Positions 1-64,000 of a stretch of DNA of 64,000 bases are shown here, piece by piece; positions within the stretch are counted from its first letter, which is position 1; each line of letters opens with the position of its first letter. The notes under the pieces were generated by a model. The model did no database searches. It saw only the letters and a program-made list of their open reading frames with translations, and was not told the origin of the DNA. Location of the stretch: contig NZ_BONW01000016.1 of NCBI RefSeq assembly GCF_016862915.1, positions 186,001-250,000 of the forward strand, read 5' to 3'. The translations under genes and the position numbers were made by a program. The stretch comes from Plantactinospora endophytica. Its GTDB lineage: Bacteria; Actinomycetota; Actinomycetes; Mycobacteriales; Micromonosporaceae.

Positions 1-1
1 C

Positions 2-277
2 GGCTTCCCGAACGCGCTGCCCAAGCTCTCGGTACGCCTCTACGAGCTGTGCCGGGCCGGCGACCTGGCGGCGGCGCTGCCGCTCTACACCGAACTGCAC
101 CCGATCTTCGGCTGGGACTCGAAGCCGGAGTTCGTCCAGGCCATCAAGCTCGGCATGGAACTCGCCGGCCGGTACGGCGGTCCGTGCCGGCCGCCCCGGG
201 GTGCCCTCGCCGAGCCGGTCCGGATCCAGGTGACCAAGGACATGGAGCGGGCGTTGAAGGCCGACGCCGATGCGTAG
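2..277 (+). CDS. DapA-family lyase/deaminase, C-terminal fragment
   Basis: Only the last 91 codons lie in the window; the 5' part is off the left edge and the stop is TAG at 275-277. The visible segment (LPKLSVRLYELCRAGD, then LPLYTELHPIFGW) matches the C-terminal helices of the dihydrodipicolinate synthase/N-acetylneuraminate lyase (beta/alpha)8 family. Its stop overlaps the start of the hydroxyproline epimerase by 8 nt, so the two are translationally coupled. In hydroxyproline clusters the DapA-family member is 1-pyrroline-4-hydroxy-2-carboxylate deaminase, which makes 2-oxoglutarate semialdehyde. That specific role is inferred from the neighbours because the catalytic Lys and Tyr are outside the window. 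Confidence 0.72.
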   Translation, partial: GFPNALPKLSVRLYELCRAGDLAAALPLYTELHPIFGWDSKPEFVQAIKLGMELAGRYGGPCRPPRGALAEPVRIQVTKDMERALKADADA

Positions 278-1274
278 CCGGCTCGTCCTTTCCGCCGTCG
301 ACTCGCACACCGAGGGAATGCCGACCCGGGTGATCACCGGCGGCGTCGGCGTGCTGCCCGGCGACACGATGCTGGACCGCAAGCGGCTCTTCGAGCGGGA
401 CCGGGACGGGCTGCGCCGGCTGCTGATGTTCGAGCCGCGCGGCCACTCGGCGATGTCCGGGGCGATCCTCCAGCCGCCCACCCGACCGGACGCCGACGTC
501 GGGGTGCTGTTCATCGAGGTCTCCGGCTGCCTGCCGATGTGCGGGCACGGCACCATCGGGGTGGCGACGGTGCTGGTCGAGACCGGGATGGTGCCGGTGG
601 TGGAGCCGGTCACCACCATCCGGCTGGACACCCCGGCCGGGCTGGTCAGCGTCGACGTGGCGGTCCGGGACGGCCGGGCCACCGGGGTGACGCTACGCAA
701 CGTGCCGTCGTTCCTGCTCGCCGCCGACCGGAAAGTCGAGGTGGGCGGGGAGATCGGCACCATCCGCTACGACATGGCGTTCGGCGGCAACTTCTACGCC
801 ATCGTGGACGCCACCGACCTCGGGTTGCCGGTCGAGCCGGCGGCGGTGCCGGAGCTGATCCGGCGCGGGCTGCGGGTGATGGACGCGATCAACGAGCAGG
901 CGCCGCCCCGGCACCCGACGATCCCGGCGATCGACGACTGCCGGCACGTGCAGGTGGTGCAGGACGGCACCGACGGCGCCGACGCCCGCAACGCCGTGGT
1001 GATCCACCCCGGCTGGGTGGACCGTTCGCCGTGCGGCACCGGCACGTCGGCCCGGATGGCCCAGCGGTACGCCCGGGGCCTGCTCGACCTGGACACGCCG
1101 TTCGTGAACGAGTCGGTGATCGGGACCAGGTTCACCGGTCGGCTGGTCGAGACCACTGTGGTCGGCGACCTGCCGGCGGTGGTACCGACGGTGACCGGCC
1201 GGGCCTGGATCACCGGCACCGCCCAGTACCTGCTCGACCCCGAGGACCCGTTTCCCGAGGGCTTCCAGATCTGA
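270..1274 (+). CDS. 4-hydroxyproline 2-epimerase (proline racemase family)
   Basis: 334 aa, full length for the proline racemase family. Two catalytic cysteines are visible: Cys91 in the MCGHGTIG motif and Cys255 in SPCGTGTSARMA. Retention of both fits a racemase/epimerase; the related trans-3-hydroxyproline dehydratases replace the first Cys with Thr. The enzyme interconverts trans-4-hydroxy-L-proline and cis-4-hydroxy-D-proline in the cytoplasm, the first step of hydroxyproline catabolism. The ATG at 270 overlaps the upstream DapA-family stop by 8 nt. The ketoglutarate-semialdehyde dehydrogenase at 4829-6376 completes the pathway and favours hydroxyproline over proline as substrate. A D-hydroxyproline dehydrogenase is not in view and may lie to the left. 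Confidence 0.85.
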   Translation: MRSRLVLSAVDSHTEGMPTRVITGGVGVLPGDTMLDRKRLFERDRDGLRRLLMFEPRGHSAMSGAILQPPTRPDADVGVLFIEVSGCLPMCGHGTIGVATVLVETGMVPVVEPVTTIRLDTPAGLVSVDVAVRDGRATGVTLRNVPSFLLAADRKVEVGGEIGTIRYDMAFGGNFYAIVDATDLGLPVEPAAVPELIRRGLRVMDAINEQAPPRHPTIPAIDDCRHVQVVQDGTDGADARNAVVIHPGWVDRSPCGTGTSARMAQRYARGLLDLDTPFVNESVIGTRFTGRLVETTVVGDLPAVVPTVTGRAWITGTAQYLLDPEDPFPEGFQI

Positions 1275-1568
1275 ATCTTCGCGGTCCGGGCCGTTGGCTT
1301 CGGGTGGCTCGTCCGGTCCGGGGCGTCCGATCTGGTCGGTCCGGGGCGGAGGGCTTCGGCAGGTGTCGGAACCGGTCGGGGTACCGGCCGACATCTGTAG
1401 GGTGACGCCGCGGGTCGTGCCGCATAGATTCGCGTCGGCGTGATCATGGATGATCATGCCGAGGTGTCGGGACAGGCTTCCCTGCTGGCCCACCGACCGG
1501 ACGGAGCCGGCCCGCGCACCGCTGTGGAAGCGCCGCCGGCGTTCCCGAACCGAACGAGAGGTGACTGG
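1275..1568. other. Intergenic region before the metalloprotease
   Basis: 294 bp without a convincing gene. It holds degenerate GGTCCGGGGCG repeats around 1310-1350 and a dyad at 1441-1456, two TGATCA palindromes separated by TGGA and extended by GGC/GCC flanks (about 1438-1459). The dyad could be an operator or part of the 5' leader of the metalloprotease. The reading frame of the protease is open from a GTG at 1440, but the better start is at 1569. Confidence 0.5.
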
Positions 1569-3611
1569 ATGCACCTACTGTCCAATAGACGCGTGGCCTG
1601 GCGCTCGGCGCTGGCCGCGACCCTCGCGGCGGCGCTGGTCGCCGGCGTCGCCACGACCCCGGCCGCCGCCGCACCCGGCAACCCGGCCGGCGGTACCGGC
1701 CCGTTCGACGTACTCGACCCGCAGTCCTGGGTGAACCCGGACGGGATGACCTGGGACGACTACGTCACGCCGCCGAACACGAACTGGGCCGACCCGACCG
1801 TCTCCGGATCGGTCCGCAACTTCAAGATCGCTCTGGTCACCCTCGACTACCCGGACCAGCCGTTCGTGGTCACCCAGCGGGCCCGTTCGACGGTCTTCGG
1901 CAACCCCCAGTCGACGGCGGCGAACATCCCGCGTGACCAGGTCTCGACCTTCTACACCGACTTCCTCAACAGGCCGAACGACCTGAACAAGGGTCACACC
2001 CTGCACGAGTACTGGATGCAGGACTCGAACGGCCGGTACGGGGTGGACCTGACCGGCTTCGGCCCGTACGAGATGCCGGCCAAGTCCTACCAGTACGGCA
2101 TCGACAACGGCTTCAACCCGGGCGCCTGCCCGAGCGGCGAGCAGTGCGCCAAGAACATCCGTACCGACGGGCTGGGCGCCTGGCGGGCGGCGGTCGGCGA
2201 GGAGGTGGCCAACTCGTTCGAGCTGGTCTTCATCCTCTCCGCCGGGCAGGACGAGTCGTCCACCTGGCAGGAGTTCGGCCAGATGATGTTCCAGACCAAG
2301 GAGGACGTGCCGGACGCGTGGGGTCCGCCGGACCCGAACCTGCCGAACTACGCGAGTACCCGGTACGTCCCGTGGACCTCCTGGAAGGCGGCGTCGACCA
2401 TCTGGCCGAACGCCGGAGGCGGCTCCTCGACCCAGGCCGAGAGTTCCGGCATGGGCGTGTACGCGCACGAGCTGAGCCACCTGCTCAGCATCGGCGACAA
2501 CTACAACAACCCGTACGGCACCCCGTTGCGGCGGGCGTACACCGGCATCTGGAGCATGATGTCGCGTGGCTCGTTCAACGGGCCCGGCGGTCCGCACACC
2601 CGGTGGCAGATCCCGCCGGTCAACGGCGGCTCGATGGGTTCGCTGCACACCGTGCGGGACAAGATGAAGATCGGTCTGCTCGGTGAGGAGCACCTGCTCC
2701 GGCTGAGCCGGGAGGCGCTGGCCACCTCCGGCATGGTGGTGGCGACGGTGACCGCCCGGGCGGTGGACGCCGGTCCGAAGGGGCTCACCGGGATCAACAT
2801 CGCGATGAACCGGGACCGGTCGCCGGCCTGCGACACCAGCACCGACCCGCTCTGCGACGGCGGCAGCTACAACAACTACACCGTCGAGGTCGTGGACCGG
2901 ATGGGTGCGGACTCGTTCACCCCGGACAGCGGCGTGCTGGTGTCCAAGACGAAGAACGCCGACAGCGCTCCCTTCGTCTGGGTGGTCGACGCCAACCCGC
3001 AGGACATCGACATGATCGACTTCTACCAGCCGAACGGCACCCCGCAGAAGATCACCATGGGGGACTACCGGCAGCTCTCCGACGCGCTGTTCCACGCCGG
3101 CACCCGGTCGGGCAGCGAGTACGAGTACGTGGACGAGGCCAACCGGCTGCACTTCTACGTACTCGACCTGAAGCGCAACGCCGACGGTGAGCTGTCGTAC
3201 ACGGTGGCGGTGCGCTCGCTCGACGGCGCCGGCCAGAGCAGCCGAGGCGTTGCCCTGTCCAACGGCGAGGTGAGCACCGCGACCCGGCCCACCAACCGGG
3301 GCGTGACCTGCTCGTTCACCCTGACCAACACGGGCGCGTACGCGGCCGGCGGTCAGGCGCACCCGGAGAACGCGACGGCCTACCTCAAGTCCGACGTGTA
3401 CCGGCTCTCCGCCGAGGTGAACGGCAGCGGCTGGCGGGTGGAGGTGCCGAACGCGCTGGCCACGGCCGGGTTCGGCAAGTCCACCACGGTACGGGTCTCG
3501 GTCGGGGCCACCCCGTCCGCGACCCAGACGGGCGTCGTCAAGCTCACCGCGAAGTCGGAGAGCGACCCGACGAAGACCGTGACCAAGCAGTGCCGCGTCC
3601 AGAAGTCCTGA
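1569..3611 (+). CDS. Secreted M6-like zinc metalloprotease
   Basis: 680 aa from the ATG at 1569, chosen because a GAGAGGTGA ribosome site lies just upstream and because it gives a classic Sec signal peptide: basic MHLLSNRRVAWR, then an Ala/Leu/Val-rich core, with cleavage expected near ATTPAAAA at about residue 35. The zinc site HELSH (His300, Glu301, His304) is followed by Asp310 in SIGDNY, the HExxHxxxxxD layout of M6/immune-inhibitor-A-like peptidases. The C-terminal ~100 residues look like a beta-sandwich (ALSNGEVSTATRPTNRG onward). It would act outside the cell on proteins. It is inserted between hydroxyproline-catabolic genes, so collagen-like or hydroxyproline-rich protein is a possible substrate (inference). 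The exact M6 subfamily is uncertain. Confidence 0.75.
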   Translation: MHLLSNRRVAWRSALAATLAAALVAGVATTPAAAAPGNPAGGTGPFDVLDPQSWVNPDGMTWDDYVTPPNTNWADPTVSGSVRNFKIALVTLDYPDQPFVVTQRARSTVFGNPQSTAANIPRDQVSTFYTDFLNRPNDLNKGHTLHEYWMQDSNGRYGVDLTGFGPYEMPAKSYQYGIDNGFNPGACPSGEQCAKNIRTDGLGAWRAAVGEEVANSFELVFILSAGQDESSTWQEFGQMMFQTKEDVPDAWGPPDPNLPNYASTRYVPWTSWKAASTIWPNAGGGSSTQAESSGMGVYAHELSHLLSIGDNYNNPYGTPLRRAYTGIWSMMSRGSFNGPGGPHTRWQIPPVNGGSMGSLHTVRDKMKIGLLGEEHLLRLSREALATSGMVVATVTARAVDAGPKGLTGINIAMNRDRSPACDTSTDPLCDGGSYNNYTVEVVDRMGADSFTPDSGVLVSKTKNADSAPFVWVVDANPQDIDMIDFYQPNGTPQKITMGDYRQLSDALFHAGTRSGSEYEYVDEANRLHFYVLDLKRNADGELSYTVAVRSLDGAGQSSRGVALSNGEVSTATRPTNRGVTCSFTLTNTGAYAAGGQAHPENATAYLKSDVYRLSAEVNGSGWRVEVPNALATAGFGKSTTVRVSVGATPSATQTGVVKLTAKSESDPTKTVTKQCRVQKS

Positions 3612-3691
3612 CGCGCTCGGCGGGACGCCCGGGAGGTGGCGCGCACGGCGCCGCCTCCCGGGCACCTCGCTCCGACCACCCCGGAGGGAAG

Positions 3692-4132
3692 ATGCGGCAG
3701 GTCCGCCACGGCCGCCTGATCGCGGTACTGCCGCTGCTGCTGCTCGGGCCGCTGGCCGGCTGCGGCGGCGACGAGGAGCCGCGCGCCGCGATGACCGTCC
3801 GGGTGCTGGTGCGGGACATCAACATCCGGCCCGAGGGCGTCGAGTGCGCCGGCACCGGGCCGTACACCTACTTCCACAACAAGGCCGGGTACCGGGTGGT
3901 GGACGGCGACGGCGAGACGCTTGCCGAGGGAGAACTGCCGCCCGGCAAGTCGGTCCGCACCTTCGAGGAGGACCTGGAAGTGCCGCGCATCCCGACCTTC
4001 TGCGAGTTCGCCGTACCGGTCTCGGTGGCCGACCGGAAGGCGTACCGGCTGATCGTGGACGACCGCCGGCCGATCCCGCTGACCAGGGACGACAGCGAAG
4101 GACCCGCGCTGGTCGCGGTGGTGCCGTCGTGA
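3692..4132 (+). CDS. Putative lipoprotein of unknown function
   Basis: 146 aa from ATG 3692, preceded by a strong GGAGGGAAG ribosome site. The N-terminus MRQVRHGRLIAVLPLLLLGP ends in a lipobox LAGC, so the mature protein should be lipid-anchored at Cys24 on the outer face of the membrane. The mature part contains two further cysteines (VECAGTG and TFCEFAV) that could form a disulfide, and has a beta-rich character. I do not recognise the family. It sits 80 bp after the metalloprotease and 94 bp before the thioredoxin-like lipoprotein, on the same strand, so the three extracytoplasmic proteins may be co-expressed. A link to disulfide handling by the neighbouring thioredoxin-like protein is speculation. 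Confidence 0.7.
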   Translation: MRQVRHGRLIAVLPLLLLGPLAGCGGDEEPRAAMTVRVLVRDINIRPEGVECAGTGPYTYFHNKAGYRVVDGDGETLAEGELPPGKSVRTFEEDLEVPRIPTFCEFAVPVSVADRKAYRLIVDDRRPIPLTRDDSEGPALVAVVPS

Positions 4133-4226
4133 CCGCCGCATCCTCGGCCGACGGGTCGACGCCCGGGCGGACGTACCGGCCGGCTCCGGTGTGGCCTGGC
4201 GCCGACGCATGCGCCGAGGAGGCGTG

Positions 4227-4832
4227 ATGGGCCGACGACCGCTCGCCGTACTGGCCGCCGGGATCGCCGTGGCGGTCGCGCTGGGTACCGCCGGCTGCAC
4301 CGGCGACGGCGGGGACGGCGGGGACGCGCGACCGGCGGCCCCGGTGGCCGGTGGTGCGGAGGTACTGCCCGGACCGGTGCCGAGCGGCCTCGCCCTGCGA
4401 CCCGCGCCGACCGACTCGCCGGCCGCGCCGAAGGTCACCGGTACGCTCACCGACGGCAGTTCGCTCGCCGTGGCGGAGCTGTGGGGCGACCGGCCGGTGG
4501 TGCTGACCTTCTTCACCTCCTGGTGCAACACCTGCGCCGAGCGGCAGGACGGTTTCAGCGAGCTGTCCCGGAGCTACCGTGACAGGGTGGTCTTCGTCGG
4601 GGTGGCCGGCGAGGACGAGCCGGACGGCCTACAGGAGTACCTGCGCCAGCACCGGGTGGAATATCCGGTACTGGTCGACGCCGGCCAGCAGATCGCGCGG
4701 TCGTACGCGGTCCGCGAGCCACCGGCGGTGATCCTGGTCGCCAAGGGCGGCTCGCTGCTGCGCGGCTGGCCCGGCGGAGTGGACGCCGCCACCCTCGACG
4801 ACGCGCTGCGGAAACTGGTAATCGCCCCGTGA
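4227..4832 (+). CDS. TlpA-like thioredoxin-fold lipoprotein
   Basis: 201 aa from ATG 4227. AGGAGG at 4217-4222 supports this start; GTG 4191 is an in-frame alternative. The signal peptide ends in the lipobox GTAGC, giving a lipid-anchored, extracytoplasmic protein. The thioredoxin-like domain (about residues 60-195) carries the redox motif WCNTC with Cys100 and Cys103, plus the fold's cis-Pro region (REPPAVILV). This is the TlpA/ResA/DsbE class, which reduces or isomerises disulfides outside the membrane. Its stop overlaps the aldehyde dehydrogenase start by 4 nt (GTGA), so it is co-transcribed with a hydroxyproline-catabolic gene, which is an odd partnership. Identity as a thioredoxin fold is firm; the substrate is unknown. 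Confidence 0.82.
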   Translation: MGRRPLAVLAAGIAVAVALGTAGCTGDGGDGGDARPAAPVAGGAEVLPGPVPSGLALRPAPTDSPAAPKVTGTLTDGSSLAVAELWGDRPVVLTFFTSWCNTCAERQDGFSELSRSYRDRVVFVGVAGEDEPDGLQEYLRQHRVEYPVLVDAGQQIARSYAVREPPAVILVAKGGSLLRGWPGGVDAATLDDALRKLVIAP

Positions 4833-6376
4833 CCCCGATCGCACCCGTGGAGACTGGCATGGACGTCGACCAGCCGATGAACCCCTACACCGGTGAGCCG
4901 GTCGGTGATCCGGTGCCGCACACCGGCACCGACGGGTTGGACGCGGTCTGCCGGGTGGTGGCCGCCGCCGCCCCGGCGTACGCGGCACTGCCGTTGGGCA
5001 CCCGGGCCGACCTGCTGCGCCGGATCGGCGCCGCGCTTGAGGGTTCCCGGGCGGAGATCGTCGCGCTCGGCGACGCCGAGACCGGACTCGGGGTACCCCG
5101 GCTGAACACCGAGCTGACCCGGACCCGGGTGCAGTTGGAGATGTTCGCGGACGCCGTACTCGAAGGATCGTTCCTGGAGGCGGTGATCGACCTGCCCGAT
5201 CCGGACGCGTTGCCGGCACCCCGGCCGGACCTGCGCCGGATGCTGGTCCCGGTCGGTCCGGTGGCGGTCTACGCCGCGTCGAACTTTCCGCTCGCCTTCT
5301 CGGTGCCCGGCGGCGACACGGCGAGCGCGCTGGCCGCCGGCTGCCCGGTGGTGGTGAAGGCGCACCCCGGTCATCCGGGACTCTCCGACCTGTGCGGTGC
5401 GCTGGTCACCAACGCGCTCGCCGAGGGCGGCGCACCGGTCGGCACGTTCGCGGTGGTCCGGGGCATGGCGGCCGGTCGGGCCCTGATCACCCATCCGGCC
5501 ATCGCGGCCGGGGCGTTCACCGGCTCCGCCGCCGGTGGCGCGGCCCTGGCCGAACTGGCCGCGGGCCGCCCCGACCCGATCCCGTTCTACGGCGAACTCG
5601 GCTCTCTGAACCCGACAGTGGTCACCCCGGCGGCGCTCGCCGCCCGGGGCAACGCGATCGCCGAGGCGTTCGTCGGCTCGGTCACCCTCGGCTCCGGCCA
5701 GTTCTGCACCAAGCCCGGCCTGCTCTTCGTGCCCGCCGGACACCACCTGGACGGGGTACTCGGCAAGGCGGTCGGCGCCGCCTCCTTCGGCCCGCTGCTG
5801 AACGCCCGGATCCGGGACGCCTACCAGGAGGGTGCGGCCACCCTGGCGGCGGTGCCCGGGGTACGGACCGTCGTCCCGCCCGCCCCGGTCGACCAGCCCG
5901 GCTACCGGGCCGGCGCCCAGTTGCTGGCGGTCTCGGCCGGTGACCTCGTCCGGCACGCCGACCAGTTGCTGGAGGAGTGCTTCGGCCCGGCCGCCCTGCT
6001 GGTCGAGTACGCCGACCAGGCGGAACTGCTGGCGGCGCTGGCCGTCGTACCCGGAGCGTTGACCGCCACCGTGCACGGCGAGGGGGCCGACGACCCGGTG
6101 GCGGCCCGGGTGGTCGACCTCGTCGCCCGGCGGGCCGGCCGGGTGATCTGGAACGGCTGGCCGACCGGGGTGGCGGTGACCTGGGCGATGCAGCACGGCG
6201 GGCCGTGGCCGGCGACCACCGGTTCGCTGCACACCTCGGTCGGGGTCACCGCGCTGCGCCGGTTCCTGCGCCCGGTCGCCTACCAGGGACTTCCCGACGA
6301 ACTACTGCCGGCGGCGCTGCGCGCGGCCAACCCCCTCGGCATCCCCCGCCGGGTCAACGGCGAGCTGCGGGCCTGA
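4829..6376 (+). CDS. Aldehyde dehydrogenase, probable 2-oxoglutarate semialdehyde dehydrogenase
   Basis: 515 aa from GTG 4829 (4-nt overlap with the upstream gene); ATG 4859 is an alternative. The protein belongs to the ALDH superfamily branch of NADP-dependent ketoglutarate-semialdehyde dehydrogenases. The catalytic cysteine is Cys293 in GSGQFCTKPG, and the nucleotide-binding region follows VAVYAASNFPLAFSVPGGDT. It oxidises 2-oxoglutarate semialdehyde to 2-oxoglutarate, the last step of hydroxyproline degradation, feeding the TCA cycle. The nearby 4-hydroxyproline epimerase and DapA-family deaminase support this over other ALDH roles. The gene's 3' end faces the leftward subtilase across a tandem repeat. 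Confidence 0.83.
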   Translation: MTPIAPVETGMDVDQPMNPYTGEPVGDPVPHTGTDGLDAVCRVVAAAAPAYAALPLGTRADLLRRIGAALEGSRAEIVALGDAETGLGVPRLNTELTRTRVQLEMFADAVLEGSFLEAVIDLPDPDALPAPRPDLRRMLVPVGPVAVYAASNFPLAFSVPGGDTASALAAGCPVVVKAHPGHPGLSDLCGALVTNALAEGGAPVGTFAVVRGMAAGRALITHPAIAAGAFTGSAAGGAALAELAAGRPDPIPFYGELGSLNPTVVTPAALAARGNAIAEAFVGSVTLGSGQFCTKPGLLFVPAGHHLDGVLGKAVGAASFGPLLNARIRDAYQEGAATLAAVPGVRTVVPPAPVDQPGYRAGAQLLAVSAGDLVRHADQLLEECFGPAALLVEYADQAELLAALAVVPGALTATVHGEGADDPVAARVVDLVARRAGRVIWNGWPTGVAVTWAMQHGGPWPATTGSLHTSVGVTALRRFLRPVAYQGLPDELLPAALRAANPLGIPRRVNGELRA

Positions 6377-6495
6377 CCGGCCGCCGCACACCGTGCCCCG
6401 CCGACGGCGGGCTGTGGGTCCGACCGGACCGGCAGCTCGCCGTCCCCGACGGAACCCGGCTGCCGGGTCTCCCGTTCGACCCGGCAGCCCGCCGG

Positions 6496-6587
6496 CACTG
6501 TCACCTACCGCGCGTCGTCACTGTCACCTACCGCGTCGTCACTTCGACCTACCCCGCGTCGGCACCGTCACCTACCGCGTGTCGTCA
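6496..6587. repeat. Tandem ~21-23 bp repeat at a convergent junction
   Basis: Four degenerate units of 21-23 bp based on CACTGTCACCTACCGCG, starting at 6496, 6519, 6540 and 6563, followed by a partial unit. The stop codon of the leftward subtilase (TCA on the plus strand, 6585-6587) falls exactly at a unit boundary, and the same TCA recurs at the unit 1/2 and 2/3 boundaries. The array lies 119 bp beyond the aldehyde dehydrogenase stop. No coding function is apparent. Confidence 0.75.
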
Positions 6588-8393
6588 CCGCGCGGCGGCG
6601 GGGGACTGGACGGCCCCGAGCGCCGCCCGGAGATTGGGCAGCGGTCCGATCCGCTGTGCGGTGTTGCCGCCCTGCGGGGTACCGGTGCTCTTCAACAGGT
6701 TGCTCACCGCCGTGGCGGTCAGCACCGGCCGGCCGGTCGCCTTCAGGTACGACTGGATCGCCACCACGGCGCCGGTGACGATCGGGCCGGCGCCGGAGGT
6801 ACCGCCGAACGACCGGGTGTACCGGATGTTGCGGTTGGCGGCGCTGGTACCACCCTGGAGGTTGCCGTTGCTGCCGGTGGTGGTGATGTTGTTGCCCCAG
6901 CCCTGCACGTCCACCCGGGAGCCGTAGACCGAGAAGCTCAGCCGGGACCGGTCGGTACTGGCGCCGGCGCCGACCACGATCGCCCCGGAGTCGCGTACCG
7001 ACCGGTTGAAGCGACCCTGGAACTCGGGGGCGTCGAGGTTCTCGCCGCCGTTGCCGCCGGTGGCGACCACCACCACGCCGAGCTGGGTGAGCAGCCGGGT
7101 CGCGTCGAAGACCGACTGCACCCACTCCGCCGGGACGTACCGGGTGCCGCCGTTCGGGCCCGTCGTCTGCTGCTCGATCAGCAGCGCGTCACCGGCGCCG
7201 AGGAACTGGGCGACGTGCGTCATCGCCGCCGCCGGCCGGTAGCTGGCCCCGCCGCTGCTGGTCCGCTGCATCGGCGAGATGCCGAACATGTCGGCGTCCG
7301 GTACGCCGCCGGTCACCCCGTAGCCGTTCGGCTGGGCGACCAGTTCGCCGAAGACCGCCGTGCCGTGTTCGTCGGCGAAGCTGGTGTTCCGGGGAAACTG
7401 GGTGCCGCCGAGGTCGCTGGTCCAGTCGAGCTGGAGGTCCTCGTGGAACGGGTTCCAGTCGTATTCGAGGTCGACGATGCGGATCCCGGCACCCCGGGCG
7501 CGCGGGTCCTGCCGGGCGAAGTCGGCGTCGACGCCCTGCGGTGCCGGCCGCTGGTAGCCCTGCATCGAGGTGAAGTCGGGGGTGGCCGGCGGTGGCGCCG
7601 CCTCGGGCGCCGGATAGGCGTACGCCACGTCGGGCAGGGCCCGGAGGTCGCGCAGCGCGGCCGACACGTCCGCCCCGGCGGGCAGGGTCAGGTGATACCA
7701 GGAGGCCATGTCGGGGACGGCCCGGCCGGCCCGGGCGGTCGCGGTCGCGGCGAGCCCGGAGAGCCGGGACAGCGTCTGCTCGGGCAGCAGCGGTTCGAGC
7801 CGTACGGCGCGGTGCCGGTCGAGGACGCTCCGGACCGGGCCCAGGTCCCGGCCACGGTCGCTGCGCAGCGCGCGGTCCGCGCCGCGTACCGCCGAGGTCT
7901 CGGCGAACTTCACTTCGAGTACGACGTCGGGCGTCACCGCGTCCGAGCCGCGTACCAGCCGGCCGTCGGGCAGTTGGCCGGAGACGGTCAGTCCGGTGGT
8001 GGCGGCGTCGAGGTGGCCGGCGGTGCGCAGCGCCTCCTTGTCGAAGTACAGCCGCAGGTCCGACCGGCCGTCGGAGTTCGCGTCGGTGACGGTGCTGAGT
8101 AGTCCGCCGCCGACCCATCGGGCGACCGGGGCACCGTTGCGGGCGTCGGCCATCGTGTTCCGGCCGAGCCGGACGGTGTCGGGGTCGATTCTGCTGGCGT
8201 CCACCGTGGCCGTGCTGAACAGTGTTACCGCCAATTGCCCCTGACCGGCGAGATTGGGGGCGTCGGGTGCGTCCAACGGAATGCCGACGGTGCTGGCGGG
8301 GAGTGTTCCGGCGGATGCCGGAGCGGTGCCGACCACGGAACCTGTGGTGACGAGGGCGCCCAGTGCGAGTAGGGCGGTTAACCGCCTGGACAT
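6585..8393 (-). CDS. Secreted S8 (subtilisin-family) serine protease
   Basis: 602 aa from ATG 8393, preceded on the minus strand by GGAGGTCAGAC. The signal peptide covers about residues 1-29 (hydrophobic LTALLALGALVTTGSVVG, cleavage near ASA-GT). Residues 30-265 form a long N-terminal region containing a DANSDGRSD segment that resembles a calcium-binding loop. The peptidase domain (about 300-555) has the full triad: Asp308 (IRIVDLEYD), His343 (DEHGTAVFGE) and Ser533 (GGTSGAGPIVTG), with a probable oxyanion Asn448. The residue after the Ser is Gly rather than the common Met, as in some S8 branches. It should act outside the cell. The upstream 130 bp contain a nested dyad, and the 3' end lies in a tandem repeat. 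Confidence 0.88.
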   Translation of the reverse strand: MSRRLTALLALGALVTTGSVVGTAPASAGTLPASTVGIPLDAPDAPNLAGQGQLAVTLFSTATVDASRIDPDTVRLGRNTMADARNGAPVARWVGGGLLSTVTDANSDGRSDLRLYFDKEALRTAGHLDAATTGLTVSGQLPDGRLVRGSDAVTPDVVLEVKFAETSAVRGADRALRSDRGRDLGPVRSVLDRHRAVRLEPLLPEQTLSRLSGLAATATARAGRAVPDMASWYHLTLPAGADVSAALRDLRALPDVAYAYPAPEAAPPPATPDFTSMQGYQRPAPQGVDADFARQDPRARGAGIRIVDLEYDWNPFHEDLQLDWTSDLGGTQFPRNTSFADEHGTAVFGELVAQPNGYGVTGGVPDADMFGISPMQRTSSGGASYRPAAAMTHVAQFLGAGDALLIEQQTTGPNGGTRYVPAEWVQSVFDATRLLTQLGVVVVATGGNGGENLDAPEFQGRFNRSVRDSGAIVVGAGASTDRSRLSFSVYGSRVDVQGWGNNITTTGSNGNLQGGTSAANRNIRYTRSFGGTSGAGPIVTGAVVAIQSYLKATGRPVLTATAVSNLLKSTGTPQGGNTAQRIGPLPNLRAALGAVQSPAAAR

Positions 8394-8430
8394 GTCTGAC
8401 CTCCAGAGTAGACCGACGGTGGGGCGGCAG

Positions 8431-8520
8431 TGAACCTTTTCCAACCTGAACCGCGGCGCTCAGGCGAAGCGTCCGACCCTGCGGCCCGTCGGACCGCGAG
8501 GGGAGGTTGAGAAAGGTTCA
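8431..8520 (-). promoter_or_regulatory. Dyad-rich leader or operator upstream of the subtilase
   Basis: The 226 bp between the subtilase and the LacI gene hold a striking structure. The arms TGAACCTTTTCCAACCT (8431-8447) and AGGTTGAGAAAGGTTCA (8504-8520) pair at 15 of 17 positions. Inside them is a perfect hairpin, GTCCGAC (8471-8477) with GTCGGAC (8488-8494), and a smaller CCTGA/TCAGG pair (8445-8449 with 8459-8463) that competes slightly with the outer stem. On the minus strand this could fold as a junction ahead of the subtilase, or serve as a long-armed operator. It matches no riboswitch family I can name. Confidence 0.5.
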
Positions 8521-8619
8521 GTGGAAAGCTACTGATCCCAGTGAAACCGGTCTATCTGCATGTGTCGTGAAAACGACGATCCGGCGTCGAACTCCTGTTG
8601 TACGTACCCGCTTCCGACC

Positions 8620-9651
8620 TCAGGCGGTCCCGGCCGGTGCCGGTCCGGTCGACTCGCGGACCGTGAGGTGGGTGGGCAGCACCACGCAGCGGCGGGGCGG
8701 ATGCGGCGTGCTCCGCTCGGCTAGCCCGGAGAGCAGCATCGCCACCGCGACCCGGCCGGCCTGGTCGATCGGGGCGGTGAGGGTGGTCAGCGGCGGATTG
8801 CAGAAGTCGGCGCCGAAGATGTCGTCGCAGCCGACGACGCTGAGGTCCTCGGGCACCCGGACGCCCCGGTCCCGCAGTCGGGTGAGCATGCCGATGGCGA
8901 GCAGGTCGTTGAAGGCGATGCAGGCGGTCGCCCCGGTGTTGACCACCGCGTCGGCGGCGGCGGTTCCGGAGGGCCGCTCCGGCGGGAAGGGCCCGACCCG
9001 GCGTACCTGGAGGCCGTGGCTTGCCGCCGTGGCCCGCATCCGGTGCCACCGGGCCTCGTTGGGCCAGGACCGCTCCGGGCCGGAGACGTAGACGATGTCG
9101 CGGTGGCCGAGCGAGATCAGGTGCTCGACGGCCTGACCGATCCCGGCCGGGGTGTCGATCACCACGCTCGGTACGCCACGCGCGTCCCGGTTGATGGTGA
9201 CCAGCGGGATCTCGGCGGCGAGGCCGACCAGTTCCCGCTCGGAGAGCCGGGACGCGGCCAGGATGGCGCCGTCGAGGGACTGCCGCATCCGGTGCAGCAT
9301 CTGGGTTTCGAGTTCGCCGGAGTCCTCGACGTCGATGAGCAGGTGGGCGTAGCCGGCGGCCTTCAACTCCTGCTGGGTACCGCGGATGATGCCGAAGTAG
9401 AACGGGTTGGTGACGCCGGAGACGAGTACGGCGATCGTCCTGGTCCGGCCGGAGGTCAGCGCCCGGGCCTGCGAGTTCGGTACGTAGTTGAGCTCCCGGG
9501 CGGCGGCCTCGATCCGCTCCCGGGTGGCCTGGTTGACCCGGGCCGGCCGGGTGAGCGCCCGGGAGACGGTGGACGGTGCCACTCCGGTGAGTGCGGCGAT
9601 GTCGGTGATGGTGACCGGGCGGGGGCGGTCGGGTTGCCGAGGGCTGTCCAC
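8620..9651 (-). CDS. LacI-family transcriptional repressor
   Basis: 343 aa from GTG 9651, the usual LacI-family length; the open frame runs further upstream but only as a shadow of the facing gene. The N-terminal helix-turn-helix and hinge are clear: VTITDIAALTGVAPSTVSRAL (minus its last residues), then ERIEAAARELNYVPNSQARAL. A periplasmic-binding-like effector domain (about 70-335) follows. It should repress the divergent sugar ABC operon at 9814-14990 and respond to a sugar or sugar-derived ligand. The 160 bp between the two starts carry two nested pairs of TGGCAA/TTGCCA half-sites, consistent with autoregulation and control of the operon. The inducer cannot be read from sequence. Confidence 0.88.
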   Translation of the reverse strand: MDSPRQPDRPRPVTITDIAALTGVAPSTVSRALTRPARVNQATRERIEAAARELNYVPNSQARALTSGRTRTIAVLVSGVTNPFYFGIIRGTQQELKAAGYAHLLIDVEDSGELETQMLHRMRQSLDGAILAASRLSERELVGLAAEIPLVTINRDARGVPSVVIDTPAGIGQAVEHLISLGHRDIVYVSGPERSWPNEARWHRMRATAASHGLQVRRVGPFPPERPSGTAAADAVVNTGATACIAFNDLLAIGMLTRLRDRGVRVPEDLSVVGCDDIFGADFCNPPLTTLTAPIDQAGRVAVAMLLSGLAERSTPHPPRRCVVLPTHLTVRESTGPAPAGTA

Positions 9652-9671
9652 GAGGCACAGAGAAGCACAGG

Positions 9672-9708
9672 TGGCAAAAGTTGGCAAACGATTGCCACCA
9701 GATTGCCA
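9672..9708. promoter_or_regulatory. Nested LacI-type operator
   Basis: TGGCAAACGATTGCCA at 9682-9697 is a near-perfect palindrome with the central CG step typical of LacI-family operators. A second pair of the same half-sites (TGGCAA at 9672-9677, TTGCCA at 9703-9708) brackets it. The site lies 20-57 bp upstream of the LacI-family start and about 105 bp upstream of the transporter start, placed to control both directions. Confidence 0.72.
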
Positions 9709-9813
9709 GACTGTTACGGTCCCCCTTAGTCCGCGATCAATGTGATGCCTGAATGCCAACCGTTCGCCCCACCCGGCATTCGCTATCTGCATTTCCTCCC
9801 GAGGAGCAGGCAC

Positions 9814-11139
9814 ATGACAGCGAAACGAGTCGTCAGCGCGCTGTCCGGCGCGATTCTCCTTGCCTCGACGCTGGCCGGCTGTGGTTCCGACAGCGGTTCG
9901 ACCGGTGGGGGAGAGACCCTCAACGTCCTCATCGGAGCCAACACGATCTACCCCGAAGAGCAGCGGAAATGGTTCGACGACATCTCCGCCCGGTTCGAGC
10001 GGGAGTCCGGAGCCACGGTGCGCTTCGAGACATTCGCCACGCCCAATGACGAACTGACGAAGATACAGACGTCGGTGCTCTCGGGTCAGGGTCCGGACAT
10101 CTACGCCATCGGCACCACCTTCACCCCGACCGTCTACGCCACCGGCGCGTTCCTCGAACTGACCCCGGACGACTGGACCAAGCTCGGCGGCCGGGACAGG
10201 TTCCTGCCGGCGACGCTCGGCATCTCCGGCCCGGACCGGGAGCACGAGGTCGGGGTACCGTTCACCACCCGGCCGTTCGTGATGGCGTACAACCGGGAAC
10301 TGCTGGCGGCGGCCGGGATCGACAAGCCGGCCGAGAGTTGGGACGGGCTGCGCGAGCAGGCGAAGCGGCTCACCACCGGCGGCCGGTACGGGATGGCGGT
10401 CGCCTACGCCGACAGCTTCGACCCGTGGAAGTTCGTCTGGGCGATGAGCCTCCAGGCGGGCAACCCGCTGGTCAGCGACGGCAAGGCCCGACTCGACGAG
10501 CCGACGGTGCGGGACGCGTACCGGACGTACCTGGGCTGGCTGGCGACCGACAGGGTGGTCGACCCGGCCGCCGTCGGCTGGAAGAACGCCCAGGCGATCG
10601 CGGCCTTCGGCGCCGGCCGGGCGGCGTACCTGCCGATGGTCTCGGCGACCTCGAAGGTCACCCTCGACGCCTCCGCCGTCGCCGGCAAGTACGGCTACGC
10701 CGTCATGCCGACCGTCCCGCCCGGCGCCACCGCCCGACCCGCCGGCGGCCAGGACGCCACCAGCATCCTCTCCGGGGACAACCTGGTGGTGGCGAAGTAC
10801 ACCAAGCACCGCGACCTCGCCCTCGTGCTGGTCAAGCTGCTCACCAGCCCGGACCAGCAGCGGACCTACTACGAGACGTTCGGCGAGCTGCCCACCGACG
10901 CGAGCGCGGCCACCGCACTCCAGGCCGACCCGGCGCTGGCCGCGATGGTCGACTCGTCCGCGCGGTCGGTGGCGACGCCGTTCAGCGGGGCGTGGAGCCA
11001 GGTGCAGTTGGCGCTGGTCAACGTCGTGGTGCAGTCCGTGCCGGGGCTGTCGGCCGGCCGGGTCGACGAGTCCCGACTGTCGACACTGCTGGCGCAGGCG
11101 CAGTCGTCCGCCCAGGCGGCCCTCGACAAGGCGAAGTGA
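9814..11139 (+). CDS. Sugar ABC transporter substrate-binding lipoprotein
   Basis: 441 aa from ATG 9814, with GAGGAGCAGG as ribosome site; an in-frame upstream start at 9742 is less likely. The signal peptide ends in the lipobox LAGC, so the protein is a lipid-anchored solute receptor. The fold is the family-1 extracellular carbohydrate-binding protein type, with typical blocks LSGQGPDIYAIG, GVPFTTRPFVMAYNRELL and the C-terminal QQRTYYETFGELPT. It captures an unidentified sugar for the two permeases encoded immediately downstream; the permease start overlaps by 1 nt (TGATG). No ATPase gene is present in the operon, so a shared MsiK-type ATPase elsewhere is expected (established pattern in actinomycetes). 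Confidence 0.88.
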   Translation: MTAKRVVSALSGAILLASTLAGCGSDSGSTGGGETLNVLIGANTIYPEEQRKWFDDISARFERESGATVRFETFATPNDELTKIQTSVLSGQGPDIYAIGTTFTPTVYATGAFLELTPDDWTKLGGRDRFLPATLGISGPDREHEVGVPFTTRPFVMAYNRELLAAAGIDKPAESWDGLREQAKRLTTGGRYGMAVAYADSFDPWKFVWAMSLQAGNPLVSDGKARLDEPTVRDAYRTYLGWLATDRVVDPAAVGWKNAQAIAAFGAGRAAYLPMVSATSKVTLDASAVAGKYGYAVMPTVPPGATARPAGGQDATSILSGDNLVVAKYTKHRDLALVLVKLLTSPDQQRTYYETFGELPTDASAATALQADPALAAMVDSSARSVATPFSGAWSQVQLALVNVVVQSVPGLSAGRVDESRLSTLLAQAQSSAQAALDKAK

Positions 11140-12035
11140 TGCCCGGACGACACCGTCCGCTGTGGCTGCTCGCGCCCGGCGCGGTGCTCACCGTACTGGT
11201 GATCGTGGTGCCGCTGGCGGTGGCCCTGCACATCTCGCTGCTCGACCTCGACCAGTACTCGTTCCGGCAGTGGGTGCGGGCGCCCTTCGTCGGGCTGGCC
11301 AACTACACCGAGGCGGTACGCGCCTCCGGGGCGGTGCACGCGATCGTGCTCAGCACCTCGTACGCGGCCATCGTCACGGTGGTGACCCTGCCGATCGGGG
11401 TCGCCGCCGCGCTCGCCACCCAGGACCGGTTCCGGGGGCGGGGACTCGTCCGCTCGGTCTTCCTCGTCCCGTACGTGCTGCCGGCGTTCGTCGTCGGCAC
11501 CGTCTGGCGGATCATCCTCCAACCCGACGGGGTGGCGAACGGGCTGCTGGCCCGGCTCGGCATCGACGGCGGGTTGTGGCTGAACGGCCGGCAGAGCTTC
11601 TGGGCGCTGGTCGTGGTGCAGATCTGGGCCAGTTGGCCACTGCTCTACCTGCTCGCCCTCGCCGGCCTACAGTCGGTCGACCCGGTGTTGCACGAGGCCG
11701 CCGCCCTGGACGGCGCCGGCTGGTGGGACAAGCTGCGCTACGTGATCTTCCCGCACCTGCGCGGACCGGTCGGCCTAGCCGTGATCATCGCCTTCCTGCA
11801 CAACATCAACAACTTCACCCTGCCGTTCGTGCTCTTCGGGGTGCCGAGTCCCCGGGACGTGGAGGTGCTGCCGGTGCTGACCTACGTGGAGAGCTTCCAG
11901 AACTTCCGGTTCGGGCTGAGTGCGGCGATGGCGGTGCTGTCCCTGGTGCTGATCGCCATCCCGCTCGCCGGCTACCTGCGCGCGGTCCGGCTCGACGTGG
12001 GCCAGGACGGCGTGGACCAGGGCAGCCGGGCATGA
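11139..12035 (+). CDS. Sugar ABC transporter permease (MalF type)
   Basis: 298 aa from ATG 11139, sharing one base with the upstream stop. About six hydrophobic segments are visible, beginning with WLLAPGAVLTVLVIVVPLAV, and the ATPase-contact EAA loop reads HEAAALDGAGWWDKLRYVIFP (first 20 residues diagnostic). This is the inner-membrane pore subunit that pairs with the next gene's product. It overlaps that gene by 4 nt (ATGA). Substrate unknown beyond a carbohydrate. Confidence 0.88.
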   Translation: MPGRHRPLWLLAPGAVLTVLVIVVPLAVALHISLLDLDQYSFRQWVRAPFVGLANYTEAVRASGAVHAIVLSTSYAAIVTVVTLPIGVAAALATQDRFRGRGLVRSVFLVPYVLPAFVVGTVWRIILQPDGVANGLLARLGIDGGLWLNGRQSFWALVVVQIWASWPLLYLLALAGLQSVDPVLHEAAALDGAGWWDKLRYVIFPHLRGPVGLAVIIAFLHNINNFTLPFVLFGVPSPRDVEVLPVLTYVESFQNFRFGLSAAMAVLSLVLIAIPLAGYLRAVRLDVGQDGVDQGSRA

Positions 12036-12922
12036 CCGGGTCGACGCGCCGACGCACCGGGAGTGGGACCGGCCCGGTCACCCGGCTGCTGCCGGGCCCG
12101 CTGCGGGTGCTCGTCATCGGCGTACTCCTGGTGGTGGTCCTCGCCCCGGTGCTCTACATGGTCTTCGCCTCGGTCAACTCCGACCTCTCCGTCGCCGAGG
12201 GCGCGTTCCTGCCCACCAGCCTCGATCTCGGCAACTACCTGCGGATCTGGTCGACAGTCGAGCTGGGCCGGGGACTGGCGAACAGCCTGCTGGTCGCCGG
12301 CACGGTGGCGGCCGGGTGCGCGTTCGTCGCGCTCGGCAGCGCGTACGTCCTGGTCCGGTACGCCTTCCGGGGCCGGCTGGCCATCCTGCGCGGGCTGCTC
12401 GCGCTACAGAGCATCCCGGGCACCCTGATGCTGCTGCCGGTCTTCGTGCTCTTCGCCAGTGCGGCGCAACTGCTCGGGATACCGGTCATCGGCACCCGGT
12501 GGGCGCTCTTCGTCACCTACCTGACCTTCGCGCTGCCGTTCTCCACCTGGGTCATGGTGACCTACCTGCGCGGCCTGCCACCCGAACTGGACGAGGCCGC
12601 CCGGGTCGACGGCGCGTCCGCCTGGCAGGTGCTGACCCGGGTGATCCTGCCGCTGAGCTGGCCCGGTCTCGTCGTCGCCGGCATCTTCGCCCTGCTGCTC
12701 GGCTGGAACGACGTGCTCTTCGCGTCGGTGCTGACCAACCCGGACAGCCGGACGGCGGCGGTGGCGTTGCAGGTGTTCGGGGCGACCCAGGAGGGCGGCG
12801 CCATCCCGGTGTACGGCCAGCTCATGGCCGCCGCGCTGGTCTGCGCCGCCCCGGTCGTCGTGCTCTACCTCGTCTTCCAGCGCTACCTGATCAGCGGACT
12901 CACGGCAGGAGGCGTCAAGTGA
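12032..12922 (+). CDS. Sugar ABC transporter permease (MalG type)
   Basis: 296 aa from ATG 12032, in 4-nt overlap with the first permease. Hydrophobic segments begin at VLVIGVLLVVVLAPVLYMVF, and the EAA loop is DEAARVDGASAWQVLTRVIL. The C-terminus is the typical short MalG tail (RYLISGLTAGGVK). Forms the heterodimeric translocation pore with the preceding permease. The next gene starts at a GTG inside the stop overlap (GTGA), so the whole transporter-enzyme set is one transcript. Confidence 0.88.
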   Translation: MTGSTRRRTGSGTGPVTRLLPGPLRVLVIGVLLVVVLAPVLYMVFASVNSDLSVAEGAFLPTSLDLGNYLRIWSTVELGRGLANSLLVAGTVAAGCAFVALGSAYVLVRYAFRGRLAILRGLLALQSIPGTLMLLPVFVLFASAAQLLGIPVIGTRWALFVTYLTFALPFSTWVMVTYLRGLPPELDEAARVDGASAWQVLTRVILPLSWPGLVVAGIFALLLGWNDVLFASVLTNPDSRTAAVALQVFGATQEGGAIPVYGQLMAAALVCAAPVVVLYLVFQRYLISGLTAGGVK

Positions 12923-14145
12923 CGAGCAGGCGTACCGGGAACGACCCGGAACCGACCCCGGGCGCCGCGCCGATCCCGGTCGCCATCGTCGGCGGCGGCG
13001 TCATCGGCCAGCACCACGCCACCGCCGTCCTCCGGCATCCCCGGCTCCGGCTCGGCTGCGTCGTCGACCCGGCCCCGCTGGCCGCCCGGGACCTCGCCGA
13101 ACGGGTGGCGGCGCAGACCGGCGCCCCGCCACCGGCCCGGTACGAGACCCTGACCGACGCCCTCGCCAAGCAGGAGATCGGCCTGGTCGTCATCTGCACC
13201 CCCAGCGGTACGCACGCCGGCCTCACCGAGGAGGCGCTGCACGCGGGGCGGCACGTCGTCGTCGAGAAGCCGCTGGACGTCTCGCTGACCCGGGCCCGGG
13301 AACTCGCGCGGCTGGCCGCCGACGCCGAAGCCCGGGGCATCGTCTGCTCGGTGATCAGCCAACACCGCTTCGACCCGGCCAGCCTCGCGGTGCACCGGGC
13401 CGTGACGGCGGGCCGGCTCGGCCGGATCACCTCCGCCGTCGCCTCCGTCGCCTGGTGGCGCAGCCAGCGCTACTACGACTCCGCCGACTGGCGCGGCAGT
13501 TGGGCGCTGGACGGCGGCGGCGCGCTGATGAACCAGGCGGTGCACACCGTGGACCTGCTGCTCTGGCTGCTCGGTCGGCCGACCGAGGTGTTCGGGTACA
13601 CGTCGCGGCTGGCGCACGAGCGGATCGAGGTGGAGGACGTGGCGGTCGCCACCGTCCGGTTCGCCTCCGGTGCGCTGGCGGTGCTGCACGCCAGCACGGG
13701 CGCCTATCCGGGGCTGTCGGCCCGGCTCCAGATCCACGGCACCCGGGGCTCGGCGATCCTCGACGACGACCAGTTGGAGTACCTGCACGCGGCCGGCGGG
13801 ACCGGCGCGGACGACCCGACCGATCCGGCCAACCAGGCGGCCGAGGTGTTGCCGGCGGCGGAACTGCGCGGCGCGGCGAAGCCGCCGGACAGCTTCCTCC
13901 TCGGCCACCTGCGCCAGTACGCCGACATCGTGACCGCCATCGACGCCGGGCGCCCGCCGAGCATCCGGGTCGAGGACGGGTTCGCCGCGCTCGCCCTCGT
14001 CAGGGCGGTCTACCTGGCCGCCACCCTGGGCCGGCCGATCTCCGTCGACGAGGTCCGGCGGGGCGCCTTCGACGACGTGTCGGTGCTGACGGGACCGCCG
14101 GGCGGGCCGGTGGCGAAAGAGCAGGAGCGGGAGAGCCGGCGATGA
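12919..14145 (+). CDS. Gfo/Idh/MocA-family NAD(P)-dependent oxidoreductase
   Basis: 408 aa from GTG 12919. The N-terminal Rossmann domain starts at VAIVGGGVIGQHHATAVLR (about residues 17-35). The family's conserved EKP motif is present in HVVVEKPLDVSL, where the Lys contributes to catalysis. The C-terminal alpha/beta domain includes the substrate-side motif GGGALMNQAVHTVDLLLWL with its catalytic-type His. Members oxidise or isomerise sugars, inositols or sugar-derived compounds. Coupling to an importer and to a TIM-barrel isomerase suggests it processes the imported compound in the cytoplasm; the exact reaction is not readable. Confidence 0.87.
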   Translation: MTSRRTGNDPEPTPGAAPIPVAIVGGGVIGQHHATAVLRHPRLRLGCVVDPAPLAARDLAERVAAQTGAPPPARYETLTDALAKQEIGLVVICTPSGTHAGLTEEALHAGRHVVVEKPLDVSLTRARELARLAADAEARGIVCSVISQHRFDPASLAVHRAVTAGRLGRITSAVASVAWWRSQRYYDSADWRGSWALDGGGALMNQAVHTVDLLLWLLGRPTEVFGYTSRLAHERIEVEDVAVATVRFASGALAVLHASTGAYPGLSARLQIHGTRGSAILDDDQLEYLHAAGGTGADDPTDPANQAAEVLPAAELRGAAKPPDSFLLGHLRQYADIVTAIDAGRPPSIRVEDGFAALALVRAVYLAATLGRPISVDEVRRGAFDDVSVLTGPPGGPVAKEQERESRR

Positions 14146-14990
14146 GGTTTTCGGTCTTCACCGCCTCGACGCCGGAGTGGACGCCGGCCGAGGTGACGGC
14201 GATCCTGGCGTACCAGGGCTGGGACGGCGTCGAGTGGCGGATCACGGACCAGGAGGAGGCGCCCGACCCCGGCTTCTGGGCCGGCAACCGGGCGACCTGG
14301 CCGCTGACCGGACTGGAGGAGAGCCTGCCGGCGATCGCCCGGCTCACCCGGGAGGCGGGGCTGGACTTCTCCGGCATCGGCGGGTACGTCCCCTGTCACG
14401 ACCGGCCCGGCGTCGAGCGGATGTTGGCCGCGACCGCGCGGCTCGGAGCAGGGCGGGTCCGGGTGACCATGCCCGCGCTGTCCCGGGGCGACTACCGCGA
14501 GCTGTTCGAGACCACCCGACGGGACCTGGAGTGGGTCGCCGGGCGGGCGGCCCGGCACGGCGTGACCGCGCTCGTCGAACTGCACCACCGCACCCTGGTC
14601 GCCTCGGCCTCCGCCGCGATCCGGCTGGTCGACGGGCTCGATCCGGCCGCCGTCGGCGTGATCCACGACGTCGGCAACCTGGTCGTCGAGGGCCGCGAGG
14701 ACTATCTCGCCGGCTTCCAGATGCTCGGCCCCTACCTCGCGCACGTACACGTGAAGAACGCCGCCTGGCACCGTACCGGCTACACCCCGGACGGTTCGTC
14801 GATCTGGACCGAGGAGTGGGCGACGCTGCGCGACGGGCAGGCGGACGTCGAGGCGTACCTGCGGGCGCTGCACCGACACGGCTACGACGGCTGGGTGACC
14901 GTGGAGGACTTCTCCACCGTGCTGCCGCTGGAGGACCGGCTGCGGGACAACCTCGCCTACCTGCAAGCGATCCGACAGCGTCTCGGCTGA
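14142..14990 (+). CDS. Sugar phosphate isomerase/epimerase-like TIM-barrel protein
   Basis: 282 aa from ATG 14142 (4-nt overlap with the oxidoreductase). It belongs to the xylose-isomerase-like TIM barrel family: metal-site residues recur at strand ends, as in VELHHRTL (Glu and His), GVIHDVGNL (His, Asp), AHVHVKNAAW (His) and WVTVEDFS (Glu). Such enzymes perform metal-dependent keto/aldo isomerisation or 3-epimerisation of sugars or inosose. It is the last gene of the LacI-controlled operon. The pairing with a Gfo/Idh/MocA enzyme resembles inositol or keto-sugar catabolism, but no single pathway is proven. Confidence 0.85.
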   Translation: MRFSVFTASTPEWTPAEVTAILAYQGWDGVEWRITDQEEAPDPGFWAGNRATWPLTGLEESLPAIARLTREAGLDFSGIGGYVPCHDRPGVERMLAATARLGAGRVRVTMPALSRGDYRELFETTRRDLEWVAGRAARHGVTALVELHHRTLVASASAAIRLVDGLDPAAVGVIHDVGNLVVEGREDYLAGFQMLGPYLAHVHVKNAAWHRTGYTPDGSSIWTEEWATLRDGQADVEAYLRALHRHGYDGWVTVEDFSTVLPLEDRLRDNLAYLQAIRQRLG

Positions 14991-15282
14991 CCACACCCGA
15001 CCCGGCGGCGCGCTCCTATTAGGATCGACAGTCGGGTTCTTCCCCGGCCCCACGTCCTCGATGCGGGCCGTTTTCGCGTGTCGACGTCCCCGACGAATCC
15101 GATCGATCCTTCCAGGCACCGCCACAACGGCCCGATCGGGCATTTCACCGATTCCTGGGACATCTACCGAGATGGACATCTACCATCTTTGTCACCGGCT
15201 CGGCGCCGCCCTGGCCGCCGGCCGAACCCCTCGGCACAACGACTCACCTGACCGCGCTGTCAGGCTCGACGAGGGGTTCCCG
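14991..15282. other. Intergenic region after the sugar operon
   Basis: 292 bp with no supported gene. A weak ACCCGAC/GTCGGGT dyad (about 14997-15038) may end the sugar operon. A direct repeat GACATCTACC occurs around 15160-15182 in a comparatively AT-richer stretch that may hold the acyltransferase promoter. An in-frame upstream start for the acyltransferase exists at 15172, but the 15283 start fits better. Confidence 0.4.
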
Positions 15283-16674
15283 ATGCAGTCCACTACAACG
15301 ACCGAACCGCGCATGCCCGTACTGCGGGACCGCTACCTACCGGAACGCAACGCGTTCGGGCTGCTCCGGCTGGCCCTGGCGGTCGGGGTCCTGGTGGCAC
15401 ACGCCTGGCCGCTCGGGCTCGGGCAGCCGAGCCCCGGCTGGTACGCCACCTCCGGGCAGAGCAACCTCGGCATGTTCTCGATGCAGGGCCTGTTCGTCAT
15501 CTCCGGCTTCCTGGTCGCCGGCAGCGGACTGCGCCACTCCGCCGTCCGGTTCGGCTGGCACCGGGCCCTGCGGATCTTCCCAGCCCTGTGGGCCTGTCTG
15601 CTGGTCACCGCACTCGTCTTCGCGCCGCTGGCGGCGTACCGGGAGCGCGGCAGCCTCGACGGCTTCTGGAGCCACCCGGACGGCCCGCTGGACTACCTGC
15701 TGACCAACTGGTTCGGCTCGATGGAGCAGTACCCGATCTCCGGCCTGCTCGCCGACACCCCGTTCGGGCGGATGGTCGGTGCACCGGCCGCCTTCGACGG
15801 CTCACTGTGGAGCCTGCGGTACGAGCTGGCCTGCTACGCCGTGGTCGGTACGCTGGCCGCGACCGCAGTGCTCCGTCGGGCACCCCGGGCGGTGCTCCTG
15901 CTGCTGCTGGGCCTCTACGCGATCATCCTCCGGGACCTGCTGACCGCACCGGACTGGACGGTCTGGCCCCCGCAGCACGGCGTGGTGGGTCCGTTCCCGC
16001 TGATCGGGTCCTTCGCCGCCGACCACGTCGTCTATCTCGGGTTCCTCTTCCTGCTGGGCACGGCGGCCCGGCTCTACCTGCACCGGGTACCGATGACCGG
16101 CGCGATGGCCTCGCTGGCCGCCGTACTGGTCGTCGGGTCGCTGTGGCAGGGCGGGTACATCGCCGTCGGGCTCCCCGCGTACGCCTACCTGCTGCTCTAT
16201 CTCGGCGTCGCGTTGCCGGGCCGGCTGGCGGTACTCGGTCCGCACCGCGACTACTCCTACGGCACCTACCTGTACGCCTTCCCCCTGCAACAGCTGATCG
16301 CCCTGTTCGGCGGCGCCCGGTACGGCCTGCTCGGCTACCTGCTGCTGTCGCTGGCCAGCACCCTCCTCTTCGCCGTCGCCTCGTGGCACCTGGTCGAGCG
16401 ACCCGCCCTGCGACTCAGGCAGTACGGTGGCTGGCCGCCCCGGTACACCGGCCCGACCCGGTGGCGTCCGAGCCACCGCGCCTCCGCCCGCTCGCCGCGC
16501 AGCCCTCTGCCGCCGGCAACGCCCGCCGCTCCCGCGCAGCTCGCCAGCCCGGCGTTCATGCGGATCCGGTCCATCGCGGCGGCAGGTGGCCGGCCCGCCG
16601 GCCCGGCCACCTGCCCGCCGGAGCCGCAGGACGCCGGAGACACGCCGGGGGTGGCCGCACCGGCGCTGTCCTGA
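15283..16674 (+). CDS. Membrane acyltransferase (acyltransferase 3 family)
   Basis: 463 aa from ATG 15283, with GAGGGG about 7 nt upstream. The protein is polytopic (about ten hydrophobic segments) and matches acyltransferase-3/OafA-type enzymes: the early His in VLVAHAWPL, then GLFVISGFLVAGS, and the basic RALRIFPALW segment. These enzymes O-acylate exopolysaccharide, peptidoglycan or glycolipids at the membrane. The last ~65 residues are Pro/Ala-rich and probably disordered. It lies just left of the exopolysaccharide locus, convergent with its leftward arm, so modification of that polymer is plausible but unproven. Confidence 0.85.
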   Translation: MQSTTTTEPRMPVLRDRYLPERNAFGLLRLALAVGVLVAHAWPLGLGQPSPGWYATSGQSNLGMFSMQGLFVISGFLVAGSGLRHSAVRFGWHRALRIFPALWACLLVTALVFAPLAAYRERGSLDGFWSHPDGPLDYLLTNWFGSMEQYPISGLLADTPFGRMVGAPAAFDGSLWSLRYELACYAVVGTLAATAVLRRAPRAVLLLLLGLYAIILRDLLTAPDWTVWPPQHGVVGPFPLIGSFAADHVVYLGFLFLLGTAARLYLHRVPMTGAMASLAAVLVVGSLWQGGYIAVGLPAYAYLLLYLGVALPGRLAVLGPHRDYSYGTYLYAFPLQQLIALFGGARYGLLGYLLLSLASTLLFAVASWHLVERPALRLRQYGGWPPRYTGPTRWRPSHRASARSPRSPLPPATPAAPAQLASPAFMRIRSIAAAGGRPAGPATCPPEPQDAGDTPGVAAPALS

Positions 16675-16714
16675 CCGGCTTCGCGGTGCGCGAGCACCCG
16701 GCCGGCCCTCCGGA

Positions 16715-16850
16715 CCACCGCGCGATTCTCCAGCCCACCGCGCGATCCTCCGGCAAACGCCCGATGCACCGGCATACCACCCGATGCACCGGCTAACGCC
16801 CGATCCTCCGGCTCGACCCTCCGGTCTACCGCCCGATGCTCCGGCCTACC
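16715..16850. repeat. Degenerate ~20-bp tandem repeat between convergent genes
   Basis: About seven imperfect units of 19-21 bp on the theme CGCCCGATGCTCCGGC occupy the space between the acyltransferase and the DUF916-like gene. The last unit runs into the terminator hairpin, sharing its CTCCGGC. The repeat lies 41 bp past the acyltransferase stop and does not include the stop codon of the leftward gene, unlike the other convergent repeats in this window. Confidence 0.7.
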
Positions 16851-16872
16851 GCTGTTCGGCGGTAGGCCGGAG
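16839..16872. terminator. Bidirectional hairpin terminator
   Basis: A perfect 14-bp stem, CTCCGGCCTACCGC with GCGGTAGGCCGGAG, closes a 6-nt loop (TGTTCG). It lies between convergent genes and should stop transcription in both directions. No long T tract, as usual in high-GC actinobacteria. Confidence 0.8.
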
Positions 16873-16893
16873 GCGCATCCACCAGGGATCGGA

Positions 16894-17982
16894 TCAGTGG
16901 AGTCCCTGTTCGGGCGGGGCGATCCGTGGCGCGCCCGGCCCGGTTCGGCGGGCGCGGTGTGCACCCACCGGGCGCCGCCCGCGCCGCCGCAACCGCAGGC
17001 CGAGCAGCACGAGTACGCCGAGCAGCGCCCCCGTCGCCGCCAGAATCAGGATCATCGACGGCCCGTCGTCCTTCGTGACCACCAGCGAGCTGGGCCGGGG
17101 TTCGGGCAGGCTGAGCGTCGCCTTGGACTCCCGCAGTACCGCCCCGTCGGCGACGGCGAGTTCGGCGTTCCACGGTCCGGCCGGCAGCCGCCCGTAGAGC
17201 GGTACCGTCATCGACCCGGAGCTCTGCGGGGCGATGGTGACCCCGCCCAGCGCGGTGAACGGGCCGAGCGCCGCCGGGCTGGACGCCGTCGACAGCCGGA
17301 GGGTGCCGTGCGGATCGAGGGCCCGGGGACCGGTGTTGCGGACCTGGGCGACCACCACCGGGACGCCCCGGGCGGTCTGTTCGGCCCGCATGCCGACGAT
17401 CTCGAAGGCGGGCTGGGGTTCCGCTCCGGTGCCGACGTTCAGGTAGACCCGCAGGCCGGTACGGCGGGCCGGCGGCGCCTTGCCGGCCCGTTTCGGCGAC
17501 TTCGGTGCCGCTGCGGCGATCTGCGCCCAGATCACGGCGTACCGCTCGCCCGGTGCGGCCGATGCCGGAACGGTGAGCCTGATCCGCACCGGCTTCTTCG
17601 CCCTCGGCTCCAGCCGGAAGGTCGACGACGGGACGCGGGTCCAGCGGCTCAGTTCGTTGCCGGTGCGCCCCTCGGCATAGCTGAAGGTGTCGTTGCGGAT
17701 GGTCGCCCCGGCCGGATAGACGGTGACGTGTTGCCGGAGCCGGGACGGGTTGACCACCTCGATCCAACGGTCGACGACGTCGCCCGGCCGGGCGTGCGCC
17801 GCCAGCCGGGTCAGGTCGGCATCGCTCGGCTTGTCGCCCGGTGGGACGGCGACGCGTACCTCCAGCGCGCCGCCGCTGTCGACGGCGGCCGATGCCGCCA
17901 CCGTCGCCGGGGTCAGTTGCAGGGTCAGGCCGGCGGTGACGGCGACGAGGCCCAGCCGGCGCAGTGATGTGTGCACGCGCAT
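16894..17982 (-). CDS. Membrane-anchored surface protein, DUF916/WxL-like
   Basis: 362 aa from ATG 17982. Signal peptide about 1-33 (LVAVTAGLTLQLTPATVAAS), an extracytoplasmic two-lobed beta-rich region (about 35-305), a transmembrane helix (ILILAATGALLGVLVLLGL, about 311-329) and a strongly basic cytoplasmic tail. Blocks such as RPGDVVDRWIEVVNPS and PGERYAVIWAQI match the DUF916-type ligand-binding domain found in cell-surface proteins. It is the last gene of the leftward exopolysaccharide arm but is separated from the epimerase gene by a strong hairpin, so it may have its own promoter. A role in wall or polymer binding is inferred. Confidence 0.7.
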   Translation of the reverse strand: MRVHTSLRRLGLVAVTAGLTLQLTPATVAASAAVDSGGALEVRVAVPPGDKPSDADLTRLAAHARPGDVVDRWIEVVNPSRLRQHVTVYPAGATIRNDTFSYAEGRTGNELSRWTRVPSSTFRLEPRAKKPVRIRLTVPASAAPGERYAVIWAQIAAAAPKSPKRAGKAPPARRTGLRVYLNVGTGAEPQPAFEIVGMRAEQTARGVPVVVAQVRNTGPRALDPHGTLRLSTASSPAALGPFTALGGVTIAPQSSGSMTVPLYGRLPAGPWNAELAVADGAVLRESKATLSLPEPRPSSLVVTKDDGPSMILILAATGALLGVLVLLGLRLRRRGRRPVGAHRARRTGPGAPRIAPPEQGLH

Positions 17983-18043
17983 TGCGATCGGAACTTTCTG
18001 TCGACACCCGTGACCCGGGTACCCCCGTCGCCGGGGTCACGAG

Positions 18044-18092
18044 CACTCGCGGCCGGCGGCGTCGGACAGCGCTGACGAGCCGGCCGCGAGTG
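18044..18092. terminator. Long-stem hairpin between the epimerase and DUF916-like genes
   Basis: CACTCGCGGCCGGC (18044-18057) pairs perfectly with GCCGGCCGCGAGTG (18079-18092) around a 21-nt loop that itself contains CGTC/GACG. A second, nearly perfect hairpin (GTGACCCGGG with CCGGGGTCAC, about 18009-18040) lies next to it. It may terminate or attenuate the leftward operon before the DUF916-like gene. Confidence 0.7.
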
Positions 18093-18107
18093 TTGGTGGT
18101 TGCGGAC

Positions 18108-19391
18108 TTATCGGGTCGGTGAGAGCACCGGCCGGGGCGGGCCGGCCCGTTGCACGAGCCGGCGGACCAGGTCGAGGTCGTCGACCTCGGAGCCGTTGGG
18201 GTCCACCGCGACGGGGTCGACTTCGACGCCCGTCGTCGCCGGCAGGTCGGCCCGGGCGGCCGACGGCTCCGGCCGGGACACCGGGATGAGCAGGTCGGCC
18301 AGGGCCGCGACGGCGCGGGTGGCCGACCGGCCGTCCCCGAACGGGGAGGACATCGTCGGTACCGGTTCCGAGCGGAGATGTTCGACGACCGCCTGGGCGA
18401 TCCGCTCCGGGCGGGTACCGACCAGCCGACCCCGGCCGGCGGCGAGTACCTCCGGACGTTCGGTCCGGTCCCGGGTCACCAGTACCGGCGCCCCGATCGT
18501 CACCGCCTCCTCCTGGATGCCGCCGGAGTCGGTCAGTACGACGTCGGCGACGAGCAGCAGGCCGATCATCTCCGGGTACGGCAGTGCGGGCAGGACCCGC
18601 ACGGACGGTACGCCGGTCAGTGCGGTCCTGATCTCCGCCCCGAGCGCCGGGTTGGGGTGCAGGACCACGATCACCTGCGCGTCGGGGCGTACCTCGCCGA
18701 GCTTCACCAGTCCCGCGCAGATGTCGCGTACTCCCTGGCCCCAGTTCTCCCGGCGGTGCATCGTCGCGACCACGACCGGTCGGCCGTGGTCCAGCCAGTC
18801 CGGCGGCCGGGCCAGGTCGTGGTCGACCAGGTGGTCGAGGGCGTCGACCACGGTGTTCCCGGTGAGCACGATGCGCTCCGCTGCCACCCCCTCGGCGAGC
18901 AGGTGGCGTCGCGCGGTGTCGGTCGGTGCGAGGTGGAGGTCGGCGATCCGGGCCAGGAGGGCCCGGTTCGCCTCCTCCGGGAACGGTTCCCGCAGGTTGT
19001 GTGTGCGCAGGCCGGCTTCCAGGTGTACGACGGGGATGCCGCGCCAGAACGCGACCAGTCCGCCGGCCAGTGCGGTCAGGGTGTCGCCCTGCACCACCAC
19101 GGCGGCCGGGTTCCGCCGGCCGAGCGCGGCGTCCACGGCGGACAGCAGTGCGACGGCGAGTTCGGCGAGCGAGCCGTCCCGGCGGACCGGGATCAACACC
19201 TCGTCGGGGGCCAGACCGAAGGGAGCCAGGGTTTCGGCCACCTGGTCGGGCTGTTGCCCGCTGTCGATCAGCGTCGTCGTGAAGCGACCGTCCCGACCCA
19301 GTTCCAACGCCAGCGGCGCCAGTTTTATCCCCTCCGGACGGGTACCCGCCAGCAGGACGATCTCCGGTTGGTCGAAGTTCCTGTCTCCCAT
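18108..19391 (-). CDS. wecB: UDP-N-acetylglucosamine 2-epimerase (non-hydrolysing)
   Basis: 427 aa, ATG 19391, full length for the family. Signature blocks are all present: GTRPEGIKLAPLALEL, LEAGLRTHNLREPFPEEANR, the active-site segment TMHRRENWGQGV and LTDSGGIQEEA. It interconverts UDP-GlcNAc and UDP-ManNAc in the cytoplasm, supplying ManNAc or a derived sugar acid to a surface polymer. The first motif has Gly in place of the common Ala (GTRPEA), a mild change. It follows the exported-protein gene by 9 nt in the leftward operon of the exopolysaccharide locus, which fits a precursor-supply role. Confidence 0.88.
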   Translation of the reverse strand: MGDRNFDQPEIVLLAGTRPEGIKLAPLALELGRDGRFTTTLIDSGQQPDQVAETLAPFGLAPDEVLIPVRRDGSLAELAVALLSAVDAALGRRNPAAVVVQGDTLTALAGGLVAFWRGIPVVHLEAGLRTHNLREPFPEEANRALLARIADLHLAPTDTARRHLLAEGVAAERIVLTGNTVVDALDHLVDHDLARPPDWLDHGRPVVVATMHRRENWGQGVRDICAGLVKLGEVRPDAQVIVVLHPNPALGAEIRTALTGVPSVRVLPALPYPEMIGLLLVADVVLTDSGGIQEEAVTIGAPVLVTRDRTERPEVLAAGRGRLVGTRPERIAQAVVEHLRSEPVPTMSSPFGDGRSATRAVAALADLLIPVSRPEPSAARADLPATTGVEVDPVAVDPNGSEVDDLDLVRRLVQRAGPPRPVLSPTR

Positions 19392-19400
19392 GCTGGCTCC

Positions 19401-20264
19401 CTAGGACCGGATCGCGGCTTCGCGGCGGCTGCGGTGGCGCAGGAACCCACCGACGGCGACGAGCCCGAGCGTGCCGGCGGCGATCGGCGCACCGGCGAGC
19501 GGGATGACCGGGATCGGCGGCGCGATCGCGTTCGGTCCGCAGACCACGTTGCCCACGTCGAGCGAGACCAGCAGCCCGGAGATCGCCTCGATCTGCAACG
19601 CCGTCACGTCGATCTGGCCCGGCCCGGAGCTGGTCTGCGCGTTGAGCACGACGTTGAGCAGTCCCGGCAGGGTGAGCCCGGTGTTCTGTGCCGGGTTGGG
19701 CGACAGGTTGAGCAGGGTGGTCTCGATGCCCAGGACGGTCGAGGTGATCCGCGCGTTCACCAGGGAGGCGGCGCCGTCGGCGGTCGGCGCGCTGGTCGCC
19801 TCGCAGGTGGCGTAGATCGCGTCCGCGGTCAGCGCGATGGTCGCACCGGCCACGACACCCAGCACCAGGTCGACCTCGGCGCCGTTGTCGACGGTGCAGG
19901 TGCCGTCGGCACCGACCACGAACTCGCCACCGGTGCCGAGCAGTCCGGCACAGCCACGGGAGACGCCGCCGAACAGCGCGGTACCGTACTGGCCGAGTAC
20001 GCCGGCCGTGATGACGTTCTGACTGCCCAACACGCTCAGCAGTGGACTCGAGTCCCCGGTGGTGGTCTCGCTGCCGCCGTCGGTGTTGTTGGCGGTGAAC
20101 GTGCCCGAACTGGCCACCGAGCCGCCGAGCAGGGTGATGTTCAGCGCGGACGCCGAGACCTGCGAGGTGTCGGCCAGCGCCGGCGATGCGGCGAGTAGGG
20201 CGGCGGTGCAGCCCGCGGCCGCCGCCACAGCCAACCGCCCGAACGGTAAGCACTTTTTCGTCAT
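19401..20264 (-). CDS. Exported surface protein with C-terminal anchor, probable exosortase client
   Basis: 287 aa from ATG 20264, preceded by a strong AAGGAGCGG ribosome site. Signal peptide about 1-31 (cleavage near SPALA-DTS). The mature domain is Gly/Thr/Ala-rich and beta-rich, with paired cysteines, resembling the 'choice-of-anchor P' exported proteins of actinobacteria (recalled family name, not checked). The C-terminus has the tripartite form of a sorting signal: short motif region PPIPVIPLAGAP, a hydrophobic helix (AAGTLGLVAVGGFL) and a basic tail RHRSRREAA. No LPXTG is present. It is encoded in the same operon as the exosortase-family protein at 21701-22303, the likely processing enzyme. 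Confidence 0.7.
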   Translation of the reverse strand: MTKKCLPFGRLAVAAAAGCTAALLAASPALADTSQVSASALNITLLGGSVASSGTFTANNTDGGSETTTGDSSPLLSVLGSQNVITAGVLGQYGTALFGGVSRGCAGLLGTGGEFVVGADGTCTVDNGAEVDLVLGVVAGATIALTADAIYATCEATSAPTADGAASLVNARITSTVLGIETTLLNLSPNPAQNTGLTLPGLLNVVLNAQTSSGPGQIDVTALQIEAISGLLVSLDVGNVVCGPNAIAPPIPVIPLAGAPIAAGTLGLVAVGGFLRHRSRREAAIRS

Positions 20265-20340
20265 GTTTGAACCGCTCCTTGTTTTTCTTGGATCTGGACT
20301 GGGGGTGGAACCCTGCACGGAGTTCCGCACCGGGGGAGGT

Positions 20341-21711
20341 TCAGGGATGCGGCGTTGCCGCGCCGCGCGTCAACACGACCCGGACGAGGTCCTGGGAGCG
20401 CGCGGTCTTCTGCCAGTCGGACCGGGCGGTGAGCAGGCGGAGGAACGCCCACCAGACGGCCACGCACTGGACGTAGCTGTTCAGCCAGTGGCCGAGGCCG
20501 AGCCCGATTGCGGCCGGCACGCTCAGGCTCCGGTCGCAGCGGGCCCGGTAGATCAGCCCCCAGGCGGCGAACGGGAGGATGCCGAAGACCACGATCAGCG
20601 GCAGTACGCCCCAGCCGCCGTGCGACCACCAGCCGACCAGGCCGGACGGGGTCTGCCAGATGTAGTAGCCGAGCACTGCCGAGCAGGCCAGGTAGACCAG
20701 GGTTCCGCCGAGCTGGGTCCACGGCGCGGAGAGGAAGTGGGCGATCTCCACGGCGGCGGTGTTCCGGATGTGTCGGGAGGTCAGCACGGCCCAGGCGTAC
20801 CGGGCGCACTGCATGGAGCCCTGTGCCCAGCGGGTACGCTGCCGGATCAGCAGTCGGAGCCTGACCAGCGCCTCCTGGGCGACCCAGGTCTCCGGGCAGT
20901 ACTCGGTCCGGCCGCCGGCGAGCAGCACGTGCAGGCCGAGTTCGAAGTCCTCCAGCAGCGCGCCGTGCCAGGGCGTGCCCTGGGACTCGGCGATCCGGTC
21001 CAGCATGTCCAGCCGGGTGAACTGCCCGTTGCCGCCCATGCCCACGCTGCCGGTCCGGCGCCGCAGTTCCTGCATCGCGGCGATCGGGCCCCGGAACTCC
21101 ATGTCCTGCAACCGGATGAGCAGTTGGCTCCACCGCCGCCGGCCGACCCGGGAGCGGGCCCGCCCACAGTCGAGCATCCGTACCTCGATCTGCACGGCGG
21201 AGATCCGGGACCGGCCGAAGTAGCGCCGGCCGGCGAGCGCGGTCAGGCAGTTCGGGTCGAGGCGGCTGTCGGCGTCGACCACCCCGACGAGGATCCGGCT
21301 CCGGTCGGCGTCGGCCGGTACGCCGGCCCGGATCGCCCGCCAGCCTGCGTTGAGGGCGGCACCCTTGCCCTGCCGCGCCTCCGGCAGCACCCGGTGCACC
21401 ACCCGGACGCGCGGGTCGGCCGCGAGAGTGTGGAGCAGTTCGCCGGTGCCGTCCGTGGACGCGTCGTCGACGCACCAGATCGTCGCCTCCGGGCAGGCAC
21501 GCCGTAGGGCGCGTACCGTCTCGGCGATCACCGAGGATTCGTCGCGGCAGGGTACGAGGAGGTGCCATTCGAATCCGGCGGGATCGCCGCCGGTGCTCCG
21601 GTCGTTCCGCAGGAAGATGACCATGATGCCGACCACGTAGGCGCAGAAGGTCACGCAGAGCAGGAACGCCAGGGTGTTCAGCAGTTCCAGGGCGCTGAGT
21701 TCAAGTGACAT
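20341..21711 (-). CDS. Processive GT2-type membrane glycosyltransferase
   Basis: 456 aa from ATG 21711, overlapping the exosortase gene by 11 nt. A hydrophobic N-terminal helix (about 9-32) precedes the GT-A catalytic domain: LLVPCRDESS, CVDDASTDGT, the metal-site VVDADSRLD, and the acceptor/QxxRW motif QRTRWAQGS. Several C-terminal membrane helices follow (about 325-430). This architecture is that of cellulose/chitin/hyaluronan-synthase-like enzymes that polymerise and export a chain. In this operon it may build a linear polymer independent of, or attached to, the Wzy-type polymer of the rightward arm. The donor is not known; UDP-ManNAc or UDP-GlcNAc is possible given the next epimerase. Confidence 0.85.
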   Translation of the reverse strand: MSLELSALELLNTLAFLLCVTFCAYVVGIMVIFLRNDRSTGGDPAGFEWHLLVPCRDESSVIAETVRALRRACPEATIWCVDDASTDGTGELLHTLAADPRVRVVHRVLPEARQGKGAALNAGWRAIRAGVPADADRSRILVGVVDADSRLDPNCLTALAGRRYFGRSRISAVQIEVRMLDCGRARSRVGRRRWSQLLIRLQDMEFRGPIAAMQELRRRTGSVGMGGNGQFTRLDMLDRIAESQGTPWHGALLEDFELGLHVLLAGGRTEYCPETWVAQEALVRLRLLIRQRTRWAQGSMQCARYAWAVLTSRHIRNTAAVEIAHFLSAPWTQLGGTLVYLACSAVLGYYIWQTPSGLVGWWSHGGWGVLPLIVVFGILPFAAWGLIYRARCDRSLSVPAAIGLGLGHWLNSYVQCVAVWWAFLRLLTARSDWQKTARSQDLVRVVLTRGAATPHP

Positions 21712-22303
21712 GATCGGCGTTCCGAACTGCTCGGCCCCGGGTCAGCAGCACGACGAACAGGATCGCGCTGCCGACCACCCCGAGGGTGGTGATCACCGAT
21801 CCGATCAGTACGTGGCTGCGTTCGTAGCCCTGCTCGAATCCCCAGAGCCGCATCGAGCCGACGACCGCGGCGAGCCGGAGCTGGTTGACGGCGACCAGCA
21901 GGACCGCGGTGACCGCGCAGCACACGGTCGCCCGGGACACGCTGACCCGTCCGACGAACATGAGGAAGGCGGCCAGGGCCACCGGCGGGATCAGCAGCAG
22001 CCCGACCGAGCAGCCGAGCGTCACCATGAAGCCGACCCACCGCTCGTCCAGCGGAAAGATCACGGTCGAGTAGCTGGAGCGCGCCTCGGCGAGTCCGAGC
22101 CCGTCCACGAAGCGTGCGCTCAACCAGGCTTCGCCGCCGGCGATCCAGCGGAGGTTCGCGGCCACCGCACCGGCCGCACCGACGCCGACCAGGGCGGCGA
22201 GCACGAGGCGGAGCCGGGAGGGCCGGCCGGCCGGCGGGCGGGCATTCGGCCGCCGGGCCGCCACGGGACTCCGGTGGATGCTCCGCAGGTGGGTACCGGT
22301 CAC
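21701..22303 (-). CDS. Exosortase/archaeosortase-family membrane protease
   Basis: 200 aa from GTG 22303, in 4-nt overlap (GTGA) with the mini-protein upstream. About five to six hydrophobic segments. The exosortase catalytic pattern is visible: Cys98 at the start of a helix (LGCSVGLLLIPP), Arg143 in the AVNQLRLA motif, and His164 in RSHVLIGSVITTLG. Exosortases are multi-pass transpeptidase-like enzymes that cut C-terminal sorting signals of exported proteins and are characteristically found in exopolysaccharide loci. The likely client is the anchored protein at 19401-20264, and the mini-protein at 22300-22449 is another candidate. I believe an actinobacterial subgroup called XrtP exists, but cannot confirm membership. 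The family call rests on these three residues and topology. Confidence 0.75.
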   Translation of the reverse strand: MTGTHLRSIHRSPVAARRPNARPPAGRPSRLRLVLAALVGVGAAGAVAANLRWIAGGEAWLSARFVDGLGLAEARSSYSTVIFPLDERWVGFMVTLGCSVGLLLIPPVALAAFLMFVGRVSVSRATVCCAVTAVLLVAVNQLRLAAVVGSMRLWGFEQGYERSHVLIGSVITTLGVVGSAILFVVLLTRGRAVRNADHVT

Positions 22304-22449
22304 TGGGACCGCTTCTGCAACACCAGCAGCACCATCGCCGCACCCAGGATGACCAGGCCCAACCCGGCCAGTAGCCAGGACTGCAACGCCACCCCGGTCA
22401 GGGCCAGCCCGCCGCCGGTCGGTGGCCCCTTGGGACCGTACATGACCAT
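22300..22449 (-). CDS. 49-residue LALTG mini-protein (sorting signal only)
   Basis: A short gene, ATG 22449 (or ATG 22443, better spaced from the GGGGGTGA ribosome site), stop 22300-22302. The product has ten short residues (MVMYGPKGPP), then TGGGLALTGVAL, a single transmembrane helix (about residues 22-43) and the tail LQKRSQ. The LALTG pentapeptide, helix and basic end have the layout of an LPXTG/LAXTG cell-wall sorting signal, but there is no signal peptide and no mature domain. It is translationally coupled to the exosortase gene by GTGA. Coding is supported by this coupling and by the ordered hydrophobic pattern. Function unknown: possibly an exosortase partner, regulator or minimal substrate. 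Confidence 0.65.
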   Translation of the reverse strand: MVMYGPKGPPTGGGLALTGVALQSWLLAGLGLVILGAAMVLLVLQKRSQ

Positions 22450-22753
22450 CACCCCCGTCTTGCTTCGCTCCGGTCAGCAGTAACATTAGGGGCGAAACAC
22501 CCCAGTGTTCGCAGCTATCCCTAAAAACCCCTTATCGGTCATAATTCATCGAGTACCGGCGATGGCCGTGCGCAAGGACTCTCGCGTTCGGTGGTGGCGC
22601 CACGCCGGACCGTCGGGCGGGAGGTGTCGGTGGGTATTTACGTCGTTTATCGGTATTAGTCCTTTTAGGGCGTTTAAGGTATGTCCAACCATGAATCGAA
22701 TGTGTTGAGCGATTCAGATTTGTCCACCACCCGAAACCGGAAGCCCCACGACG
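22450..22753. promoter_or_regulatory. Divergent control region of the exopolysaccharide locus
   Basis: 304 bp, clearly AT-richer than its surroundings, between the leftward exosortase operon and the rightward polymer operon. A dyad spans about 22488-22526: TAGGG...CCCTA flanks enclose GCGAAACAC/GTGTTCGC with one bulged base. A second AT-rich patch (22630-22690, TATTTACGTCGTTTATCGG and following) lies nearer the rightward gene. Both are candidate promoter or operator sites; I see no known riboswitch. Short open frames here (for example from 22681) are not supported. Confidence 0.5.
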
Positions 22754-23836
22754 TTGAGCATCGACCAGACGCAACTCGTCCCGTCCGCGCCGCCCGGCGC
22801 CGAGGCCGGCGCGGACCGCCGTACCGGCACCGGAGCGCGCCGGACCGGTGCGCGACACGCCGTCGTCCCGAGCCCGCCCCGCCGGCCCGGGCGGCACCGA
22901 CGCGGCCGGAACAGCACCGCCGGCCGCCGGTCCGCGCCGGCCCGCAGGGGCGTCCGGGCACTGGTACTGGAGCCGCGTACCGGCGACGCCACCCCCGACC
23001 GACTGGCCGACGAGTTCCACGTCGCCGCCCGCCTGCCACTGCCGGAGCGGATGGAACAGCTCGACGAGGCACTGCTGCGGTGGCGGCCGAAGCTGCTGCT
23101 CTGCAAGCACCCGCTGGACAGCCTCGACGCCCGGCTCGCCGCCGTCTGCCTGGCCCACGACGTCGAGATCTTCGTACTCGCCCACCCGGTCTACGGGCTG
23201 CTGCAACCCGCCCGGCTGCGTCGGTTCGGCGGACTGCCGTGGCTGCGGCTCCGGCCCGGCCGGTCGGGGGAGGAGAAGGTGAAGCGCGCCCTCGACGTGG
23301 CGGTGACCCTGCTCGGCGCCCCGCTGGTGGTACCACTCATGCTGGTCGTCGCGGCGGCGGTGAGCCTCAGCGGGCCGCCGCTCTACCGCCAGGAACGGGT
23401 GGGTGCCGGCGGGCACCGGTTCCACATGGTCAAGTTCAGGACCATGCGTGCCGACGCCGAGCGGCACACCGGACCGGCGCTGGCCAGCGTGGACGACGCC
23501 CGGGTGACCCGGGTCGGCCGGGTGCTGCGGCGGTTCCGGCTCGACGAACTCCCGCAACTGTGGAACGTGGTCCGCGGCGACATGAGCCTGGTCGGCCCGC
23601 GCCCGGAGCGCCCCGAGTTCGTCGCCACCTTCCGGGAACTTCCGCACTACGAGCTGCGGCACCGGATCCGGCCCGGGATGACCGGGATCGCCCAGCTCAC
23701 CGGCGGCTACGCCGCGACGGTCGAGGAGAAGCTCCGCTGCGACCTGCTCTATCTGCACTGCCGGTCGCTGCGGCTGGACCTGCTGCTGGTGGTGCTGACC
23801 ATCGTCGAGCTGTTCCGGGGGTTCCCCCGTGGCTAG
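22754..23836 (+). CDS. Undecaprenyl-phosphate sugar-phosphate transferase
   Basis: 360 aa from TTG 22754, the only upstream start in frame; the ribosome site is weak. Residues 1-65 are Arg/Pro-rich and probably disordered. Residues ~66-165 form a small soluble domain, and from VKRALDVAVTLLGAPLVVPL a single re-entrant or membrane helix leads into the bacterial sugar transferase domain. The domain shows KFRTMRADAE, the catalytic-type RLDELPQLWNVVRGDMS and LVGPRPERPEF. It loads the first sugar-1-phosphate onto undecaprenyl phosphate to begin the repeat unit. Compared with WbaP-type enzymes it lacks a long polytopic N-terminus. First gene of the rightward exopolysaccharide operon. Confidence 0.87.
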   Translation: MSIDQTQLVPSAPPGAEAGADRRTGTGARRTGARHAVVPSPPRRPGRHRRGRNSTAGRRSAPARRGVRALVLEPRTGDATPDRLADEFHVAARLPLPERMEQLDEALLRWRPKLLLCKHPLDSLDARLAAVCLAHDVEIFVLAHPVYGLLQPARLRRFGGLPWLRLRPGRSGEEKVKRALDVAVTLLGAPLVVPLMLVVAAAVSLSGPPLYRQERVGAGGHRFHMVKFRTMRADAERHTGPALASVDDARVTRVGRVLRRFRLDELPQLWNVVRGDMSLVGPRPERPEFVATFRELPHYELRHRIRPGMTGIAQLTGGYAATVEEKLRCDLLYLHCRSLRLDLLLVVLTIVELFRGFPRG

Positions 23837-25400
23837 CTCTGCCTCCGGCTCCTCCACCGGCCGCCGGCTGACCCGCAACTCCGCCAGCCTGATCACCGCC
23901 CGGATCGTGATGGCCGTGGCCGGACTGGGCTCTTTGCCGGTTCTCTACGACCAGCTCGGCGCGGCGCGCTTCGGGGTGTGGGCACTGCTCGGCGGCCTGG
24001 TGGCGATCGTCGCCCTGGTCGACCTCGGACTCGGGTCCGCGCTGGTACGACAGGTCGCCGGAGCGCTGACCGAGCCGCTGCACCGGTCGGCGCGTACGGC
24101 GCTCGGTGTCGGCCTGGTCTGGGGCGTACTCCTCTGGTTGCTCGCCTCCGCCGGCACCCTGGTCGGCTGGCCGTGGCTGGCCCGGCTGCTCCAGTTGGGC
24201 GAGCTGGCCGGCGAGGCCCGCCAGGCGGCGCTCACTCTGCTGCTCGGGCTGCTCTGCGACGGTGTCGCGCTGCCCTGGCGGGCGGTGCTGGAAGGTACCC
24301 AGCGGTACACCGCGTTGGCCTGGGCCAGCGGCGGTACGGCGGTGCTCGGCGCGGCGCTGGCGGTACTCGTCGTACGCCTCGGCGGTGGCCTGCTGGCGCT
24401 GGCCGCCTCCATGGCCGCGACCTGTGCGGTCCGGGCCGCCCTGGTGGTGGCCGCCGCCAGCCGCTGGCAGCCCCGACTGCGCCCGAGCCTGCGCGCCCCC
24501 GGCCCCGGCGAGCTGCGCCACCTTCTCGGGTACGGGCTGCAGGTGCAGGGCACCGGTGCGGCCGGGGCGACGAACCTGGAACTGGACCGCTTCATCCTGA
24601 GCGGCACTGCCGGACCCACCGTGGCCGGTGGCTTCGAACTCGGCAACCGGCTGCTCAACATGCTGCGGCTGCCGCCCACCATCGTGCTGCTGACGATGTT
24701 CCCGATGGCGGTGTCCCGGGCGGCGACCGAGGGGCCGGCCTGGCTCGACCGGTTCCACCTCACCGCGACGAAGCATCTCACCGCGTTCGCCGCGGTCAGC
24801 AGCGCGCTGCTGGTGGTCTGCGCCGACCCGCTCGTCCGGCTCTGGCTCGGTCAGCCGGTCTGGTGGGCGACGGTCGGCATCGTCGTGCTGGCCCCGAGCT
24901 ACGCGCTGAACCTCGCCGCCGGGGCGACCGCGATCGTGCTCCGGGTCGAGGGCCGGCCCGGGCAGGAGACCGGGTACGCGCTGCTCTCCGTCCTGCTCAA
25001 CCTCGCCCTGACCTGGCCGCTGCTGCACCTGGTCGGCCCGGCCGGCGTTCCGCTGGCCACCTCGATCGGGGTCGCCCTCGGCACCGCCTACTTCATCGCG
25101 CGCTTCCACCGCACCAGCGCACGCCCGATCGGTCCGGTACTGCGGGCCGTCCGGCCCTCCGTACTGGCCGGCGCGGTCGCCGGTCTCGGCGGTGGACTCG
25201 CGGCCCGACTGCTGCCGGACGGCCCCGGGCGGCTGGACGCCGCCCTCGCGGTGCTGACCCGCTCCGGCGTGGTACTGCTGCTCGCCGTCGGCGTGCTGCT
25301 GGCCGCCGGTTTCCTGGCCCCGGCCGACCGGACCCGGCTCGCCCGACTGCTCCGGCGGCCCGGGTCACCGGCCCTGGCTCCGGACGGTGTCGTCCGGTGA
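23829..25400 (+). CDS. Polysaccharide flippase (Wzx/MATE-like)
   Basis: 523 aa from GTG 23829, overlapping the sugar transferase gene by 8 nt. Twelve to fourteen hydrophobic segments spread over the protein, with the family's N-terminal block RIVMAVAGLGSLPVLYDQLG and ARFGVWALLGGLVAIVALVD. A conserved-type segment LELDRFILSG and a basic-rich loop after it also fit. Wzx proteins move lipid-linked repeat units across the membrane for Wzy polymerisation. Position directly after the initiating transferase and upstream of a Wzy-like gene supports this. Followed by the methyltransferase gene in 4-nt overlap. Confidence 0.85.
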   Translation: MASSASGSSTGRRLTRNSASLITARIVMAVAGLGSLPVLYDQLGAARFGVWALLGGLVAIVALVDLGLGSALVRQVAGALTEPLHRSARTALGVGLVWGVLLWLLASAGTLVGWPWLARLLQLGELAGEARQAALTLLLGLLCDGVALPWRAVLEGTQRYTALAWASGGTAVLGAALAVLVVRLGGGLLALAASMAATCAVRAALVVAAASRWQPRLRPSLRAPGPGELRHLLGYGLQVQGTGAAGATNLELDRFILSGTAGPTVAGGFELGNRLLNMLRLPPTIVLLTMFPMAVSRAATEGPAWLDRFHLTATKHLTAFAAVSSALLVVCADPLVRLWLGQPVWWATVGIVVLAPSYALNLAAGATAIVLRVEGRPGQETGYALLSVLLNLALTWPLLHLVGPAGVPLATSIGVALGTAYFIARFHRTSARPIGPVLRAVRPSVLAGAVAGLGGGLAARLLPDGPGRLDAALAVLTRSGVVLLLAVGVLLAAGFLAPADRTRLARLLRRPGSPALAPDGVVR

Positions 25401-26251
25401 GCGTCTCGGTGGACTGCGACCGCTGCCTGCTCTGTGGTCGGGTCGGTGGGCACGGTGTGGCGTTCGCAGGTGTGGTGCGGCGTTGTGGGGGGTGTGGTTT
25501 TTCGTGGACGGTCGGTGAGTTTCCGTCGCTGTCGGAGTTGTATGACGAGTCGTATTTCTCCGGTGCGGGTTACGAGGATTACTTCCTGCCGGCGCCTCGG
25601 CGGTTCGAGTCGGGTCGTCGGTTGCGGTGGTTGTTGTCGGTGACGCGGCCGGGTTCGTTGGTGGAGGCGGGTTCGGCGGGCGGGTTTTTCGTCGAGGCGG
25701 CGTTGCGGGCGGGTATTGCGGCGGAGGGTGTGGAGGTTTCGGCTGCGGCGGCGCGGTTTGCCCGGGAGCGGTTGGGTGTGCCGGTGCGGCACGGGTTTTT
25801 CGAGTCGGATGTTTCGTCTCGTCTGGTGGACGCGGTGTGTGCGTTCCATGTGTTGGAGCACGTGGAGGATCCGCGTGTGTTCCTGTCGGCGGCGCGGGAG
25901 CGGTTGGCGCCCCGGGGTTGGCTGGCGTTGGAGGTCCCGAACATCGCCTCCGGGGCCGCCGGCCGGCTGGGGCAGGCGTGGCCGGGACTGCAACCCCGCT
26001 ACCACCGCTGGCACTTCGACCCGGACTCGCTGATCCGACTCGTCACCCGGAGCGGATTCGACGTCGTGCGCTGCGACACGGCGGTCTTCCGTTACTACAT
26101 GCCGGTGACGTACCGGCTTCGACACGTACGTCGACTGTTGCCGTCCGACTGGCGGGGAACCGGCTCGCTCCGGCTGACCCAGCCCAGGCGGGGCGATCTG
26201 CTGCGGCTGATCGCGCGCCTGCCTCGGGGCGTTCGAAGGGAGGAATCGTGA
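25397..26251 (+). CDS. Class I SAM-dependent methyltransferase with N-terminal Cys cluster
   Basis: 284 aa from GTG 25397. Four N-terminal cysteines in two CxxC pairs (CDRCLLC and RRCGGCGF) suggest a zinc ribbon, as in many sugar C- or N-methyltransferases. The methyltransferase core follows: LVEAGSAGGFFVEAAL (motif I), GVEVSAAAARFA, DAVCAFHVLEHVEDP and GWLALEVPN. It probably methylates a nucleotide sugar or polymer residue. The gene is compositionally split: about 25430-25940 is rich in GTG, TTG and T-ended codons and clearly lower in GC at third positions, while the 3' third returns to the local C/G-ended style. This suggests acquisition or recombination of the 5' part. Overlaps the flippase gene by 4 nt. 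Confidence 0.83.
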   Translation: MSVSVDCDRCLLCGRVGGHGVAFAGVVRRCGGCGFSWTVGEFPSLSELYDESYFSGAGYEDYFLPAPRRFESGRRLRWLLSVTRPGSLVEAGSAGGFFVEAALRAGIAAEGVEVSAAAARFARERLGVPVRHGFFESDVSSRLVDAVCAFHVLEHVEDPRVFLSAARERLAPRGWLALEVPNIASGAAGRLGQAWPGLQPRYHRWHFDPDSLIRLVTRSGFDVVRCDTAVFRYYMPVTYRLRHVRRLLPSDWRGTGSLRLTQPRRGDLLRLIARLPRGVRREES

Positions 26252-26294
26252 CCGCTCAACTGGAGGCCACCACCTGCCCGCGACGGAGGCAGCG

Positions 26295-27596
26295 ATGAAC
26301 CGGCCCACCCTGTCGGTGCTGCTGGTGAGCTGGAACACCCGGGACGAGACCCGCCGGTGCCTGGCCGCACTGCGTACCGCCGGGAACGTCGACTACGAGG
26401 TGGTGGCCGTCGACAACGCCTCGGCGGACGGCTCCGCCGAACTGCTCGCCGCCGACTCCCGGGTACGACTGATCCGCAATCCGCGCAACGTCGGGTTCGC
26501 CGCAGCGGTGAACCAGGCGTACCGGCAGGCGACCGGGGAGCTGGTCCTGCTGCTCAACAGCGACGTCAGGTTCCATCCCGGCGCCCTGGACACCATGGTC
26601 GAGTTTCTCCGGGACCGGCCGGACGCCGCCGGGGTGAGCCCGCTGTACCTCAACCCGGACGGCAGCTTCCAACAGCACTACGTGCAACTGCCGACCTTTC
26701 CGGCCGCACTCACCATGTACACCGCGCTGCGCCGGCTGCCCGGGTTCCGGTCCGCGCTGCACCGGTTCCAGTTACGTGGCGAGGACTTCTCCCGGCCCCG
26801 GGAACTCGCCTCGGGAAGCTGCATGCTGCTCCGGCGTCGGGTGCTCGAACCGGAGCGGATCTTCGACGAGCGCCTCCCGATCTACTGGAACGACGCCGTG
26901 CTCACCCGTACGTTGCAGGCCGCCGGGCACCGGCTCTGGATGATCCCGCAGGCCGTGGTCACCCACACCCGGGGCGCGTCGTGCCGGCTGCTCGGCACCC
27001 CGTCCCGGACCCGACACCTCGTCGGCGGGCTGGTCTGCTATCTCCGGCTCACCCAGCCCCGATACCGGCTTGGCGTGTTCCGGCTGGTACTCCTCGCGGA
27101 CCACGCCGTCAAGCGGCTCTTCCGGCGTACGACCGGCATCGGCCTGCGGGACCTGACCGCCGCGCTGCGCGGCGACGTCGGCGCGCTGCCCGACGGAGAC
27201 CTGCGGGAATGGTCGGTACTCTCCGGCGACGGCCAGTGGGCCGCCGAGCACTACTTCCGGACCCTGGTCGGCGAGCGCGTCGACGACCAGCGGATCCTGC
27301 TGGTGGACCGGCCACGCCGGCTGCGCGGCCGACGACTGCGGGTCCGGTTCGACGGCGGGTCGGTCTGGCGGGCCACCCCGCCGGCACTGCTGCCGGTCGG
27401 CTGGCGGCTGCCTCCGGTACGCGCGCTGAACGCCTGGTTCGCCGCTGCCGCCGTACGACGCTGGCTGGACGACCGGCCCGGTGTCCGGGTGCTGCGGCTC
27501 GACGACACCAGCCGTTACCTGGTCGGCCGGATCGACGAGGACGAGGTCGTGCCGGTGGCGACCGGCACGCCCTCCCTGGAGCTGTCCCGTGGCTAG
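26295..27596 (+). CDS. GT2 glycosyltransferase fused to a GT-B N-terminal domain
   Basis: 433 aa from ATG 26295, with GGAGGCAGCG just upstream. Residues 1-290 are a GT-A, rhamnosyltransferase-like GT2 domain: LLVSWNTRDE, VAVDNASADGS, NVGFAAAVNQAY, LLLNSDVRF. Residues ~306-425 are an unusual extension that aligns along its length with the N-terminal domain of the next gene's GT-B enzyme. Shared points are SG..W.AA.H at the start, VD.P, the W.A.PPA.LP.G..LP.V block, and LDxD...ARID/RLD to the end. The GT-B C-terminal (donor-binding) half is absent, so the extension is unlikely to be catalytic alone and may mediate docking. Acts at the cytoplasmic face during repeat-unit assembly. Confidence 0.82.
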   Translation: MNRPTLSVLLVSWNTRDETRRCLAALRTAGNVDYEVVAVDNASADGSAELLAADSRVRLIRNPRNVGFAAAVNQAYRQATGELVLLLNSDVRFHPGALDTMVEFLRDRPDAAGVSPLYLNPDGSFQQHYVQLPTFPAALTMYTALRRLPGFRSALHRFQLRGEDFSRPRELASGSCMLLRRRVLEPERIFDERLPIYWNDAVLTRTLQAAGHRLWMIPQAVVTHTRGASCRLLGTPSRTRHLVGGLVCYLRLTQPRYRLGVFRLVLLADHAVKRLFRRTTGIGLRDLTAALRGDVGALPDGDLREWSVLSGDGQWAAEHYFRTLVGERVDDQRILLVDRPRRLRGRRLRVRFDGGSVWRATPPALLPVGWRLPPVRALNAWFAAAAVRRWLDDRPGVRVLRLDDTSRYLVGRIDEDEVVPVATGTPSLELSRG

Positions 27597-28794
27597 CACC
27601 GCCCCTCCCCGGACGGGCTCCCGAAGTGGTCCGGTCGCGGCCGTCGGCGGCGTCGGGCGTACCGGACCGGGCTGGGTGCTGATGTTCAGCGGCAGCCCGT
27701 GGCGGGCCGCCGCACACCGGCAGCACGCGCTGGCCCGGGAGTTGGCCGCCGACTGGCGGGTGGTCTTCGTCGACCCGCCCGGGAACCGGCCGCGCTGGCG
27801 GTGGACGGTACGCCGGGTCGACGACTCGCTCTGGCACGCCGTGCCGCCGGCCGTCCTCCCGTTCGGCCGGCACCTGCCGGCGGTCAACCGGCTGACCCGC
27901 CGGGTCGAGGCGGCGCTGCTGGACCACTGGCTGCGGCATCGGGCCCACGGCCCGGCCGGCGAGCCGTCCGGCGCCCGGATCGTCTGGCTCGACGAGGACC
28001 TGGCCTGGCCGGTACCGGCCCGGCTCGACCCGACGGTGGTGGTCTACGACGCCACCGACCTGGACTGGACCTTCACCCGACGGTGGAACCGCGCGCACCT
28101 GCATCGGGCGTTGCGGGCCGCGGTCGGCGCCGCCGACCTGGTCCTGGCCTCCTCCTCGGCGCTCCCCGAACGGCTGCCGGCGGCCCGCCGCCCGCCCGTG
28201 GTGATCGCCAACGGCTGCGATCCGCACCGGTTCACCGCCGACGGGCCGGTCGCGGCCGGGCTGACCGGGCTGCCCCGGCCGATCCTCGGCTACCTCGGTG
28301 CGGTGGACACCCGGGCGTTCGACGCCGAGCTGGTCGCCACCGTCGCACGGCGCCGTCCGGAGTGGACGTTCGCGCTCGTCGGTCCGTCGACCCGGGCCGG
28401 CCGGGCACCGCTGGCCGGACTGCCCAACGTCCGGCTGAGCCCGCCGGTGCCGTTCGCCGACGCCCCGGCGCTGGTCCGGGGCTTCGACGTCGGCATCATC
28501 CCGTACCGGACCGGTGGGCTGGTCGACTACGTGCATCCCAAGAAGTGCTTCGAGTACCTGTCCGCCGGTCGGCCGGTGGTCGCCACCGCGCTGCCGGCGC
28601 TGCGGGACCTCGGTGCGCCGATCCGACTGGCGGCGACCGCCGGGCAGTTCGAGGCGGCCGTCGAGGACGAACTCCGTACCGCCTGGTGCCCGGAGGCGGT
28701 CGACCTGCGGCGTGCCGTCGCCGCCCGGCACAGTTGGGCCGCCCGTGGTACGCGGCTGCGGAAACTGCTCGCGGAAGTGCCGGCCCTCCGGTGA
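27589..28794 (+). CDS. GT-B glycosyltransferase (GT1/GT4-like)
   Basis: 401 aa from GTG 27589, overlapping the previous gene by 8 nt; ATG 27681 (MFSGSPW) would start precisely at the domain. The N-terminal Rossmann domain contains VLMFSGSPWRAAAHRQ and VVFVDPPGNRPR. The C-terminal donor domain has VIANGCDPHRFT, LGYLGAVDTRAFD, GLPNVRLSPPVPFAD and the phosphate/ribose-binding region HPKKCFEYLSAGRPVVAT. This is the typical build of GT-B enzymes that use nucleotide sugars. Adds a sugar to the lipid-linked repeat unit. Its N-terminal domain recurs as the C-terminal extension of the preceding GT2. Confidence 0.85.
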   Translation: MASTAPPRTGSRSGPVAAVGGVGRTGPGWVLMFSGSPWRAAAHRQHALARELAADWRVVFVDPPGNRPRWRWTVRRVDDSLWHAVPPAVLPFGRHLPAVNRLTRRVEAALLDHWLRHRAHGPAGEPSGARIVWLDEDLAWPVPARLDPTVVVYDATDLDWTFTRRWNRAHLHRALRAAVGAADLVLASSSALPERLPAARRPPVVIANGCDPHRFTADGPVAAGLTGLPRPILGYLGAVDTRAFDAELVATVARRRPEWTFALVGPSTRAGRAPLAGLPNVRLSPPVPFADAPALVRGFDVGIIPYRTGGLVDYVHPKKCFEYLSAGRPVVATALPALRDLGAPIRLAATAGQFEAAVEDELRTAWCPEAVDLRRAVAARHSWAARGTRLRKLLAEVPALR

Positions 28795-30050
28795 GCGCGG
28801 TGTCGGTGTCGACCGTCGCGATCGCGGCCGTGGCCGGCACCACGGTGGCGGTGTCGGCGGCTGTCCTGCCGGGCCAGCTCGGCATCGCCGCCGCCGGTAC
28901 GGTGCTGTGCGGGCTGGGTTTCGTCGTCTGGCCGTGGGCGGTGCTGCCGATGGGCATCATCGGCGGGTCGATCGCCAGCGGTCTGCTCGGGGTGGCCGAC
29001 GTGCAGACCTTCGTCCTCCTGCACACCCTGCCGCTGGTGGCCGGCTGCGCGGCGCTGGTCGTACGGCGGATGCTGCTGCCGGCCGTGGCCGTGGGCCGGC
29101 CGTCGACCAGCACCGTCGCGATGGCGGGACTCTCCGTCGCCACCGCCGTCGCCGCCGTCTACGGCCTCGCCCTCGGCAACCAGCCCTGGAACGTCCTCGT
29201 CGCCGCCTACCAGGTGGCGGTGATCCCGGCGTACTACTTCCTCGCCACCTACACCCTGGACACCCCCCGACGACTACGGGCCGGTGCGGTCTGCTACCTC
29301 TCCGTCGTCGGCGTACTCACCGCCATCGAGATCGCCACCCCGGGCCGGCACGGTGGACTGCTCTCCGCACTGGCGGTACCCCCGCTGATGGTCCTCGCCG
29401 GCCGCGCCCACGGCTGGTACCGAGCCGGCCTGATCCTCCTGACCGCTCTGTTCCTCACCGACGTCGTGCTCGCCTCCTACCGGGGAATCTGGCTCGCCGC
29501 CGGCACCGCCATGCTGATCATGCTCGTCCGGGGCGGGCGCGTCGTCCGGTACGGAGTACTCGCCGCCGTGGCCGGCGCGATCCTGGTCCTCGGCGCGAGC
29601 AGCCTGCACTCCGGAGTACGCGAACGCTCCTCCGTCGTCAGCCTGGCGTTCCAGCGCGACTCCGGACACCGTGTCCCGGAGAGCACCGTCGGACTCGACG
29701 CGTTCGCCGCCGCGCCCCTACTCGGCGCCGGACTCGGCCAGTCCAGCCCGCAGGTCTACGTCAAGGGCTTCACCGTCACCGACGTCGGACCCGTCTACCA
29801 CGCCTTCTGGGTGATGATCCTGGCCAACCTCGGCCTGCTCGGACTCGTCGCCGTGCTCTGGCCGGTGGCCCGGACGCTGCGCGCCGGACTCACCCGACAC
29901 AACGACCTCGCCCTGGCCTTCGCCGCGCTCACCTGCGGCTTCCTCGCCGCCGCCTTCTTCGCCGGCCCGACCGACGGGCACTGGGAACTCGGCCTGCTCC
30001 CGGCGCTGACCATGCTCGCCGCCCGGATACCGGCGGAGGTGCGGTCATGA
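28791..30050 (+). CDS. O-antigen ligase/polymerase-family (Wzy-like) membrane protein
   Basis: 419 aa from GTG 28791 (4-nt overlap). Roughly eleven hydrophobic segments with a central extracytoplasmic loop (about 290-350: RDSGHRVPESTVGLDAF) as in Wzy_C-type polymerases and O-antigen ligases. A conserved-type Arg is in the ASYRGIWLAAG segment, a motif common to this family. Sequence conservation in Wzy is low, so the call rests on topology and on neighbours (initiating transferase, flippase, glycosyltransferases and chain-length regulator). It should join flipped repeat units outside the membrane. The stop overlaps an ATG that opens a tiny leader frame. Confidence 0.8.
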   Translation: MSAVSVSTVAIAAVAGTTVAVSAAVLPGQLGIAAAGTVLCGLGFVVWPWAVLPMGIIGGSIASGLLGVADVQTFVLLHTLPLVAGCAALVVRRMLLPAVAVGRPSTSTVAMAGLSVATAVAAVYGLALGNQPWNVLVAAYQVAVIPAYYFLATYTLDTPRRLRAGAVCYLSVVGVLTAIEIATPGRHGGLLSALAVPPLMVLAGRAHGWYRAGLILLTALFLTDVVLASYRGIWLAAGTAMLIMLVRGGRVVRYGVLAAVAGAILVLGASSLHSGVRERSSVVSLAFQRDSGHRVPESTVGLDAFAAAPLLGAGLGQSSPQVYVKGFTVTDVGPVYHAFWVMILANLGLLGLVAVLWPVARTLRAGLTRHNDLALAFAALTCGFLAAAFFAGPTDGHWELGLLPALTMLAARIPAEVRS

Positions 30051-30090
30051 CCGCGCGGACACCGGCGGAGGTGGGGTCGTGACCGCGCGG
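30029..30090 (+). repeat. 32-bp tandem duplication of a start region, with an 11-codon leader frame
   Basis: ACCGGCGGAGGTGCGGTCAT and following bases at 30029-30058 recur at 30061-30090 with two mismatches. Each copy carries a GGAGGT ribosome site and a start codon. The first start (ATG 30047, overlapping the wzy stop as ATGA) opens an 11-residue frame ending at 30082, whose TGA overlaps the GTG 30079 start of the GT2 as GTGA. The duplication therefore inserts a tiny coupled leader frame between two real genes. Confidence 0.8.
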
Positions 30091-31113
30091 GCGGGCTACG
30101 GCGCGACCAGGCCGAGCGGGCCGGGGCCGGCCGGCGCGGCGGTGCCGCCCAGCGGCACGGTGGCGACCGCCGTGCTGGTGACGTACAACTCGGCCCGGCA
30201 CATCGCCGCCGCGCTGACCCCGCTGCTCCGGGCCGGCCTGGCCGTCCGGGTCGTCGACAACGCCTCCCAGGACGGCACGGTCGCGCTGCTGGCCCGGGAG
30301 TTCCCCGACGTCGAGGTGACCGCCAACCGGCGCAACGTCGGCTTCGCCGCTGCGGTCAACCAGGCGCTCGCCGGCTGCGAGTCGGAGGTCGTGCTGCTGG
30401 TCAACCCGGACTGCGTACTGCCGGTCGGCGCCGCGTGGGCACTGCTCGGCTACCTCGACGGCCACCCCGAGGTGGGCGTCGTCGGGCCGCGACTCGTCGA
30501 CGCCGCCGGACGGGTGGCGATCAGTGCCCACCCCTTCGAGAACCTGACCAGCGTCCTGCTGTCCCGGTTCGGCGGCAGTCTGGTCCCGGTACCGCTGCGC
30601 CGGCTGGTCAGCGGGGGCCGGCGCCGGTCGGCGTACGACGCGTGCCGGGCACCGTCCGGGCCGGTCAGCGTCGACTGGCTCTCCGGCGCCTGCCTCGCGG
30701 TCCGGCGTTCCCTGCTGACCGAGGTCGGCGGCCTCGACGAGAACTACTTCATGTACTACGAGGACGAGGAGCTGTGCCTCCAGGTGCATCGGCGGGGTGC
30801 CGACGTGGTCCTGCTGCCGGCCGTGTCGGCGACGCACACCGGTGGCGGCAGCAGCGCCGATCCGAACTGGATCTGGCCGCACCTCTACCGGAGCATGCTG
30901 CACTTCTTCGCCCGGCACCGCCGCTCGACGTACCAGGCGGTCCGGTTGGCGGTGCTGCTCCGGGCACTGCTCGGGATCGGCCTGGCCGCCGTACGCCTGA
31001 CCGTGTCACCCCGGTCCGGCACCGCCCGGGCCCGCGCCTGGTACTCCGTCGCCCGGACTGCGGCCACCGCCACCTCGACGGCCCCGGAAAGGCAACCCGC
31101 ATGCACATCCTGA
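30079..31113 (+). CDS. GT2 glycosyltransferase (rhamnosyltransferase-like)
   Basis: 344 aa from GTG 30079. The GT-A domain shows AVLVTYNSARHIA, VRVVDNASQDGT, NVGFAAAVNQAL, LLVNPDCVLP, the WLSGACLAVRRS block and DENYFMYYEDEELC with the acidic acceptor-site residues. This matches WbbL-like rhamnosyl- and related transferases. A hydrophobic stretch near the C-terminus (about 295-315) may associate with the membrane. The N-terminal ~28 residues are Gly/Pro-rich and may be untranslated extension, but no other good start is available. Overlaps the next gene by 13 nt. Confidence 0.85.
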   Translation: MTARAGYGATRPSGPGPAGAAVPPSGTVATAVLVTYNSARHIAAALTPLLRAGLAVRVVDNASQDGTVALLAREFPDVEVTANRRNVGFAAAVNQALAGCESEVVLLVNPDCVLPVGAAWALLGYLDGHPEVGVVGPRLVDAAGRVAISAHPFENLTSVLLSRFGGSLVPVPLRRLVSGGRRRSAYDACRAPSGPVSVDWLSGACLAVRRSLLTEVGGLDENYFMYYEDEELCLQVHRRGADVVLLPAVSATHTGGGSSADPNWIWPHLYRSMLHFFARHRRSTYQAVRLAVLLRALLGIGLAAVRLTVSPRSGTARARAWYSVARTAATATSTAPERQPACTS

Positions 31114-32327
31114 TCACGGCGGTGGGCCAGCGCACCGAGCACTGGACCGACCTGTTCACCCTGTTCTGCGCCCGGCCCGAGCTGTCCCTGACCATCGTCG
31201 CCGCCGACGTCTCGGCCGGCACCGACAGCACTTTGCGGGCGCTGGCCGAAGAGGTGCCACGGCTGCGGTACCACCGGGTGCCGCACCTGCTGGGCGAGGA
31301 CCGGACCGGGCACATGGCGTCGGTGCTGTTCCGGCGCCGACAGCTACGGCAGGTCCTGCCGGCCCGGCCCGACGTACTGCACGTGATCGGCGAGGCCGCC
31401 TATCTGAGCACCTGGCAGGCGCTCGGCGTACGGCGCCGGCGCTGGCCCCGGCTGCCGGTGACGCTGTACGCCGCGCAGAACGTCGTCACCCGGTTCCCGA
31501 CACCGTTCCCGCAGCTCGAACGGCGGGCGTTCGACACCGTCACGCACGCCTTCCCGATCACCCCGGCGGCGCTCGGAGTCCTGCGGACGAAGGGGTACCG
31601 GGGACCGGCGACGGTCGTACCGCTGGGTGTGGACACCCGGCTGTTCGCGCCCGCGTCGCGGCCACGGCGCCGGCAGCCCTTCACCGTCGGCTTCGTCGGC
31701 CGGCTGGAGCCGCACAAGGGCGTCGCGGACCTGCTGCGCGCGGTCGAACTCGTCGACGCCGACCTGCTGGCCGTCGGCCGGGGCAGCCTGGCCGACGCGG
31801 TGACCCGGGCGGCGGCCCGCCGCCCCGGCCGGGTACGGCTGCACGACTGGGCCGACCACGCCGCGCTGCCCGGCCTGCTCCGCCGGATGGACGTGCTGGT
31901 CCTGCCGTCGATCGAGGTCGTGCAACGGAACGTGCTGCCCTGGGTGGGCATACCGCTGCGGGAACAGTTCGGCCGGGTACTCGTCGAGGCGATGGCCTGC
32001 GGCGTACCGGTCGTCGGCAGCGACGTGGGGGAGATCCCGCACATCCTCGGGGACGCCGGGCTGAGCTATCCGGCCGGCAACGTGCTGGCCCTGGCCGACC
32101 GGTTGACCCGGCTGCGGAACGACGCCGGCCTGTCCGGCCGGCTCCGGGAGCGGGGCCTGCGCCGCGCCGCGGAGTTCGGCTGGGACCGGGCGGCCGACAC
32201 GATGTGCGAGGTCTGGCAGCGGCTGCTGTGGTCCAGCCGCGCCGACAATCCGGCCTGGTGCGCGGCACCCCGGCCGGCAATGGCGGAGATGTCCGATCCG
32301 GACACGGGGAAGGCGAGAACGACATGA
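31101..32327 (+). CDS. GT4-family glycosyltransferase
   Basis: 408 aa from ATG 31101, with GGAAAGG upstream. GT-B fold: N-terminal domain with DVLHVIGEAAYLSTWQAL and LYAAQNVVTRFP, then the C-terminal donor domain with VVPLGVDTRLFAP, GFVGRLEPHKGVADLL and the family signature EQFGRVLVEAMACGVPVVGS carrying the EX7E-type acidic pair. Transfers a sugar from a nucleotide donor to the growing repeat unit. The C-terminal ~35 residues (after EVWQRLLWSS) are extra and probably disordered. Followed by the chain-length gene in 4-nt overlap. Confidence 0.87.
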   Translation: MHILITAVGQRTEHWTDLFTLFCARPELSLTIVAADVSAGTDSTLRALAEEVPRLRYHRVPHLLGEDRTGHMASVLFRRRQLRQVLPARPDVLHVIGEAAYLSTWQALGVRRRRWPRLPVTLYAAQNVVTRFPTPFPQLERRAFDTVTHAFPITPAALGVLRTKGYRGPATVVPLGVDTRLFAPASRPRRRQPFTVGFVGRLEPHKGVADLLRAVELVDADLLAVGRGSLADAVTRAAARRPGRVRLHDWADHAALPGLLRRMDVLVLPSIEVVQRNVLPWVGIPLREQFGRVLVEAMACGVPVVGSDVGEIPHILGDAGLSYPAGNVLALADRLTRLRNDAGLSGRLRERGLRRAAEFGWDRAADTMCEVWQRLLWSSRADNPAWCAAPRPAMAEMSDPDTGKARTT

Positions 32328-34198
32328 GGACCCGGACCAGGGTACGGAAGGCGCTGCGCACCGTACGGCAGCACGCGGCGATCCCGGTGCTCGCCCTGCT
32401 GGCCGGCGCGGCCGGTGCCTATGCGGTGACCATCTCGGTGCCACCGACGTACGAGGCGGTCGCCTCGGTGATGGTGGTACCCGCGAAGGCGGCCGACGGC
32501 GGGGCCCCGAACGGCGTCGACATCAGCGTCGCGCAGAACCTCGCCCCCACGATCGCCCGGCTGGCGGAGTCCCGGCAGGTGGCCACCGACGCGGCGGCCG
32601 CGCTCGGGCTCGCCGAGGAACTGGTGGTGGGGCGGGTGAGCGGTGCCTCCGAACCCGGTCTCCAGATCGTGACGATCCGTGCGACGGCCCGTACCGGCGC
32701 CCAGGCGGCGGCGATCACGAACGCGGTGACCGAGGCGCTGAGCCGCGAGGTCGGTGCGATGCGGATCGGCGGCGACTCCCCGGTTACCGCCGAGCCCTTC
32801 GACCGGGCGGCGCCGCCGCTCACCCCGGAAACGCCGAAGCCGCAGCTCAACCTGTTGCTCGGCGGGTTCGCCGGGCTGCTCGCCGGACTGGCTCTCGCCT
32901 CGCTGCGCAACCGGCTCGACGACCGGCTGCGCCGGCTCGGTCAGACCGAGGAGTACCTCCGCCTGCCGGTGGTCGGCGTGCTGCCGCAACTGCCGCGCCG
33001 GGGCACGGCCAGGGCCGGCGAGACGTACGCCCGCCCGGACGTCGCCGGCACCGTCAAGGGAGCCGTGGCGGCGCTGAGTGTGCTGACCGCGCCCAGCCCC
33101 CGCTGCCGGGTTCTGGTCGTCGGGGTGCACGACACCACCACCGTCGACCTGGTCGCCGGGATCCTGGCACTCGGCCTGGCCGAGCAACTGCACCGGGCGA
33201 CCCTGCTGGAGGGCGAGATCGGCCAGCCGACCCTGGCCGAGGTCTTTCCCGGTTCGGAGCGGTGCACCGTGCAACAGGTAATCGCCGGGGAGCGCCGACC
33301 GGAGCCGCTGGCCGGCTGCGGGTCGCTGTCGGTCGTCCCGGCGGACCCGATCCGGCGTACCTTCGGCGCGGCGCCGCCCCGTGCGGAGCGGATCGGCACG
33401 CTGCTGGACGAACTCGCGGAGGGCGGCGGCGCCGTGGTGGCGACCGCCCCGCCGGTGCTGACCGGTGCCGACCTGCCGGCGCTCGCCCGGCACGCCGACG
33501 CGGTACTGCTGGTCGTGCACGCCAACCGGACCCGCAAGAGCGCGGCGAAGCGGGCGACGCTGCTGCTGCAACGGCTCGACGTACCCCTGGTCGGAGTGCT
33601 CCTGGTGGGCGGTGCCGACGAGTCGGACAACCCGGTCTCCTCGGCCTGGCCGGCGGTGCGGGCGGCGCGGCCGGTACCGCACCACGACCCTGCCCCCGAT
33701 CCGGCGGGCACGCCGACCCGCCGGCCACGCCCGGCCCGCACGCCGCTCGCGCCGGTACCGGCGCCGGCCGGTCGGACGGCTTCCGTCGCACGCCCGGCCG
33801 CGCCGGCCGGTGGCCCGGCTCCGGGCACCACTCGCCCGGTCGTACCGGCCGGCGGGCGCGATCCGGCCGTCACCGGTCCGGACCGGGTTGCCCCGGTTCC
33901 GGTCGGAACTGCCATCGGTCCGGATGGGGTTGCCCCGGTTCCGGTCGGAGCTCCCGCCGGTTCGGGCCGGGTTGCCCCGGTTCCGGTCGGAGCTTCCGCC
34001 GGCCCCGACGATCACATGCCGGACCAGGGCTGGCCGGAACCCTCGTCCGCCTTCGACGCGGACCTGCCGATCCTGGCCAGGTTCCGGGCGGCCATGCAGC
34101 GGCAACCGTCGTCAGCGGTGCTTCCGTGGGTCGGCTCCCCGGGGCCGACCGTGCCGCACACGTCCCGACGTCCCAACCGAGATCTGGAGAAACCATGA
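32324..34198 (+). CDS. Wzz-like chain-length protein with degenerate BY-kinase domain
   Basis: 624 aa from ATG 32324. TM1 (about 16-38) and TM2 (about 175-194) bracket an extracytoplasmic Wzz region (YEAVASVMVVPA through RAAPPLTPETPKP), the last part being the Pro-rich segment before TM2. The cytoplasmic region (about 215-460) resembles a BY-type tyrosine kinase/ParA fold. However, the Walker A site is replaced by VVGVHDTTTVDL with no GK[ST], so ATP binding is doubtful. The late block DAVLLVVHANRTRKSAAKRA is retained. The C-terminal ~160 residues are Pro/Arg-rich and contain three 14-residue repeats (VAPVPVG). Controls chain length or assembly of the Wzy polymer. A pseudo-kinase role is inferred. 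Confidence 0.82.
   Translation: MRTRTRVRKALRTVRQHAAIPVLALLAGAAGAYAVTISVPPTYEAVASVMVVPAKAADGGAPNGVDISVAQNLAPTIARLAESRQVATDAAAALGLAEELVVGRVSGASEPGLQIVTIRATARTGAQAAAITNAVTEALSREVGAMRIGGDSPVTAEPFDRAAPPLTPETPKPQLNLLLGGFAGLLAGLALASLRNRLDDRLRRLGQTEEYLRLPVVGVLPQLPRRGTARAGETYARPDVAGTVKGAVAALSVLTAPSPRCRVLVVGVHDTTTVDLVAGILALGLAEQLHRATLLEGEIGQPTLAEVFPGSERCTVQQVIAGERRPEPLAGCGSLSVVPADPIRRTFGAAPPRAERIGTLLDELAEGGGAVVATAPPVLTGADLPALARHADAVLLVVHANRTRKSAAKRATLLLQRLDVPLVGVLLVGGADESDNPVSSAWPAVRAARPVPHHDPAPDPAGTPTRRPRPARTPLAPVPAPAGRTASVARPAAPAGGPAPGTTRPVVPAGGRDPAVTGPDRVAPVPVGTAIGPDGVAPVPVGAPAGSGRVAPVPVGASAGPDDHMPDQGWPEPSSAFDADLPILARFRAAMQRQPSSAVLPWVGSPGPTVPHTSRRPNRDLEKP
33878..34003 (+). repeat. Three 42-bp in-frame tandem repeats in the chain-length gene
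   Basis: Units at 33878-33919, 33920-33961 and 33962-34003 share a GGGTTGCCCCGGTTCCGGTC core and encode a 14-residue repeat containing VAPVPVG. The unit length is a multiple of three, so copy number can change without frameshift. Confidence 0.85.
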
Positions 34199-35058
34199 GC
34201 GAGACCCTGGTGCCGACCCAACCGTCGGGCCGTACCCTCGACGATCCGCGAGAGCTCTACAGCGACCTGTTGAAGAAGGCCCTCACCAGGTACGCCTTCG
34301 GCGAGACGTGGCAGCCGTTCACGCCCCGCCCCGGCCGGCTGCGAAGCGTGCTGTTCCGCCAGGGACAGCGGCTGCTGCGTCGACGCGGACTGGATCTGGT
34401 GTGCCGGTTCCCGTTCGACCCGGAGGCCCGGGCCAACGGCCGCGACTGGCCGCCGGACGCGGAGACCATGGTCGGGCTGCGCCGCCTCGACAACGTCGAA
34501 CGGTGCGTCCTGGACGTCCTCCGGCAGCAGGTGCCCGGTGACCTGATCGAGACCGGGGTCTGGCGGGGCGGCACCACCATCTTCATGCGTGCGCTGCTGG
34601 CCGCGTACGGCGACCGGGAGCGGGTGGTGTGGGTCGCCGACTCGTTCCGGGGCCTGCCCCGGCCGCAGGCGCACCGGACCGAGGACGTCGAGGACGCGTT
34701 GTGGCAGGTGCCCTTCCTCGCGGTACCGCTGCACCAGGTGCAGGAGAACTTCCGCCGCTACGGACTCCTCGACGACCAGGTCAGGTTCCTGCCGGGGTGG
34801 TTCGAGGACACCCTGCCGGACGCACCGGTCCAGCGGATCGCGGTGATGCGGCTCGACGGGGACCTCTACGACTCCACAAGCGTGGCGCTGCGGTCCCTGT
34901 ATCCCAAGCTGTCGGTCGGCGGGTACGTGATCGTCGACGACTACCACGCCGTACGCGGCTGCCGGCAGGCGGTCGACGACTTCCGGGCCGAGTACGGCAT
35001 CACCGACGAACTGGTCTCGGTGGACTGGACCTGCCGCTACTGGCAGCGCACCCGCTGA
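34195..35058 (+). CDS. TylF/macrocin-type O-methyltransferase family protein
   Basis: 287 aa from ATG 34195 (4-nt overlap). The SAM-binding region LIETGVWRGGTTIFMRALL (about 118-136), then VVWVADSFRGLPRP and the metal/catalytic-type block MRLDGDLYDSTSVALRSLYP and GGYVIVDDYHAVRGC match the TylF family of sugar O-methyltransferases, whose conserved Asp residues bind Mg2+. It is the last gene of the rightward operon and is followed by a hairpin. It probably O-methylates a polymer sugar or a lipid-linked intermediate. Confidence 0.86.
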   Translation: MSETLVPTQPSGRTLDDPRELYSDLLKKALTRYAFGETWQPFTPRPGRLRSVLFRQGQRLLRRRGLDLVCRFPFDPEARANGRDWPPDAETMVGLRRLDNVERCVLDVLRQQVPGDLIETGVWRGGTTIFMRALLAAYGDRERVVWVADSFRGLPRPQAHRTEDVEDALWQVPFLAVPLHQVQENFRRYGLLDDQVRFLPGWFEDTLPDAPVQRIAVMRLDGDLYDSTSVALRSLYPKLSVGGYVIVDDYHAVRGCRQAVDDFRAEYGITDELVSVDWTCRYWQRTR

Positions 35059-35072
35059 CGGCCCCCGTATTG

Positions 35073-35106
35073 CTGGGCGGCAGCGCCGACCGGTGCCGCC
35101 GCCCAG
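35073..35106. terminator. Hairpin after the exopolysaccharide operon
   Basis: CTGGGCGGCAGC pairs with GCCGCCGCCCAG at 11 of 12 positions around a short loop, 15 bp past the O-methyltransferase stop. Likely end of the rightward operon. Confidence 0.7.
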
Positions 35107-35278
35107 GCTCCGTGCGGTCCGGCCAGTCCTGATCCGGCTGCCGGTCCGTCGAGTCCCTTTTCAGCCGTCCGGCGCACCCGCACCGACCACCGTGTCACCT
35201 CTACCACCACGTCGCACTGTATGGTTTGCAGATCTGGCCGGCGGTCCCGCGTCGGCGGGCCGAGACGTCGAGGGTGAC

Positions 35279-36133
35279 ATGGAGTTCTTGAGCAGTCCCG
35301 AGCTGTGGGTCGCGTTCGCGACGCTGCTGCTGCTGGAAGTCGTGCTGGGCATCGACAACGTCGTGTTCATCTCGATCCTGGCCGGCCGGCTGCCCGAGCA
35401 CCAGCAGGCCCGGGCCCGCACCATCGGCCTGTCGTTGGCCCTGATAACCCGGCTGCTGTTGCTGGCGTCACTGTCCTGGGTGATCGGGCTGACCGCGCCG
35501 CTGTTCACGGTCTGGGGACAGGAGATCTCCGGCCGTGACCTGATCCTGTTACTGGGCGGCCTGTTCCTGCTCGGCAAGGCGACCTACGAGATCCACGAGC
35601 ATCTGGAGGGCGCCGAACATGGCTCCTCCGGCCGGGCGACGGCGTCGTTCGCCGGGGTGATCGCCCAGATCCTCGTCCTCGACATCGTCTTCTCGCTCGA
35701 CTCCGTGATCACTGCCGTGGGCATGGTGGACGAGCTGTTCATCATGGTGGCCGCCGTCGTGGTGGCGATGGTGATCATGCTGGTGTCGGCCGGTACGGTG
35801 AGCCGGTTCGTCAACACACATCCGACGGTCAAGATGCTGGCCCTGTCGTTCCTGCTCCTCATCGGCGCCAGCCTGATCGCCGAGGGCTTCGACCAGCACA
35901 TCCCCAAGGGCTACGTGTACGGCCCGATCGCGTTCTCGATCTTCGTCGAGTTCCTCAACCTCCGGGTACGGGCCCGCCAGCAGCGGCGCGCGGCGCAGCC
36001 CGTGCACCTGCACCCCACGTACGTCAAGTCCCGGCAGACGACGACCGACACCCCGGCCGAGCCGCCGACCGAGAACCCCACCGAGAGCGCGGCCGAGCCG
36101 CCGACCGAGAGCGCGACCGCTTCGCGCGACTGA
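35279..36133 (+). CDS. TerC-family integral membrane protein
   Basis: 284 aa from ATG 35279 with CGAGGGTGAC just upstream; the frame is open further 5' but without a better start. Seven or so hydrophobic helices carry the family's paired acidic metal motifs: LEVVLGIDNVVFIS near the N-terminus and LDIVFSLDSVITAVG in the middle. TerC/Alx-type proteins act in Mn2+ export or metalation of exported proteins and in tellurite resistance. The C-terminal ~55 residues are hydrophilic with EPPTEN/EPPTES repeats and should be cytoplasmic and disordered. Independent of the exopolysaccharide operon, from which a hairpin separates it. Confidence 0.88.
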   Translation: MEFLSSPELWVAFATLLLLEVVLGIDNVVFISILAGRLPEHQQARARTIGLSLALITRLLLLASLSWVIGLTAPLFTVWGQEISGRDLILLLGGLFLLGKATYEIHEHLEGAEHGSSGRATASFAGVIAQILVLDIVFSLDSVITAVGMVDELFIMVAAVVVAMVIMLVSAGTVSRFVNTHPTVKMLALSFLLLIGASLIAEGFDQHIPKGYVYGPIAFSIFVEFLNLRVRARQQRRAAQPVHLHPTYVKSRQTTTDTPAEPPTENPTESAAEPPTESATASRD

Positions 36134-36212
36134 GTCCGCCACAGCCGCACCGAAGCCCGGTCCCGGCCCGGCGGACGCTGTCCGGCGAGCCGGGTTCCGG
36201 CTCGCCGGACCG

Positions 36213-36698
36213 GTGGTCGAAGGACGCGGGACAGCGGTACGTGCGGCTGTAAAGTTCCGGGAGGGGAGCCCGGCCGAGGCAGGGAGGTGGACCATCGACC
36301 AGACCGTGCTGCGCATCGGGGAGGTGGCCGCCCAGGCGGGCGTGTCGCCGCGCACCGTCGACTTCTACACCAGTCTCGGCCTGATCACCCCGGCGGCCCG
36401 CACCGGCGGCAACTACCGGCTCTACAGCCCCGAGGTGGTCGAGCGGATCGCCACGATCCGTACCTTGGAGAGCCACGGCGTGCCGTTGCAGGAGATCGCG
36501 GCGGCGCTGCGGCAACCGGTCGGCGAGGATCTCGACGCCAAGCTCGGCCAGCTCGACGACGCCCTGCACGCACTCCAGGCCGCCGCCCGGCACAGTGACG
36601 AGCACGCCAACGGCCTGCTGACCGCGATCACCGCCCGGGCCCACGCGCTCATCACCACCGCCCTGGACCTCACCGCCGGACTACCGCCACCCGGCTGA
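36213..36698 (+). CDS. MerR-family transcriptional regulator
   Basis: 161 aa if started at GTG 36213; a GTG at 36305 would give a 131-aa protein beginning VLRIGEVAAQAG, nearer the usual family start. Neither has a well-spaced ribosome site, so the start is open. The winged helix-turn-helix is clear: LRIGEVAAQAGVSPRTVDFY, then GLITPAARTGGNYRLYSPEV. A C-terminal coiled coil (about 105-150) would dimerise it. No metal-binding Cys cluster is present, so it probably senses an organic or redox signal. It lies 79 bp downstream of TerC on the same strand. Confidence 0.85.
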   Translation: MVEGRGTAVRAAVKFREGSPAEAGRWTIDQTVLRIGEVAAQAGVSPRTVDFYTSLGLITPAARTGGNYRLYSPEVVERIATIRTLESHGVPLQEIAAALRQPVGEDLDAKLGQLDDALHALQAAARHSDEHANGLLTAITARAHALITTALDLTAGLPPPG

Positions 36699-36767
36699 CA
36701 ACGGCTCCGTGCTTCCGCGCACCTCGGGACGAACGGATGCCCATCCGCGCGCCGAGACCGAAGGGTG

Positions 36768-36795
36768 CGGTCCGGCCCGCAGCAGGGCCGGACCG
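36768..36795. terminator. Bidirectional hairpin terminator
   Basis: CGGTCCGGCCC (36768-36778) pairs perfectly with GGGCCGGACCG (36785-36795) over a 6-nt loop GCAGCA. Lies between the MerR gene and the convergent amidohydrolase remnant. Confidence 0.78.
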
Positions 36796-36813
36796 GGGAG
36801 GACAGCGTCGGGC

Positions 36814-37080
36814 TCAGTCTCCTGGCTGGGCCGAGCCGGCCTCCCAGTCGGTGTACGTGTAGGGGTCTTCGCCCACCTTCGTCTCTGGCACGTGCGGGTT
36901 CATGCCCTTCGTCCAGACGTCCCGGCCCATCGTCTCGACCAGGTACTCGGCGGTCCGTTCCACCTCGCGGCGGGCCCGTCCCAGGTCGACGCCGACCAGC
37001 CGGTGCTCGTGCTTGACCAGTCGGCCGTCGACCAGGACGGTCTGCACGTCGGCGCGCTGCGCCTGGAAAGCCACGTGGCG
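36814..37080 (-). pseudogene. Remnant C-terminus of an amidohydrolase-family enzyme
   Basis: A leftward frame ends at the TGA 36814-36816 and encodes HVAFQAQRADVQTVLVDGRL (20 residues shown), then VGVDLGRARREVERTAEYLV and a DPYTYTDWEAG-like end. The 'VDTVLVDGRVVK...DLGRARR' style is the characteristic C-terminus of metal-dependent amidohydrolases (cytosine/guanine deaminase superfamily). The catalytic barrel and all metal ligands are missing and the frame upstream of about 37080 loses similarity, so this is the ~88-residue tail of a gene cut away. The break is about 210 bp from the CRISPR leader, so a deletion or rearrangement at the array boundary is likely. Confidence 0.72.
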
Positions 37081-37290
37081 GAATTGTGAGTGACGCTTCG
37101 TCCGTCCAACGGACGGTGCCGGGACGCAGATCCGAGCGGTGCCGTGCGTGGGCCGGTTCCTCCGGGAAGCTACAGCGGACATTCCGGAGCTGGAAGGTCA
37201 AGCCACGGCCTGCGGCGTGCTGGCCGTGTACGCTGCCCCCAGCCTTCGAATCATCGCGCACCACCGCCGTCGGCCTATCGCCATGGAGGC

Positions 37291-37356
37291 ATGATCTTGC
37301 AAACGAAAGTGAATAAAATCGTCGTACTTGATCTCTAGGGCCGCAGGTCAAGAAGT
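37291..37356 (+). promoter_or_regulatory. CRISPR leader of array 1
   Basis: 66 bp ahead of the first repeat, AT-richer than its surroundings and ungapped-alignable with 40449-40514 ahead of array 2 (about 55 of 66 identical). The most conserved part is the repeat-proximal GCCGCAGGTCAAGAAGT. It marks the leader end, so array 1 is read rightward and new spacers enter at 37357. Confidence 0.8.
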
Positions 37357-38471
37357 CTGCTCCCCGCGCACGCGGGGGTGATCCCCGCCCGGGACAGGCT
37401 TCGGGACATCTGCTTGCCCTGCTCCCCGCGCACGCGGGGGTGATCCCGGCGTCTGCCTCCTGGAGCTGCCCGAGGCGGACTGCTCCCCGCGCACGCGGGG
37501 GTGATCCGGCTGGGCGCTTCACCCGGTGGTCTGCGGCCCCCTGCTCCCCGCGCACGCGGGGTTGATCCGTCCCCCTCTGCACCCTCGGCCAGCAGCCAGC
37601 GCTGCTCCCCGCGCACGCGGGGTTGATCCGAGGCGTCCACGTCTCGGCTGGCCGCGACCGCCCTGCTCCCCGCGCACGCGGGGTTGATCCTGCCGAGCGT
37701 CCGGAAGACCGCGCGGACCTGCTCTGCTCCCCGCGCACGCGGGGTTGATCCGATTCAGAAGGGGGCGCGCGTTGGCAACCACCGCTCGCGGGGTTGATCC
37801 TCGTGCTCGGCACACCCCTGGAGGCAGACGACACTGCTCCCCGCGCACGCGGGGTTGATCCGTAGTGCGCGCTGACTTCGCGCGGGCTAACGAACTGCTC
37901 CCCGCGCACGCGGGGTTGATCCCTGTACGAGCGCACCTCAGCCTGTTGGTGCTGGCTGTTCCCCGCGCACGCGGGGTTGATCCCGAAACCCGAACCGAGG
38001 AGACGGACACCGTCACCTGCTCCCCGCGCACGCGGGGTTGATCCCAACAGCATGTTGGACTGCCACCAGGTGGTGGACTGCTCCCCGCGCACGCGGGGTT
38101 GATCCGATCGGCTGGTCGCGACGGATCTCCCGCGCCGCCTGCTCCCCGCGCACGCGGGGTTGATCCCCGGGATCCGCAGACCGGGCACCAGTGCCGGTCC
38201 TGCTCCCCGCGCACGCGGGGTTGATCCCTGCCGACCGTGGTCACCGGCGCGGCCGTCGTCCTGCTCCCCGCGCACGCGGGGTTGATCCCGGCGGCAGCGG
38301 CGCGGACATCGCCGCTGGCGTCTGCTCCCCGCGCACGCGGGGTTGATCCCCGGGTGCGACAGTCGCATGAGGACTGGGTGCACTGCTCCCCGCGCACGCG
38401 GGAATGATCCAGGGTGCCCCGGACCTGTCGAAGCTGCTCCGCTCGTGCGCCCGTGTCCGTGGGGATGATCC
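37357..38471 (+). CRISPR. Type I-E-like CRISPR array 1, 19 repeats and 18 spacers
   Basis: 28-bp repeats beginning CTGCTCCCCGCGCACGCGGG and ending TGATCC, with an inner hairpin (CCCCGCG/CGCGGGG), of the actinobacterial I-E type. Period 61 bp (28 + 33), starts at 37357, 37419, 37480, 37541 and so on to 38444. The first three repeats end GGGGGTGATCC. Repeats 4-17, except for the damaged ones, end GGGGTTGATCC. The repeat at 38383 ends GGAATGATCC. Repeat 8 (about 37783-37800) is shortened by loss of its 5' half, repeat 11 (37956) has CTGTTCC, and the last (38444-38471) is degenerate, marking the old end. No spacer is obviously repeated or matched within the window. No cas gene is in the window. 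Confidence 0.96.
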
Positions 38472-38584
38472 GGTGGCGGAGTACGGGGCGGCGAGGCATC
38501 CGGCGTGCTTCCCGCCAATACCAGGATCGTCGCCCGCCCCGGATCGGGGAGGCGATCCGGGGCGGGTGGGGGCGATAAGGCAAG

Positions 38585-38863
38585 TCAGCGACGGCGGGGA
38601 AGCCAGTACAGGATCTGTCCGGCGATCAGCGCTGCATGGGTGTCGGGCAGTTCTTCCAGCGCGCGGGCCAGGTGCGCGCCGAGGTAGACCATCAGCCCAA
38701 CCCGGTCACCCCGGAAAGAGGTCAGGAGTGCCAGGCGGGCGTGCCGGCACGGCCAGGGGGCGGCGCAGGCGTGGCAGGCGTACGCCCGCGTCGGGAGATG
38801 GTGTGCGCTCCGGGCGTGCTTCCGCCGTACGTGTCGGTACCAACGCTCCTGTGGGCCTATCAC
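38585..38863 (-). CDS. Small Cys-motif protein of the XRE/DUF397 neighbourhood
   Basis: 92 aa from GTG 38863. It has an N-terminal basic part (WYRHVRRKHARSAHHLPTR), a CxxC-x5-C cluster (ACHACAAPWPC) followed by RHARLALL, then a helical end. Actinomycete proteins with this HxxxxYxCxxCxxxWPC layout are common next to XRE/DUF5753 genes and are often database-labelled 'flavin reductase' without clear basis (recalled, not checked). A small zinc-binding role is possible. It follows the 127-aa gene by 3 nt on the same strand, so they form a two-gene leftward operon divergent from the XRE gene. Function unknown. Confidence 0.62.
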   Translation of the reverse strand: MIGPQERWYRHVRRKHARSAHHLPTRAYACHACAAPWPCRHARLALLTSFRGDRVGLMVYLGAHLARALEELPDTHAALIAGQILYWLPRRR

Positions 38864-38866
38864 CAG

Positions 38867-39250
38867 TCATGCCCGTTCACCATGCCGGGCGCGGTGCGTC
38901 TGCGCCGAGGCGAGTGTTCCCGCACGCGCGTTCGCCAGATGTGGGCGGGTCGACGCGTCCCAACTGAGTCGTTGATTGGTCACAGCCGCGCGGGTCGGCA
39001 GGGGAGGGGCCTCCGGCGCCAGCGTTTGGATCTCGGCTCGCTCCTTCTCGGTCAGTTCCACCGGCGGCGTCGCGCGGGTAGCGACCCGGTACTTCCGGCG
39101 GGTGAGCCGTGGCACGGGCGATGGCTGGTAGGGCATGGGTATGCGCCCGACCGAGTCCGGACAGCGCCAGCGAAAACCGCAGCGACAGTACCGCCAGAGC
39201 CGCCACCACGCGCGGCGATGGTGAGATTTGGCCTTGCGGCTGAGTTTCAT
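38867..39250 (-). CDS. Small basic protein of unknown function
   Basis: 127 aa from ATG 39250, supported by a strong AAGGGAGGCATC ribosome site. The N-terminal ~35 residues are rich in Trp, Arg and Cys (WWRLWRYCRCGFRWRCPDS), with three cysteines that could bind a metal. The rest is Pro/Thr/Ala-rich with a short helix (LTEKERAEIQTLAPEAP). I recognise no family. It is divergent from the XRE regulator and coupled to the 92-aa Cys-motif gene. The good ribosome site and operon setting are the main evidence that it is real. Confidence 0.6.
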   Translation of the reverse strand: MKLSRKAKSHHRRAWWRLWRYCRCGFRWRCPDSVGRIPMPYQPSPVPRLTRRKYRVATRATPPVELTEKERAEIQTLAPEAPPLPTRAAVTNQRLSWDASTRPHLANARAGTLASAQTHRARHGERA

Positions 39251-39451
39251 GATGCCTCCCTTCGACGAACGAACGTGGTCGGCGCAGCAACCCAGACTCG
39301 GGCTCGGGTGGCTCCGCCCGATGGGCGCCTCCGGTAGCGGTGGAGGGTCGGCCTGTCGGGGCGCCCGAGTCCACTCTGCTCAGAGTTGTGTTCCAAACAC
39401 ACTCCGTTGCAATATGGATTAGGGACGTTCTGGATGTTCTGATGGGAGCAA
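39251..39451. promoter_or_regulatory. Divergent control region with palindrome before the XRE gene
   Basis: 201 bp between the leftward small-protein operon and the XRE regulator. TGTGTTCCAAACACA at 39387-39401 is a perfect inverted repeat (6-bp arms, 3-bp centre), 51 bp before the XRE start, and a good candidate for its operator. The stretch around 39400-39450 is AT-richer and probably contains the promoter. Confidence 0.6.
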
Positions 39452-40219
39452 ATGATGAATCGGGCGTTTTTGGAAGCGATGACCGAGGCAGGTGAGACCC
39501 CCGAGAGTCTGGCCGAGCAAGTTGGTGTGGACCCGAAAACGGCAGCCCGGTGGGTGAGCCCCGGACGAATCCCGCAGTCGCGGCACAGGGCGAAGATCGC
39601 TGACTTGGTGGGCCGGGACGTTGCAGATCTCTGGCCGGACGTATTGAAACGACGGGATCCTGTTTGGTTTCGACCGTGGGCCGACACCGAGCACGAAGCC
39701 GTGTCGCTCCGCTGGTACGAACCGGCGTGGGTACCGGGTGTTCTCCAGACCGAGGCGTACGCGCGGGCGACCCTCGCAGGCGAGATGCTGACCGCCGAGG
39801 AGGTCGACCGCCTCGTGGCCGCACGTCTCCGGCGGCAGTCCATCCTGACCGGGGACCGTCCGCCGCTGCTCGTGGCGGTCTTGGACGAAGCCGTCATACG
39901 GCGGCTTCGTGAAGGTCCGGCCGGGCTCTGCGCCGAACAACTAGAGCGGCTGATCGAGCGTGCTGCGCTGCCCAACGTGGAAATCCACATTGTTCCGACC
40001 GGCATCGGCCTGTATCCGGGGCTGGGCGGCCAGTTCATCATTGCCGAACTGAGCGATGGGCTACGCGCCGGGTACGCCGACAGTCAGGTGGCTGCGCACA
40101 TCGTTGAGGGAGTCGAGGACGTTGCTACGCTGGCGGGTAGATGGGAGAGAATCCGCAGCTTTGCGCTCCCGAGCTCCGCCTCACTGGCACTCATAAAGGA
40201 AGCAGCCCAGCATGGATGA
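39452..40219 (+). CDS. XRE-family regulator with DUF5753 domain
   Basis: 255 aa from ATG 39452 (GGGAGCAA ribosome site; a second ATG follows at once). Residues ~5-55 form the helix-turn-helix (MTEAGETPESLAEQVGVDPK, TAARWVSPGRIPQ). The rest is the DUF5753 effector region, with the typical RWYEPAWVPGVLQTEAYARA, RQSILTGDRPPLLVAVLDEA and NVEIHIVPTGIGLYPGLGG blocks. Such regulators are very numerous in Streptomyces and Micromonospora and usually pair with a DUF397 protein, here overlapping by 8 nt. Some such pairs affect development or antibiotic production. Its own target is probably the local palindrome. Confidence 0.87.
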   Translation: MMNRAFLEAMTEAGETPESLAEQVGVDPKTAARWVSPGRIPQSRHRAKIADLVGRDVADLWPDVLKRRDPVWFRPWADTEHEAVSLRWYEPAWVPGVLQTEAYARATLAGEMLTAEEVDRLVAARLRRQSILTGDRPPLLVAVLDEAVIRRLREGPAGLCAEQLERLIERAALPNVEIHIVPTGIGLYPGLGGQFIIAELSDGLRAGYADSQVAAHIVEGVEDVATLAGRWERIRSFALPSSASLALIKEAAQHG

Positions 40220-40406
40220 CCTGGCCGGCGCCCACTGGCGCAAGAGCACCCGCAGTGGCAACAACGGCGGCGCCTGTGTCGAGGTTGCCGATAACCTTCC
40301 CGGCAGAGTGCTAGTTCGGGACAGTAAGGACCGCGAGGGCGGCTCCCTCGCATTCGACTCGGGCGCGTGGCGGGCGTTCGTGGACGGCGTGGCTCGCCGC
40401 CAGTAG
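40212..40406 (+). CDS. DUF397 family protein
   Basis: 64 aa from ATG 40212, overlapping the XRE gene by 8 nt. Diagnostic DUF397 pattern: WRKSTRSGNNGGACVEVA at the start, VLVRDSKDREGGSLAFDSGA in the middle, then WRAFVDG. These small acidic proteins act as partners or antagonists of the adjacent XRE/DUF5753 regulator. Length and order are standard. It ends about 40 bp before the leader of CRISPR array 2. Confidence 0.88.
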   Translation: MDDLAGAHWRKSTRSGNNGGACVEVADNLPGRVLVRDSKDREGGSLAFDSGAWRAFVDGVARRQ

Positions 40407-40448
40407 TCGGGCCAAACGATGTGTCGCGCCCTTGCTCGCGAGCTCGGA

Positions 40449-40514
40449 ATGATCTTGGGGACACTAGTGAACAAGATTGACGTACTTGATCTATAGGGCC
40501 GCAGGTCAAGAAGT
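40449..40514 (+). promoter_or_regulatory. CRISPR leader of array 2
   Basis: 66 bp aligning without gaps to the leader of array 1, identical over the last 21 bases before the repeat. Leader-proximal orientation is therefore the same as array 1. Confidence 0.8.
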
Positions 40515-41114
40515 CTGCTCCCCGCGCACGCGGGGGTGATCCCGCTAGTCGGCTCGGTAGTGCCGACCGGAGCCACTGCTCCCCGCGCACGCGGGGGTGA
40601 TCCCGGTTCGCGCAGCCAGCAGAGAGCCGACCCACCCTGCTCCCCGCGCACGCGGGGGTGATCCGTCCTGCGAGGCGAGTAGTCGAGGGGGTGCATGCTG
40701 CTCCCCGCGCACGCGGGGGTGATCCCTGGAAGGCGCTCGGCTACGACTCGTGGGACTCCTGCTCCCCGCGCACGCGGGGGTGATCCCCCACACCCGGCCG
40801 TCGAGTCGAACGCCTACGCCTGCTCGCCGCGCACGCGGGGGTGATCCCGAGGTGTCGGTGACGGCGATCGAGTAGCCGGCCTGCTCCCCGCGCACGCGGG
40901 GGTGATCCCGCGTGCGCAGCCGACCCCGACGACGATCCGTGCTGCTCCCCGTGCACGCGGGGTGATCCCCTCGGTCCAGCTGTACGCAACCTCAAGCCCG
41001 GACTGCTCCCAGCGCACGCGCAGGTGATCCGATTCATCACGTCACCCTTGACATCCTGGCCGGACGGGCACGGCAAGTCAGGCTTCTACTCTCCGCGCGC
41101 CGATGGGGTAATCC
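40515..41114 (+). CRISPR. Type I-E-like CRISPR array 2, 10 repeats and 9 spacers
   Basis: Repeats start at 40515, 40576, 40637, 40698, 40759, 40820, 40881, 40942 and 41003, period 61 bp, then a decayed copy near 41087-41114. All intact repeats end GGGGGTGATCC, like the first three of array 1. Variants accumulate distally: 40820 has TGCTCGCC, 40942 lacks one G, and 41003 has two changes. The last spacer region is longer (about 56 bp), consistent with decay. No cas gene is near. Confidence 0.96.
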
Positions 41115-41307
41115 CGCCGTACAGACTGGTTATCTCGTCATCGACGCCAGGTCGCCTCGCCATCGGTCACTGACCAACCGCCGACCCCGACCTGGGCGCC
41201 GGTCGCCAGACGGGTGGCAAGCTCGTGCCCGGCAGCCCCCGTCACCAGCAACAGGACGAGCGCGACCGCGACCAGTAGATCGACGCATGCGACGGTGTCT
41301 ACTCCGC

Positions 41308-42069
41308 TCAAGCAACGGGGCGGCGTAGCAGGTACGTGTCCATGATCCAGCCTTTACGCTCCCGCGCGGCCCGGCGTACCTCGACGATCTCGGGGCCGAC
41401 CTCGGCGAGCGGTCCAGCGACCAGGATTTCGTCCGGGGTACCCAGGTAGGCGCCCCAGTAGATCAGCACGTCCGGCTCGGTCACGGTGGTGAACGTGCAG
41501 TGCGCGTCGAGCATCACCACCAAATCGTCCACTCCGGACGGCCAGCCCTCGGCCAGTAGCCGTCCCGTGGTCACCTGGAACGGCCGGCCGACCCGGTTCA
41601 GTCCGATCCGGTGCCGGGCGGCAAGCGTCGACACACTGCTCACCCCGGGAATCACCGCGTACTCGAAGTCGACCGTTCCGTCCGCCAGCATCTCCTCCAG
41701 CACCCCGAGCGTGCTGTCGTACAGGGCAGGATCGCCCCAGACCAGCATGGCGCCGCAACCGTCCGCCGGAACTTCGTCCCGGACCAGGTCCCGCAGCAGC
41801 TCGGCGCGGCGCCGACGCCACTGGTCCACCGCGTCCACATAGGCCGCCGCACTCCGGTCCCGGTCCGGATCCCGTAACTCCACCACCCGGTGACCCGGCT
41901 TCGTCGGGTGTCGGCGCAGGATCTCCTGCCGCAGCCCGACCAGATCCTGCTTCACGCTGCCCTTGTCGAGTACGAAGAAGACGTCGACCTCGGCGATCGC
42001 CCGTACCGCCTCCAGGGTCAACTGCTCGGGGTCGCCCGCCCCGATCCCGATGACCAGGATCTTCCGCAT
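41308..42069 (-). CDS. cobF: Precorrin-6A synthase (deacetylating)
   Basis: 253 aa from ATG 42069. Tetrapyrrole methylase fold with the N-terminal MRKILVIGIGAGDPEQLT, the GDPALYDS segment of the SAM site and VIPGVSSVSTLAARHRIGLN. CobF removes the C-1 acetyl group and methylates C-1 in the aerobic cobalamin route, so its presence indicates the oxygen-dependent pathway. It is the last gene of the leftward cobL-cobM-cobF operon, 2 bp after cobM. The 3' end lies about 190 bp from CRISPR array 2. Confidence 0.92.
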   Translation of the reverse strand: MRKILVIGIGAGDPEQLTLEAVRAIAEVDVFFVLDKGSVKQDLVGLRQEILRRHPTKPGHRVVELRDPDRDRSAAAYVDAVDQWRRRRAELLRDLVRDEVPADGCGAMLVWGDPALYDSTLGVLEEMLADGTVDFEYAVIPGVSSVSTLAARHRIGLNRVGRPFQVTTGRLLAEGWPSGVDDLVVMLDAHCTFTTVTEPDVLIYWGAYLGTPDEILVAGPLAEVGPEIVEVRRAARERKGWIMDTYLLRRPVA

Positions 42070-42071
42070 GC

Positions 42072-42824
42072 TCAGCCGTCCCGTTTCGCCGACCGGTCCC
42101 GGCCGGCCGAGTAGAGGTAACTGTCCGGAAAGCCTTCGGCAGCCAGTACCCGCCCGACGACGATCACTGCGGTCCGGCGTACCCCGGCCTGTTCGACCTG
42201 GTCGGCGATGTCGGCGAGGGTGCCGCGCAGCACCACCTCGTCGGGGCGGCTGGCCCTGGCGACCACCGCGACGGGGCAGTCGGCGCCGTAGTGCGGTACG
42301 AGCTGTTCGGCCAGTTCCCGGGTCCGGCCGACCGCCAGGTGCAGCACCAGCGTCGCCCGGCTCGCCCCGAGTACGGCGAGGTCCTCGGTCTCCGGCATCA
42401 CCGTCGAGCGGGCCCGAGCCCGGGTCAGGATGACCGTCTGGCCGACCGTCGGCACGGTCAGTTCCCGACCCAGCGTCGCGGCGGCGGCGGCAAACGCCGG
42501 AACACCGGGCACGATCTCGTACGGCACGCCGGCCTCGTCGAGCCGGCGCAACTGCTCGGCCACCGCGCTGTAGATCGACGGGTCGCCGGAGCAGAGCCGG
42601 GCCACCTCGTGCCCGGCCCGGTGCGCGTCGACCATCCGGGCGACGATTTCGTCCAACGTCAGGTCGGCGGTGTCCACCAGGTCAGCATCGGGCGGACACG
42701 ATTCGAGCAGCTCCGCCGGGACCAGACTGCCGGCGTAGAGGCAGACCTGGGCGCGGGCCAGCACCCGCTGGCCGCGTACCGTGATCAGGTCGGCGGCGCC
42801 CGGTCCGGCGCCGATGAAGGTCAC
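42072..42824 (-). CDS. cobM: Precorrin-4 C11-methyltransferase
   Basis: 250 aa from GTG 42824, the start that overlaps the cobL stop as GTGA; GTG 42830 is an alternative. Signatures: VTFIGAGPGAADLITVRG, VCLYAGSLVPAELL, LCSGDPSIYSAVAEQ and EIVPGVPAFAAAAATLGREL. These are the SAM-binding and corrin-methylase motifs of CobM/CbiF, which methylates C-11 of precorrin-4. Middle gene of the leftward operon. Confidence 0.93.
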   Translation of the reverse strand: MTFIGAGPGAADLITVRGQRVLARAQVCLYAGSLVPAELLESCPPDADLVDTADLTLDEIVARMVDAHRAGHEVARLCSGDPSIYSAVAEQLRRLDEAGVPYEIVPGVPAFAAAAATLGRELTVPTVGQTVILTRARARSTVMPETEDLAVLGASRATLVLHLAVGRTRELAEQLVPHYGADCPVAVVARASRPDEVVLRGTLADIADQVEQAGVRRTAVIVVGRVLAAEGFPDSYLYSAGRDRSAKRDG

Positions 42825-44071
42825 CGGCACGGCTTGCTCACCGCCCACTGCACCAGGGCCCGGGCCGGCTTCCACGAAGTGAAGCCGCCGAGCGGCGCGG
42901 CCCGCTCGACGCCGAGCCGGGTCAGGTCACCGCCGAGCTGCGCGGCACGGATGGTCAACTCGCGTTCCCCCTCGATCGTCACCGCGTGCGCCACCAGCCG
43001 GCCGCCCGGGGCCAGCGCCGCCCAGCACGCGTCCAACACGCCCTCGGTGGCCAGGCCGCCGCCGACGAAAACCGCGTCCGGCGCCGGCAGCCCGGCCAAC
43101 ACTGCCGGAGCCCGACCGACCACCACATCCAATTCGGGTACGCCGAGCGTGCTCGCATTGCCGGCGATCCGCTCGGCCCGGTCCGGTCGGGCCTCGACCG
43201 CCACCGCCCGGCAGGTCGGCTCGGCCCGCAGCCACTCGATCCCGATGCTGCCCGAACCGGCGCCGACGTCCCAGAGCAGCTCGTCAGGCGCCGGGGCGAG
43301 CCTGGCCAGCGCCAGTGCCCGGGCCTCCCGCTTGGTCAGCGCCCCGTCGTGCTCGTACGCCTCGTCGGGCAAGCCTGGCACGCTCGACCGGAGTACGGCG
43401 TCCGGTCCGGCGGTGGCGTGCACCGCGACGACGTTCAACGGGTCACCGGGCGGGTGCGGCCAGTTCCCGGCGGTGCCGTCGCGCCGCTGCTCCTGCCCGG
43501 AGCCGAGTGACTCCAGAACGGTCAGTGAACTCGCCGAATAGCCGGCGTCGGTGAGCAGGCCGGCGAGTGCCGACGGTGTCGACGCGTCGACGCTGAGTAC
43601 CAGAATCCGCCGGTTGGGGGCGAGCACCCGGCGTACCCGGGCCAGGTCGCGGCCGACGGCGCTGACCACGGTGACCCGCTCGACCGGCCAGCCGAGTCGG
43701 GCACAGGCCAGCGCGATCGACGACGGGTGCGGCAGCACCTCCACCCGGTCCGGGCCGACGAGTTCGACGATCCGGCCTCCGATCCCGAACCACATCGGAT
43801 CGCCACTGGCGAGTACGCAGAGCCGCCGGTCGGCATGCGTGTCGAGCAGGCCGGGCAGCGCCGGGAGCAGCGGGGACGGCCAGCTCATCCGCTGCGCGGG
43901 CAGGTCTTCGGGTAGGAGGTCGAGCTGTCGGCGACCGGCGACGACGACCTCGGCCGCGCGCAGTGCCCGCCGGCCGGCCTCGCCGAGCCCGGCCCAACCG
44001 TCCGCGCCGATGCCGACCACGGTCAGCCCTGGTCTGGCACTCGTCCCAGGTCGGGCACTCGTCGCGGTCAC
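42821..44071 (-). CDS. cobL: Precorrin-6Y C5,15-methyltransferase (decarboxylating), CbiE-CbiT fusion
   Basis: 416 aa from GTG 44071. Residues ~15-215 are the tetrapyrrole methylase (CbiE) half: LTVVGIGADGWAGLG, LASGDPMWFGIGG and PHPSSIALACARLGWP. Residues ~235-410 are the class I methyltransferase (CbiT) half: LTKREARALALARLAP, LLWDVGAGSGSIGIEWLR and DAVFVGGGLATEGVLD. The fused enzyme methylates C-5 and C-15 and decarboxylates the acetate side chain. First gene of the leftward operon, divergent from the riboswitch-controlled chelatase operon. No separate riboswitch is visible on this strand. Confidence 0.93.
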   Translation of the reverse strand: MTATSARPGTSARPGLTVVGIGADGWAGLGEAGRRALRAAEVVVAGRRQLDLLPEDLPAQRMSWPSPLLPALPGLLDTHADRRLCVLASGDPMWFGIGGRIVELVGPDRVEVLPHPSSIALACARLGWPVERVTVVSAVGRDLARVRRVLAPNRRILVLSVDASTPSALAGLLTDAGYSASSLTVLESLGSGQEQRRDGTAGNWPHPPGDPLNVVAVHATAGPDAVLRSSVPGLPDEAYEHDGALTKREARALALARLAPAPDELLWDVGAGSGSIGIEWLRAEPTCRAVAVEARPDRAERIAGNASTLGVPELDVVVGRAPAVLAGLPAPDAVFVGGGLATEGVLDACWAALAPGGRLVAHAVTIEGERELTIRAAQLGGDLTRLGVERAAPLGGFTSWKPARALVQWAVSKPCR

Positions 44072-44261
44072 GAGCCGGAACGTTAGCCGACCTGCCGCCG
44101 CCGATGCCCGTCCGGGTGAGCCGAGTCATCGGCAGCCTCGTGCCCTGCCTCGGCGGACTGCCGACGCCGGCGCAGCCGCACTCGGACCAGATGGCGCGTC
44201 CAAGCCAACCGCGTCGGCGCCGGCCGGGTGGGCTGAGTCGGCGCCGGTCGGGTCGGCTGTG

Positions 44262-44450
44262 TCATCATCGGCGGCGACGGTGCGGCGAGGAACACCGGTG
44301 GGTCGGTCCGACAGGACCGGCGACTCCGGGGCGGTCCCGCCACTGTGACCGGCCGACGACGGCCGGGAGCCAGACACTCCGCCCCCGTCCCGGGTCGGCC
44401 CTCCGGGCGGCCCGGTACCGGACCGGTCGCGGGCGTGGACACCCGCGGGG
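44262..44450 (+). ncRNA. Cobalamin (B12) riboswitch
   Basis: The 393-bp gap between cobL and the chelatase gene contains, on the plus strand, the conserved cobalamin aptamer elements in order: AGGAACACCGGTG (44288-44300), GGGGCGGTCCCGCCACTGTG (about 44328-44347) and the B12-box core GGGAGCCAGACACTC (about 44365-44379). A hairpin CGCGGG/CCCGCG around 44427-44447 abuts the AGGAGG ribosome site of the chelatase gene and may act as a ligand-dependent sequestor. It should shut off translation or transcription of the rightward operon when cobalamin is plentiful. Outer boundaries are approximate. Confidence 0.87.
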
Positions 44451-44464
44451 TAGGAGGTTGACCC

Positions 44465-46744
44465 GTGCGGTCGTACCCGTTCTCCGCCGTCGTCGGGATG
44501 GACGACATGGCACTCGCGCTCACCCTCAGCGCCGTCTCGCCGGGCATCGGCGGGGTGCTGATCCGGGGCGAGAAGGGCACCGCGAAGTCCACCATCGTCC
44601 GGGCGCTGACCGGACTCCTGCCACCGGTGACCGTCGTCACCGACTGCCGGTTCTCCTGTGACCCGGCTACCCCCGACCCCGACTGCCCGGACGGGCCGCA
44701 CGATCCGGCCGCGCCAACGACGACCCGAGCCGCCCGGCTGGTCGAGCTGCCGGTCGGCGCGACCGAGGATCGGGTACTCGGCGCCATGCACCTGGAACGG
44801 GCGCTGCGCGACGGCGTGACCGCGTACGAGCCGGGGCTGCTCGCCTCGGCACACCGTGGACTGCTCTACGTCGACGAGGTCAACCTGCTGCACGACCACC
44901 TGGTCGACGTACTGCTCGACGCGGCGGCGATGGGTCGGGCCACGGTGGAGCGGGAGGGCGTCTCGGTCGCACACGCGGCCCGGTTCGTACTCGTCGGCAC
45001 GATGAACCCGGAGGAGGGTGAACTCCGCCCGCAACTGCTGGACCGGTTCGGGCTGACCGTCGAGGTGGCGGCCAGCCGGGACCCGGCGGTACGGGCCGAG
45101 GTGACCCGGCGCCGGCTCGGTTACGAGGCCGACCCGGACGGGTTCGCCGCCCGGTACGCGGCGACGGATGCCGAGCGCGCCGCGCGGATCGCCGCCGCCC
45201 GTCGACTGTTGCCCGAGGTCCGGCTCGACGACGACACCCTGTACCGGATCGCCACCGTCTGCGCCTCGTTCGAGGTCGACGGGATGCGTGCCGACCTGGT
45301 GACGGCGCGTACCGCGATGGCGCATGCCGCCTGGTGCGGACGTACCACGGTCACCGCGACGGACATCCGGGCGGCGGCCCGGCTCGCGTTGCCGCACCGG
45401 CGTCGGCGCGACCCGTTCGATCCGCCCGGCATCGAACAGGACCGGCTCGACCAGGCGCTCGCCGACGCCGGCCTGGACCAGCCCGAGCCACCGCCGGGCA
45501 GCGGTCCGGGGCCGGACGGCGCCGGCCCGGACGAGCCCGATCCGGGCGGGCCGGGCGGCGGAGCGCCAGCACCCGACGACAGCGGCCCCGTGCCGGGACA
45601 GACCCCTTCGGCGACCGACACCGATCCCGGCAACGGCGGGTCGCGGCCAAACGGCACGGGCGACAAAGCCGGCACGGAGGGCACGGACGGCACGGACCAG
45701 ATGCCGGTACCGGCCGCACCGCACGGCTCGGCGGACCCGGGGCCGGTCGGTCCGGACACCACCTCCGGCAGCGGGAGCCGGACGTTGACCGCCGACCGGC
45801 CGTACCGGGCGCGGTTGCTGGTGGTGCCGGGGATCGGGGCGGGCGTCGCGGGTCGCCGGTCACCGGCGGTCACCACCGTCGGGCAGACGATCCGGACCAC
45901 TGCGCCCGGGGCGGGGCCGGGAAACCGGCCGCATCTGGTCGCCACGCTCTGGGCGGCAGCCCCGCACCAGCGGGCCCGTGGCCGGCGGGGCGTCGGGCTG
46001 GAGCTGCGGGCGCAGGACGTACGGGTGCCGGTCCGGCAGGGCCGGGAGGGCAACCTGATCCTGTTCTGCGTCGACGCGTCCGGCTCGATGGCCGCCCGGC
46101 AGCGGATGCGGGAGGTGAAGACGGCCGTACTCTCGCTGCTGCTCGACGCGTACCAGCGGCGGGACAAGGTCGGCCTGGTCACCTTCCGGGGCACTGCCGC
46201 CGAACTCGTGCTGCCGCCGACGTCCAGTGTGGACGTTGCCGCGACCCGGCTCGCCGAGTTGCCGACCGGTGGGCGTACCCCGCTGGCCGAGGGGCTGGTG
46301 CGGGCCGGCGCGGTGCTGCGGGTGGAACGGATCCGGGATCCGCGCCGCCGTCCGCTGCTGGTGGTGCTGACCGACGGTCGGGCCACCGCCGGCCCGGACG
46401 CGGTGTCCCGCTCCCGGTACGCCGCCCGACTGCTCGCCGCCGACGGGGTCCGGTCGGTGGTGGTCGACTGCGAGGCGGGACGGATTCGGCTCGGTCTGGC
46501 CGTCGAGCTGGCCGCCGCACTCGGTGCCGAACACCTGCCACTGGAGCAGGTCGCCGCCGGCACCCTGACCAGCGCGGTACGCACCCGCACCGACAGCCGT
46601 ACCCGCAGCGGCCCCGACCCGGCCGCCCGGACCGGCACGGCGATCCAGGCCACGGGCACCGGTCACCGTACCGGCGCGGTCGGGTCGAGCACGGGGTCGA
46701 ACAGCTCCGGCCGCAGCCTCGTACGCCGGGGGAGGGCCGCCTGA
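44465..46744 (+). CDS. Fused ChlI-ChlD-type chelatase subunit, probable cobaltochelatase
   Basis: 759 aa from GTG 44465, preceded by GTAGGAGG. Residues 1-320 form a ChlI-like AAA+ domain: Walker [10 protein letters not shown] (35-43), Walker [12 protein letters not shown], sensor [20 protein letters not shown]. Residues ~340-480 are a Pro/Gly/Asp-rich linker. Residues ~530-705 are a VWA domain with the MIDAS motif DASGS (Asp537-Ser541) and [10 protein letters not shown]. Such fusions drive metal insertion with a large CobN-type subunit, which is not in this window. Riboswitch control and coupling to cobO and cobB argue for cobalt and the corrin ring rather than magnesium. Confidence 0.88.
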
Positions 46745-47358
46745 TGCCGCAGGGACAGCCGGAGGTCGTACCCGAGGACGGGCTGACCACCCGGCAGCGC
46801 CGCAACCGGCCGCTGCTGATGGTGCACACCGGCCCGATGAAGGGCAAGTCGACCGCCGCGTTCGGGCTGGCCATGCGCGGCTGGAACCAGGGCTGGTCGA
46901 TCGCCGTCTTCCAGTTCGTCAAGTCGGCCCGGTGGCGGGTCGGCGAGGAGGCCGGGCTGCTCGCGCTCGGCCGGCTGCACGAGCAGACCGGCGAGGGCGG
47001 TCCGGTCGAGTGGCACAAGATGGGCTCCGGCTGGAGCTGGAGCCGCAAGTCGGGCAGCGAGGCCGACCACGCCGCCGACGCCCTGGAAGGCTGGCGGGAG
47101 ATCCAGCGTCGGCTCGCCGGGCGGCGGCACCAGCTCTACGTACTCGACGAGTTCACCTATCCGATGAAGTGGGGCTGGGTCGACGTGGCCGAGGTCGTCG
47201 ACACCCTGCGGAACCGGCCCGACGGCCAGCACGTGGTGGTCACCGGCCGGGACGCCGACCCCCGGCTGGTCGAGGCCGCCGACCTGGTGGTCGAGATGAC
47301 CAAGGTGAAGCACCCGATGGACTCTGGCCAGAAGGGACAGCGGGGGATCGAGTGGTGA
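46744..47358 (+). CDS. cobO: Cob(I)yrinic acid a,c-diamide adenosyltransferase
   Basis: 204 aa from ATG 46744, sharing one base with the chelatase stop (TGATG). P-loop GPMKGKST (30-37) binds ATP in the CobA/BtuR/CobO manner. Family blocks AMRGWNQGWSIAVFQFVKSA, EWHKMGSGWSW, YVLDEFTYPMKWGWV and VVVTGRDADPRLVEAADLV are intact. It transfers the 5'-deoxyadenosyl group from ATP to cobalt. Middle gene of the riboswitch-led operon, coupled to cobB by GTGA. Confidence 0.94.
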   Translation: MPQGQPEVVPEDGLTTRQRRNRPLLMVHTGPMKGKSTAAFGLAMRGWNQGWSIAVFQFVKSARWRVGEEAGLLALGRLHEQTGEGGPVEWHKMGSGWSWSRKSGSEADHAADALEGWREIQRRLAGRRHQLYVLDEFTYPMKWGWVDVAEVVDTLRNRPDGQHVVVTGRDADPRLVEAADLVVEMTKVKHPMDSGQKGQRGIEW

Positions 47359-48764
47359 GCCGGCTGCCCCGGGTGGTGATCGCCGCGCCCGGCTCCGGAC
47401 AGGGCAAGACCACCGTGGCGACCGGGCTGATGGCGGCACTGCGGGCCCGGGGCCTGACGGTCAGCGGGCACAAGGTCGGCCCGGACTACATCGACCCCGG
47501 CTACCACGCCCTGGCGACCGGTCGACCGGGGCGCAACCTCGACCCGCACCTACAGGGCGAGGAGCGGATCGTCCCGTTGCTGCGGCACGGCGCGACGGTG
47601 CCGTCCCCGGCCGACGTCGCGGTGGTCGAGGGCGTGATGGGGCTGCACGACGGTGCCGTCGGTCGGGAGGGCTTCGCCTCCACCGCGCACGTCGCCCGGC
47701 TCACCCGCAGTCCGGTGCTGCTGGTGGTGGACGTCTCCGGCAGCTCCCGGAGCGTCGGCGCGCTGGTGCACGGGTTCGCCAACTTCGACCCGGAGCTGAC
47801 CCTGGCCGGGGTGATCCTGAACAAGGTCGGCTCGGAGACCCACGAGTCGGAGGTGCGGCAGGCGGTCGCCCGAACCGGCGTACCGGTGCTCGGGGCGCTG
47901 CGCCGGGACGCGTCGCTGGACACCCCGAGCCGGCACCTCGGGCTCGTGCCGGCCGCCGAGCGTGGGGCCGACGCCCGGCGTACCGTCGAATCGCTCGCCG
48001 GGCACCTGGCCCGGGCGGTGGACCTGGACGCGGTGCTCGCCGTCGCCCGCCGGGCGCCGGAACTGCCCGCCGGGCAGTGGCGTCCCTCCGACGAGGTGCC
48101 CCGGCTCGCTCCGACGACGGTCGCGGTCGCCGGTGGGTCGGCCTTCACCTTCCGGTACGCCGAGACCGACGAACTCCTCGCGGCTTCCGGCGCGCACGTC
48201 GTACCCGTCGATCCGCTGCACGACGAGGAGCTGCCGCCCGACTGCGCGGGTCTCTACCTCGGCGGCGGCTTCCCGGAGGTGTATGCGGCGCAACTCTCCG
48301 CCAACGCCCGGCTGCGCGGCGCGGTCGCCCGGGCGGCCCGGGCCGGGATGCCGATCGTCGCCGAGTGCGCGGGGCTGCTCTACCTCTGCCGCGACCTCGA
48401 CGGGCATCCGATGAGCGGGGTGTTGGACGCCTCGGCTCGGATGACCGGAAAGCTCACCCTCGGCTACCGGGAGGGGGTCGCGGTCGGCGCCGGCCCGCTG
48501 GTCGAGCCCGGCATGGCGGTGACCGGGCACGAGTTCCACCGCACCCAGGTCGAGTATGCCGACGGCCGCCTGTCGGCGTGGCGCTTCCGCCCCCGGCCGT
48601 CCCGCCCGCACGGGCTGGACGCGGCGGTCGAGGAGGGCGTGGTCGCCGGGGTCGGCGGCAGCGTGCACGCCTCCTACCTGCACGTGCACTGGGCCGGTCA
48701 TCCCGGTCTGGCCAGCCGGTTCACCGCCTCGGCCTCCCGCTACTCCGCCGGGGTGCGGTGTTAG
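47355..48764 (+). CDS. cobB: Cobyrinate a,c-diamide synthase
   Basis: 469 aa from GTG 47355. N-terminal dethiobiotin-synthase-like ATP domain with P-loop APGSGQGKTTVATGL and HKVGPDYIDPGYH. C-terminal class I amidotransferase domain with the nucleophile Cys in IVAECAGLLYL, LYLGGGFPEVYAAQL upstream and the His-containing HASYLHVHWAGHP near the end. It amidates the a and c carboxyls of (hydrogeno)byrinic acid using glutamine and ATP. Last gene of the rightward operon, followed by a long hairpin. Confidence 0.93.
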   Translation: MSRLPRVVIAAPGSGQGKTTVATGLMAALRARGLTVSGHKVGPDYIDPGYHALATGRPGRNLDPHLQGEERIVPLLRHGATVPSPADVAVVEGVMGLHDGAVGREGFASTAHVARLTRSPVLLVVDVSGSSRSVGALVHGFANFDPELTLAGVILNKVGSETHESEVRQAVARTGVPVLGALRRDASLDTPSRHLGLVPAAERGADARRTVESLAGHLARAVDLDAVLAVARRAPELPAGQWRPSDEVPRLAPTTVAVAGGSAFTFRYAETDELLAASGAHVVPVDPLHDEELPPDCAGLYLGGGFPEVYAAQLSANARLRGAVARAARAGMPIVAECAGLLYLCRDLDGHPMSGVLDASARMTGKLTLGYREGVAVGAGPLVEPGMAVTGHEFHRTQVEYADGRLSAWRFRPRPSRPHGLDAAVEEGVVAGVGGSVHASYLHVHWAGHPGLASRFTASASRYSAGVRC

Positions 48765-48837
48765 CGGAGAACCCGGGCAGGCGGCACCGAGACCGGCCCG
48801 TGCGGTGCGGCGGGCGCGCCCGGCGGGAACACCGGAC

Positions 48838-48868
48838 CGGGGGCGGCACCGGACCGGTGCCACCCCCG
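48838..48868. terminator. Bidirectional hairpin terminator
   Basis: CGGGGGCGGCACCGG pairs with CCGGTGCCACCCCCG at 14 of 15 positions with almost no loop, between cobB and the convergent monooxygenase gene. A half-size copy of the CACCGGACCGG element lies just to the left. Confidence 0.75.
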
Positions 48869-48906
48869 TCGCGACCACTGCCGTCCGAAAGCTACGGCAA
48901 CTACCG

Positions 48907-49959
48907 CTATCTGGAGCTACAGCTCAGCGTCGGTGCGGCGTTCGTGCCGCTCCACGAGCCGTTGAACCCGAAGCTCGTCGAGGCGTTGGCGCTCAACGCC
49001 CCGTTGTGACCGACGTTCGTGGCGGTCACCGACGACCCGCTCGAACTTATCGTCGTGTTCCACGAGCTGGTGATGCTCTGGCCGTTGGGCCAGGTCCAGC
49101 GCACCGTCCAGCCGGAGATGGCGGCGTTGCCGGCCCGGACCGTGACCTGGGCGCCGAAGCCGCCGCCCCACTCGCTGGTCTTCGTGTACGTCGCGGTGCA
49201 GGCACCGTTGCCGGCCGGGGGAGTGGTCGGCGGGGTCGTCGGTGGCACGGTCGGCGGCGGGGTGGTCGGCGGCGGAGTGGTCGGGTTGCCGCCACCGCCG
49301 AAGATCACGTCACTGCACAGGTAGTACGGCTGGTCGAGGTGGCTCGCCTGCCAGATCGTGTAGACGACGTGCCGCCCGGTCCGGTTGCCCGCGTTCACCT
49401 GTGCCTCGTACAGGCCGGTGGTGGGGTAGCTGCCGGTGCGTAGCACCAGGTCGAGGCTGCCCCAGGTGAGCGGCTGGGTGGCCGGGTCGAAGCCCTGCTT
49501 GGTGATGTAGATCAGCATGTAGTCGGCGCCGTGCCGGGCCCCGTCGGTCAGGGTCAGCGTGAAGTTGTTCGGCATCGGCTTGGCCACCCAGGCCCCGACC
49601 GCGTCGAGCGAGGCGTACAGCCCGCCCTGGGTACGGCCGCCGCTACAGAGTTGGCCGTCCGGAACGGCGGCCTGGTGGTTGCCGCCGACGTTCTCGCGGT
49701 ACAGGCCGTTCCAGTTCCACATCGTGTTCGGGTTGGCCTGCCAGGCCTGGGCGCACATCGGGTCGGTCTGCGCCATGTTGGGGTTGAGGTGGTCGCTGCC
49801 CCAGCGCTCCCAGCAGCCGTAGTTGCGGGACGGCGGGTTGGTGACGGACCCGTGTGCGGACGCCGGACCGGGCTGGCCGACGACGACCATGGTGAACCCG
49901 GTGACGACGAGGGCGACCGCGGCGAGTACCAGCCGGCGGGCGGTTCGTGAGACTCTCAT
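48907..49959 (-). CDS. AA10 lytic polysaccharide monooxygenase with CBM2
   Basis: 350 aa from ATG 49959 (GGAGC upstream). The signal peptide ends at PGPASA, leaving His36 as the mature N-terminus (HGSVTNPPSRNYGCWERWG), the first ligand of the copper histidine brace. The second is probably His143 in ARHGADYMLIYITK. A Pro/Thr linker (TTPPPTTPP type, about 233-265) leads to a C-terminal CBM2 (CTATYTKTSEWGGGFGAQVT, then GWTVRWTWPNGQ). It oxidatively cleaves crystalline chitin or cellulose outside the cell. The chitinase at 59997 has the same CBM2/linker modules in reverse order, suggesting chitin as one target. Divergent from a membrane flavin reductase. Confidence 0.9.
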   Translation of the reverse strand: MRVSRTARRLVLAAVALVVTGFTMVVVGQPGPASAHGSVTNPPSRNYGCWERWGSDHLNPNMAQTDPMCAQAWQANPNTMWNWNGLYRENVGGNHQAAVPDGQLCSGGRTQGGLYASLDAVGAWVAKPMPNNFTLTLTDGARHGADYMLIYITKQGFDPATQPLTWGSLDLVLRTGSYPTTGLYEAQVNAGNRTGRHVVYTIWQASHLDQPYYLCSDVIFGGGGNPTTPPPTTPPPTVPPTTPPTTPPAGNGACTATYTKTSEWGGGFGAQVTVRAGNAAISGWTVRWTWPNGQSITSSWNTTISSSGSSVTATNVGHNGALSANASTSFGFNGSWSGTNAAPTLSCSSR

Positions 49960-50340
49960 CAATGCTCCAACGTTCCACCGACGCCTGTGACGCTCGGCGG
50001 GATGCCCTGGCCCGCGAGGAAGCACGCGTCGGTCATGACGGACCTCGGAAGGGCAGGCGGTGCTGCCTGCGGTGGCTTGCTGGCTCCCGCGACGATGCTA
50101 CTGCACGCATTCATCTAAGTGAATCTGAAGTTCGGCCGACAGGTCGGCGGTACGGCCGGCCGGCCGGGAACCGGGCGGGCCGGGGGCCGCCGGAGTGAAC
50201 CGGAGCCGGCGTCGTCCCGTGTAACCGAAGAAGGTCGAGGTCGGCTCCGCCCCGGCAGGTCCGACACGGCGGCGAGGGCGGACGTGACGCAACGGTGGGC
50301 TCGTCGGCCGACGACCACCTGGCGCGGAGGGGAGAGGGCG
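49960..50340. other. Divergent intergenic region, monooxygenase/reductase
   Basis: 381 bp with no supported gene. It should carry both promoters. A small dyad ATTCA-TCTAAG-TGAAT lies near 50108-50123 in the only AT-rich patch. The right part (50150-50340) is very GC-rich with GGCCGGCCGGCC-type runs. Open frames here are extensions of neighbouring genes. No riboswitch or RNA is recognised. Confidence 0.4.
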
Positions 50341-51684
50341 ATGACCACTACGAGGCACTACCCGACGAAATCGTTCGCGCCGCCCGGGACGCTGGCCCTG
50401 GGTACGCTGCTGGCCGTCGTACTGGCAAACCTGCTGGTCGTGGAGGCGTTCTTCGTCAGCGCCGGGCCGGGGAAGAACTCCCTGCTCACCGTCGCGAAGT
50501 TCGTCGGAGTGCACGTCGCGCTGGTCATGATGGTGCAGCTCGTCCTGGTGGCCCGGCTGCCGTGGCTGGACCGCAGGATCGGCATGGACCGACTGACCGT
50601 CTGGCACCGCTGGACCGGGTTCACGCTGTTCTGGGCCGTACTCGTGCACGCGACCCTCGTCGTGGTCGGGTACGCGACGCTGGACGACGCGCCCGTACCG
50701 AAGACGTTCCTGGCCCTGGCGGGGGTACCCGCCTCGCTGTTCGGGATGATCGCCGCGTCGATCATCGTCGGAACGGCGGCCGTCTCGGTCCGGTACGCCC
50801 GGCGCCGCCTCTCCTACGAGACCTGGCACGCGCTGCACCTCCTCCTCTACGCCGCCGTCGCGTTCGGACTGGTCCACCAGTTCCTCGAAACCACCACCTT
50901 CACCTCCTCCGGCTGGGCGACGGCCTACTGGTCGCTGCTCTGGATCGCGGTCGGCGTGGCGTTCGTCGGCGGTCGGGTGGTGCTTCCGTTGTGGCGCAAC
51001 GCCTATCACCGGTTCCGGGTCGCGGCGGTGGTGCCGGAGTCCGACGACGTGGTGTCGGTGCACGTCACCGGGCGGCATCTCGACCGGCTGCCGGCCCGGC
51101 CCGGGCAGTTCTTCATCTGGCGGTTCCTCGGCCACGGCCGCTGGTGGCAGGCGAACCCGTTCTCGCTCTCGGCGGCTCCCGACGGCCGATCGCTGCGCCT
51201 CACCGCGAAGGCGGTCGGTTCGGCGAGCGCCGCGCTGCGGCACGTCCCGGTCGGAACCCGGGTCTTCGCCGAGGGCCCGTATGGCGCTTTCACCACGTTG
51301 CACCAGGTCAAGGACGCCATGCTGCTCGTCGCCGGTGGCGTCGGCGTCACGCCCGTCCGGGCGCTGCTGGAGGAGGCGACCGGACCGGTCGTGGTGCTCT
51401 ACCGGGTGCGTACCGAGGCCGAGGCCGCGCTGCTGACCGAGTTGGAGGGGTTGGTACGGGCCCGTGGCGCGCAACTGCACGTGTTGACCGGCCGCACCGG
51501 GGCCGGATCGCCGCCGAACAACCCGTTCGACCCGGATCAGCTCGTCGCCCTGGTACCCGACATCCGGGAGCGGGACGTCTACGTCTGTGGTCCGCCGGCG
51601 ATGACCTCGGCGGTGCTGCGCAGCCTGCGCGCCCTCCGGGTGCCCCGCCGCCAGGTGCACGCGGAACGCTTCAGCCTCGCCTGA
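50341..51684 (+). CDS. Membrane ferric reductase-like flavin oxidoreductase
   Basis: 447 aa from ATG 50341, preceded by GGAGGGGAGAGGG. About six transmembrane helices (residues ~18-235) with His pairs suited to two hemes (LTVWHRWTGFTLFWAVLVHA, then ETWHALHLLLYAAVAFGLVH; shown in parts). The cytoplasmic ferredoxin-reductase-like domain follows: RPGQFFIWRF and NPFSLSAAP for FAD, LLVAGGVGVTPVRALLEEA and VYVCGPPAMTSAVLRSLR for NAD(P)H. It moves electrons from cytoplasmic NAD(P)H across the membrane to an outside acceptor such as iron or copper. It is divergent from the copper-dependent monooxygenase gene, a possible electron acceptor (inference). Confidence 0.86.
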   Translation: MTTTRHYPTKSFAPPGTLALGTLLAVVLANLLVVEAFFVSAGPGKNSLLTVAKFVGVHVALVMMVQLVLVARLPWLDRRIGMDRLTVWHRWTGFTLFWAVLVHATLVVVGYATLDDAPVPKTFLALAGVPASLFGMIAASIIVGTAAVSVRYARRRLSYETWHALHLLLYAAVAFGLVHQFLETTTFTSSGWATAYWSLLWIAVGVAFVGGRVVLPLWRNAYHRFRVAAVVPESDDVVSVHVTGRHLDRLPARPGQFFIWRFLGHGRWWQANPFSLSAAPDGRSLRLTAKAVGSASAALRHVPVGTRVFAEGPYGAFTTLHQVKDAMLLVAGGVGVTPVRALLEEATGPVVVLYRVRTEAEAALLTELEGLVRARGAQLHVLTGRTGAGSPPNNPFDPDQLVALVPDIRERDVYVCGPPAMTSAVLRSLRALRVPRRQVHAERFSLA

Positions 51685-51925
51685 CCGGCTCAAGCTCAAG
51701 TAATGCTCAAGATCCGGTTCGCGCGGCCCCTCGATGCAAAAATGCGCTTACGCTCACCGCACCCAGCTCGCTCACAGCCGCACCACCACCTGGTACGACG
51801 GCGACCGTCGTCGTGCCGGGCGCACCGTGGGCGAGCCCTGTTCGACCGTCCTGAACAGACCGGTTCGGCCCGCACCCGGGCCGGCCACTGCATCATCCAC
51901 AGGCCGCAAACAGAAGGAGGGGAGC

Positions 51926-54403
51926 ATGCGACGCAGACGACTGCGTACCGCGCTTGTCGCGTTGCCCGCCCTGGTGGGGACAGTCCTCATGGCGACGACG
52001 CCGGCCGGGGCGGATCCCACGGGGTCCGGCACGGCCGCGTCCGCGCGATCCCAGCTTGAGGACCGGGAGTCGGTACGGCTGGTACGCATCCAGCTCACCG
52101 GCGCCGACATGCTGGACAAGGTGACCGCCGCCGGCTTCGACCTCGAACACGGCCTCCGGCGGGTGCCGAACGGCATCGAGGGCGAGGCGGTGGTGACCGC
52201 CGAGCAGCTCGCCGACCTGACGGCGATGGGTGTCCGGACCCTCGGCGACGACGAGGGTTTCGCCTGGAGCGACCAGGCCGACGGCGGTCTCCAGGCCACC
52301 CTCGGCGCACGGTCCGTCCAGCCGCTCAACCACGAGCAGACCGTACGGGTCGTCCGCGCCGACTGGTTCACCACCAAGGGCCAGGGCTTCCTGTACGTCG
52401 AGGCGCGGACCACCGAGGGACAGCAGGCGGAACCGGTCGTCGGGATGCAGCTCGAAAACGACTCGGGCCGGGGTACGCCGTTCGGCTTCGCCCGCACGAT
52501 GAGCCGGTTCGTCGACTCCGGGCAGTACATGTTCCACCGGAACCTGTTCAAGCTCGACGTGCGCCCGAAGCAGATCCGGGTGACCAGCTCGACCGGCGGG
52601 GTCACCACCGGCGAGGTCTCCGACTGGCTGGAGGACGCCCCGCCGCCGCTGACGGACAACCCGCGCTACAAGTGGGACTTCATCGACGGCTACATGCACC
52701 CGCAGCAGCTCTACGCGCGGGCGAAGGAGATCGCCCGCCAGTACCCGGGCATCGCCGAGATCGTGTACCTGCCGAACAAGACCAACGGCTACCAGCGCAA
52801 GGCGCAGGCCACCATCGGCGGTACCGGTCAGGAGGCGGTCGTCGTCAGCTCGGCGGCCTGGGGCCACGAGGGCGGCAACGACATCACCGTCGAGTTCGTG
52901 GACCGGCCGGGGGCGAACCTCCCGCTCGGCGTCGAGGTCACCGGCAAGGCGGTCCGGGTACTCCTCGGCAAGGACGCCTCCGGCGCGCTGGCGAGTACGG
53001 CGGCCCAGGTGGCGACGGCGTTGGAGAGCGGCTCACAGGGGCTGATCGACCGGGCGCACCCGTACCGCACCAACGCGGGTACCGGCATCGTCGCACCGAC
53101 GGCCGCTCCGGTCGCGCTGACCGACTTCCTCGACCAGAAGCGGGTCGGCGCACCCGAGGGTGAGGTGCCGCGCGGTCCGGCGACGATCCCGGTGCTGCGG
53201 ATCGGCAAGCACCGGGACGGCAAGAAGCCGGGCGTGCTGATCCAGGCGCAGGACCACGCCCGCGAGTGGGTGCCCGCGACGACCTCGCTGGAGGCGGCCG
53301 AGCGGCTGGTGCACAACTACCGGTCCGACCGGGAGACGAAGGACATCGTCGACAACACCGAGGTCTTCTTCATCCTCTCCAACAACCCGGACGGGGCGAA
53401 CTACAGCTTCTACAACTTCGCCTCGCAGCGCCGGAACATGACGAACCACTGTCCGGACGAGAACGCCGATCCGGCCCGCCGGAACTCGTGGGGTGTCGAC
53501 CTGAACCGGAACTACCGGGTCGGTTCGGGCCACGACGGGTACTCGGGCGCGTCGACGAGCTGTGTCAGCGACACGTTCCAGGGGCCGGCGGAGCTGTCCG
53601 AGCCCGAGTCGAAGAACATCATCTGGCTGGTCGAGAAGTACCGGAACATCAAGTTCATGATGTCGGTGCACTCCAACGGCGGCCAGTTGTTCTGGCAGCC
53701 GGGTGCCTACATCGCGGACGGGCGGATCACCACGCCCCGGCCGCCGCTGGGTGACGAGGCGTTCTACTGGCAGTCGGCGGCCAGGATCCTGTCGCAGGTC
53801 AAGGCGCACCGGGAGACCGTCGTGACGCCGGAGAACGTCGGCGGCTCGTCCGACGTCCTCTACTCCTCGGCCGGCAACGTGCGGGAGGATCTCTACCACA
53901 CGTACGGGATCTACGCCTTCGGCTGGGAGGTCGGCGGCTCGATCTACAACCCGGCCACCGGCAACTGGCAGGGCGGCTCGTTCCAGCCGGTCTGGGAGGG
54001 CGACCCGAACCTGGTCAGCGGCCACGCCGAGACGATGGAGTACGCCAACGGGATCATGGAGATGTTCCGGGTTGCGGCGGACTGGGGCAAGGACAAGAAG
54101 GACCCGACGTCCAAGCTCGTCCCCGGTGCCGGGACGTACCGCGACCCCGTCGACGTGCGGTTCGAGACGAACGAGCCGGCCACCATCTACTACACCACGG
54201 ACGGCAGCCGGCCCACCCTCGAGTCGCCGCGCTACGAGGCGACCGAGTTCCGGGAGCCGGGCGAGGTGTTCCACGTGACGGAGACGACGACGTTCCGGTG
54301 GTTCTCCATCGACGCCGCCGGCAACATCGAGAACAACTACGACCCGACGAAGCGGGACCGGCGCGACAAGTACCGCACGGCGACGATCACCATCAGGAAG
54401 TAG
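51926..54403 (+). CDS. Secreted M14 zinc carboxypeptidase with C-terminal chitobiase-type domain
   Basis: 825 aa from ATG 51926, with AAGGAGGGGAGC upstream. Signal peptide about 1-31. Residues ~35-235 are an N-terminal propeptide/beta region. The M14 domain begins near YMHPQQLYARAKEIARQYPG. It is interrupted by an insert of ~130 residues before the zinc motif HAREW (His444, Glu447). Other sites: NSWGVDLNRNYRVG, SVHSNGGQLFWQPG (third ligand His) and the catalytic Glu in YAFGWEVGGSIYNP. The C-terminal ~85 residues (PGAGTYRDPVDVRFETN, IYYTTDGSRPTLESPRYEA) match the chitobiase/beta-hexosaminidase C-terminal domain. It trims C-terminal residues from peptides outside the cell. Confidence 0.88.
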   Translation: MRRRRLRTALVALPALVGTVLMATTPAGADPTGSGTAASARSQLEDRESVRLVRIQLTGADMLDKVTAAGFDLEHGLRRVPNGIEGEAVVTAEQLADLTAMGVRTLGDDEGFAWSDQADGGLQATLGARSVQPLNHEQTVRVVRADWFTTKGQGFLYVEARTTEGQQAEPVVGMQLENDSGRGTPFGFARTMSRFVDSGQYMFHRNLFKLDVRPKQIRVTSSTGGVTTGEVSDWLEDAPPPLTDNPRYKWDFIDGYMHPQQLYARAKEIARQYPGIAEIVYLPNKTNGYQRKAQATIGGTGQEAVVVSSAAWGHEGGNDITVEFVDRPGANLPLGVEVTGKAVRVLLGKDASGALASTAAQVATALESGSQGLIDRAHPYRTNAGTGIVAPTAAPVALTDFLDQKRVGAPEGEVPRGPATIPVLRIGKHRDGKKPGVLIQAQDHAREWVPATTSLEAAERLVHNYRSDRETKDIVDNTEVFFILSNNPDGANYSFYNFASQRRNMTNHCPDENADPARRNSWGVDLNRNYRVGSGHDGYSGASTSCVSDTFQGPAELSEPESKNIIWLVEKYRNIKFMMSVHSNGGQLFWQPGAYIADGRITTPRPPLGDEAFYWQSAARILSQVKAHRETVVTPENVGGSSDVLYSSAGNVREDLYHTYGIYAFGWEVGGSIYNPATGNWQGGSFQPVWEGDPNLVSGHAETMEYANGIMEMFRVAADWGKDKKDPTSKLVPGAGTYRDPVDVRFETNEPATIYYTTDGSRPTLESPRYEATEFREPGEVFHVTETTTFRWFSIDAAGNIENNYDPTKRDRRDKYRTATITIRK

Positions 54404-54418
54404 TCCCGTCCGGTAGAT

Positions 54419-54460
54419 ACCGCCCCGCCGGCGTGGCTCCACGCGCACCGGCGGGGCGGT
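54419..54460. terminator. Hairpin terminator after the carboxypeptidase
   Basis: ACCGCCCCGCCGG pairs perfectly with CCGGCGGGGCGGT (13 bp) 15 bp past the carboxypeptidase stop. Confidence 0.8.
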
Positions 54461-54482
54461 TGGATTTCCGGCTCTCGACGAG

Positions 54483-54517
54483 CGGGCACGGGCGGCGATT
54501 TCGTCGGCCCGTGCCCG
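54483..54517. terminator. Second hairpin at the same junction
   Basis: CGGGCACGGGC (54483-54493) pairs perfectly with GCCCGTGCCCG (54507-54517). Together with the first hairpin it separates the carboxypeptidase gene from the convergent MFS gene. Confidence 0.7.
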
Positions 54518-54532
54518 TGCCCGCGTCCACGA

Positions 54533-54641
54533 CCGGTCGTCGTGGACCCCGGGACCACGACGAGACGGCTGTCCGGTCGTCGCGGACCCCGGGAGCACGA
54601 CGGGACCGCTAACCGGGCGGTGTCGACCCCGGGACCGCGCC
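54533..54641. repeat. 40-bp tandem repeat overlapping the end of the MFS gene
   Basis: Units at 54533-54572 and 54573-54612 both begin CCGGTCGTCG and share GGACCCCGGGA.CACGACG; a partial third (from 54613) reads CCGGGCGGTGTCGACCCCGG. The third unit encodes the last residues of the MFS protein, and its stop (54609-54611) lies at the end of unit 2. The repeat therefore extends the coding end into the intergenic space. Confidence 0.78.
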
Positions 54642-55934
54642 TGCGGCGACCGCTGGGGCTGCCTGGGCCGCCCACTCCTCGTCGGCGGCCCGCTTCCGGG
54701 CCAGCCCGTCCCGCCCGTCGTAGCGCATGAACGCCGGCAGGGCCGCCGCCAGCGCCAGCGTGCCGACGACACAGAGCACGCCGCCGGAGACGATCGACCC
54801 GCCGATGCCCATGAACCGCGCGGCGACGCCGGAGCGGAGCTGACCGAGCAGCGGTCCGGTGGCGTACGAGAGCATCTCGATGCCGGCCAGCCGGCCACGC
54901 AGGTGATCGGGGATCGTCTGGTTCCAGATGGTCATCCGGAAGATGCCCGAGACCATGTCCGCCGCCCCGGCGAACGCGAGAAAGACCAGCGCCAGCCAGA
55001 GCCAGTCGGCGAGGCCGAAGCCGATGATCCCCACGCCCCACAGCCCGGCCGCGACCACCACCATCAGCCCGTGCCGGTGCACTCGTCCGGTCCACCCGGA
55101 GGTCACCGTCGCCAGCAGCGACCCGACGGCGGGCGCGGCGTAGAGCAGCCCGAGCACCGCCGGGCCGCCGAGCTTGCTCGCCATGAACGGATAGAGCGCC
55201 TGCGGCATCCCGAAGAACATCGCGTTGATGTCCACGAGATAGGTGCCGAGCAGCTCGGGCCGGCTCCGCGCGTACCGCAGGCCGGTCACCACCGAACGCA
55301 GCGACGGACGCTCGGCGGCCGGCGGTGGCGGCACGGCCCTGACCAGACACAGGCAGACCAGGGAGAACGCGAACGTGGCGAGGTCGACCGCGTACACCCA
55401 CGGCATGTCGACCGTTGCGATCAGCAGGCCGGCCACGGCCGGACCGCCGAGCTGCGCTATCTGCATCCGCAGGGCGTTGAGCGCGCTGGCGGCCGGGATC
55501 TCGTCCAGCGTGACGACGCGCGGGGTCAGCCCCTCCAACGCCGGCCGCTGGATGCCGTCGATCGCGGCGGTGAGCGCGGCGATCACGTAGAGCAGCCAGA
55601 GGTGCGGCCGGTCGAAGAGCGAGTTGACCAGCAGTACGCCGCAGAGCACGGTGAACGCGACCTCCGCGCCCAGCACCAGTGCGCGGCGGTCGAGGTAGTC
55701 GGCCAGGGCACCGCCGACGAAGGCCATCACCAGCAGGGGTACGAGTTCGCAGACGCCGAGGAGGCCGACCAGCAGCGGATCGTCGGTCAGCGCGTACACC
55801 TGGAAGGGGATCGTGACGTAGGTGATGAACGAGCCGAACCCTGACACGCCGCTCGCCGTGAACAGCAGCCGGAAGTCCCGCGAGGTGCGTAGCGGCGTGA
55901 CGTCGAGCGCCATCCGGCGGAGCAGGCGTTTCAC
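54609..55934 (-). CDS. MFS exporter (EntS-like)
   Basis: 441 aa from GTG 55934, which overlaps the NACHT gene stop as GTGA; the open frame upstream is a shadow of that gene. Twelve hydrophobic segments; the N-terminal TSRDFRLLFTASGVSGFGSF and the loop motif GALADYLDRRALVLGAE match the EntS/MFS_3 drug and siderophore exporter group. The second-half motif is IPDHLRGRLAGIEML. It probably exports a small molecule. Tight coupling to a NACHT-type NTPase gene is unusual and unexplained. The C-terminal ~25 residues (after LARKRAADEEWAAQ) are low complexity and run into a tandem repeat. Confidence 0.87.
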   Translation of the reverse strand: MKRLLRRMALDVTPLRTSRDFRLLFTASGVSGFGSFITYVTIPFQVYALTDDPLLVGLLGVCELVPLLVMAFVGGALADYLDRRALVLGAEVAFTVLCGVLLVNSLFDRPHLWLLYVIAALTAAIDGIQRPALEGLTPRVVTLDEIPAASALNALRMQIAQLGGPAVAGLLIATVDMPWVYAVDLATFAFSLVCLCLVRAVPPPPAAERPSLRSVVTGLRYARSRPELLGTYLVDINAMFFGMPQALYPFMASKLGGPAVLGLLYAAPAVGSLLATVTSGWTGRVHRHGLMVVVAAGLWGVGIIGFGLADWLWLALVFLAFAGAADMVSGIFRMTIWNQTIPDHLRGRLAGIEMLSYATGPLLGQLRSGVAARFMGIGGSIVSGGVLCVVGTLALAAALPAFMRYDGRDGLARKRAADEEWAAQAAPAVAAGAVPGSTPPG

Positions 55935-58318
55935 GAACCGTGATGGTGCCCCAGTGCCGGGTCGGTGTCGACCGGGTTTCCCGGTCGGGGCAGCAGGTCG
56001 GTGCGGCCGACCGTCAACCGGGTGAGGCGGTCTTGGAGACGGGCGTGCCGGAACTGGTAGACGCCGCCAGCTCGGCGCAGTACGCCACGCCGGTGGGCGT
56101 CGTCGAGGAACCGCATGAGCCGCCACGGCAGGTCACCACGCGACGCGAGCCACACCCGGGCCACCGCGAACCGGAGCCACGCCGAGTTGACACTCGCCGC
56201 CAGGCCGAACGCCAACCCGTAGGTGAGCCCGACCCTCGCCGCGTACCCGAACGCGGCCAGATCCATGCTCTCGCCGGTGAACCGCGCCACGAGCCAGGTG
56301 TTCAGCGCGTCGGACATCCCGGCGGCCGCCATGAAGGCCAGTACCTGTACCACGGTTGCGTTCCGGTCGCTGAGCAGCAGCGATCGGGGTGTGGTGGCGT
56401 CCTGGTCGTCCACCGGCAACACCACCGCCTCGGAGATGCCGAACACCAGACTGAGGGTGAGCCCGAAGGTCAGCCCGGTCGTGAGCCCCACGTAGTTGGC
56501 CGGGTAGGTGGCCTCGAACACCAGCCCGAACAGCAGGCCGGCGCCGAGCCCGACCGGCAGGGCCCGGGCGGTCGCCCGGACGAGCCGGGCGACGCTGAGC
56601 CGGACCTGCCGTGGTCGCCGGCTGACGGGACGGCCCCGCCAACTCGCCAGACCGATGCCCAGTCCGGCGACGAATCCCGCCTCGACCCCGAGTTCGAACG
56701 CGGACTCGAGGCCGACCCCGAGGCCGTCCGTCGAGTACTCCCACACGCCCGCGACGAGACCGCCGGTCAGGCCGGCGACGAGACCCGCGACCGGCCCGGC
56801 GGCGCGGCCACGCCCGGTGGCCGACCCGACGGAGACCGCCAGGGCGAGGCCGAGGGCGAGTCCGAACACCGGCCCGTACCCGACGGTGAACGCGATGCCG
56901 ACGGTGGTGCCGACCACGAGTCCGAACAGGAGCCCGAACCGGGGAATCGTCTCGGGCAGGCGCCACCAGGCGAAGTCCCGGACGTTCCCGTCGGCCGTCC
57001 GGGTGGCGACGAACGTGAGCCAGTTACGGGCCCGGTCCGCCGGGTAGTCGTACCCGGTCGCCGGGCGGTCTTCCGGTGCTGCGGGTGGTGCGCCGGTCGG
57101 GGCGTACACCGCCGGCAGGTAGCCGTCGAGGAGATGGTTCTCGATCTGTTCCGGGGTGGTGTGCCCCGGTGAGTCGCACAGTTCACCGGGATCCCGGTCC
57201 GGTGAGGTGTAGATCGTGCGGCTCAGGTACACCATCAGGGGAGTTGCCAGCGCCTGTGCCAGCGGGCCGTGCGGATCGGCGTGCAGCCGCGCGACGACGG
57301 GCGCCCACCGCCGCCGGCCCTCGAACTGTCCGGCCGGCAGATAGGTCGCCGCGTCGGTGGCCTCGACCGGCTCCACCTCCACCACGGCCGCACGCCCCAG
57401 CGTCGTCCCGGTCATCGCGACCGCCGCCCGGTACTCCTCGGCGCGGCAGGTCACCACCAGTGGACTCCCGCCGCCCACCGCGTTGTTCAGGCCGGTGATC
57501 GCCGCGGTCCGCAGCGGCTGCGGCATCTCGTCCAGCCCGTCCAGCAGGGGCAGCAGCGCGCCGCCGCGCACCAGTCCGGCGACCGCGTCCGGTCCGTACC
57601 GACCGTGGTTGCCCAGCGCCGGGTACTCCTCGACCAGCCGCCGGGCGAGCCAGGTGTGCAGGTGCTCGCGCTTCGGGTGCCAGGACGAGAGGGTCAGCAG
57701 GACCGGTACCGGCCGACCGGGCGACCACCGGCGGAGCAGGCCCAACATCAGCAGCAGTACCAGCACCGACTTGCCGGCGCCGGGCCGCCCGAGGACCACC
57801 ATCTGGCGGTGCGGCAGTTGGTCGTACCTGTCGATCAGCTCGGGCACGTCACCGTGCAGCCGCAGGGACGGCGTGTCGCAGCCCGACGCGCCGGCACCGA
57901 GCACCTCCGCAGGCGTCGGGGCGAGCGGCCCGCACGTCGACGACCAGCGCACCCGTAGCGGCTCCGGGCGGTCGAGCAGTCGGGTGGTCGCCTCCTGGCG
58001 CCACTGCCGTTCGACCGAGCGGGCGAGGTCCCGGGCCGCGCGGTCGCGCAGCACCTCGTGGTCGATCCCGGCGGGTGCGGCCCGCCAGGACACCCACAAC
58101 GTGACCACGCTGACCGCCGCGGAGACCACGGCGACCAGACCGCCCACCACACCGAACAGCTTGTCGCTGCGATCCAGTAGTTCACTTGAGCCGGACCAGA
58201 CGAAGACCGCGACACCGGCGACGGCCAACAGCAACGCCGTCCAGCTCACCCACCACCAGGTTGGTTGCTCGGAGCCACCGTTCCGTCGCACCAAGCCATC
58301 ATCGGCCAGTGTTCGCAT
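55931..58318 (-). CDS. Membrane NACHT-type STAND NTPase
   Basis: 795 aa from ATG 58318; TTG 58327 and GTG 58291 are alternatives and no start has a clear ribosome site. Two N-terminal helices (about 22-42, 54-76) precede the NACHT domain: Walker A GRPGAGKS (177-184), Walker B LLPLLDGLDE (255-264) and VVTCRAEEYRAAV (sensor). Residues ~435-705 are strongly hydrophobic with many GLxxGL/GxxxG repeats, forming perhaps eight to ten helices instead of the usual LRR, WD40 or TPR sensor. The end (DDAHRRGVLRRAGGVYQFRHARLQDRL) resembles the winged-helix tail of bacterial NACHT proteins. It may be a membrane-sensing or pore-type signalling ATPase. Function unknown. Confidence 0.8.
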   Translation of the reverse strand: MRTLADDGLVRRNGGSEQPTWWWVSWTALLLAVAGVAVFVWSGSSELLDRSDKLFGVVGGLVAVVSAAVSVVTLWVSWRAAPAGIDHEVLRDRAARDLARSVERQWRQEATTRLLDRPEPLRVRWSSTCGPLAPTPAEVLGAGASGCDTPSLRLHGDVPELIDRYDQLPHRQMVVLGRPGAGKSVLVLLLMLGLLRRWSPGRPVPVLLTLSSWHPKREHLHTWLARRLVEEYPALGNHGRYGPDAVAGLVRGGALLPLLDGLDEMPQPLRTAAITGLNNAVGGGSPLVVTCRAEEYRAAVAMTGTTLGRAAVVEVEPVEATDAATYLPAGQFEGRRRWAPVVARLHADPHGPLAQALATPLMVYLSRTIYTSPDRDPGELCDSPGHTTPEQIENHLLDGYLPAVYAPTGAPPAAPEDRPATGYDYPADRARNWLTFVATRTADGNVRDFAWWRLPETIPRFGLLFGLVVGTTVGIAFTVGYGPVFGLALGLALAVSVGSATGRGRAAGPVAGLVAGLTGGLVAGVWEYSTDGLGVGLESAFELGVEAGFVAGLGIGLASWRGRPVSRRPRQVRLSVARLVRATARALPVGLGAGLLFGLVFEATYPANYVGLTTGLTFGLTLSLVFGISEAVVLPVDDQDATTPRSLLLSDRNATVVQVLAFMAAAGMSDALNTWLVARFTGESMDLAAFGYAARVGLTYGLAFGLAASVNSAWLRFAVARVWLASRGDLPWRLMRFLDDAHRRGVLRRAGGVYQFRHARLQDRLTRLTVGRTDLLPRPGNPVDTDPALGHHHGS

Positions 58319-58453
58319 TCCCGGCAACGGCCGAGCGGCCGACGCGGGATGGACTCGTTCGGCCCGGAAGGTGGCACCGGTTTACCGACGCCGGGCCGGA
58401 GCGGGCCTTCTCCGGCTACGGCGTCCAGCGCCTACCCGCGTGACGCGGAACCC

Positions 58454-58804
58454 TCAGCGACCGGCCTTCGCGTGGTACTCGTCGACGATCTCCTGCGGAA
58501 TACGGCCACGATCCGAAATCTCCCGGCCCTCTTTCTTGGCCCAGGCGCGGATGGCCTTGTTCTGTTCCCGGTCGGCGGTCGCACTGCCCCGGTTACGTGC
58601 GGCGCGACCGCCGACGACCACGGCGCCGCGACCGACCTTGGTCCCCGACGCGGTGTACGGGGCGAATAGGTCCCGCAGCTTTCCGGCGTTTTTCGTGGAG
58701 AGGTCGATTTCGTACTGCACTCCGTCGAGGGAGAACTTTACGGTCTCGTCGGCGTCGCCGCCGTCCAGGTCGTCTACCAGCTTGTGAATAACCTGCTTGG
58801 CCAC
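58454..58804 (-). CDS. lsr2: Lsr2 nucleoid-associated protein / xenogeneic silencer
   Basis: 116 aa from GTG 58804, with AAGGAGC eight bases upstream. Full-length Lsr2: N-terminal dimerisation domain (VAKQVIHKLVDDLDGGDADE, VKFSLDGVQYEIDLS) and C-terminal DNA-binding domain (NKAIRAWAKKEGREISDRGR) with the RGR minor-groove motif that selects AT-rich DNA. It bridges and silences horizontally acquired and antibiotic-cluster genes. Actinomycetes often have more than one copy, so this may be one of several paralogues. Own promoter; next to the NACHT gene on the same strand. Confidence 0.95.
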   Translation of the reverse strand: MAKQVIHKLVDDLDGGDADETVKFSLDGVQYEIDLSTKNAGKLRDLFAPYTASGTKVGRGAVVVGGRAARNRGSATADREQNKAIRAWAKKEGREISDRGRIPQEIVDEYHAKAGR

Positions 58805-59101
58805 AGTGGATGCTCCTTCGAGTGGGTGTCGCCTCGACAGGAGCACATTAGCGTGTATGCCCGCCGTCGCGCCAAACGGATGCCCCCGGTAGGTAACAGG
58901 CCGACTGAGAAACTCGGCACCGACCGGCGGGCGGGAAGTCAGTTCCGGACTCGGCACGGGTTACGGTTCCGGCAGATGTGACACCCAGTCCCGTGTCGAT
59001 TGCGTCGAGTTCCCGGCCGCGCTCGGGTGCCCGGTGCGGGTGCCCGATCCAGGCGTGGTCGACACGCTCGTCCCGTCGCCGGTGTCTCGTATTCTTGCCG
59101 C

Positions 59102-59893
59102 GTGACGACTGTGCTTTGTGTGCCCCAGTGGCAAGGGTCGGCCTCGGATGCGGCACCGCGTCTCATGACCGGTGCCCGCCGCGCCGCAGGGCTCGTTCCG
59201 GCCGAGACGGTGGTGACCGTGCCGGTAGCCGAGACGGGTGGGGAGAAGGTCGACGGAATTCGCGCGCTCGACGTACTCGTGCAGAACCGGCGGCTGACCC
59301 AGCAGGCCCTGGCCGGTGTCGACGACTTCGTGCTAACTGTGGGCGGCGACTGCGCGGTCGACATCGCGCCGATCGCCGCCGCGCGGGCCCGCTACGGTAA
59401 CGCGCTGACGGTGCTGTGGATCGACGCGCACCCGGACGTGTACAGCCCGCAGACCCTTCCGTCGGGCGCCTTCCACGGCATGGTGGTACGCGCGTTGCTC
59501 GGCGACGGGCCGGCCGGACTCGTCCCGGAACAGCCGCTCTCGCCGGAGCAGGTGATCATCGCCGGGGAACGGGCGGGCGCCGCGTCCGAGCACGAGTACC
59601 TCGCGAAGACCGGGCTGCGCAGGTACGGCGTCGACGACCTGGAGCGGGTGCTGGACGGTCTGCGCGGCCCGGTGTACGTGCACGTCGACCTCGACGTGCT
59701 GGAGCCGACGGCCTTCGGCGCGACCTGCTACCCCGAGCCGGACGGCGTACCGCCGCAGCGGCTGGTCGACCTGGTCTCCCAGGTGGACGACATCGTCGGT
59801 GCGGCGATCACCGAACACGCGCCGTCGGGTGACGAGGTCGACGCCGGCGAGGCCGAGGTGATCCGCCGGCTGGGCGCCGCCCTGCTGCGCTGA
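59102..59893 (+). CDS. Arginase/agmatinase-family protein
   Basis: 263 aa from GTG 59102; an upstream extension is unlikely. The ureohydrolase metal motifs are mostly present: VLWIDAHPDVYSP (DAHxD) and YVHVDLDVLEPTAFG (DxD). The first motif reads LTVGGDCAVD, with Cys where most arginases have His (GGDH). That His binds one of the two Mn ions, so activity or substrate may differ; such GGDC variants are known among arginase-family members of less defined function. The loop NALTV and SGAFHGMVVRAL fit the fold. Stand-alone gene convergent with the chitinase. Confidence 0.83.
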   Translation: MTTVLCVPQWQGSASDAAPRLMTGARRAAGLVPAETVVTVPVAETGGEKVDGIRALDVLVQNRRLTQQALAGVDDFVLTVGGDCAVDIAPIAAARARYGNALTVLWIDAHPDVYSPQTLPSGAFHGMVVRALLGDGPAGLVPEQPLSPEQVIIAGERAGAASEHEYLAKTGLRRYGVDDLERVLDGLRGPVYVHVDLDVLEPTAFGATCYPEPDGVPPQRLVDLVSQVDDIVGAAITEHAPSGDEVDAGEAEVIRRLGAALLR

Positions 59894-59920
59894 CTGTGAG
59901 GCTGGCCGGGAGTCCCGTTC

Positions 59921-59962
59921 GCCCCTCCCGGCGACGACCACGGGCGTGCCGTCGGGAGGGGC
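59921..59962. terminator. Hairpin between arginase-family and chitinase genes
   Basis: GCCCCTCCCG (59921-59930) pairs with CGGGAGGGGC (59953-59962). An alternative hairpin uses GCCGGGAG (about 59905-59912) with CTCCCGGC, so two mutually exclusive folds are possible. Confidence 0.65.
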
Positions 59963-59970
59963 TGCGAAAA

Positions 59971-60010
59971 GGCAGGTCAGGAGAGGGAGGGGCAGTTCAG
60001 GAGAGGGAGT
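59971..60010. repeat. 20-bp tandem repeat carrying the chitinase stop codon
   Basis: GGCAGGTCAGGAGAGGGAGG (59971-59990) is followed by GGCAGTTCAGGAGAGGGAGT (59991-60010), two mismatches. The chitinase stop (TCA on the plus strand, 59997-59999) is in the second copy, and the same TCA occurs at 59977-59979 in the first. Confidence 0.75.
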
Positions 60011-61589
60011 TGAGGAACGGCTCGTGTGCGTTCCGGAACTCCCAGCCGTAGTAGCGGTCCCAGTTGATCGACCAGGTCATCAGGCCGCGGAAGTTCGGGT
60101 TGGTGCCGCTGCGCGGGGTGTAGCCGCCGCAGGAGGTGCCCCGGACCAGGCAGGTCACCGCCTGCTGCACGCCGGCCGGTGCCACGTACCCGTTGCCGGC
60201 GCTGGTGGCGGCCGGCGTGCCGAAAGCGATCTGGTCCTCGCGCAGCGGCGGGAAGACGTTGGCGGCGTTGCCGGCGACGGGGAAGCCGGCCAGCAGCATG
60301 TCGGTCATGGCGATGTGGAAGTCCGCGCCGCCCATGGTGTGGTACTGGTTGTCCAGGCCCATGATCGGTCCGGAATTGTAGTCCTGGACGTGCAGCACCG
60401 TGATGTCGTTACGCAGCGCGTGGATCACCGGCAGGTACGACCCGGCGCGCGGGTCCTGCCCGCCCCAGGGACCGGAGCCGTAGTACTGGTAGCCGAGCTG
60501 GACGAAGAAGGTCTCCGGCGCCATGGTGAGGACGAAGCCGGCTCCGTAGCGCTGCTTCAGGGACCGGATCGCCGAGATCAGGTTCACGATCACCGGGGTG
60601 GTCGGGTTCCGGAAGTCGGTGTCACCGGTGTTCAGCGACAGGGAGTGCCCCTCGAAGTCGATGTCCAGCCCGTCCAGTCCGTACCGGTCGATGATGGCAC
60701 TGACCGAGCTGACGAACCGGTCCCGGGCCGCCGTGGTGGTCAACTGCACCTGGCCGTTCTGCCCACCGATCGAGATGAGCACCTTCTTGCCCTGCTGCTG
60801 CTTGGCCCGGATCGCCGCGACGAACGCCGCCTCGGTCTCCACCCCGGGGCATTCGGTGGTCGGGCAGAGCTGGAAGCGGATGTCTCCGGAGGTGACCGAG
60901 GTCGGCTCCCCGAAGGCGAGGTTGATGATGTCCCAGTCGCTTGGTACGTCGGCCATCCGCAGGTAGCCGGAGCCGTTGGCGAAGCTGGCGTGCAGGTACC
61001 CGATCAGTGCCCGCTTCGGCAGCCCGCCGGTCGGCGGAGTCGTCGGCGGCGGGGTGGTCGGCGGTGGGGTGGTCGGCGGTGGGGTGGTCGGCGGTGGGGT
61101 GGTCGGCGGTGGGGTGCTCGGCGGTGGGGTGGTGGTCGGCGGGGTGGTCGGCGGTCTGGTGGTCGGCGGCGCGGTGGTGGGCGGCGTGCCGGTGCCGCCG
61201 CAGGCGGCGCCGTTGAGGGTGCAGTTGGCGGGCAGGCCGGCGCCGGTGACGAGGAAGCCGAACGACGCGGACGCGCCCGGCGCGAGGGTGCCGTTCCAGG
61301 ACCGGTTGGTGAAGGTGTACCGCTGGCCGGAGGAGGTCAGCAACGCGTCCCAGTAGCTGCCGACGGTGCTGCCCGCCGGCAGGTCGAAGGCTACGGACCA
61401 CGAGGTCAGCGTGCTGGTGCCGCCGTTGCTGACGGTGTACTTCCCCTCCCAGCCGGTTCCCCAGTCGGCGGTCCTGGTGAACGTGGCGGTGGGCCCGGCG
61501 GCGAACGCGGGCAGCGCGACGGCGATGGCGCCGCTGGTCGCCAGCATCGCGGCGACGGCGGTGAGCAGCAGTGTTCGGGAGCGTGTCAT
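59997..61589 (-). CDS. Secreted GH18 chitinase with N-terminal CBM2
   Basis: 530 aa from ATG 61589, preceded by CCGGAGGACC. Signal peptide about 1-31; CBM2 about 33-131 (FTRTADWGTGWEGKYTVSN, ending Cys-x6-Cys); linker about 134-188 of TTPPP repeats; GH18 domain about 192-530. The catalytic signature is DGLDIDFEG (306-314) with proton-donor Glu313, and VLISIGGQNG is the second conserved GH18 strand. The GH18 domain resembles ChiC/ChiD-type family 18 enzymes of Streptomyces. It hydrolyses chitin outside the cell, in synergy with the AA10 monooxygenase 10 kb away. Its promoter has good -35/-10 elements and a palindrome. Confidence 0.93.
   Translation of the reverse strand: MTRSRTLLLTAVAAMLATSGAIAVALPAFAAGPTATFTRTADWGTGWEGKYTVSNGGTSTLTSWSVAFDLPAGSTVGSYWDALLTSSGQRYTFTNRSWNGTLAPGASASFGFLVTGAGLPANCTLNGAACGGTGTPPTTAPPTTRPPTTPPTTTPPPSTPPPTTPPPTTPPPTTPPPTTPPPTTPPTGGLPKRALIGYLHASFANGSGYLRMADVPSDWDIINLAFGEPTSVTSGDIRFQLCPTTECPGVETEAAFVAAIRAKQQQGKKVLISIGGQNGQVQLTTTAARDRFVSSVSAIIDRYGLDGLDIDFEGHSLSLNTGDTDFRNPTTPVIVNLISAIRSLKQRYGAGFVLTMAPETFFVQLGYQYYGSGPWGGQDPRAGSYLPVIHALRNDITVLHVQDYNSGPIMGLDNQYHTMGGADFHIAMTDMLLAGFPVAGNAANVFPPLREDQIAFGTPAATSAGNGYVAPAGVQQAVTCLVRGTSCGGYTPRSGTNPNFRGLMTWSINWDRYYGWEFRNAHEPFLNSLS
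61028..61180 (-). repeat. 15-bp in-frame tandem repeats encoding the chitinase linker
   Basis: Repeated GGTGGGGTGGTCGGC units on the plus strand (minus-strand TTPPP codons) form the Pro/Thr linker between CBM2 and the GH18 domain. At least five near-identical copies plus flanking degenerate ones, all in frame. Confidence 0.85.
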
Positions 61590-61987
61590 GGGGGTCCTCC
61601 GGAGACGTCACTGGGCATCCACGGCCGTCGACAGGGGACCTAATTATTAGGACTATTAACAGTTCTTGTCCAGACCCCGGCCGACCGGCGTCGTCCCGTC
61701 CGGTGGACCGGTAAACGAGGAAACCGGGCGGAGGTCGCCGTCATGATTCCGCCAGATCGCGCAGCGGTGCTCTTGAATCCGTCGGCGTACGATCGGCGGC
61801 GGCACCGGCGCGGCTTCGACCGTTTGCCCGCCGGGTGCCACAGCGGGCGTTAGCATCGGCACGCAAAGTGGCAAACCGGACAGCCTCTTTCTGTGGAGGC
61901 GTCAGCCCACTAGCCTACGCAAATCGCCATCCATGTCGACGAGCATGATTGAGTCGGGTGCACCCCGACGGCTGACAGGGGGAATGC
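61590..61987 (-). promoter_or_regulatory. Chitinase promoter with overlapping palindrome, in a 398-bp intergenic region
   Basis: On the minus strand, TGGACA (61672-61667) and TAATAA (61649-61644) are separated by 17 bp, a close match to a housekeeping promoter about 60 bp from the chitinase start. CCTAATTATTAGG (61639-61651) is a perfect palindrome covering the -10 element, a likely repressor site. GGTCTGGACA overlapping the -35 loosely resembles the GGTCTAGACC core of chitin-regulon elements. The right part (61680-61987) should contain the hydrolase promoter; nothing else is recognised there. Confidence 0.6.
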
Positions 61988-63013
61988 GTGCTCGACCGCG
62001 CCGAAGCCTCGCACGAGGTGAAGACCGAGGACGGACGCGTCCTCGCGGCCTCGATCGCGGGCCCCGCGCGCGGCTGGCCGGTCTTCCTCCTGCACGGCAC
62101 GCCCGGCAGCCGCACCGGTCCGCGACCCCGGGCCACTGTGCTGTTCCGACGCGGTGTGCGGCTGATCTCCTACGACCGGCCGGGCTACGGCGGTTCGAGC
62201 CGGAAACCGGACCGTCGGGTCGCCGACGCCGTCGCCGACGTGGCCGCGATCGCCGACGACCTGGGGCTCGCGCGGTTCTCGGTGGTCGGCCGCTCGGGCG
62301 GCGGCCCGCACGCCCTCGCCTGCGCAGCGCTGCTGCCCGACCGGATCCACCGGGTGGCCACCCTCGTCGGGATGGCCCCCGACGTCCCCGAGATCGACTG
62401 GTTTTCCGGGATGACGCCGGAAAACGTCTCCGAGTTCGCCAAGGCGAGCGAGGCCGACGCGTCCGCGATCAACGAACGACTGCTGTTGAAGGCCCTGCGT
62501 ACGGCCACCAACCCGCGCAGCCTGCTCGACCACCTGCTGCCGCAGATGACCGCCGCCGACCGGCTCGTGCTCAACGACGCGACGATCCGGGTCCTGCTGG
62601 TCGACGCCTACGAGGAGGCCGTGCGCAGCGGACCGTACGGGTGGATCGACGACGTGCTGGCGCTGCGCCGCGACTGGGGCTTCCGGCTCGGTGCGATCAC
62701 GGTGCCGGTCCGGGTCTGGCACGGCGTCGACGACAACTTCGCACCGGTCGCCCACGCGCGCTGGCTCGCGGGGCAGATTCCCGGCGCCCTGCTCGACCTG
62801 CAACCCGACTCCGCCCACTTCAGCGCGATCGAGGTGCTGCCGGACATGCTGACCTGGCTGTCCAGCGACGTGCCGGCCCGGCCGGCGCCGGTCGACGCCG
62901 ACCGGCAACGGTCAGACGGGCAGTGGTCAGAAGGGCTGCGGTCAGACGGGCAATGGTCAGAAGGGCAGCGGGTCGATGACGCGCGGCAGGAGCCGATTCT
63001 GCTTGATTGCTAG
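61988..63013 (+). CDS. Alpha/beta hydrolase
   Basis: 341 aa from GTG 61988. Alpha/beta-hydrolase landmarks: oxyanion segment FLLHGTPGSRTG, nucleophile elbow VVGRSGGGPHAL (Ser in GxSxG), acidic residue in VWHGVDDNFAP and the His in DSAHFSAIE. No signal peptide, so cytoplasmic; substrate unknown. The C-terminal ~25 residues consist of repeats (RSDGQWSEG) encoded by the 15-bp tandem array at 62910-62969 and extend 57 bp into the 3' end of the convergent TPR gene. The conserved fold ends before that, so the tail is probably an accident of repeat expansion. Confidence 0.86.
   Translation: MLDRAEASHEVKTEDGRVLAASIAGPARGWPVFLLHGTPGSRTGPRPRATVLFRRGVRLISYDRPGYGGSSRKPDRRVADAVADVAAIADDLGLARFSVVGRSGGGPHALACAALLPDRIHRVATLVGMAPDVPEIDWFSGMTPENVSEFAKASEADASAINERLLLKALRTATNPRSLLDHLLPQMTAADRLVLNDATIRVLLVDAYEEAVRSGPYGWIDDVLALRRDWGFRLGAITVPVRVWHGVDDNFAPVAHARWLAGQIPGALLDLQPDSAHFSAIEVLPDMLTWLSSDVPARPAPVDADRQRSDGQWSEGLRSDGQWSEGQRVDDARQEPILLDC
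62910..62969. repeat. Four 15-bp tandem repeats at a convergent overlap
   Basis: GGTCAGACGGGCAGT, GGTCAGAAGGGCTGC, GGTCAGACGGGCAAT and GGTCAGAAGGGCAGC, in register from 62910. On the plus strand they encode part of the hydrolase tail. On the minus strand each contains a TGA in the TPR gene's frame, and the first met (62957-62959) is that gene's stop. Confidence 0.85.
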
Positions 63014-64000
63014 CACCGACGGATGGGCCACGCCCACCCGGTCGGCGAGCTGCTGGCCGACCTCCTGCACGACGCCCTGGTCGGCGCGCCCGGCCCGCAC
63101 CTTGGTCAGTGCGATGTTGGCCAGGCAGCAGAGCGCGTCCGGGTGGTTGGCGCCGAGCGTCCGGGCGAAGCGCTCGACCGTACGCGTCAGGATCTCCAGC
63201 GCCTGCTCGGTCGACCCGCACTCGGCGGTGCAGATCCCGAGGTTCGTCTCGGCGGCCAGCGTGTAGGGATGGTCCACCCCGACGGCCTCGGCGAAGTCAC
63301 GCGCGGCCTCCTCGGCCAGCTTGCGCGCCTGGTGCGGCTCGCCCCCGCCCAGCACCGCCATCGCCATGTTGTTCAGGCAGACCAGCGTGTGCGGATGCTT
63401 CGCGCCGAAGTTGCTCCGGTAGGCGTCGTACACCGCCCGCAGTTCCGAGGTGGCGAGGTCGTTGCCGAGTCCGAGCAGCGTGATGGAGCGACTCAACCGG
63501 CAGGCCAGGGTGTCGGGGGCGTACGGGAACTTGTCGCTGAGCCGGTCGTAGGCGTGGTCGAAGAGTTCGTTCGCCTCGTCCAGGTGGCCGGAGCTGCGCA
63601 GCGAGATGGCCAGGTTCACCTCGGCGTTCAGCGTGCCCCGGGATTCCGCGGACAGTTCCTCGGCGTAGAGGTTGGCGACCATCCGCAGCAGGTGCACGGA
63701 GCGCTCGTACTCGCCGCCCTCGCGCAGGTCGCGGCCGACGGCGCCGAGCGAGTGCAGGGTGTTCGGATGCCGTTCGCCGAGGACGCCCTGACGTCCCTTG
63801 TGTGCCTGGTCGTCGAGCTTGAGCGCCTGCCGGTAGTCCCCGATCAGCCGGTACGACGTGGCGAGGTTGTTCAGCGCGGCCAACGTCCGGGCGTGCCGCT
63901 CGCCGAAGAGGTCCTGCCAGGCCGCGTAGGTGACCTGGTCGCGCTTGAGCGCGTCGTGGTAGTGCCCCAGCCCGCGCAGGTCACCGGCGACGCTGCCGGC
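62957..64000 (-). CDS. Tetratricopeptide-repeat protein, C-terminal part
   Basis: The frame is open from the right edge (64000) to the stop at 62957-62959, giving 347 codons of a longer protein. At least seven TPR units of about 42-45 residues are visible in the TPR_10/TPR_12 style, with recurring H-P-x-T-L and A-x-x-N-L motifs (GERHPNTLHSLGAV, GAKHPHTLVCLNNMA, GVDHPYTLAAETNLG, GANHPDALCCLANIA). Such arrays form the sensor of NB-ARC/STAND regulators in actinomycetes, including the TPR protein of FxSxx-COOH peptide systems. The N-terminal domain needed to tell is outside the window. It acts as a protein-protein interaction scaffold. Confidence 0.82.
   Translation of the reverse strand, partial: AGSVAGDLRGLGHYHDALKRDQVTYAAWQDLFGERHARTLAALNNLATSYRLIGDYRQALKLDDQAHKGRQGVLGERHPNTLHSLGAVGRDLREGGEYERSVHLLRMVANLYAEELSAESRGTLNAEVNLAISLRSSGHLDEANELFDHAYDRLSDKFPYAPDTLACRLSRSITLLGLGNDLATSELRAVYDAYRSNFGAKHPHTLVCLNNMAMAVLGGGEPHQARKLAEEAARDFAEAVGVDHPYTLAAETNLGICTAECGSTEQALEILTRTVERFARTLGANHPDALCCLANIALTKVRAGRADQGVVQEVGQQLADRVGVAHPSVLAIKQNRLLPRVIDPLPF

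Follow-up and report, generated by a model that had tools for sequence, protein, structure and literature searches.

The window analysed here, a stretch of 64,000 nucleotides from the soil actinobacterium Plantactinospora endophytica, carries on its minus strand a tightly packed cassette of five genes encoding a microprotein, an exosortase, a GT2, an exported client and WecB. The cassette is read tentatively, with a little less than even confidence, as one-client surface display by a divergent actinobacterial exosortase on a synthase-type glycan module, in which the microprotein would be a sortase-fixed attachment point for the glycan. The microprotein is the least expected part of the cassette, and this recurrent, cargo-less L[AP]xTG peptide, touched only in passing by the initial annotation, is the feature most worth attention. 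As an observation, the initial annotation is confirmed as a whole: the exosortase does have Cys98, Arg143 and His164, the client ends in a tripartite C-terminus that is not of the LPXTG type, the mini-protein has a sorting-like signal, the GT2 is of the synthase type, and the operon is coupled, with an overlap of 4 nt between the microprotein stop codon and the exosortase start and of 11 nt between the exosortase and GT genes. As an interpretation, it stands for exosortase, client, microprotein, GT2 and operon, while the novelty claimed for a Gram-positive exosortase with a glycan does not stand and the two-polymer arrangement is local. The features of the cassette and its surroundings are as follows:

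16894..17982, minus strand: exported protein ending in a helix and a basic tail; matches no family in NCBIfam or Pfam
18108..19391, minus strand: wecB, non-hydrolysing UDP-GlcNAc 2-epimerase (UDP-ManNAc supply); TIGR00236 309 bits (cut-off 210)
19401..20264, minus strand: client, exported choice-of-anchor P protein of 287 aa with a C-terminal exosortase-type signal; NF040603 35 bits (cut-off 27)
19485..19511, minus strand: client signal P252-x-x-P255-x-x-G258-x-P260 (PVIPLAGAP), then helix and basic tail; from the alignment
20341..21711, minus strand: processive (synthase-type) GT2 of 456 aa with a QRTRW motif; Pfam Glyco_tranf_2_3, NCBIfam NF053846
21701..22303, minus strand: exosortase of 200 aa, GTG start, Cys98/Asn140/Arg143/His164; NCBIfam XrtR/XrtS/XrtP matches, all below cut-off
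22300..22443, minus strand: microprotein of 47 aa, with Met-Tyr-Gly, a Gly/Pro-rich segment, LALTG, a TM helix and a KR tail
22453..23050, no strand: region between the divergent operons, holding both CCCTAAA/TTTAGGG words

Neither the TerC gene (35279) nor the acyltransferase gene (15313) is counted as part of the cassette, although in several relatives wecB is followed by a gene resembling an acyltransferase. Within the spans examined, a homologue of the exported protein at 16894..17982 was seen among relatives only beside the same-genus cassette L013. The CCCTAAA/TTTAGGG word occurs just twice in the 64-kb window, at 22519 and 22664, and no sigma-70-like promoter or terminator was found in 22300-23060.

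In an NCBIfam scan that used an N-terminally extended frame, the exosortase scored 69.4 bits with XrtR (3.7e-19; cut-off 150), 58.9 bits with XrtS (cut-off 145) and 52 bits with XrtP (cut-off 200), and TIGR04178 gave 20.2 bits against a cut-off of 23. The possibility that the 200-aa protein is instead an unrelated membrane protein draws on these shortfalls, which extend to every curated cut-off and to Pfam PF09721 Exosortase_EpsH (9.7 bits, E 0.66, cut-off 25.7), and on its length, shorter than that of EpsH proteins, which are described as having at least eight TM helices (PMC1569441). This is nevertheless extremely improbable, as E-values reach 3.7e-19 with three exosortase models just 155-160 positions long; Cys98, Arg143 and His164 are invariant in 11/11 and then in 41/41 sequences, the window included; the kin L022, L030 and L068 exceed the TIGR04178 cut-off with 34, 33.3 and 31.1 bits; and a tripartite client is co-encoded. 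Other kin fall below 23 with the same model (L015 19.9, L018 18, L027 19.9, L019 20.5). Nor did the profile search assign the protein to an unrelated family, Pfam alone giving nothing above cut-off and DUF697 reaching 11.3 bits, under its cut-off of 27.7. The AlphaFold2 model is polytopic, with helices at 30-49, 51-68, 105-117, 122-154 and 156-199 and a mean pLDDT of 85.3; a PDB fold search with this model returned no match at E<=0.001, and a PDB sequence search none at E<=1. Judged by sequence, the exosortase falls into a separate actinobacterial clade without a name, apart from XrtP, XrtR and XrtS (10 rows, 100/100 support). Its own genome has a second weak exosortase match at C46 (E 9.5e-4), where no exosortase-like gene was recognised.

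The client, whose signal peptide was judged by eye, ends in ...PPIPVIPLAGAPIAAGTLGLVAVGGFLRHRSRREAAIRS. P252, P255, G258 and P260 are invariant ahead of the C-terminal helix in all 14 aligned clients, a set that does not include the clients of L015, L020 and the distant loci. No PEP-CTERM match and no Pfam family was found for the client, and NF040603 stands alone in NCBIfam at E<=1. Its profile occurs in 10 of 200 sampled family genomes, all of them among the 11 that have an exosortase; relatives with the client and without the exosortase, for which the initial annotation had suggested looking, number 0 in this sample. The genome's second choice-of-anchor P protein was considered as a further client and rejected, being without a C-terminal anchor.

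A GT adjoins the exosortase at 41/41 loci, with the microprotein lying in between once (L097), and wecB is within the fetched span at 35/41 exosortase loci, a count without L142a, where the only wecB of the record lies near the second exosortase. The window GT2 scores 511.9 bits with NF053846, the XrtP-associated glycosyltransferase, just under the cut-off of 520, and relatives scanned singly range from 286 (L022) to 674 bits (L030). The Q..RW motif is present in the window GT2 and in 24/24 relatives tested, and in L099 GT and WecB are fused in a single reading frame. The constant company of a GT argues for a functional tie to a glycan, and it tells against an archaeosortase-like reaction, in which the exosortase would cut the client and link it to a lipid of the membrane, and the glycan genes and the microprotein would just happen to lie nearby. 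The archaeal S-layer glycoprotein, which is described as carrying a lipid anchor once ArtA has processed its C-terminus (PMC9263693), lends this reaction a precedent, and it retains a modest chance of being right.

The microprotein has neither a signal peptide nor a cargo domain. Its sequence plan is MYG...LALTG-helix-QKRSQ, with an alternative start possible at 22449, and LALTG, the hydrophobic stretch and K-R are parts of a sortase signal; the plan general to the microproteins is (M)Tyr, 6-20 residues, L[AP]xTG, a helix and a basic tail, in about 38-70 aa. Compared with L013, its dN is 0.063 and its dS 0.656, and over nine pairs dN/dS is 0-0.10 in seven and 0.27-0.28 in two; by this measure it behaves as a real gene, and an artefact was rejected on dN/dS, recurrence and a motif-blind scan. 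That scan (Tyr2, helix, basic tail) yielded 38 small frames from 40 locus records, 30 of them with L[PA]xTG. The recurrence is more than chance would give: outside the expected place, the 27 discovery loci contain 4 look-alikes in 1039 kb-strand, two of which are the microproteins of L030 and L103 and one the end of a longer protein with LAQTG. Tyr is at position 2 in 35/36 microproteins vs 8/915 called genes, a count favoured by the setting of starts at an M/V/L-Tyr codon where several were possible. NF058583 LAXTG_small_WW gives 21.9-22.1 bits for the window microprotein, under the cut-off of 65, and E<=0.01 for 23/31 microproteins (best 1.3e-10); this comparison and one of helix conservation cover 31 of 32 microproteins, L024 being identical to L014. 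Class E sortases are described as taking LAXTG (PMC5148588). The genome encodes one on a different contig, C19 (242 bits, cut-off 160).

PgaD and IcaD are helpers of PgaC and IcaA, and on their model the microprotein could be a small membrane protein that assists the GT2 synthase or the exosortase and is never a sortase substrate. A tiny single-helix protein found, wherever it occurs, near a synthase-type GT2, and fused once to an exosortase, would suit such a role; a helix poorly conserved between clades, and a sorting motif in most frames of a scan blind to it, do not, and the helper role appears unlikely.

Overall, the microprotein is found at 33/41 exosortase loci. The discovery set comprised 27 loci (the window, L013-L028, L030, L068 and L096-L103); L029, which shares its contig with L021, was left out, as were the shorter copies L001-L012 and L086-L095; a strict scan found the microprotein at 18 of these loci, L030 and L103 have it elsewhere in the locus (2.9 kb upstream in L030; on the opposite strand, beside wecB, in L103) and were counted as at the locus, and L101, counted as fused, is the single case of fusion to the exosortase. 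The held-out set comprised 14 loci from the records L134-L146, two of them in L142, and all belong to one family, of which another member, L097, is in the discovery set. Here the microprotein is at 12/14 loci, 11 found by the same scan with a wider span, all within the original span, and that of L136, which has a TTG start that the scan disallowed, by profile; the two misses, L142a and L145, are in genomes with a microprotein at or near the other exosortase locus. Six cassettes, three Catenuloplanes-type and three Quadrisphaera-type, lack a microprotein at the locus while retaining exosortase, GT, client and wecB, so the exosortase step does not strictly need it. When the three Catenuloplanes-type genomes were searched with the microprotein profile, no match covered the full length; the matches were partial only, and that of G006 (E 0.3) falls in a 72-aa frame.

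Loci of the GT2-WecB type were also surveyed; of 30 listed, the best 14 besides the window's own were taken, and L068 among them has an exosortase. L069-L082 are 14 loci besides L068, of which L069-L073 were part-annotated, L069, L072 and L074 annotated, and the others covered by script. At L069, L072 and L074, the microprotein stands beside WecB and GT2 without a detected exosortase, which weakens its specificity for the exosortase; the exosortase search of 11 genomes, which detected none, had no positive control. L069 and L074 contain DUF2334-GT2 fusions, and L072 looks alike. The scripted scan found no microprotein at L070, L073, L075 and L077-L079, which have GT2-WecB and no exosortase; the count excludes relaxed-motif frames in L075 and L077, which have no Tyr2 and lie several kb away from the GT. 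L082 has one weak exosortase match (32 aa, 5e-4), also not counted, and the profile gave none there. In the genome search, a further 32 genomes gave weaker matches (E of 5.7e-8 upwards), almost all of which lie in larger open frames; in one of these genomes, G149, the match is in a 56-aa frame.

These distributions weigh on a two-transpeptidase relay, in which the exosortase would join the cleaved client to the N-terminus of the microprotein, the client would gain LAXTG, and the class E sortase would fix the product to peptidoglycan. The microprotein is indeed a complete sorting signal without cargo or signal peptide, it keeps Tyr after the start codon in nearly all cases, and its gene runs into that of the exosortase in the window, while in L101 the two are fused. 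However, the six loci that keep exosortase and client without a microprotein, and the three that have a microprotein without a detected exosortase, make such a relay improbable.

Divergent from the cassette lies a cluster of the Wzx/Wzy type, with the following genes:

23051..23836, plus strand: initiating sugar transferase, PF02397 203.2 bits; the true start may be upstream
23829..25400, plus strand: Wzx-type flippase, PF01943 56.6 bits, PF13440 51.3 bits
26295..27596, plus strand: GT2, NCBIfam below cut-off, best MftF 67 bits of 280
27676..28794, plus strand: GT4-like glycosyltransferase, PF13692 32.3 bits
28791..30050, plus strand: Wzy-like polymerase/ligase, PF04932 29.4 bits, cut-off 31.7
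30079..31113, plus strand: GT2, PF00535 54.9 bits
31101..32327, plus strand: GT4, PF13692 85.8 bits
32324..34198, plus strand: Wzz-like protein, PF02706 21.6 bits, cut-off 25.5
34195..35058, plus strand: TylF-type methyltransferase, PF05711 329.7 bits

The initiating transferase and flippase are above the Pfam cut-offs, and Wzy_C and Wzz just below. Within the scanned spans of 10 to 20.6 kb, the cassette has Wzy-type genes next to it at 8/10 loci of the window's clade and in 0/30 other locus records; by this count the Wzx/Wzy cluster goes with the cassette in the window's clade only, and the two-polymer arrangement proposed by the initial annotation is local to that clade.

In the preferred reading, surface display of one client on a glycan module, WecB would make UDP-ManNAc, and the processive GT2, as its motif and the one GT-WecB fusion suggest, would use it to make and extrude a glycan. 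The client would be co-transcribed and exported, and its C-terminal helix would hold it in the membrane until the exosortase, through Cys98 with Arg143 and His164, cleaves it at the PxxPxxGxP signal; residue conservation and co-occurrence suggest that it would then be transferred to an acceptor on the outer side of the membrane, with the glycan or the glycan's anchor as the most likely candidate. The microprotein would be a minimal sortase substrate with its N-terminus out and L[AP]xTG at the membrane surface, which the class E sortase encoded elsewhere would cut, fixing the peptide to the wall, where it may anchor the glycan and, through the glycan, the client. The sortase-anchored microprotein would thereby partner the glycan synthase, and the exosortase would deliver the client to the same surface structure; we infer this role of the microprotein from its motif, from its occurrence at GT2-WecB loci where no exosortase was detected, and from the one case in which it is fused to an exosortase. 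A wider proposal has only a small likelihood, namely that cargo-less sortase-tag microproteins are widespread in Actinobacteria as covalent adaptors, wall-fixed via L[AP]xT and with a Tyr or free amino end carrying a GT2/WecB glycan or an exosortase-delivered client, sortase and exosortase acting in series.

The cassette suggests how a sugar polymer or a protein may be tied to the wall, and the microprotein pairing recurs in other actinobacteria. If the microprotein is a wall-fixed attachment point, distant actinobacteria would share a novel means of linking a polysaccharide or a protein to peptidoglycan. Its gene is easily overlooked because it has only about 40-70 codons. Since the cassette is small, with one exosortase, a linked client, a glycan synthase and a microprotein, and there is a single membrane, acceptor and anchor are testable gene by gene.

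Compared with known systems, XrtP, XrtR and XrtS (NF012139, NF012138 and NF033767) are like the window exosortase in profile family and size, but the window exosortase scores only 52, 69 and 59 bits against their cut-offs of 200, 150 and 145. NCBIfam names a GT for its association with XrtP, and a GT is also beside the window exosortase; the window GT2 matches nearly the whole of NF053846 and differs in scoring just below 520. With these families, the 'XrtP-associated glycosyltransferase' and choice-of-anchor P already in NCBIfam, an exosortase with exopolysaccharide in a Gram-positive lineage is not new, contrary to the initial annotation. NF058583 describes a small protein with the same motif region, to which the window microprotein scores 22 bits vs 65, and its model name as shown makes no mention of exosortases or LPXTG forms. 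The PEP-CTERM/EpsH system of Gram-negatives is described as having a transpeptidase-like membrane protein, a tripartite C-terminal signal and an exopolysaccharide neighbourhood, all shared with the cassette; that 2006 study reports PEP-CTERM as not found in actinomycetes (PMC1569441). The cassette differs from it in a smaller enzyme with fewer TM helices than EpsH proteins, a PxxPxxGxP signal, a Gram-positive envelope and a sortase-tag microprotein. GspA and LcpA of Actinomyces oris are described as a case of glycosylation of a wall-anchored protein and offer a precedent for it (PMC6381275); in that system, the glycosylation of a surface protein is the work of an LCP enzyme, whereas the cassette has a peptide of 38-70 aa close to a GT2 synthase.

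In the genome carrying the window (9.68 Mb in 90 contigs), five cassette genes are tightly packed head to tail on the minus strand, followed by a further exported protein whose only counterpart among the relatives, within the spans shown, is at the same-genus locus L013.

Cassette genes and following gene in the window
22300-22443, minus strand: microprotein, first gene of the cassette
21701-22303, minus strand: exosortase, 4-nt overlap with the microprotein gene
20341-21711, minus strand: GT2 glycosyltransferase (GT), 11-nt overlap with the exosortase gene
19401-20264, minus strand: client (candidate exosortase substrate), 76-nt gap to GT2
18108-19391, minus strand: wecB (UDP-GlcNAc 2-epimerase), 9-nt gap to the client gene
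16894-17982, minus strand: further exported protein, 125 nt after wecB

The exosortase cassette described in the initial annotation was confirmed, and its interpretation there was mostly well read. Its gene set is conserved and co-occurs among relatives, and two fusions join its members. The 64-kb window has just two TTTAGGG/CCCTAAA words, at 22519 and 22664. Of 10 loci checked, five (the window and four of Micromonospora type) have TTTAGGG 81-85 nt ahead of the microprotein start.

The exosortase scores 69.4 bits against NCBIfam XrtR (cut-off 150), 58.9 bits against XrtS (cut-off 145), 52 bits against XrtP (cut-off 200), 20.2 bits against TIGR04178 (cut-off 23) and only 9.7 bits against the Pfam EpsH model (cut-off 25.7); Cys98, Asn140, Arg143, Gly155, His164 and Gly168 are invariant over 41 loci (27 discovery and 14 held-out). 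Judged by profile and residues, the predicted protein is a member of the exosortase superfamily outside all named families. Its AlphaFold2 model has a mean pLDDT of 85.3, and solved structures gave no sequence match at E<=1 and no fold match at E<=0.001. Within the family, 11 of the 200 genomes sampled carry a homologue, and XrtR matches at E<=0.001 in 9 of 394 genomes of the class; the distribution is therefore sporadic. In the midpoint-rooted exosortase tree, the window falls inside a 10-row clade (support 100/100), joined at a 97/85 fork to a six-row Catenuloplanes-type and Quadrisphaera-type group (its own fork 92/77). L028, a record titled Streptomyces sp. NP160, clusters with Quadrisphaera, and its name may be wrong. 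On contig C2 of genome G1087, two exosortase loci are separated by about 21 kb, and microprotein-like matches lie at 837443, 853358 and 916249.

The GT adjoins the exosortase at 41 of 41 loci, with the microprotein between them at one, and the processive-synthase motif Q..RW is found in the window GT and in 24/24 relatives tested; in L017:7894-9398 the GT runs over two frames that overlap, probably through a frameshift or an error in the sequence. The spans fetched include wecB at 35 of 41 loci (25/27 discovery, 10/14 held-out; L142a not counted). In locus L099 (2102-4894, minus strand), a single reading frame of 930 aa encodes both GT2 and WecB, and this fusion suggests that the GT is supplied with UDP-ManNAc. 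At 9 of 14 further loci, GT2 and WecB are found together with no exosortase detected, and a search run without a positive control found no exosortase match in the 11 genomes holding the best such loci.

The microprotein consists of a start codon, Tyr, 6-20 residues before an L[AP]xTG sorting tag (n = 32 measured), one helix and a basic tail. It is present at 21 of 27 discovery loci: 18/27 by strict scan, plus L030, where it lies farther upstream, L103, where it is on the opposite strand adjoining wecB, and L101, where it is fused to the exosortase; among held-out loci, the same strict scan found it at 11 of 14, and a profile added one with a TTG start. A motif-blind scan for Tyr2, helix and basic tail alone gave 38 small frames, of which 30 contain L[PA]xTG. 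In L101:6614-7315, the microprotein is joined in frame to the exosortase N-terminus, giving a 233-aa protein that keeps LPYTG and scores 16.9 bits against LPXTG_anchor (cut-off 15.9). The dN/dS is 0-0.10 in seven of nine pairs (dN 0-0.06, dS 0.28-0.66) and 0.27-0.28 in the other two. A window-type profile matches 7 of the 200 family genomes at E<1e-20, each of these having an exosortase, and gives weaker, mostly partial matches in 32 more. Microproteins (MY/VY..LPVTG) are also found near WecB and GT2 in L069:8292-8411, L072:8434-8550 and L074:13120-13238, loci of another actinobacterial family without a detected exosortase, where the GT2 of L069 and L074 is a DUF2334-GT2 fusion; the microprotein thus tracks the glycan synthase, which it accompanies most often alongside an exosortase, although it is absent from six GT2-WecB loci without exosortase. 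Close to these three microproteins, large exported proteins that contain repeats of WYD-type segments are also encoded. Among the 41 exosortase loci, it was not found at six Catenuloplanes-type and Quadrisphaera-type loci and at two second loci of genomes having it elsewhere. The Catenuloplanes-type and Quadrisphaera-type loci argue against the microprotein being strictly required for the exosortase step. In its place, immediately upstream of the exosortase, they have a gene of about 310-325 codons (L019:8507-9481, L026:4153-5094, L027:8896-9861, L028:8925-9863), which in L019 and L027, the two scanned, weakly matches GAF and, in degenerate form, GGDEF.

The client scores 35 bits against choice-of-anchor P (cut-off 27). 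An alignment of 14 clients, drawn from Micromonospora-type, Catenuloplanes-type, Quadrisphaera-type and G580 genomes, shows P252, P255, G258 and P260 to be invariant directly before the C-terminal helix, giving P-x-x-P-x-x-G-x-P; the candidate clients of more distant loci, left out of this alignment, have different bodies and looser signals. The client profile matches 10 of 200 family genomes, all ten among the 11 with an exosortase; the candidate client of the eleventh, G040, differs. Three Catenuloplanes-type genomes carry a second, unlinked client copy, and the exosortase may therefore act in trans. A second choice-of-anchor P protein of 734 aa without a C-terminal anchor is encoded elsewhere in the genome that carries the window (G000, contig C13:604535-606739). 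The neighbouring Wzx/Wzy cluster is real and near-complete; by tblastn it accompanies the cassette at 8 of 10 window-clade loci (window, L013, L014, L016, L017, L023-L025) and in 0 of 30 other locus records (spans of 10 to 20.6 kb). The cassette is independent of this cluster, since their association is confined to the clade of the window.

Seven sortase genes are present in the genome: one class E sortase, scoring 242 bits against a cut-off of 160, five class F sortases over the cut-off and one class-E-like sortase (75 bits). LAXTG is the motif taken by class E sortases (PMC5148588). In Actinoplanes missouriensis, deleting the class E sortase gene affects sporangium formation, while a strain lacking all four class F genes showed no phenotype (PMC13251363). 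It is proposed that the exosortase would cleave the client at its C-terminal signal and that the GT2 product would be a ManNAc-containing glycan; the microprotein, processed by the class E sortase, could then serve as the wall attachment point for this glycan, to which the client would be tied directly or indirectly.

No paper describing the whole gene set was found in the open-access literature. The parts are partly catalogued, since NCBIfam curators have already named XrtP/R/S, the associated GT, choice-of-anchor P and the LAXTG small protein; the interest of the cassette is the recurrent sortase-tag microprotein, which links sortase, exosortase and a synthase-type glycan.
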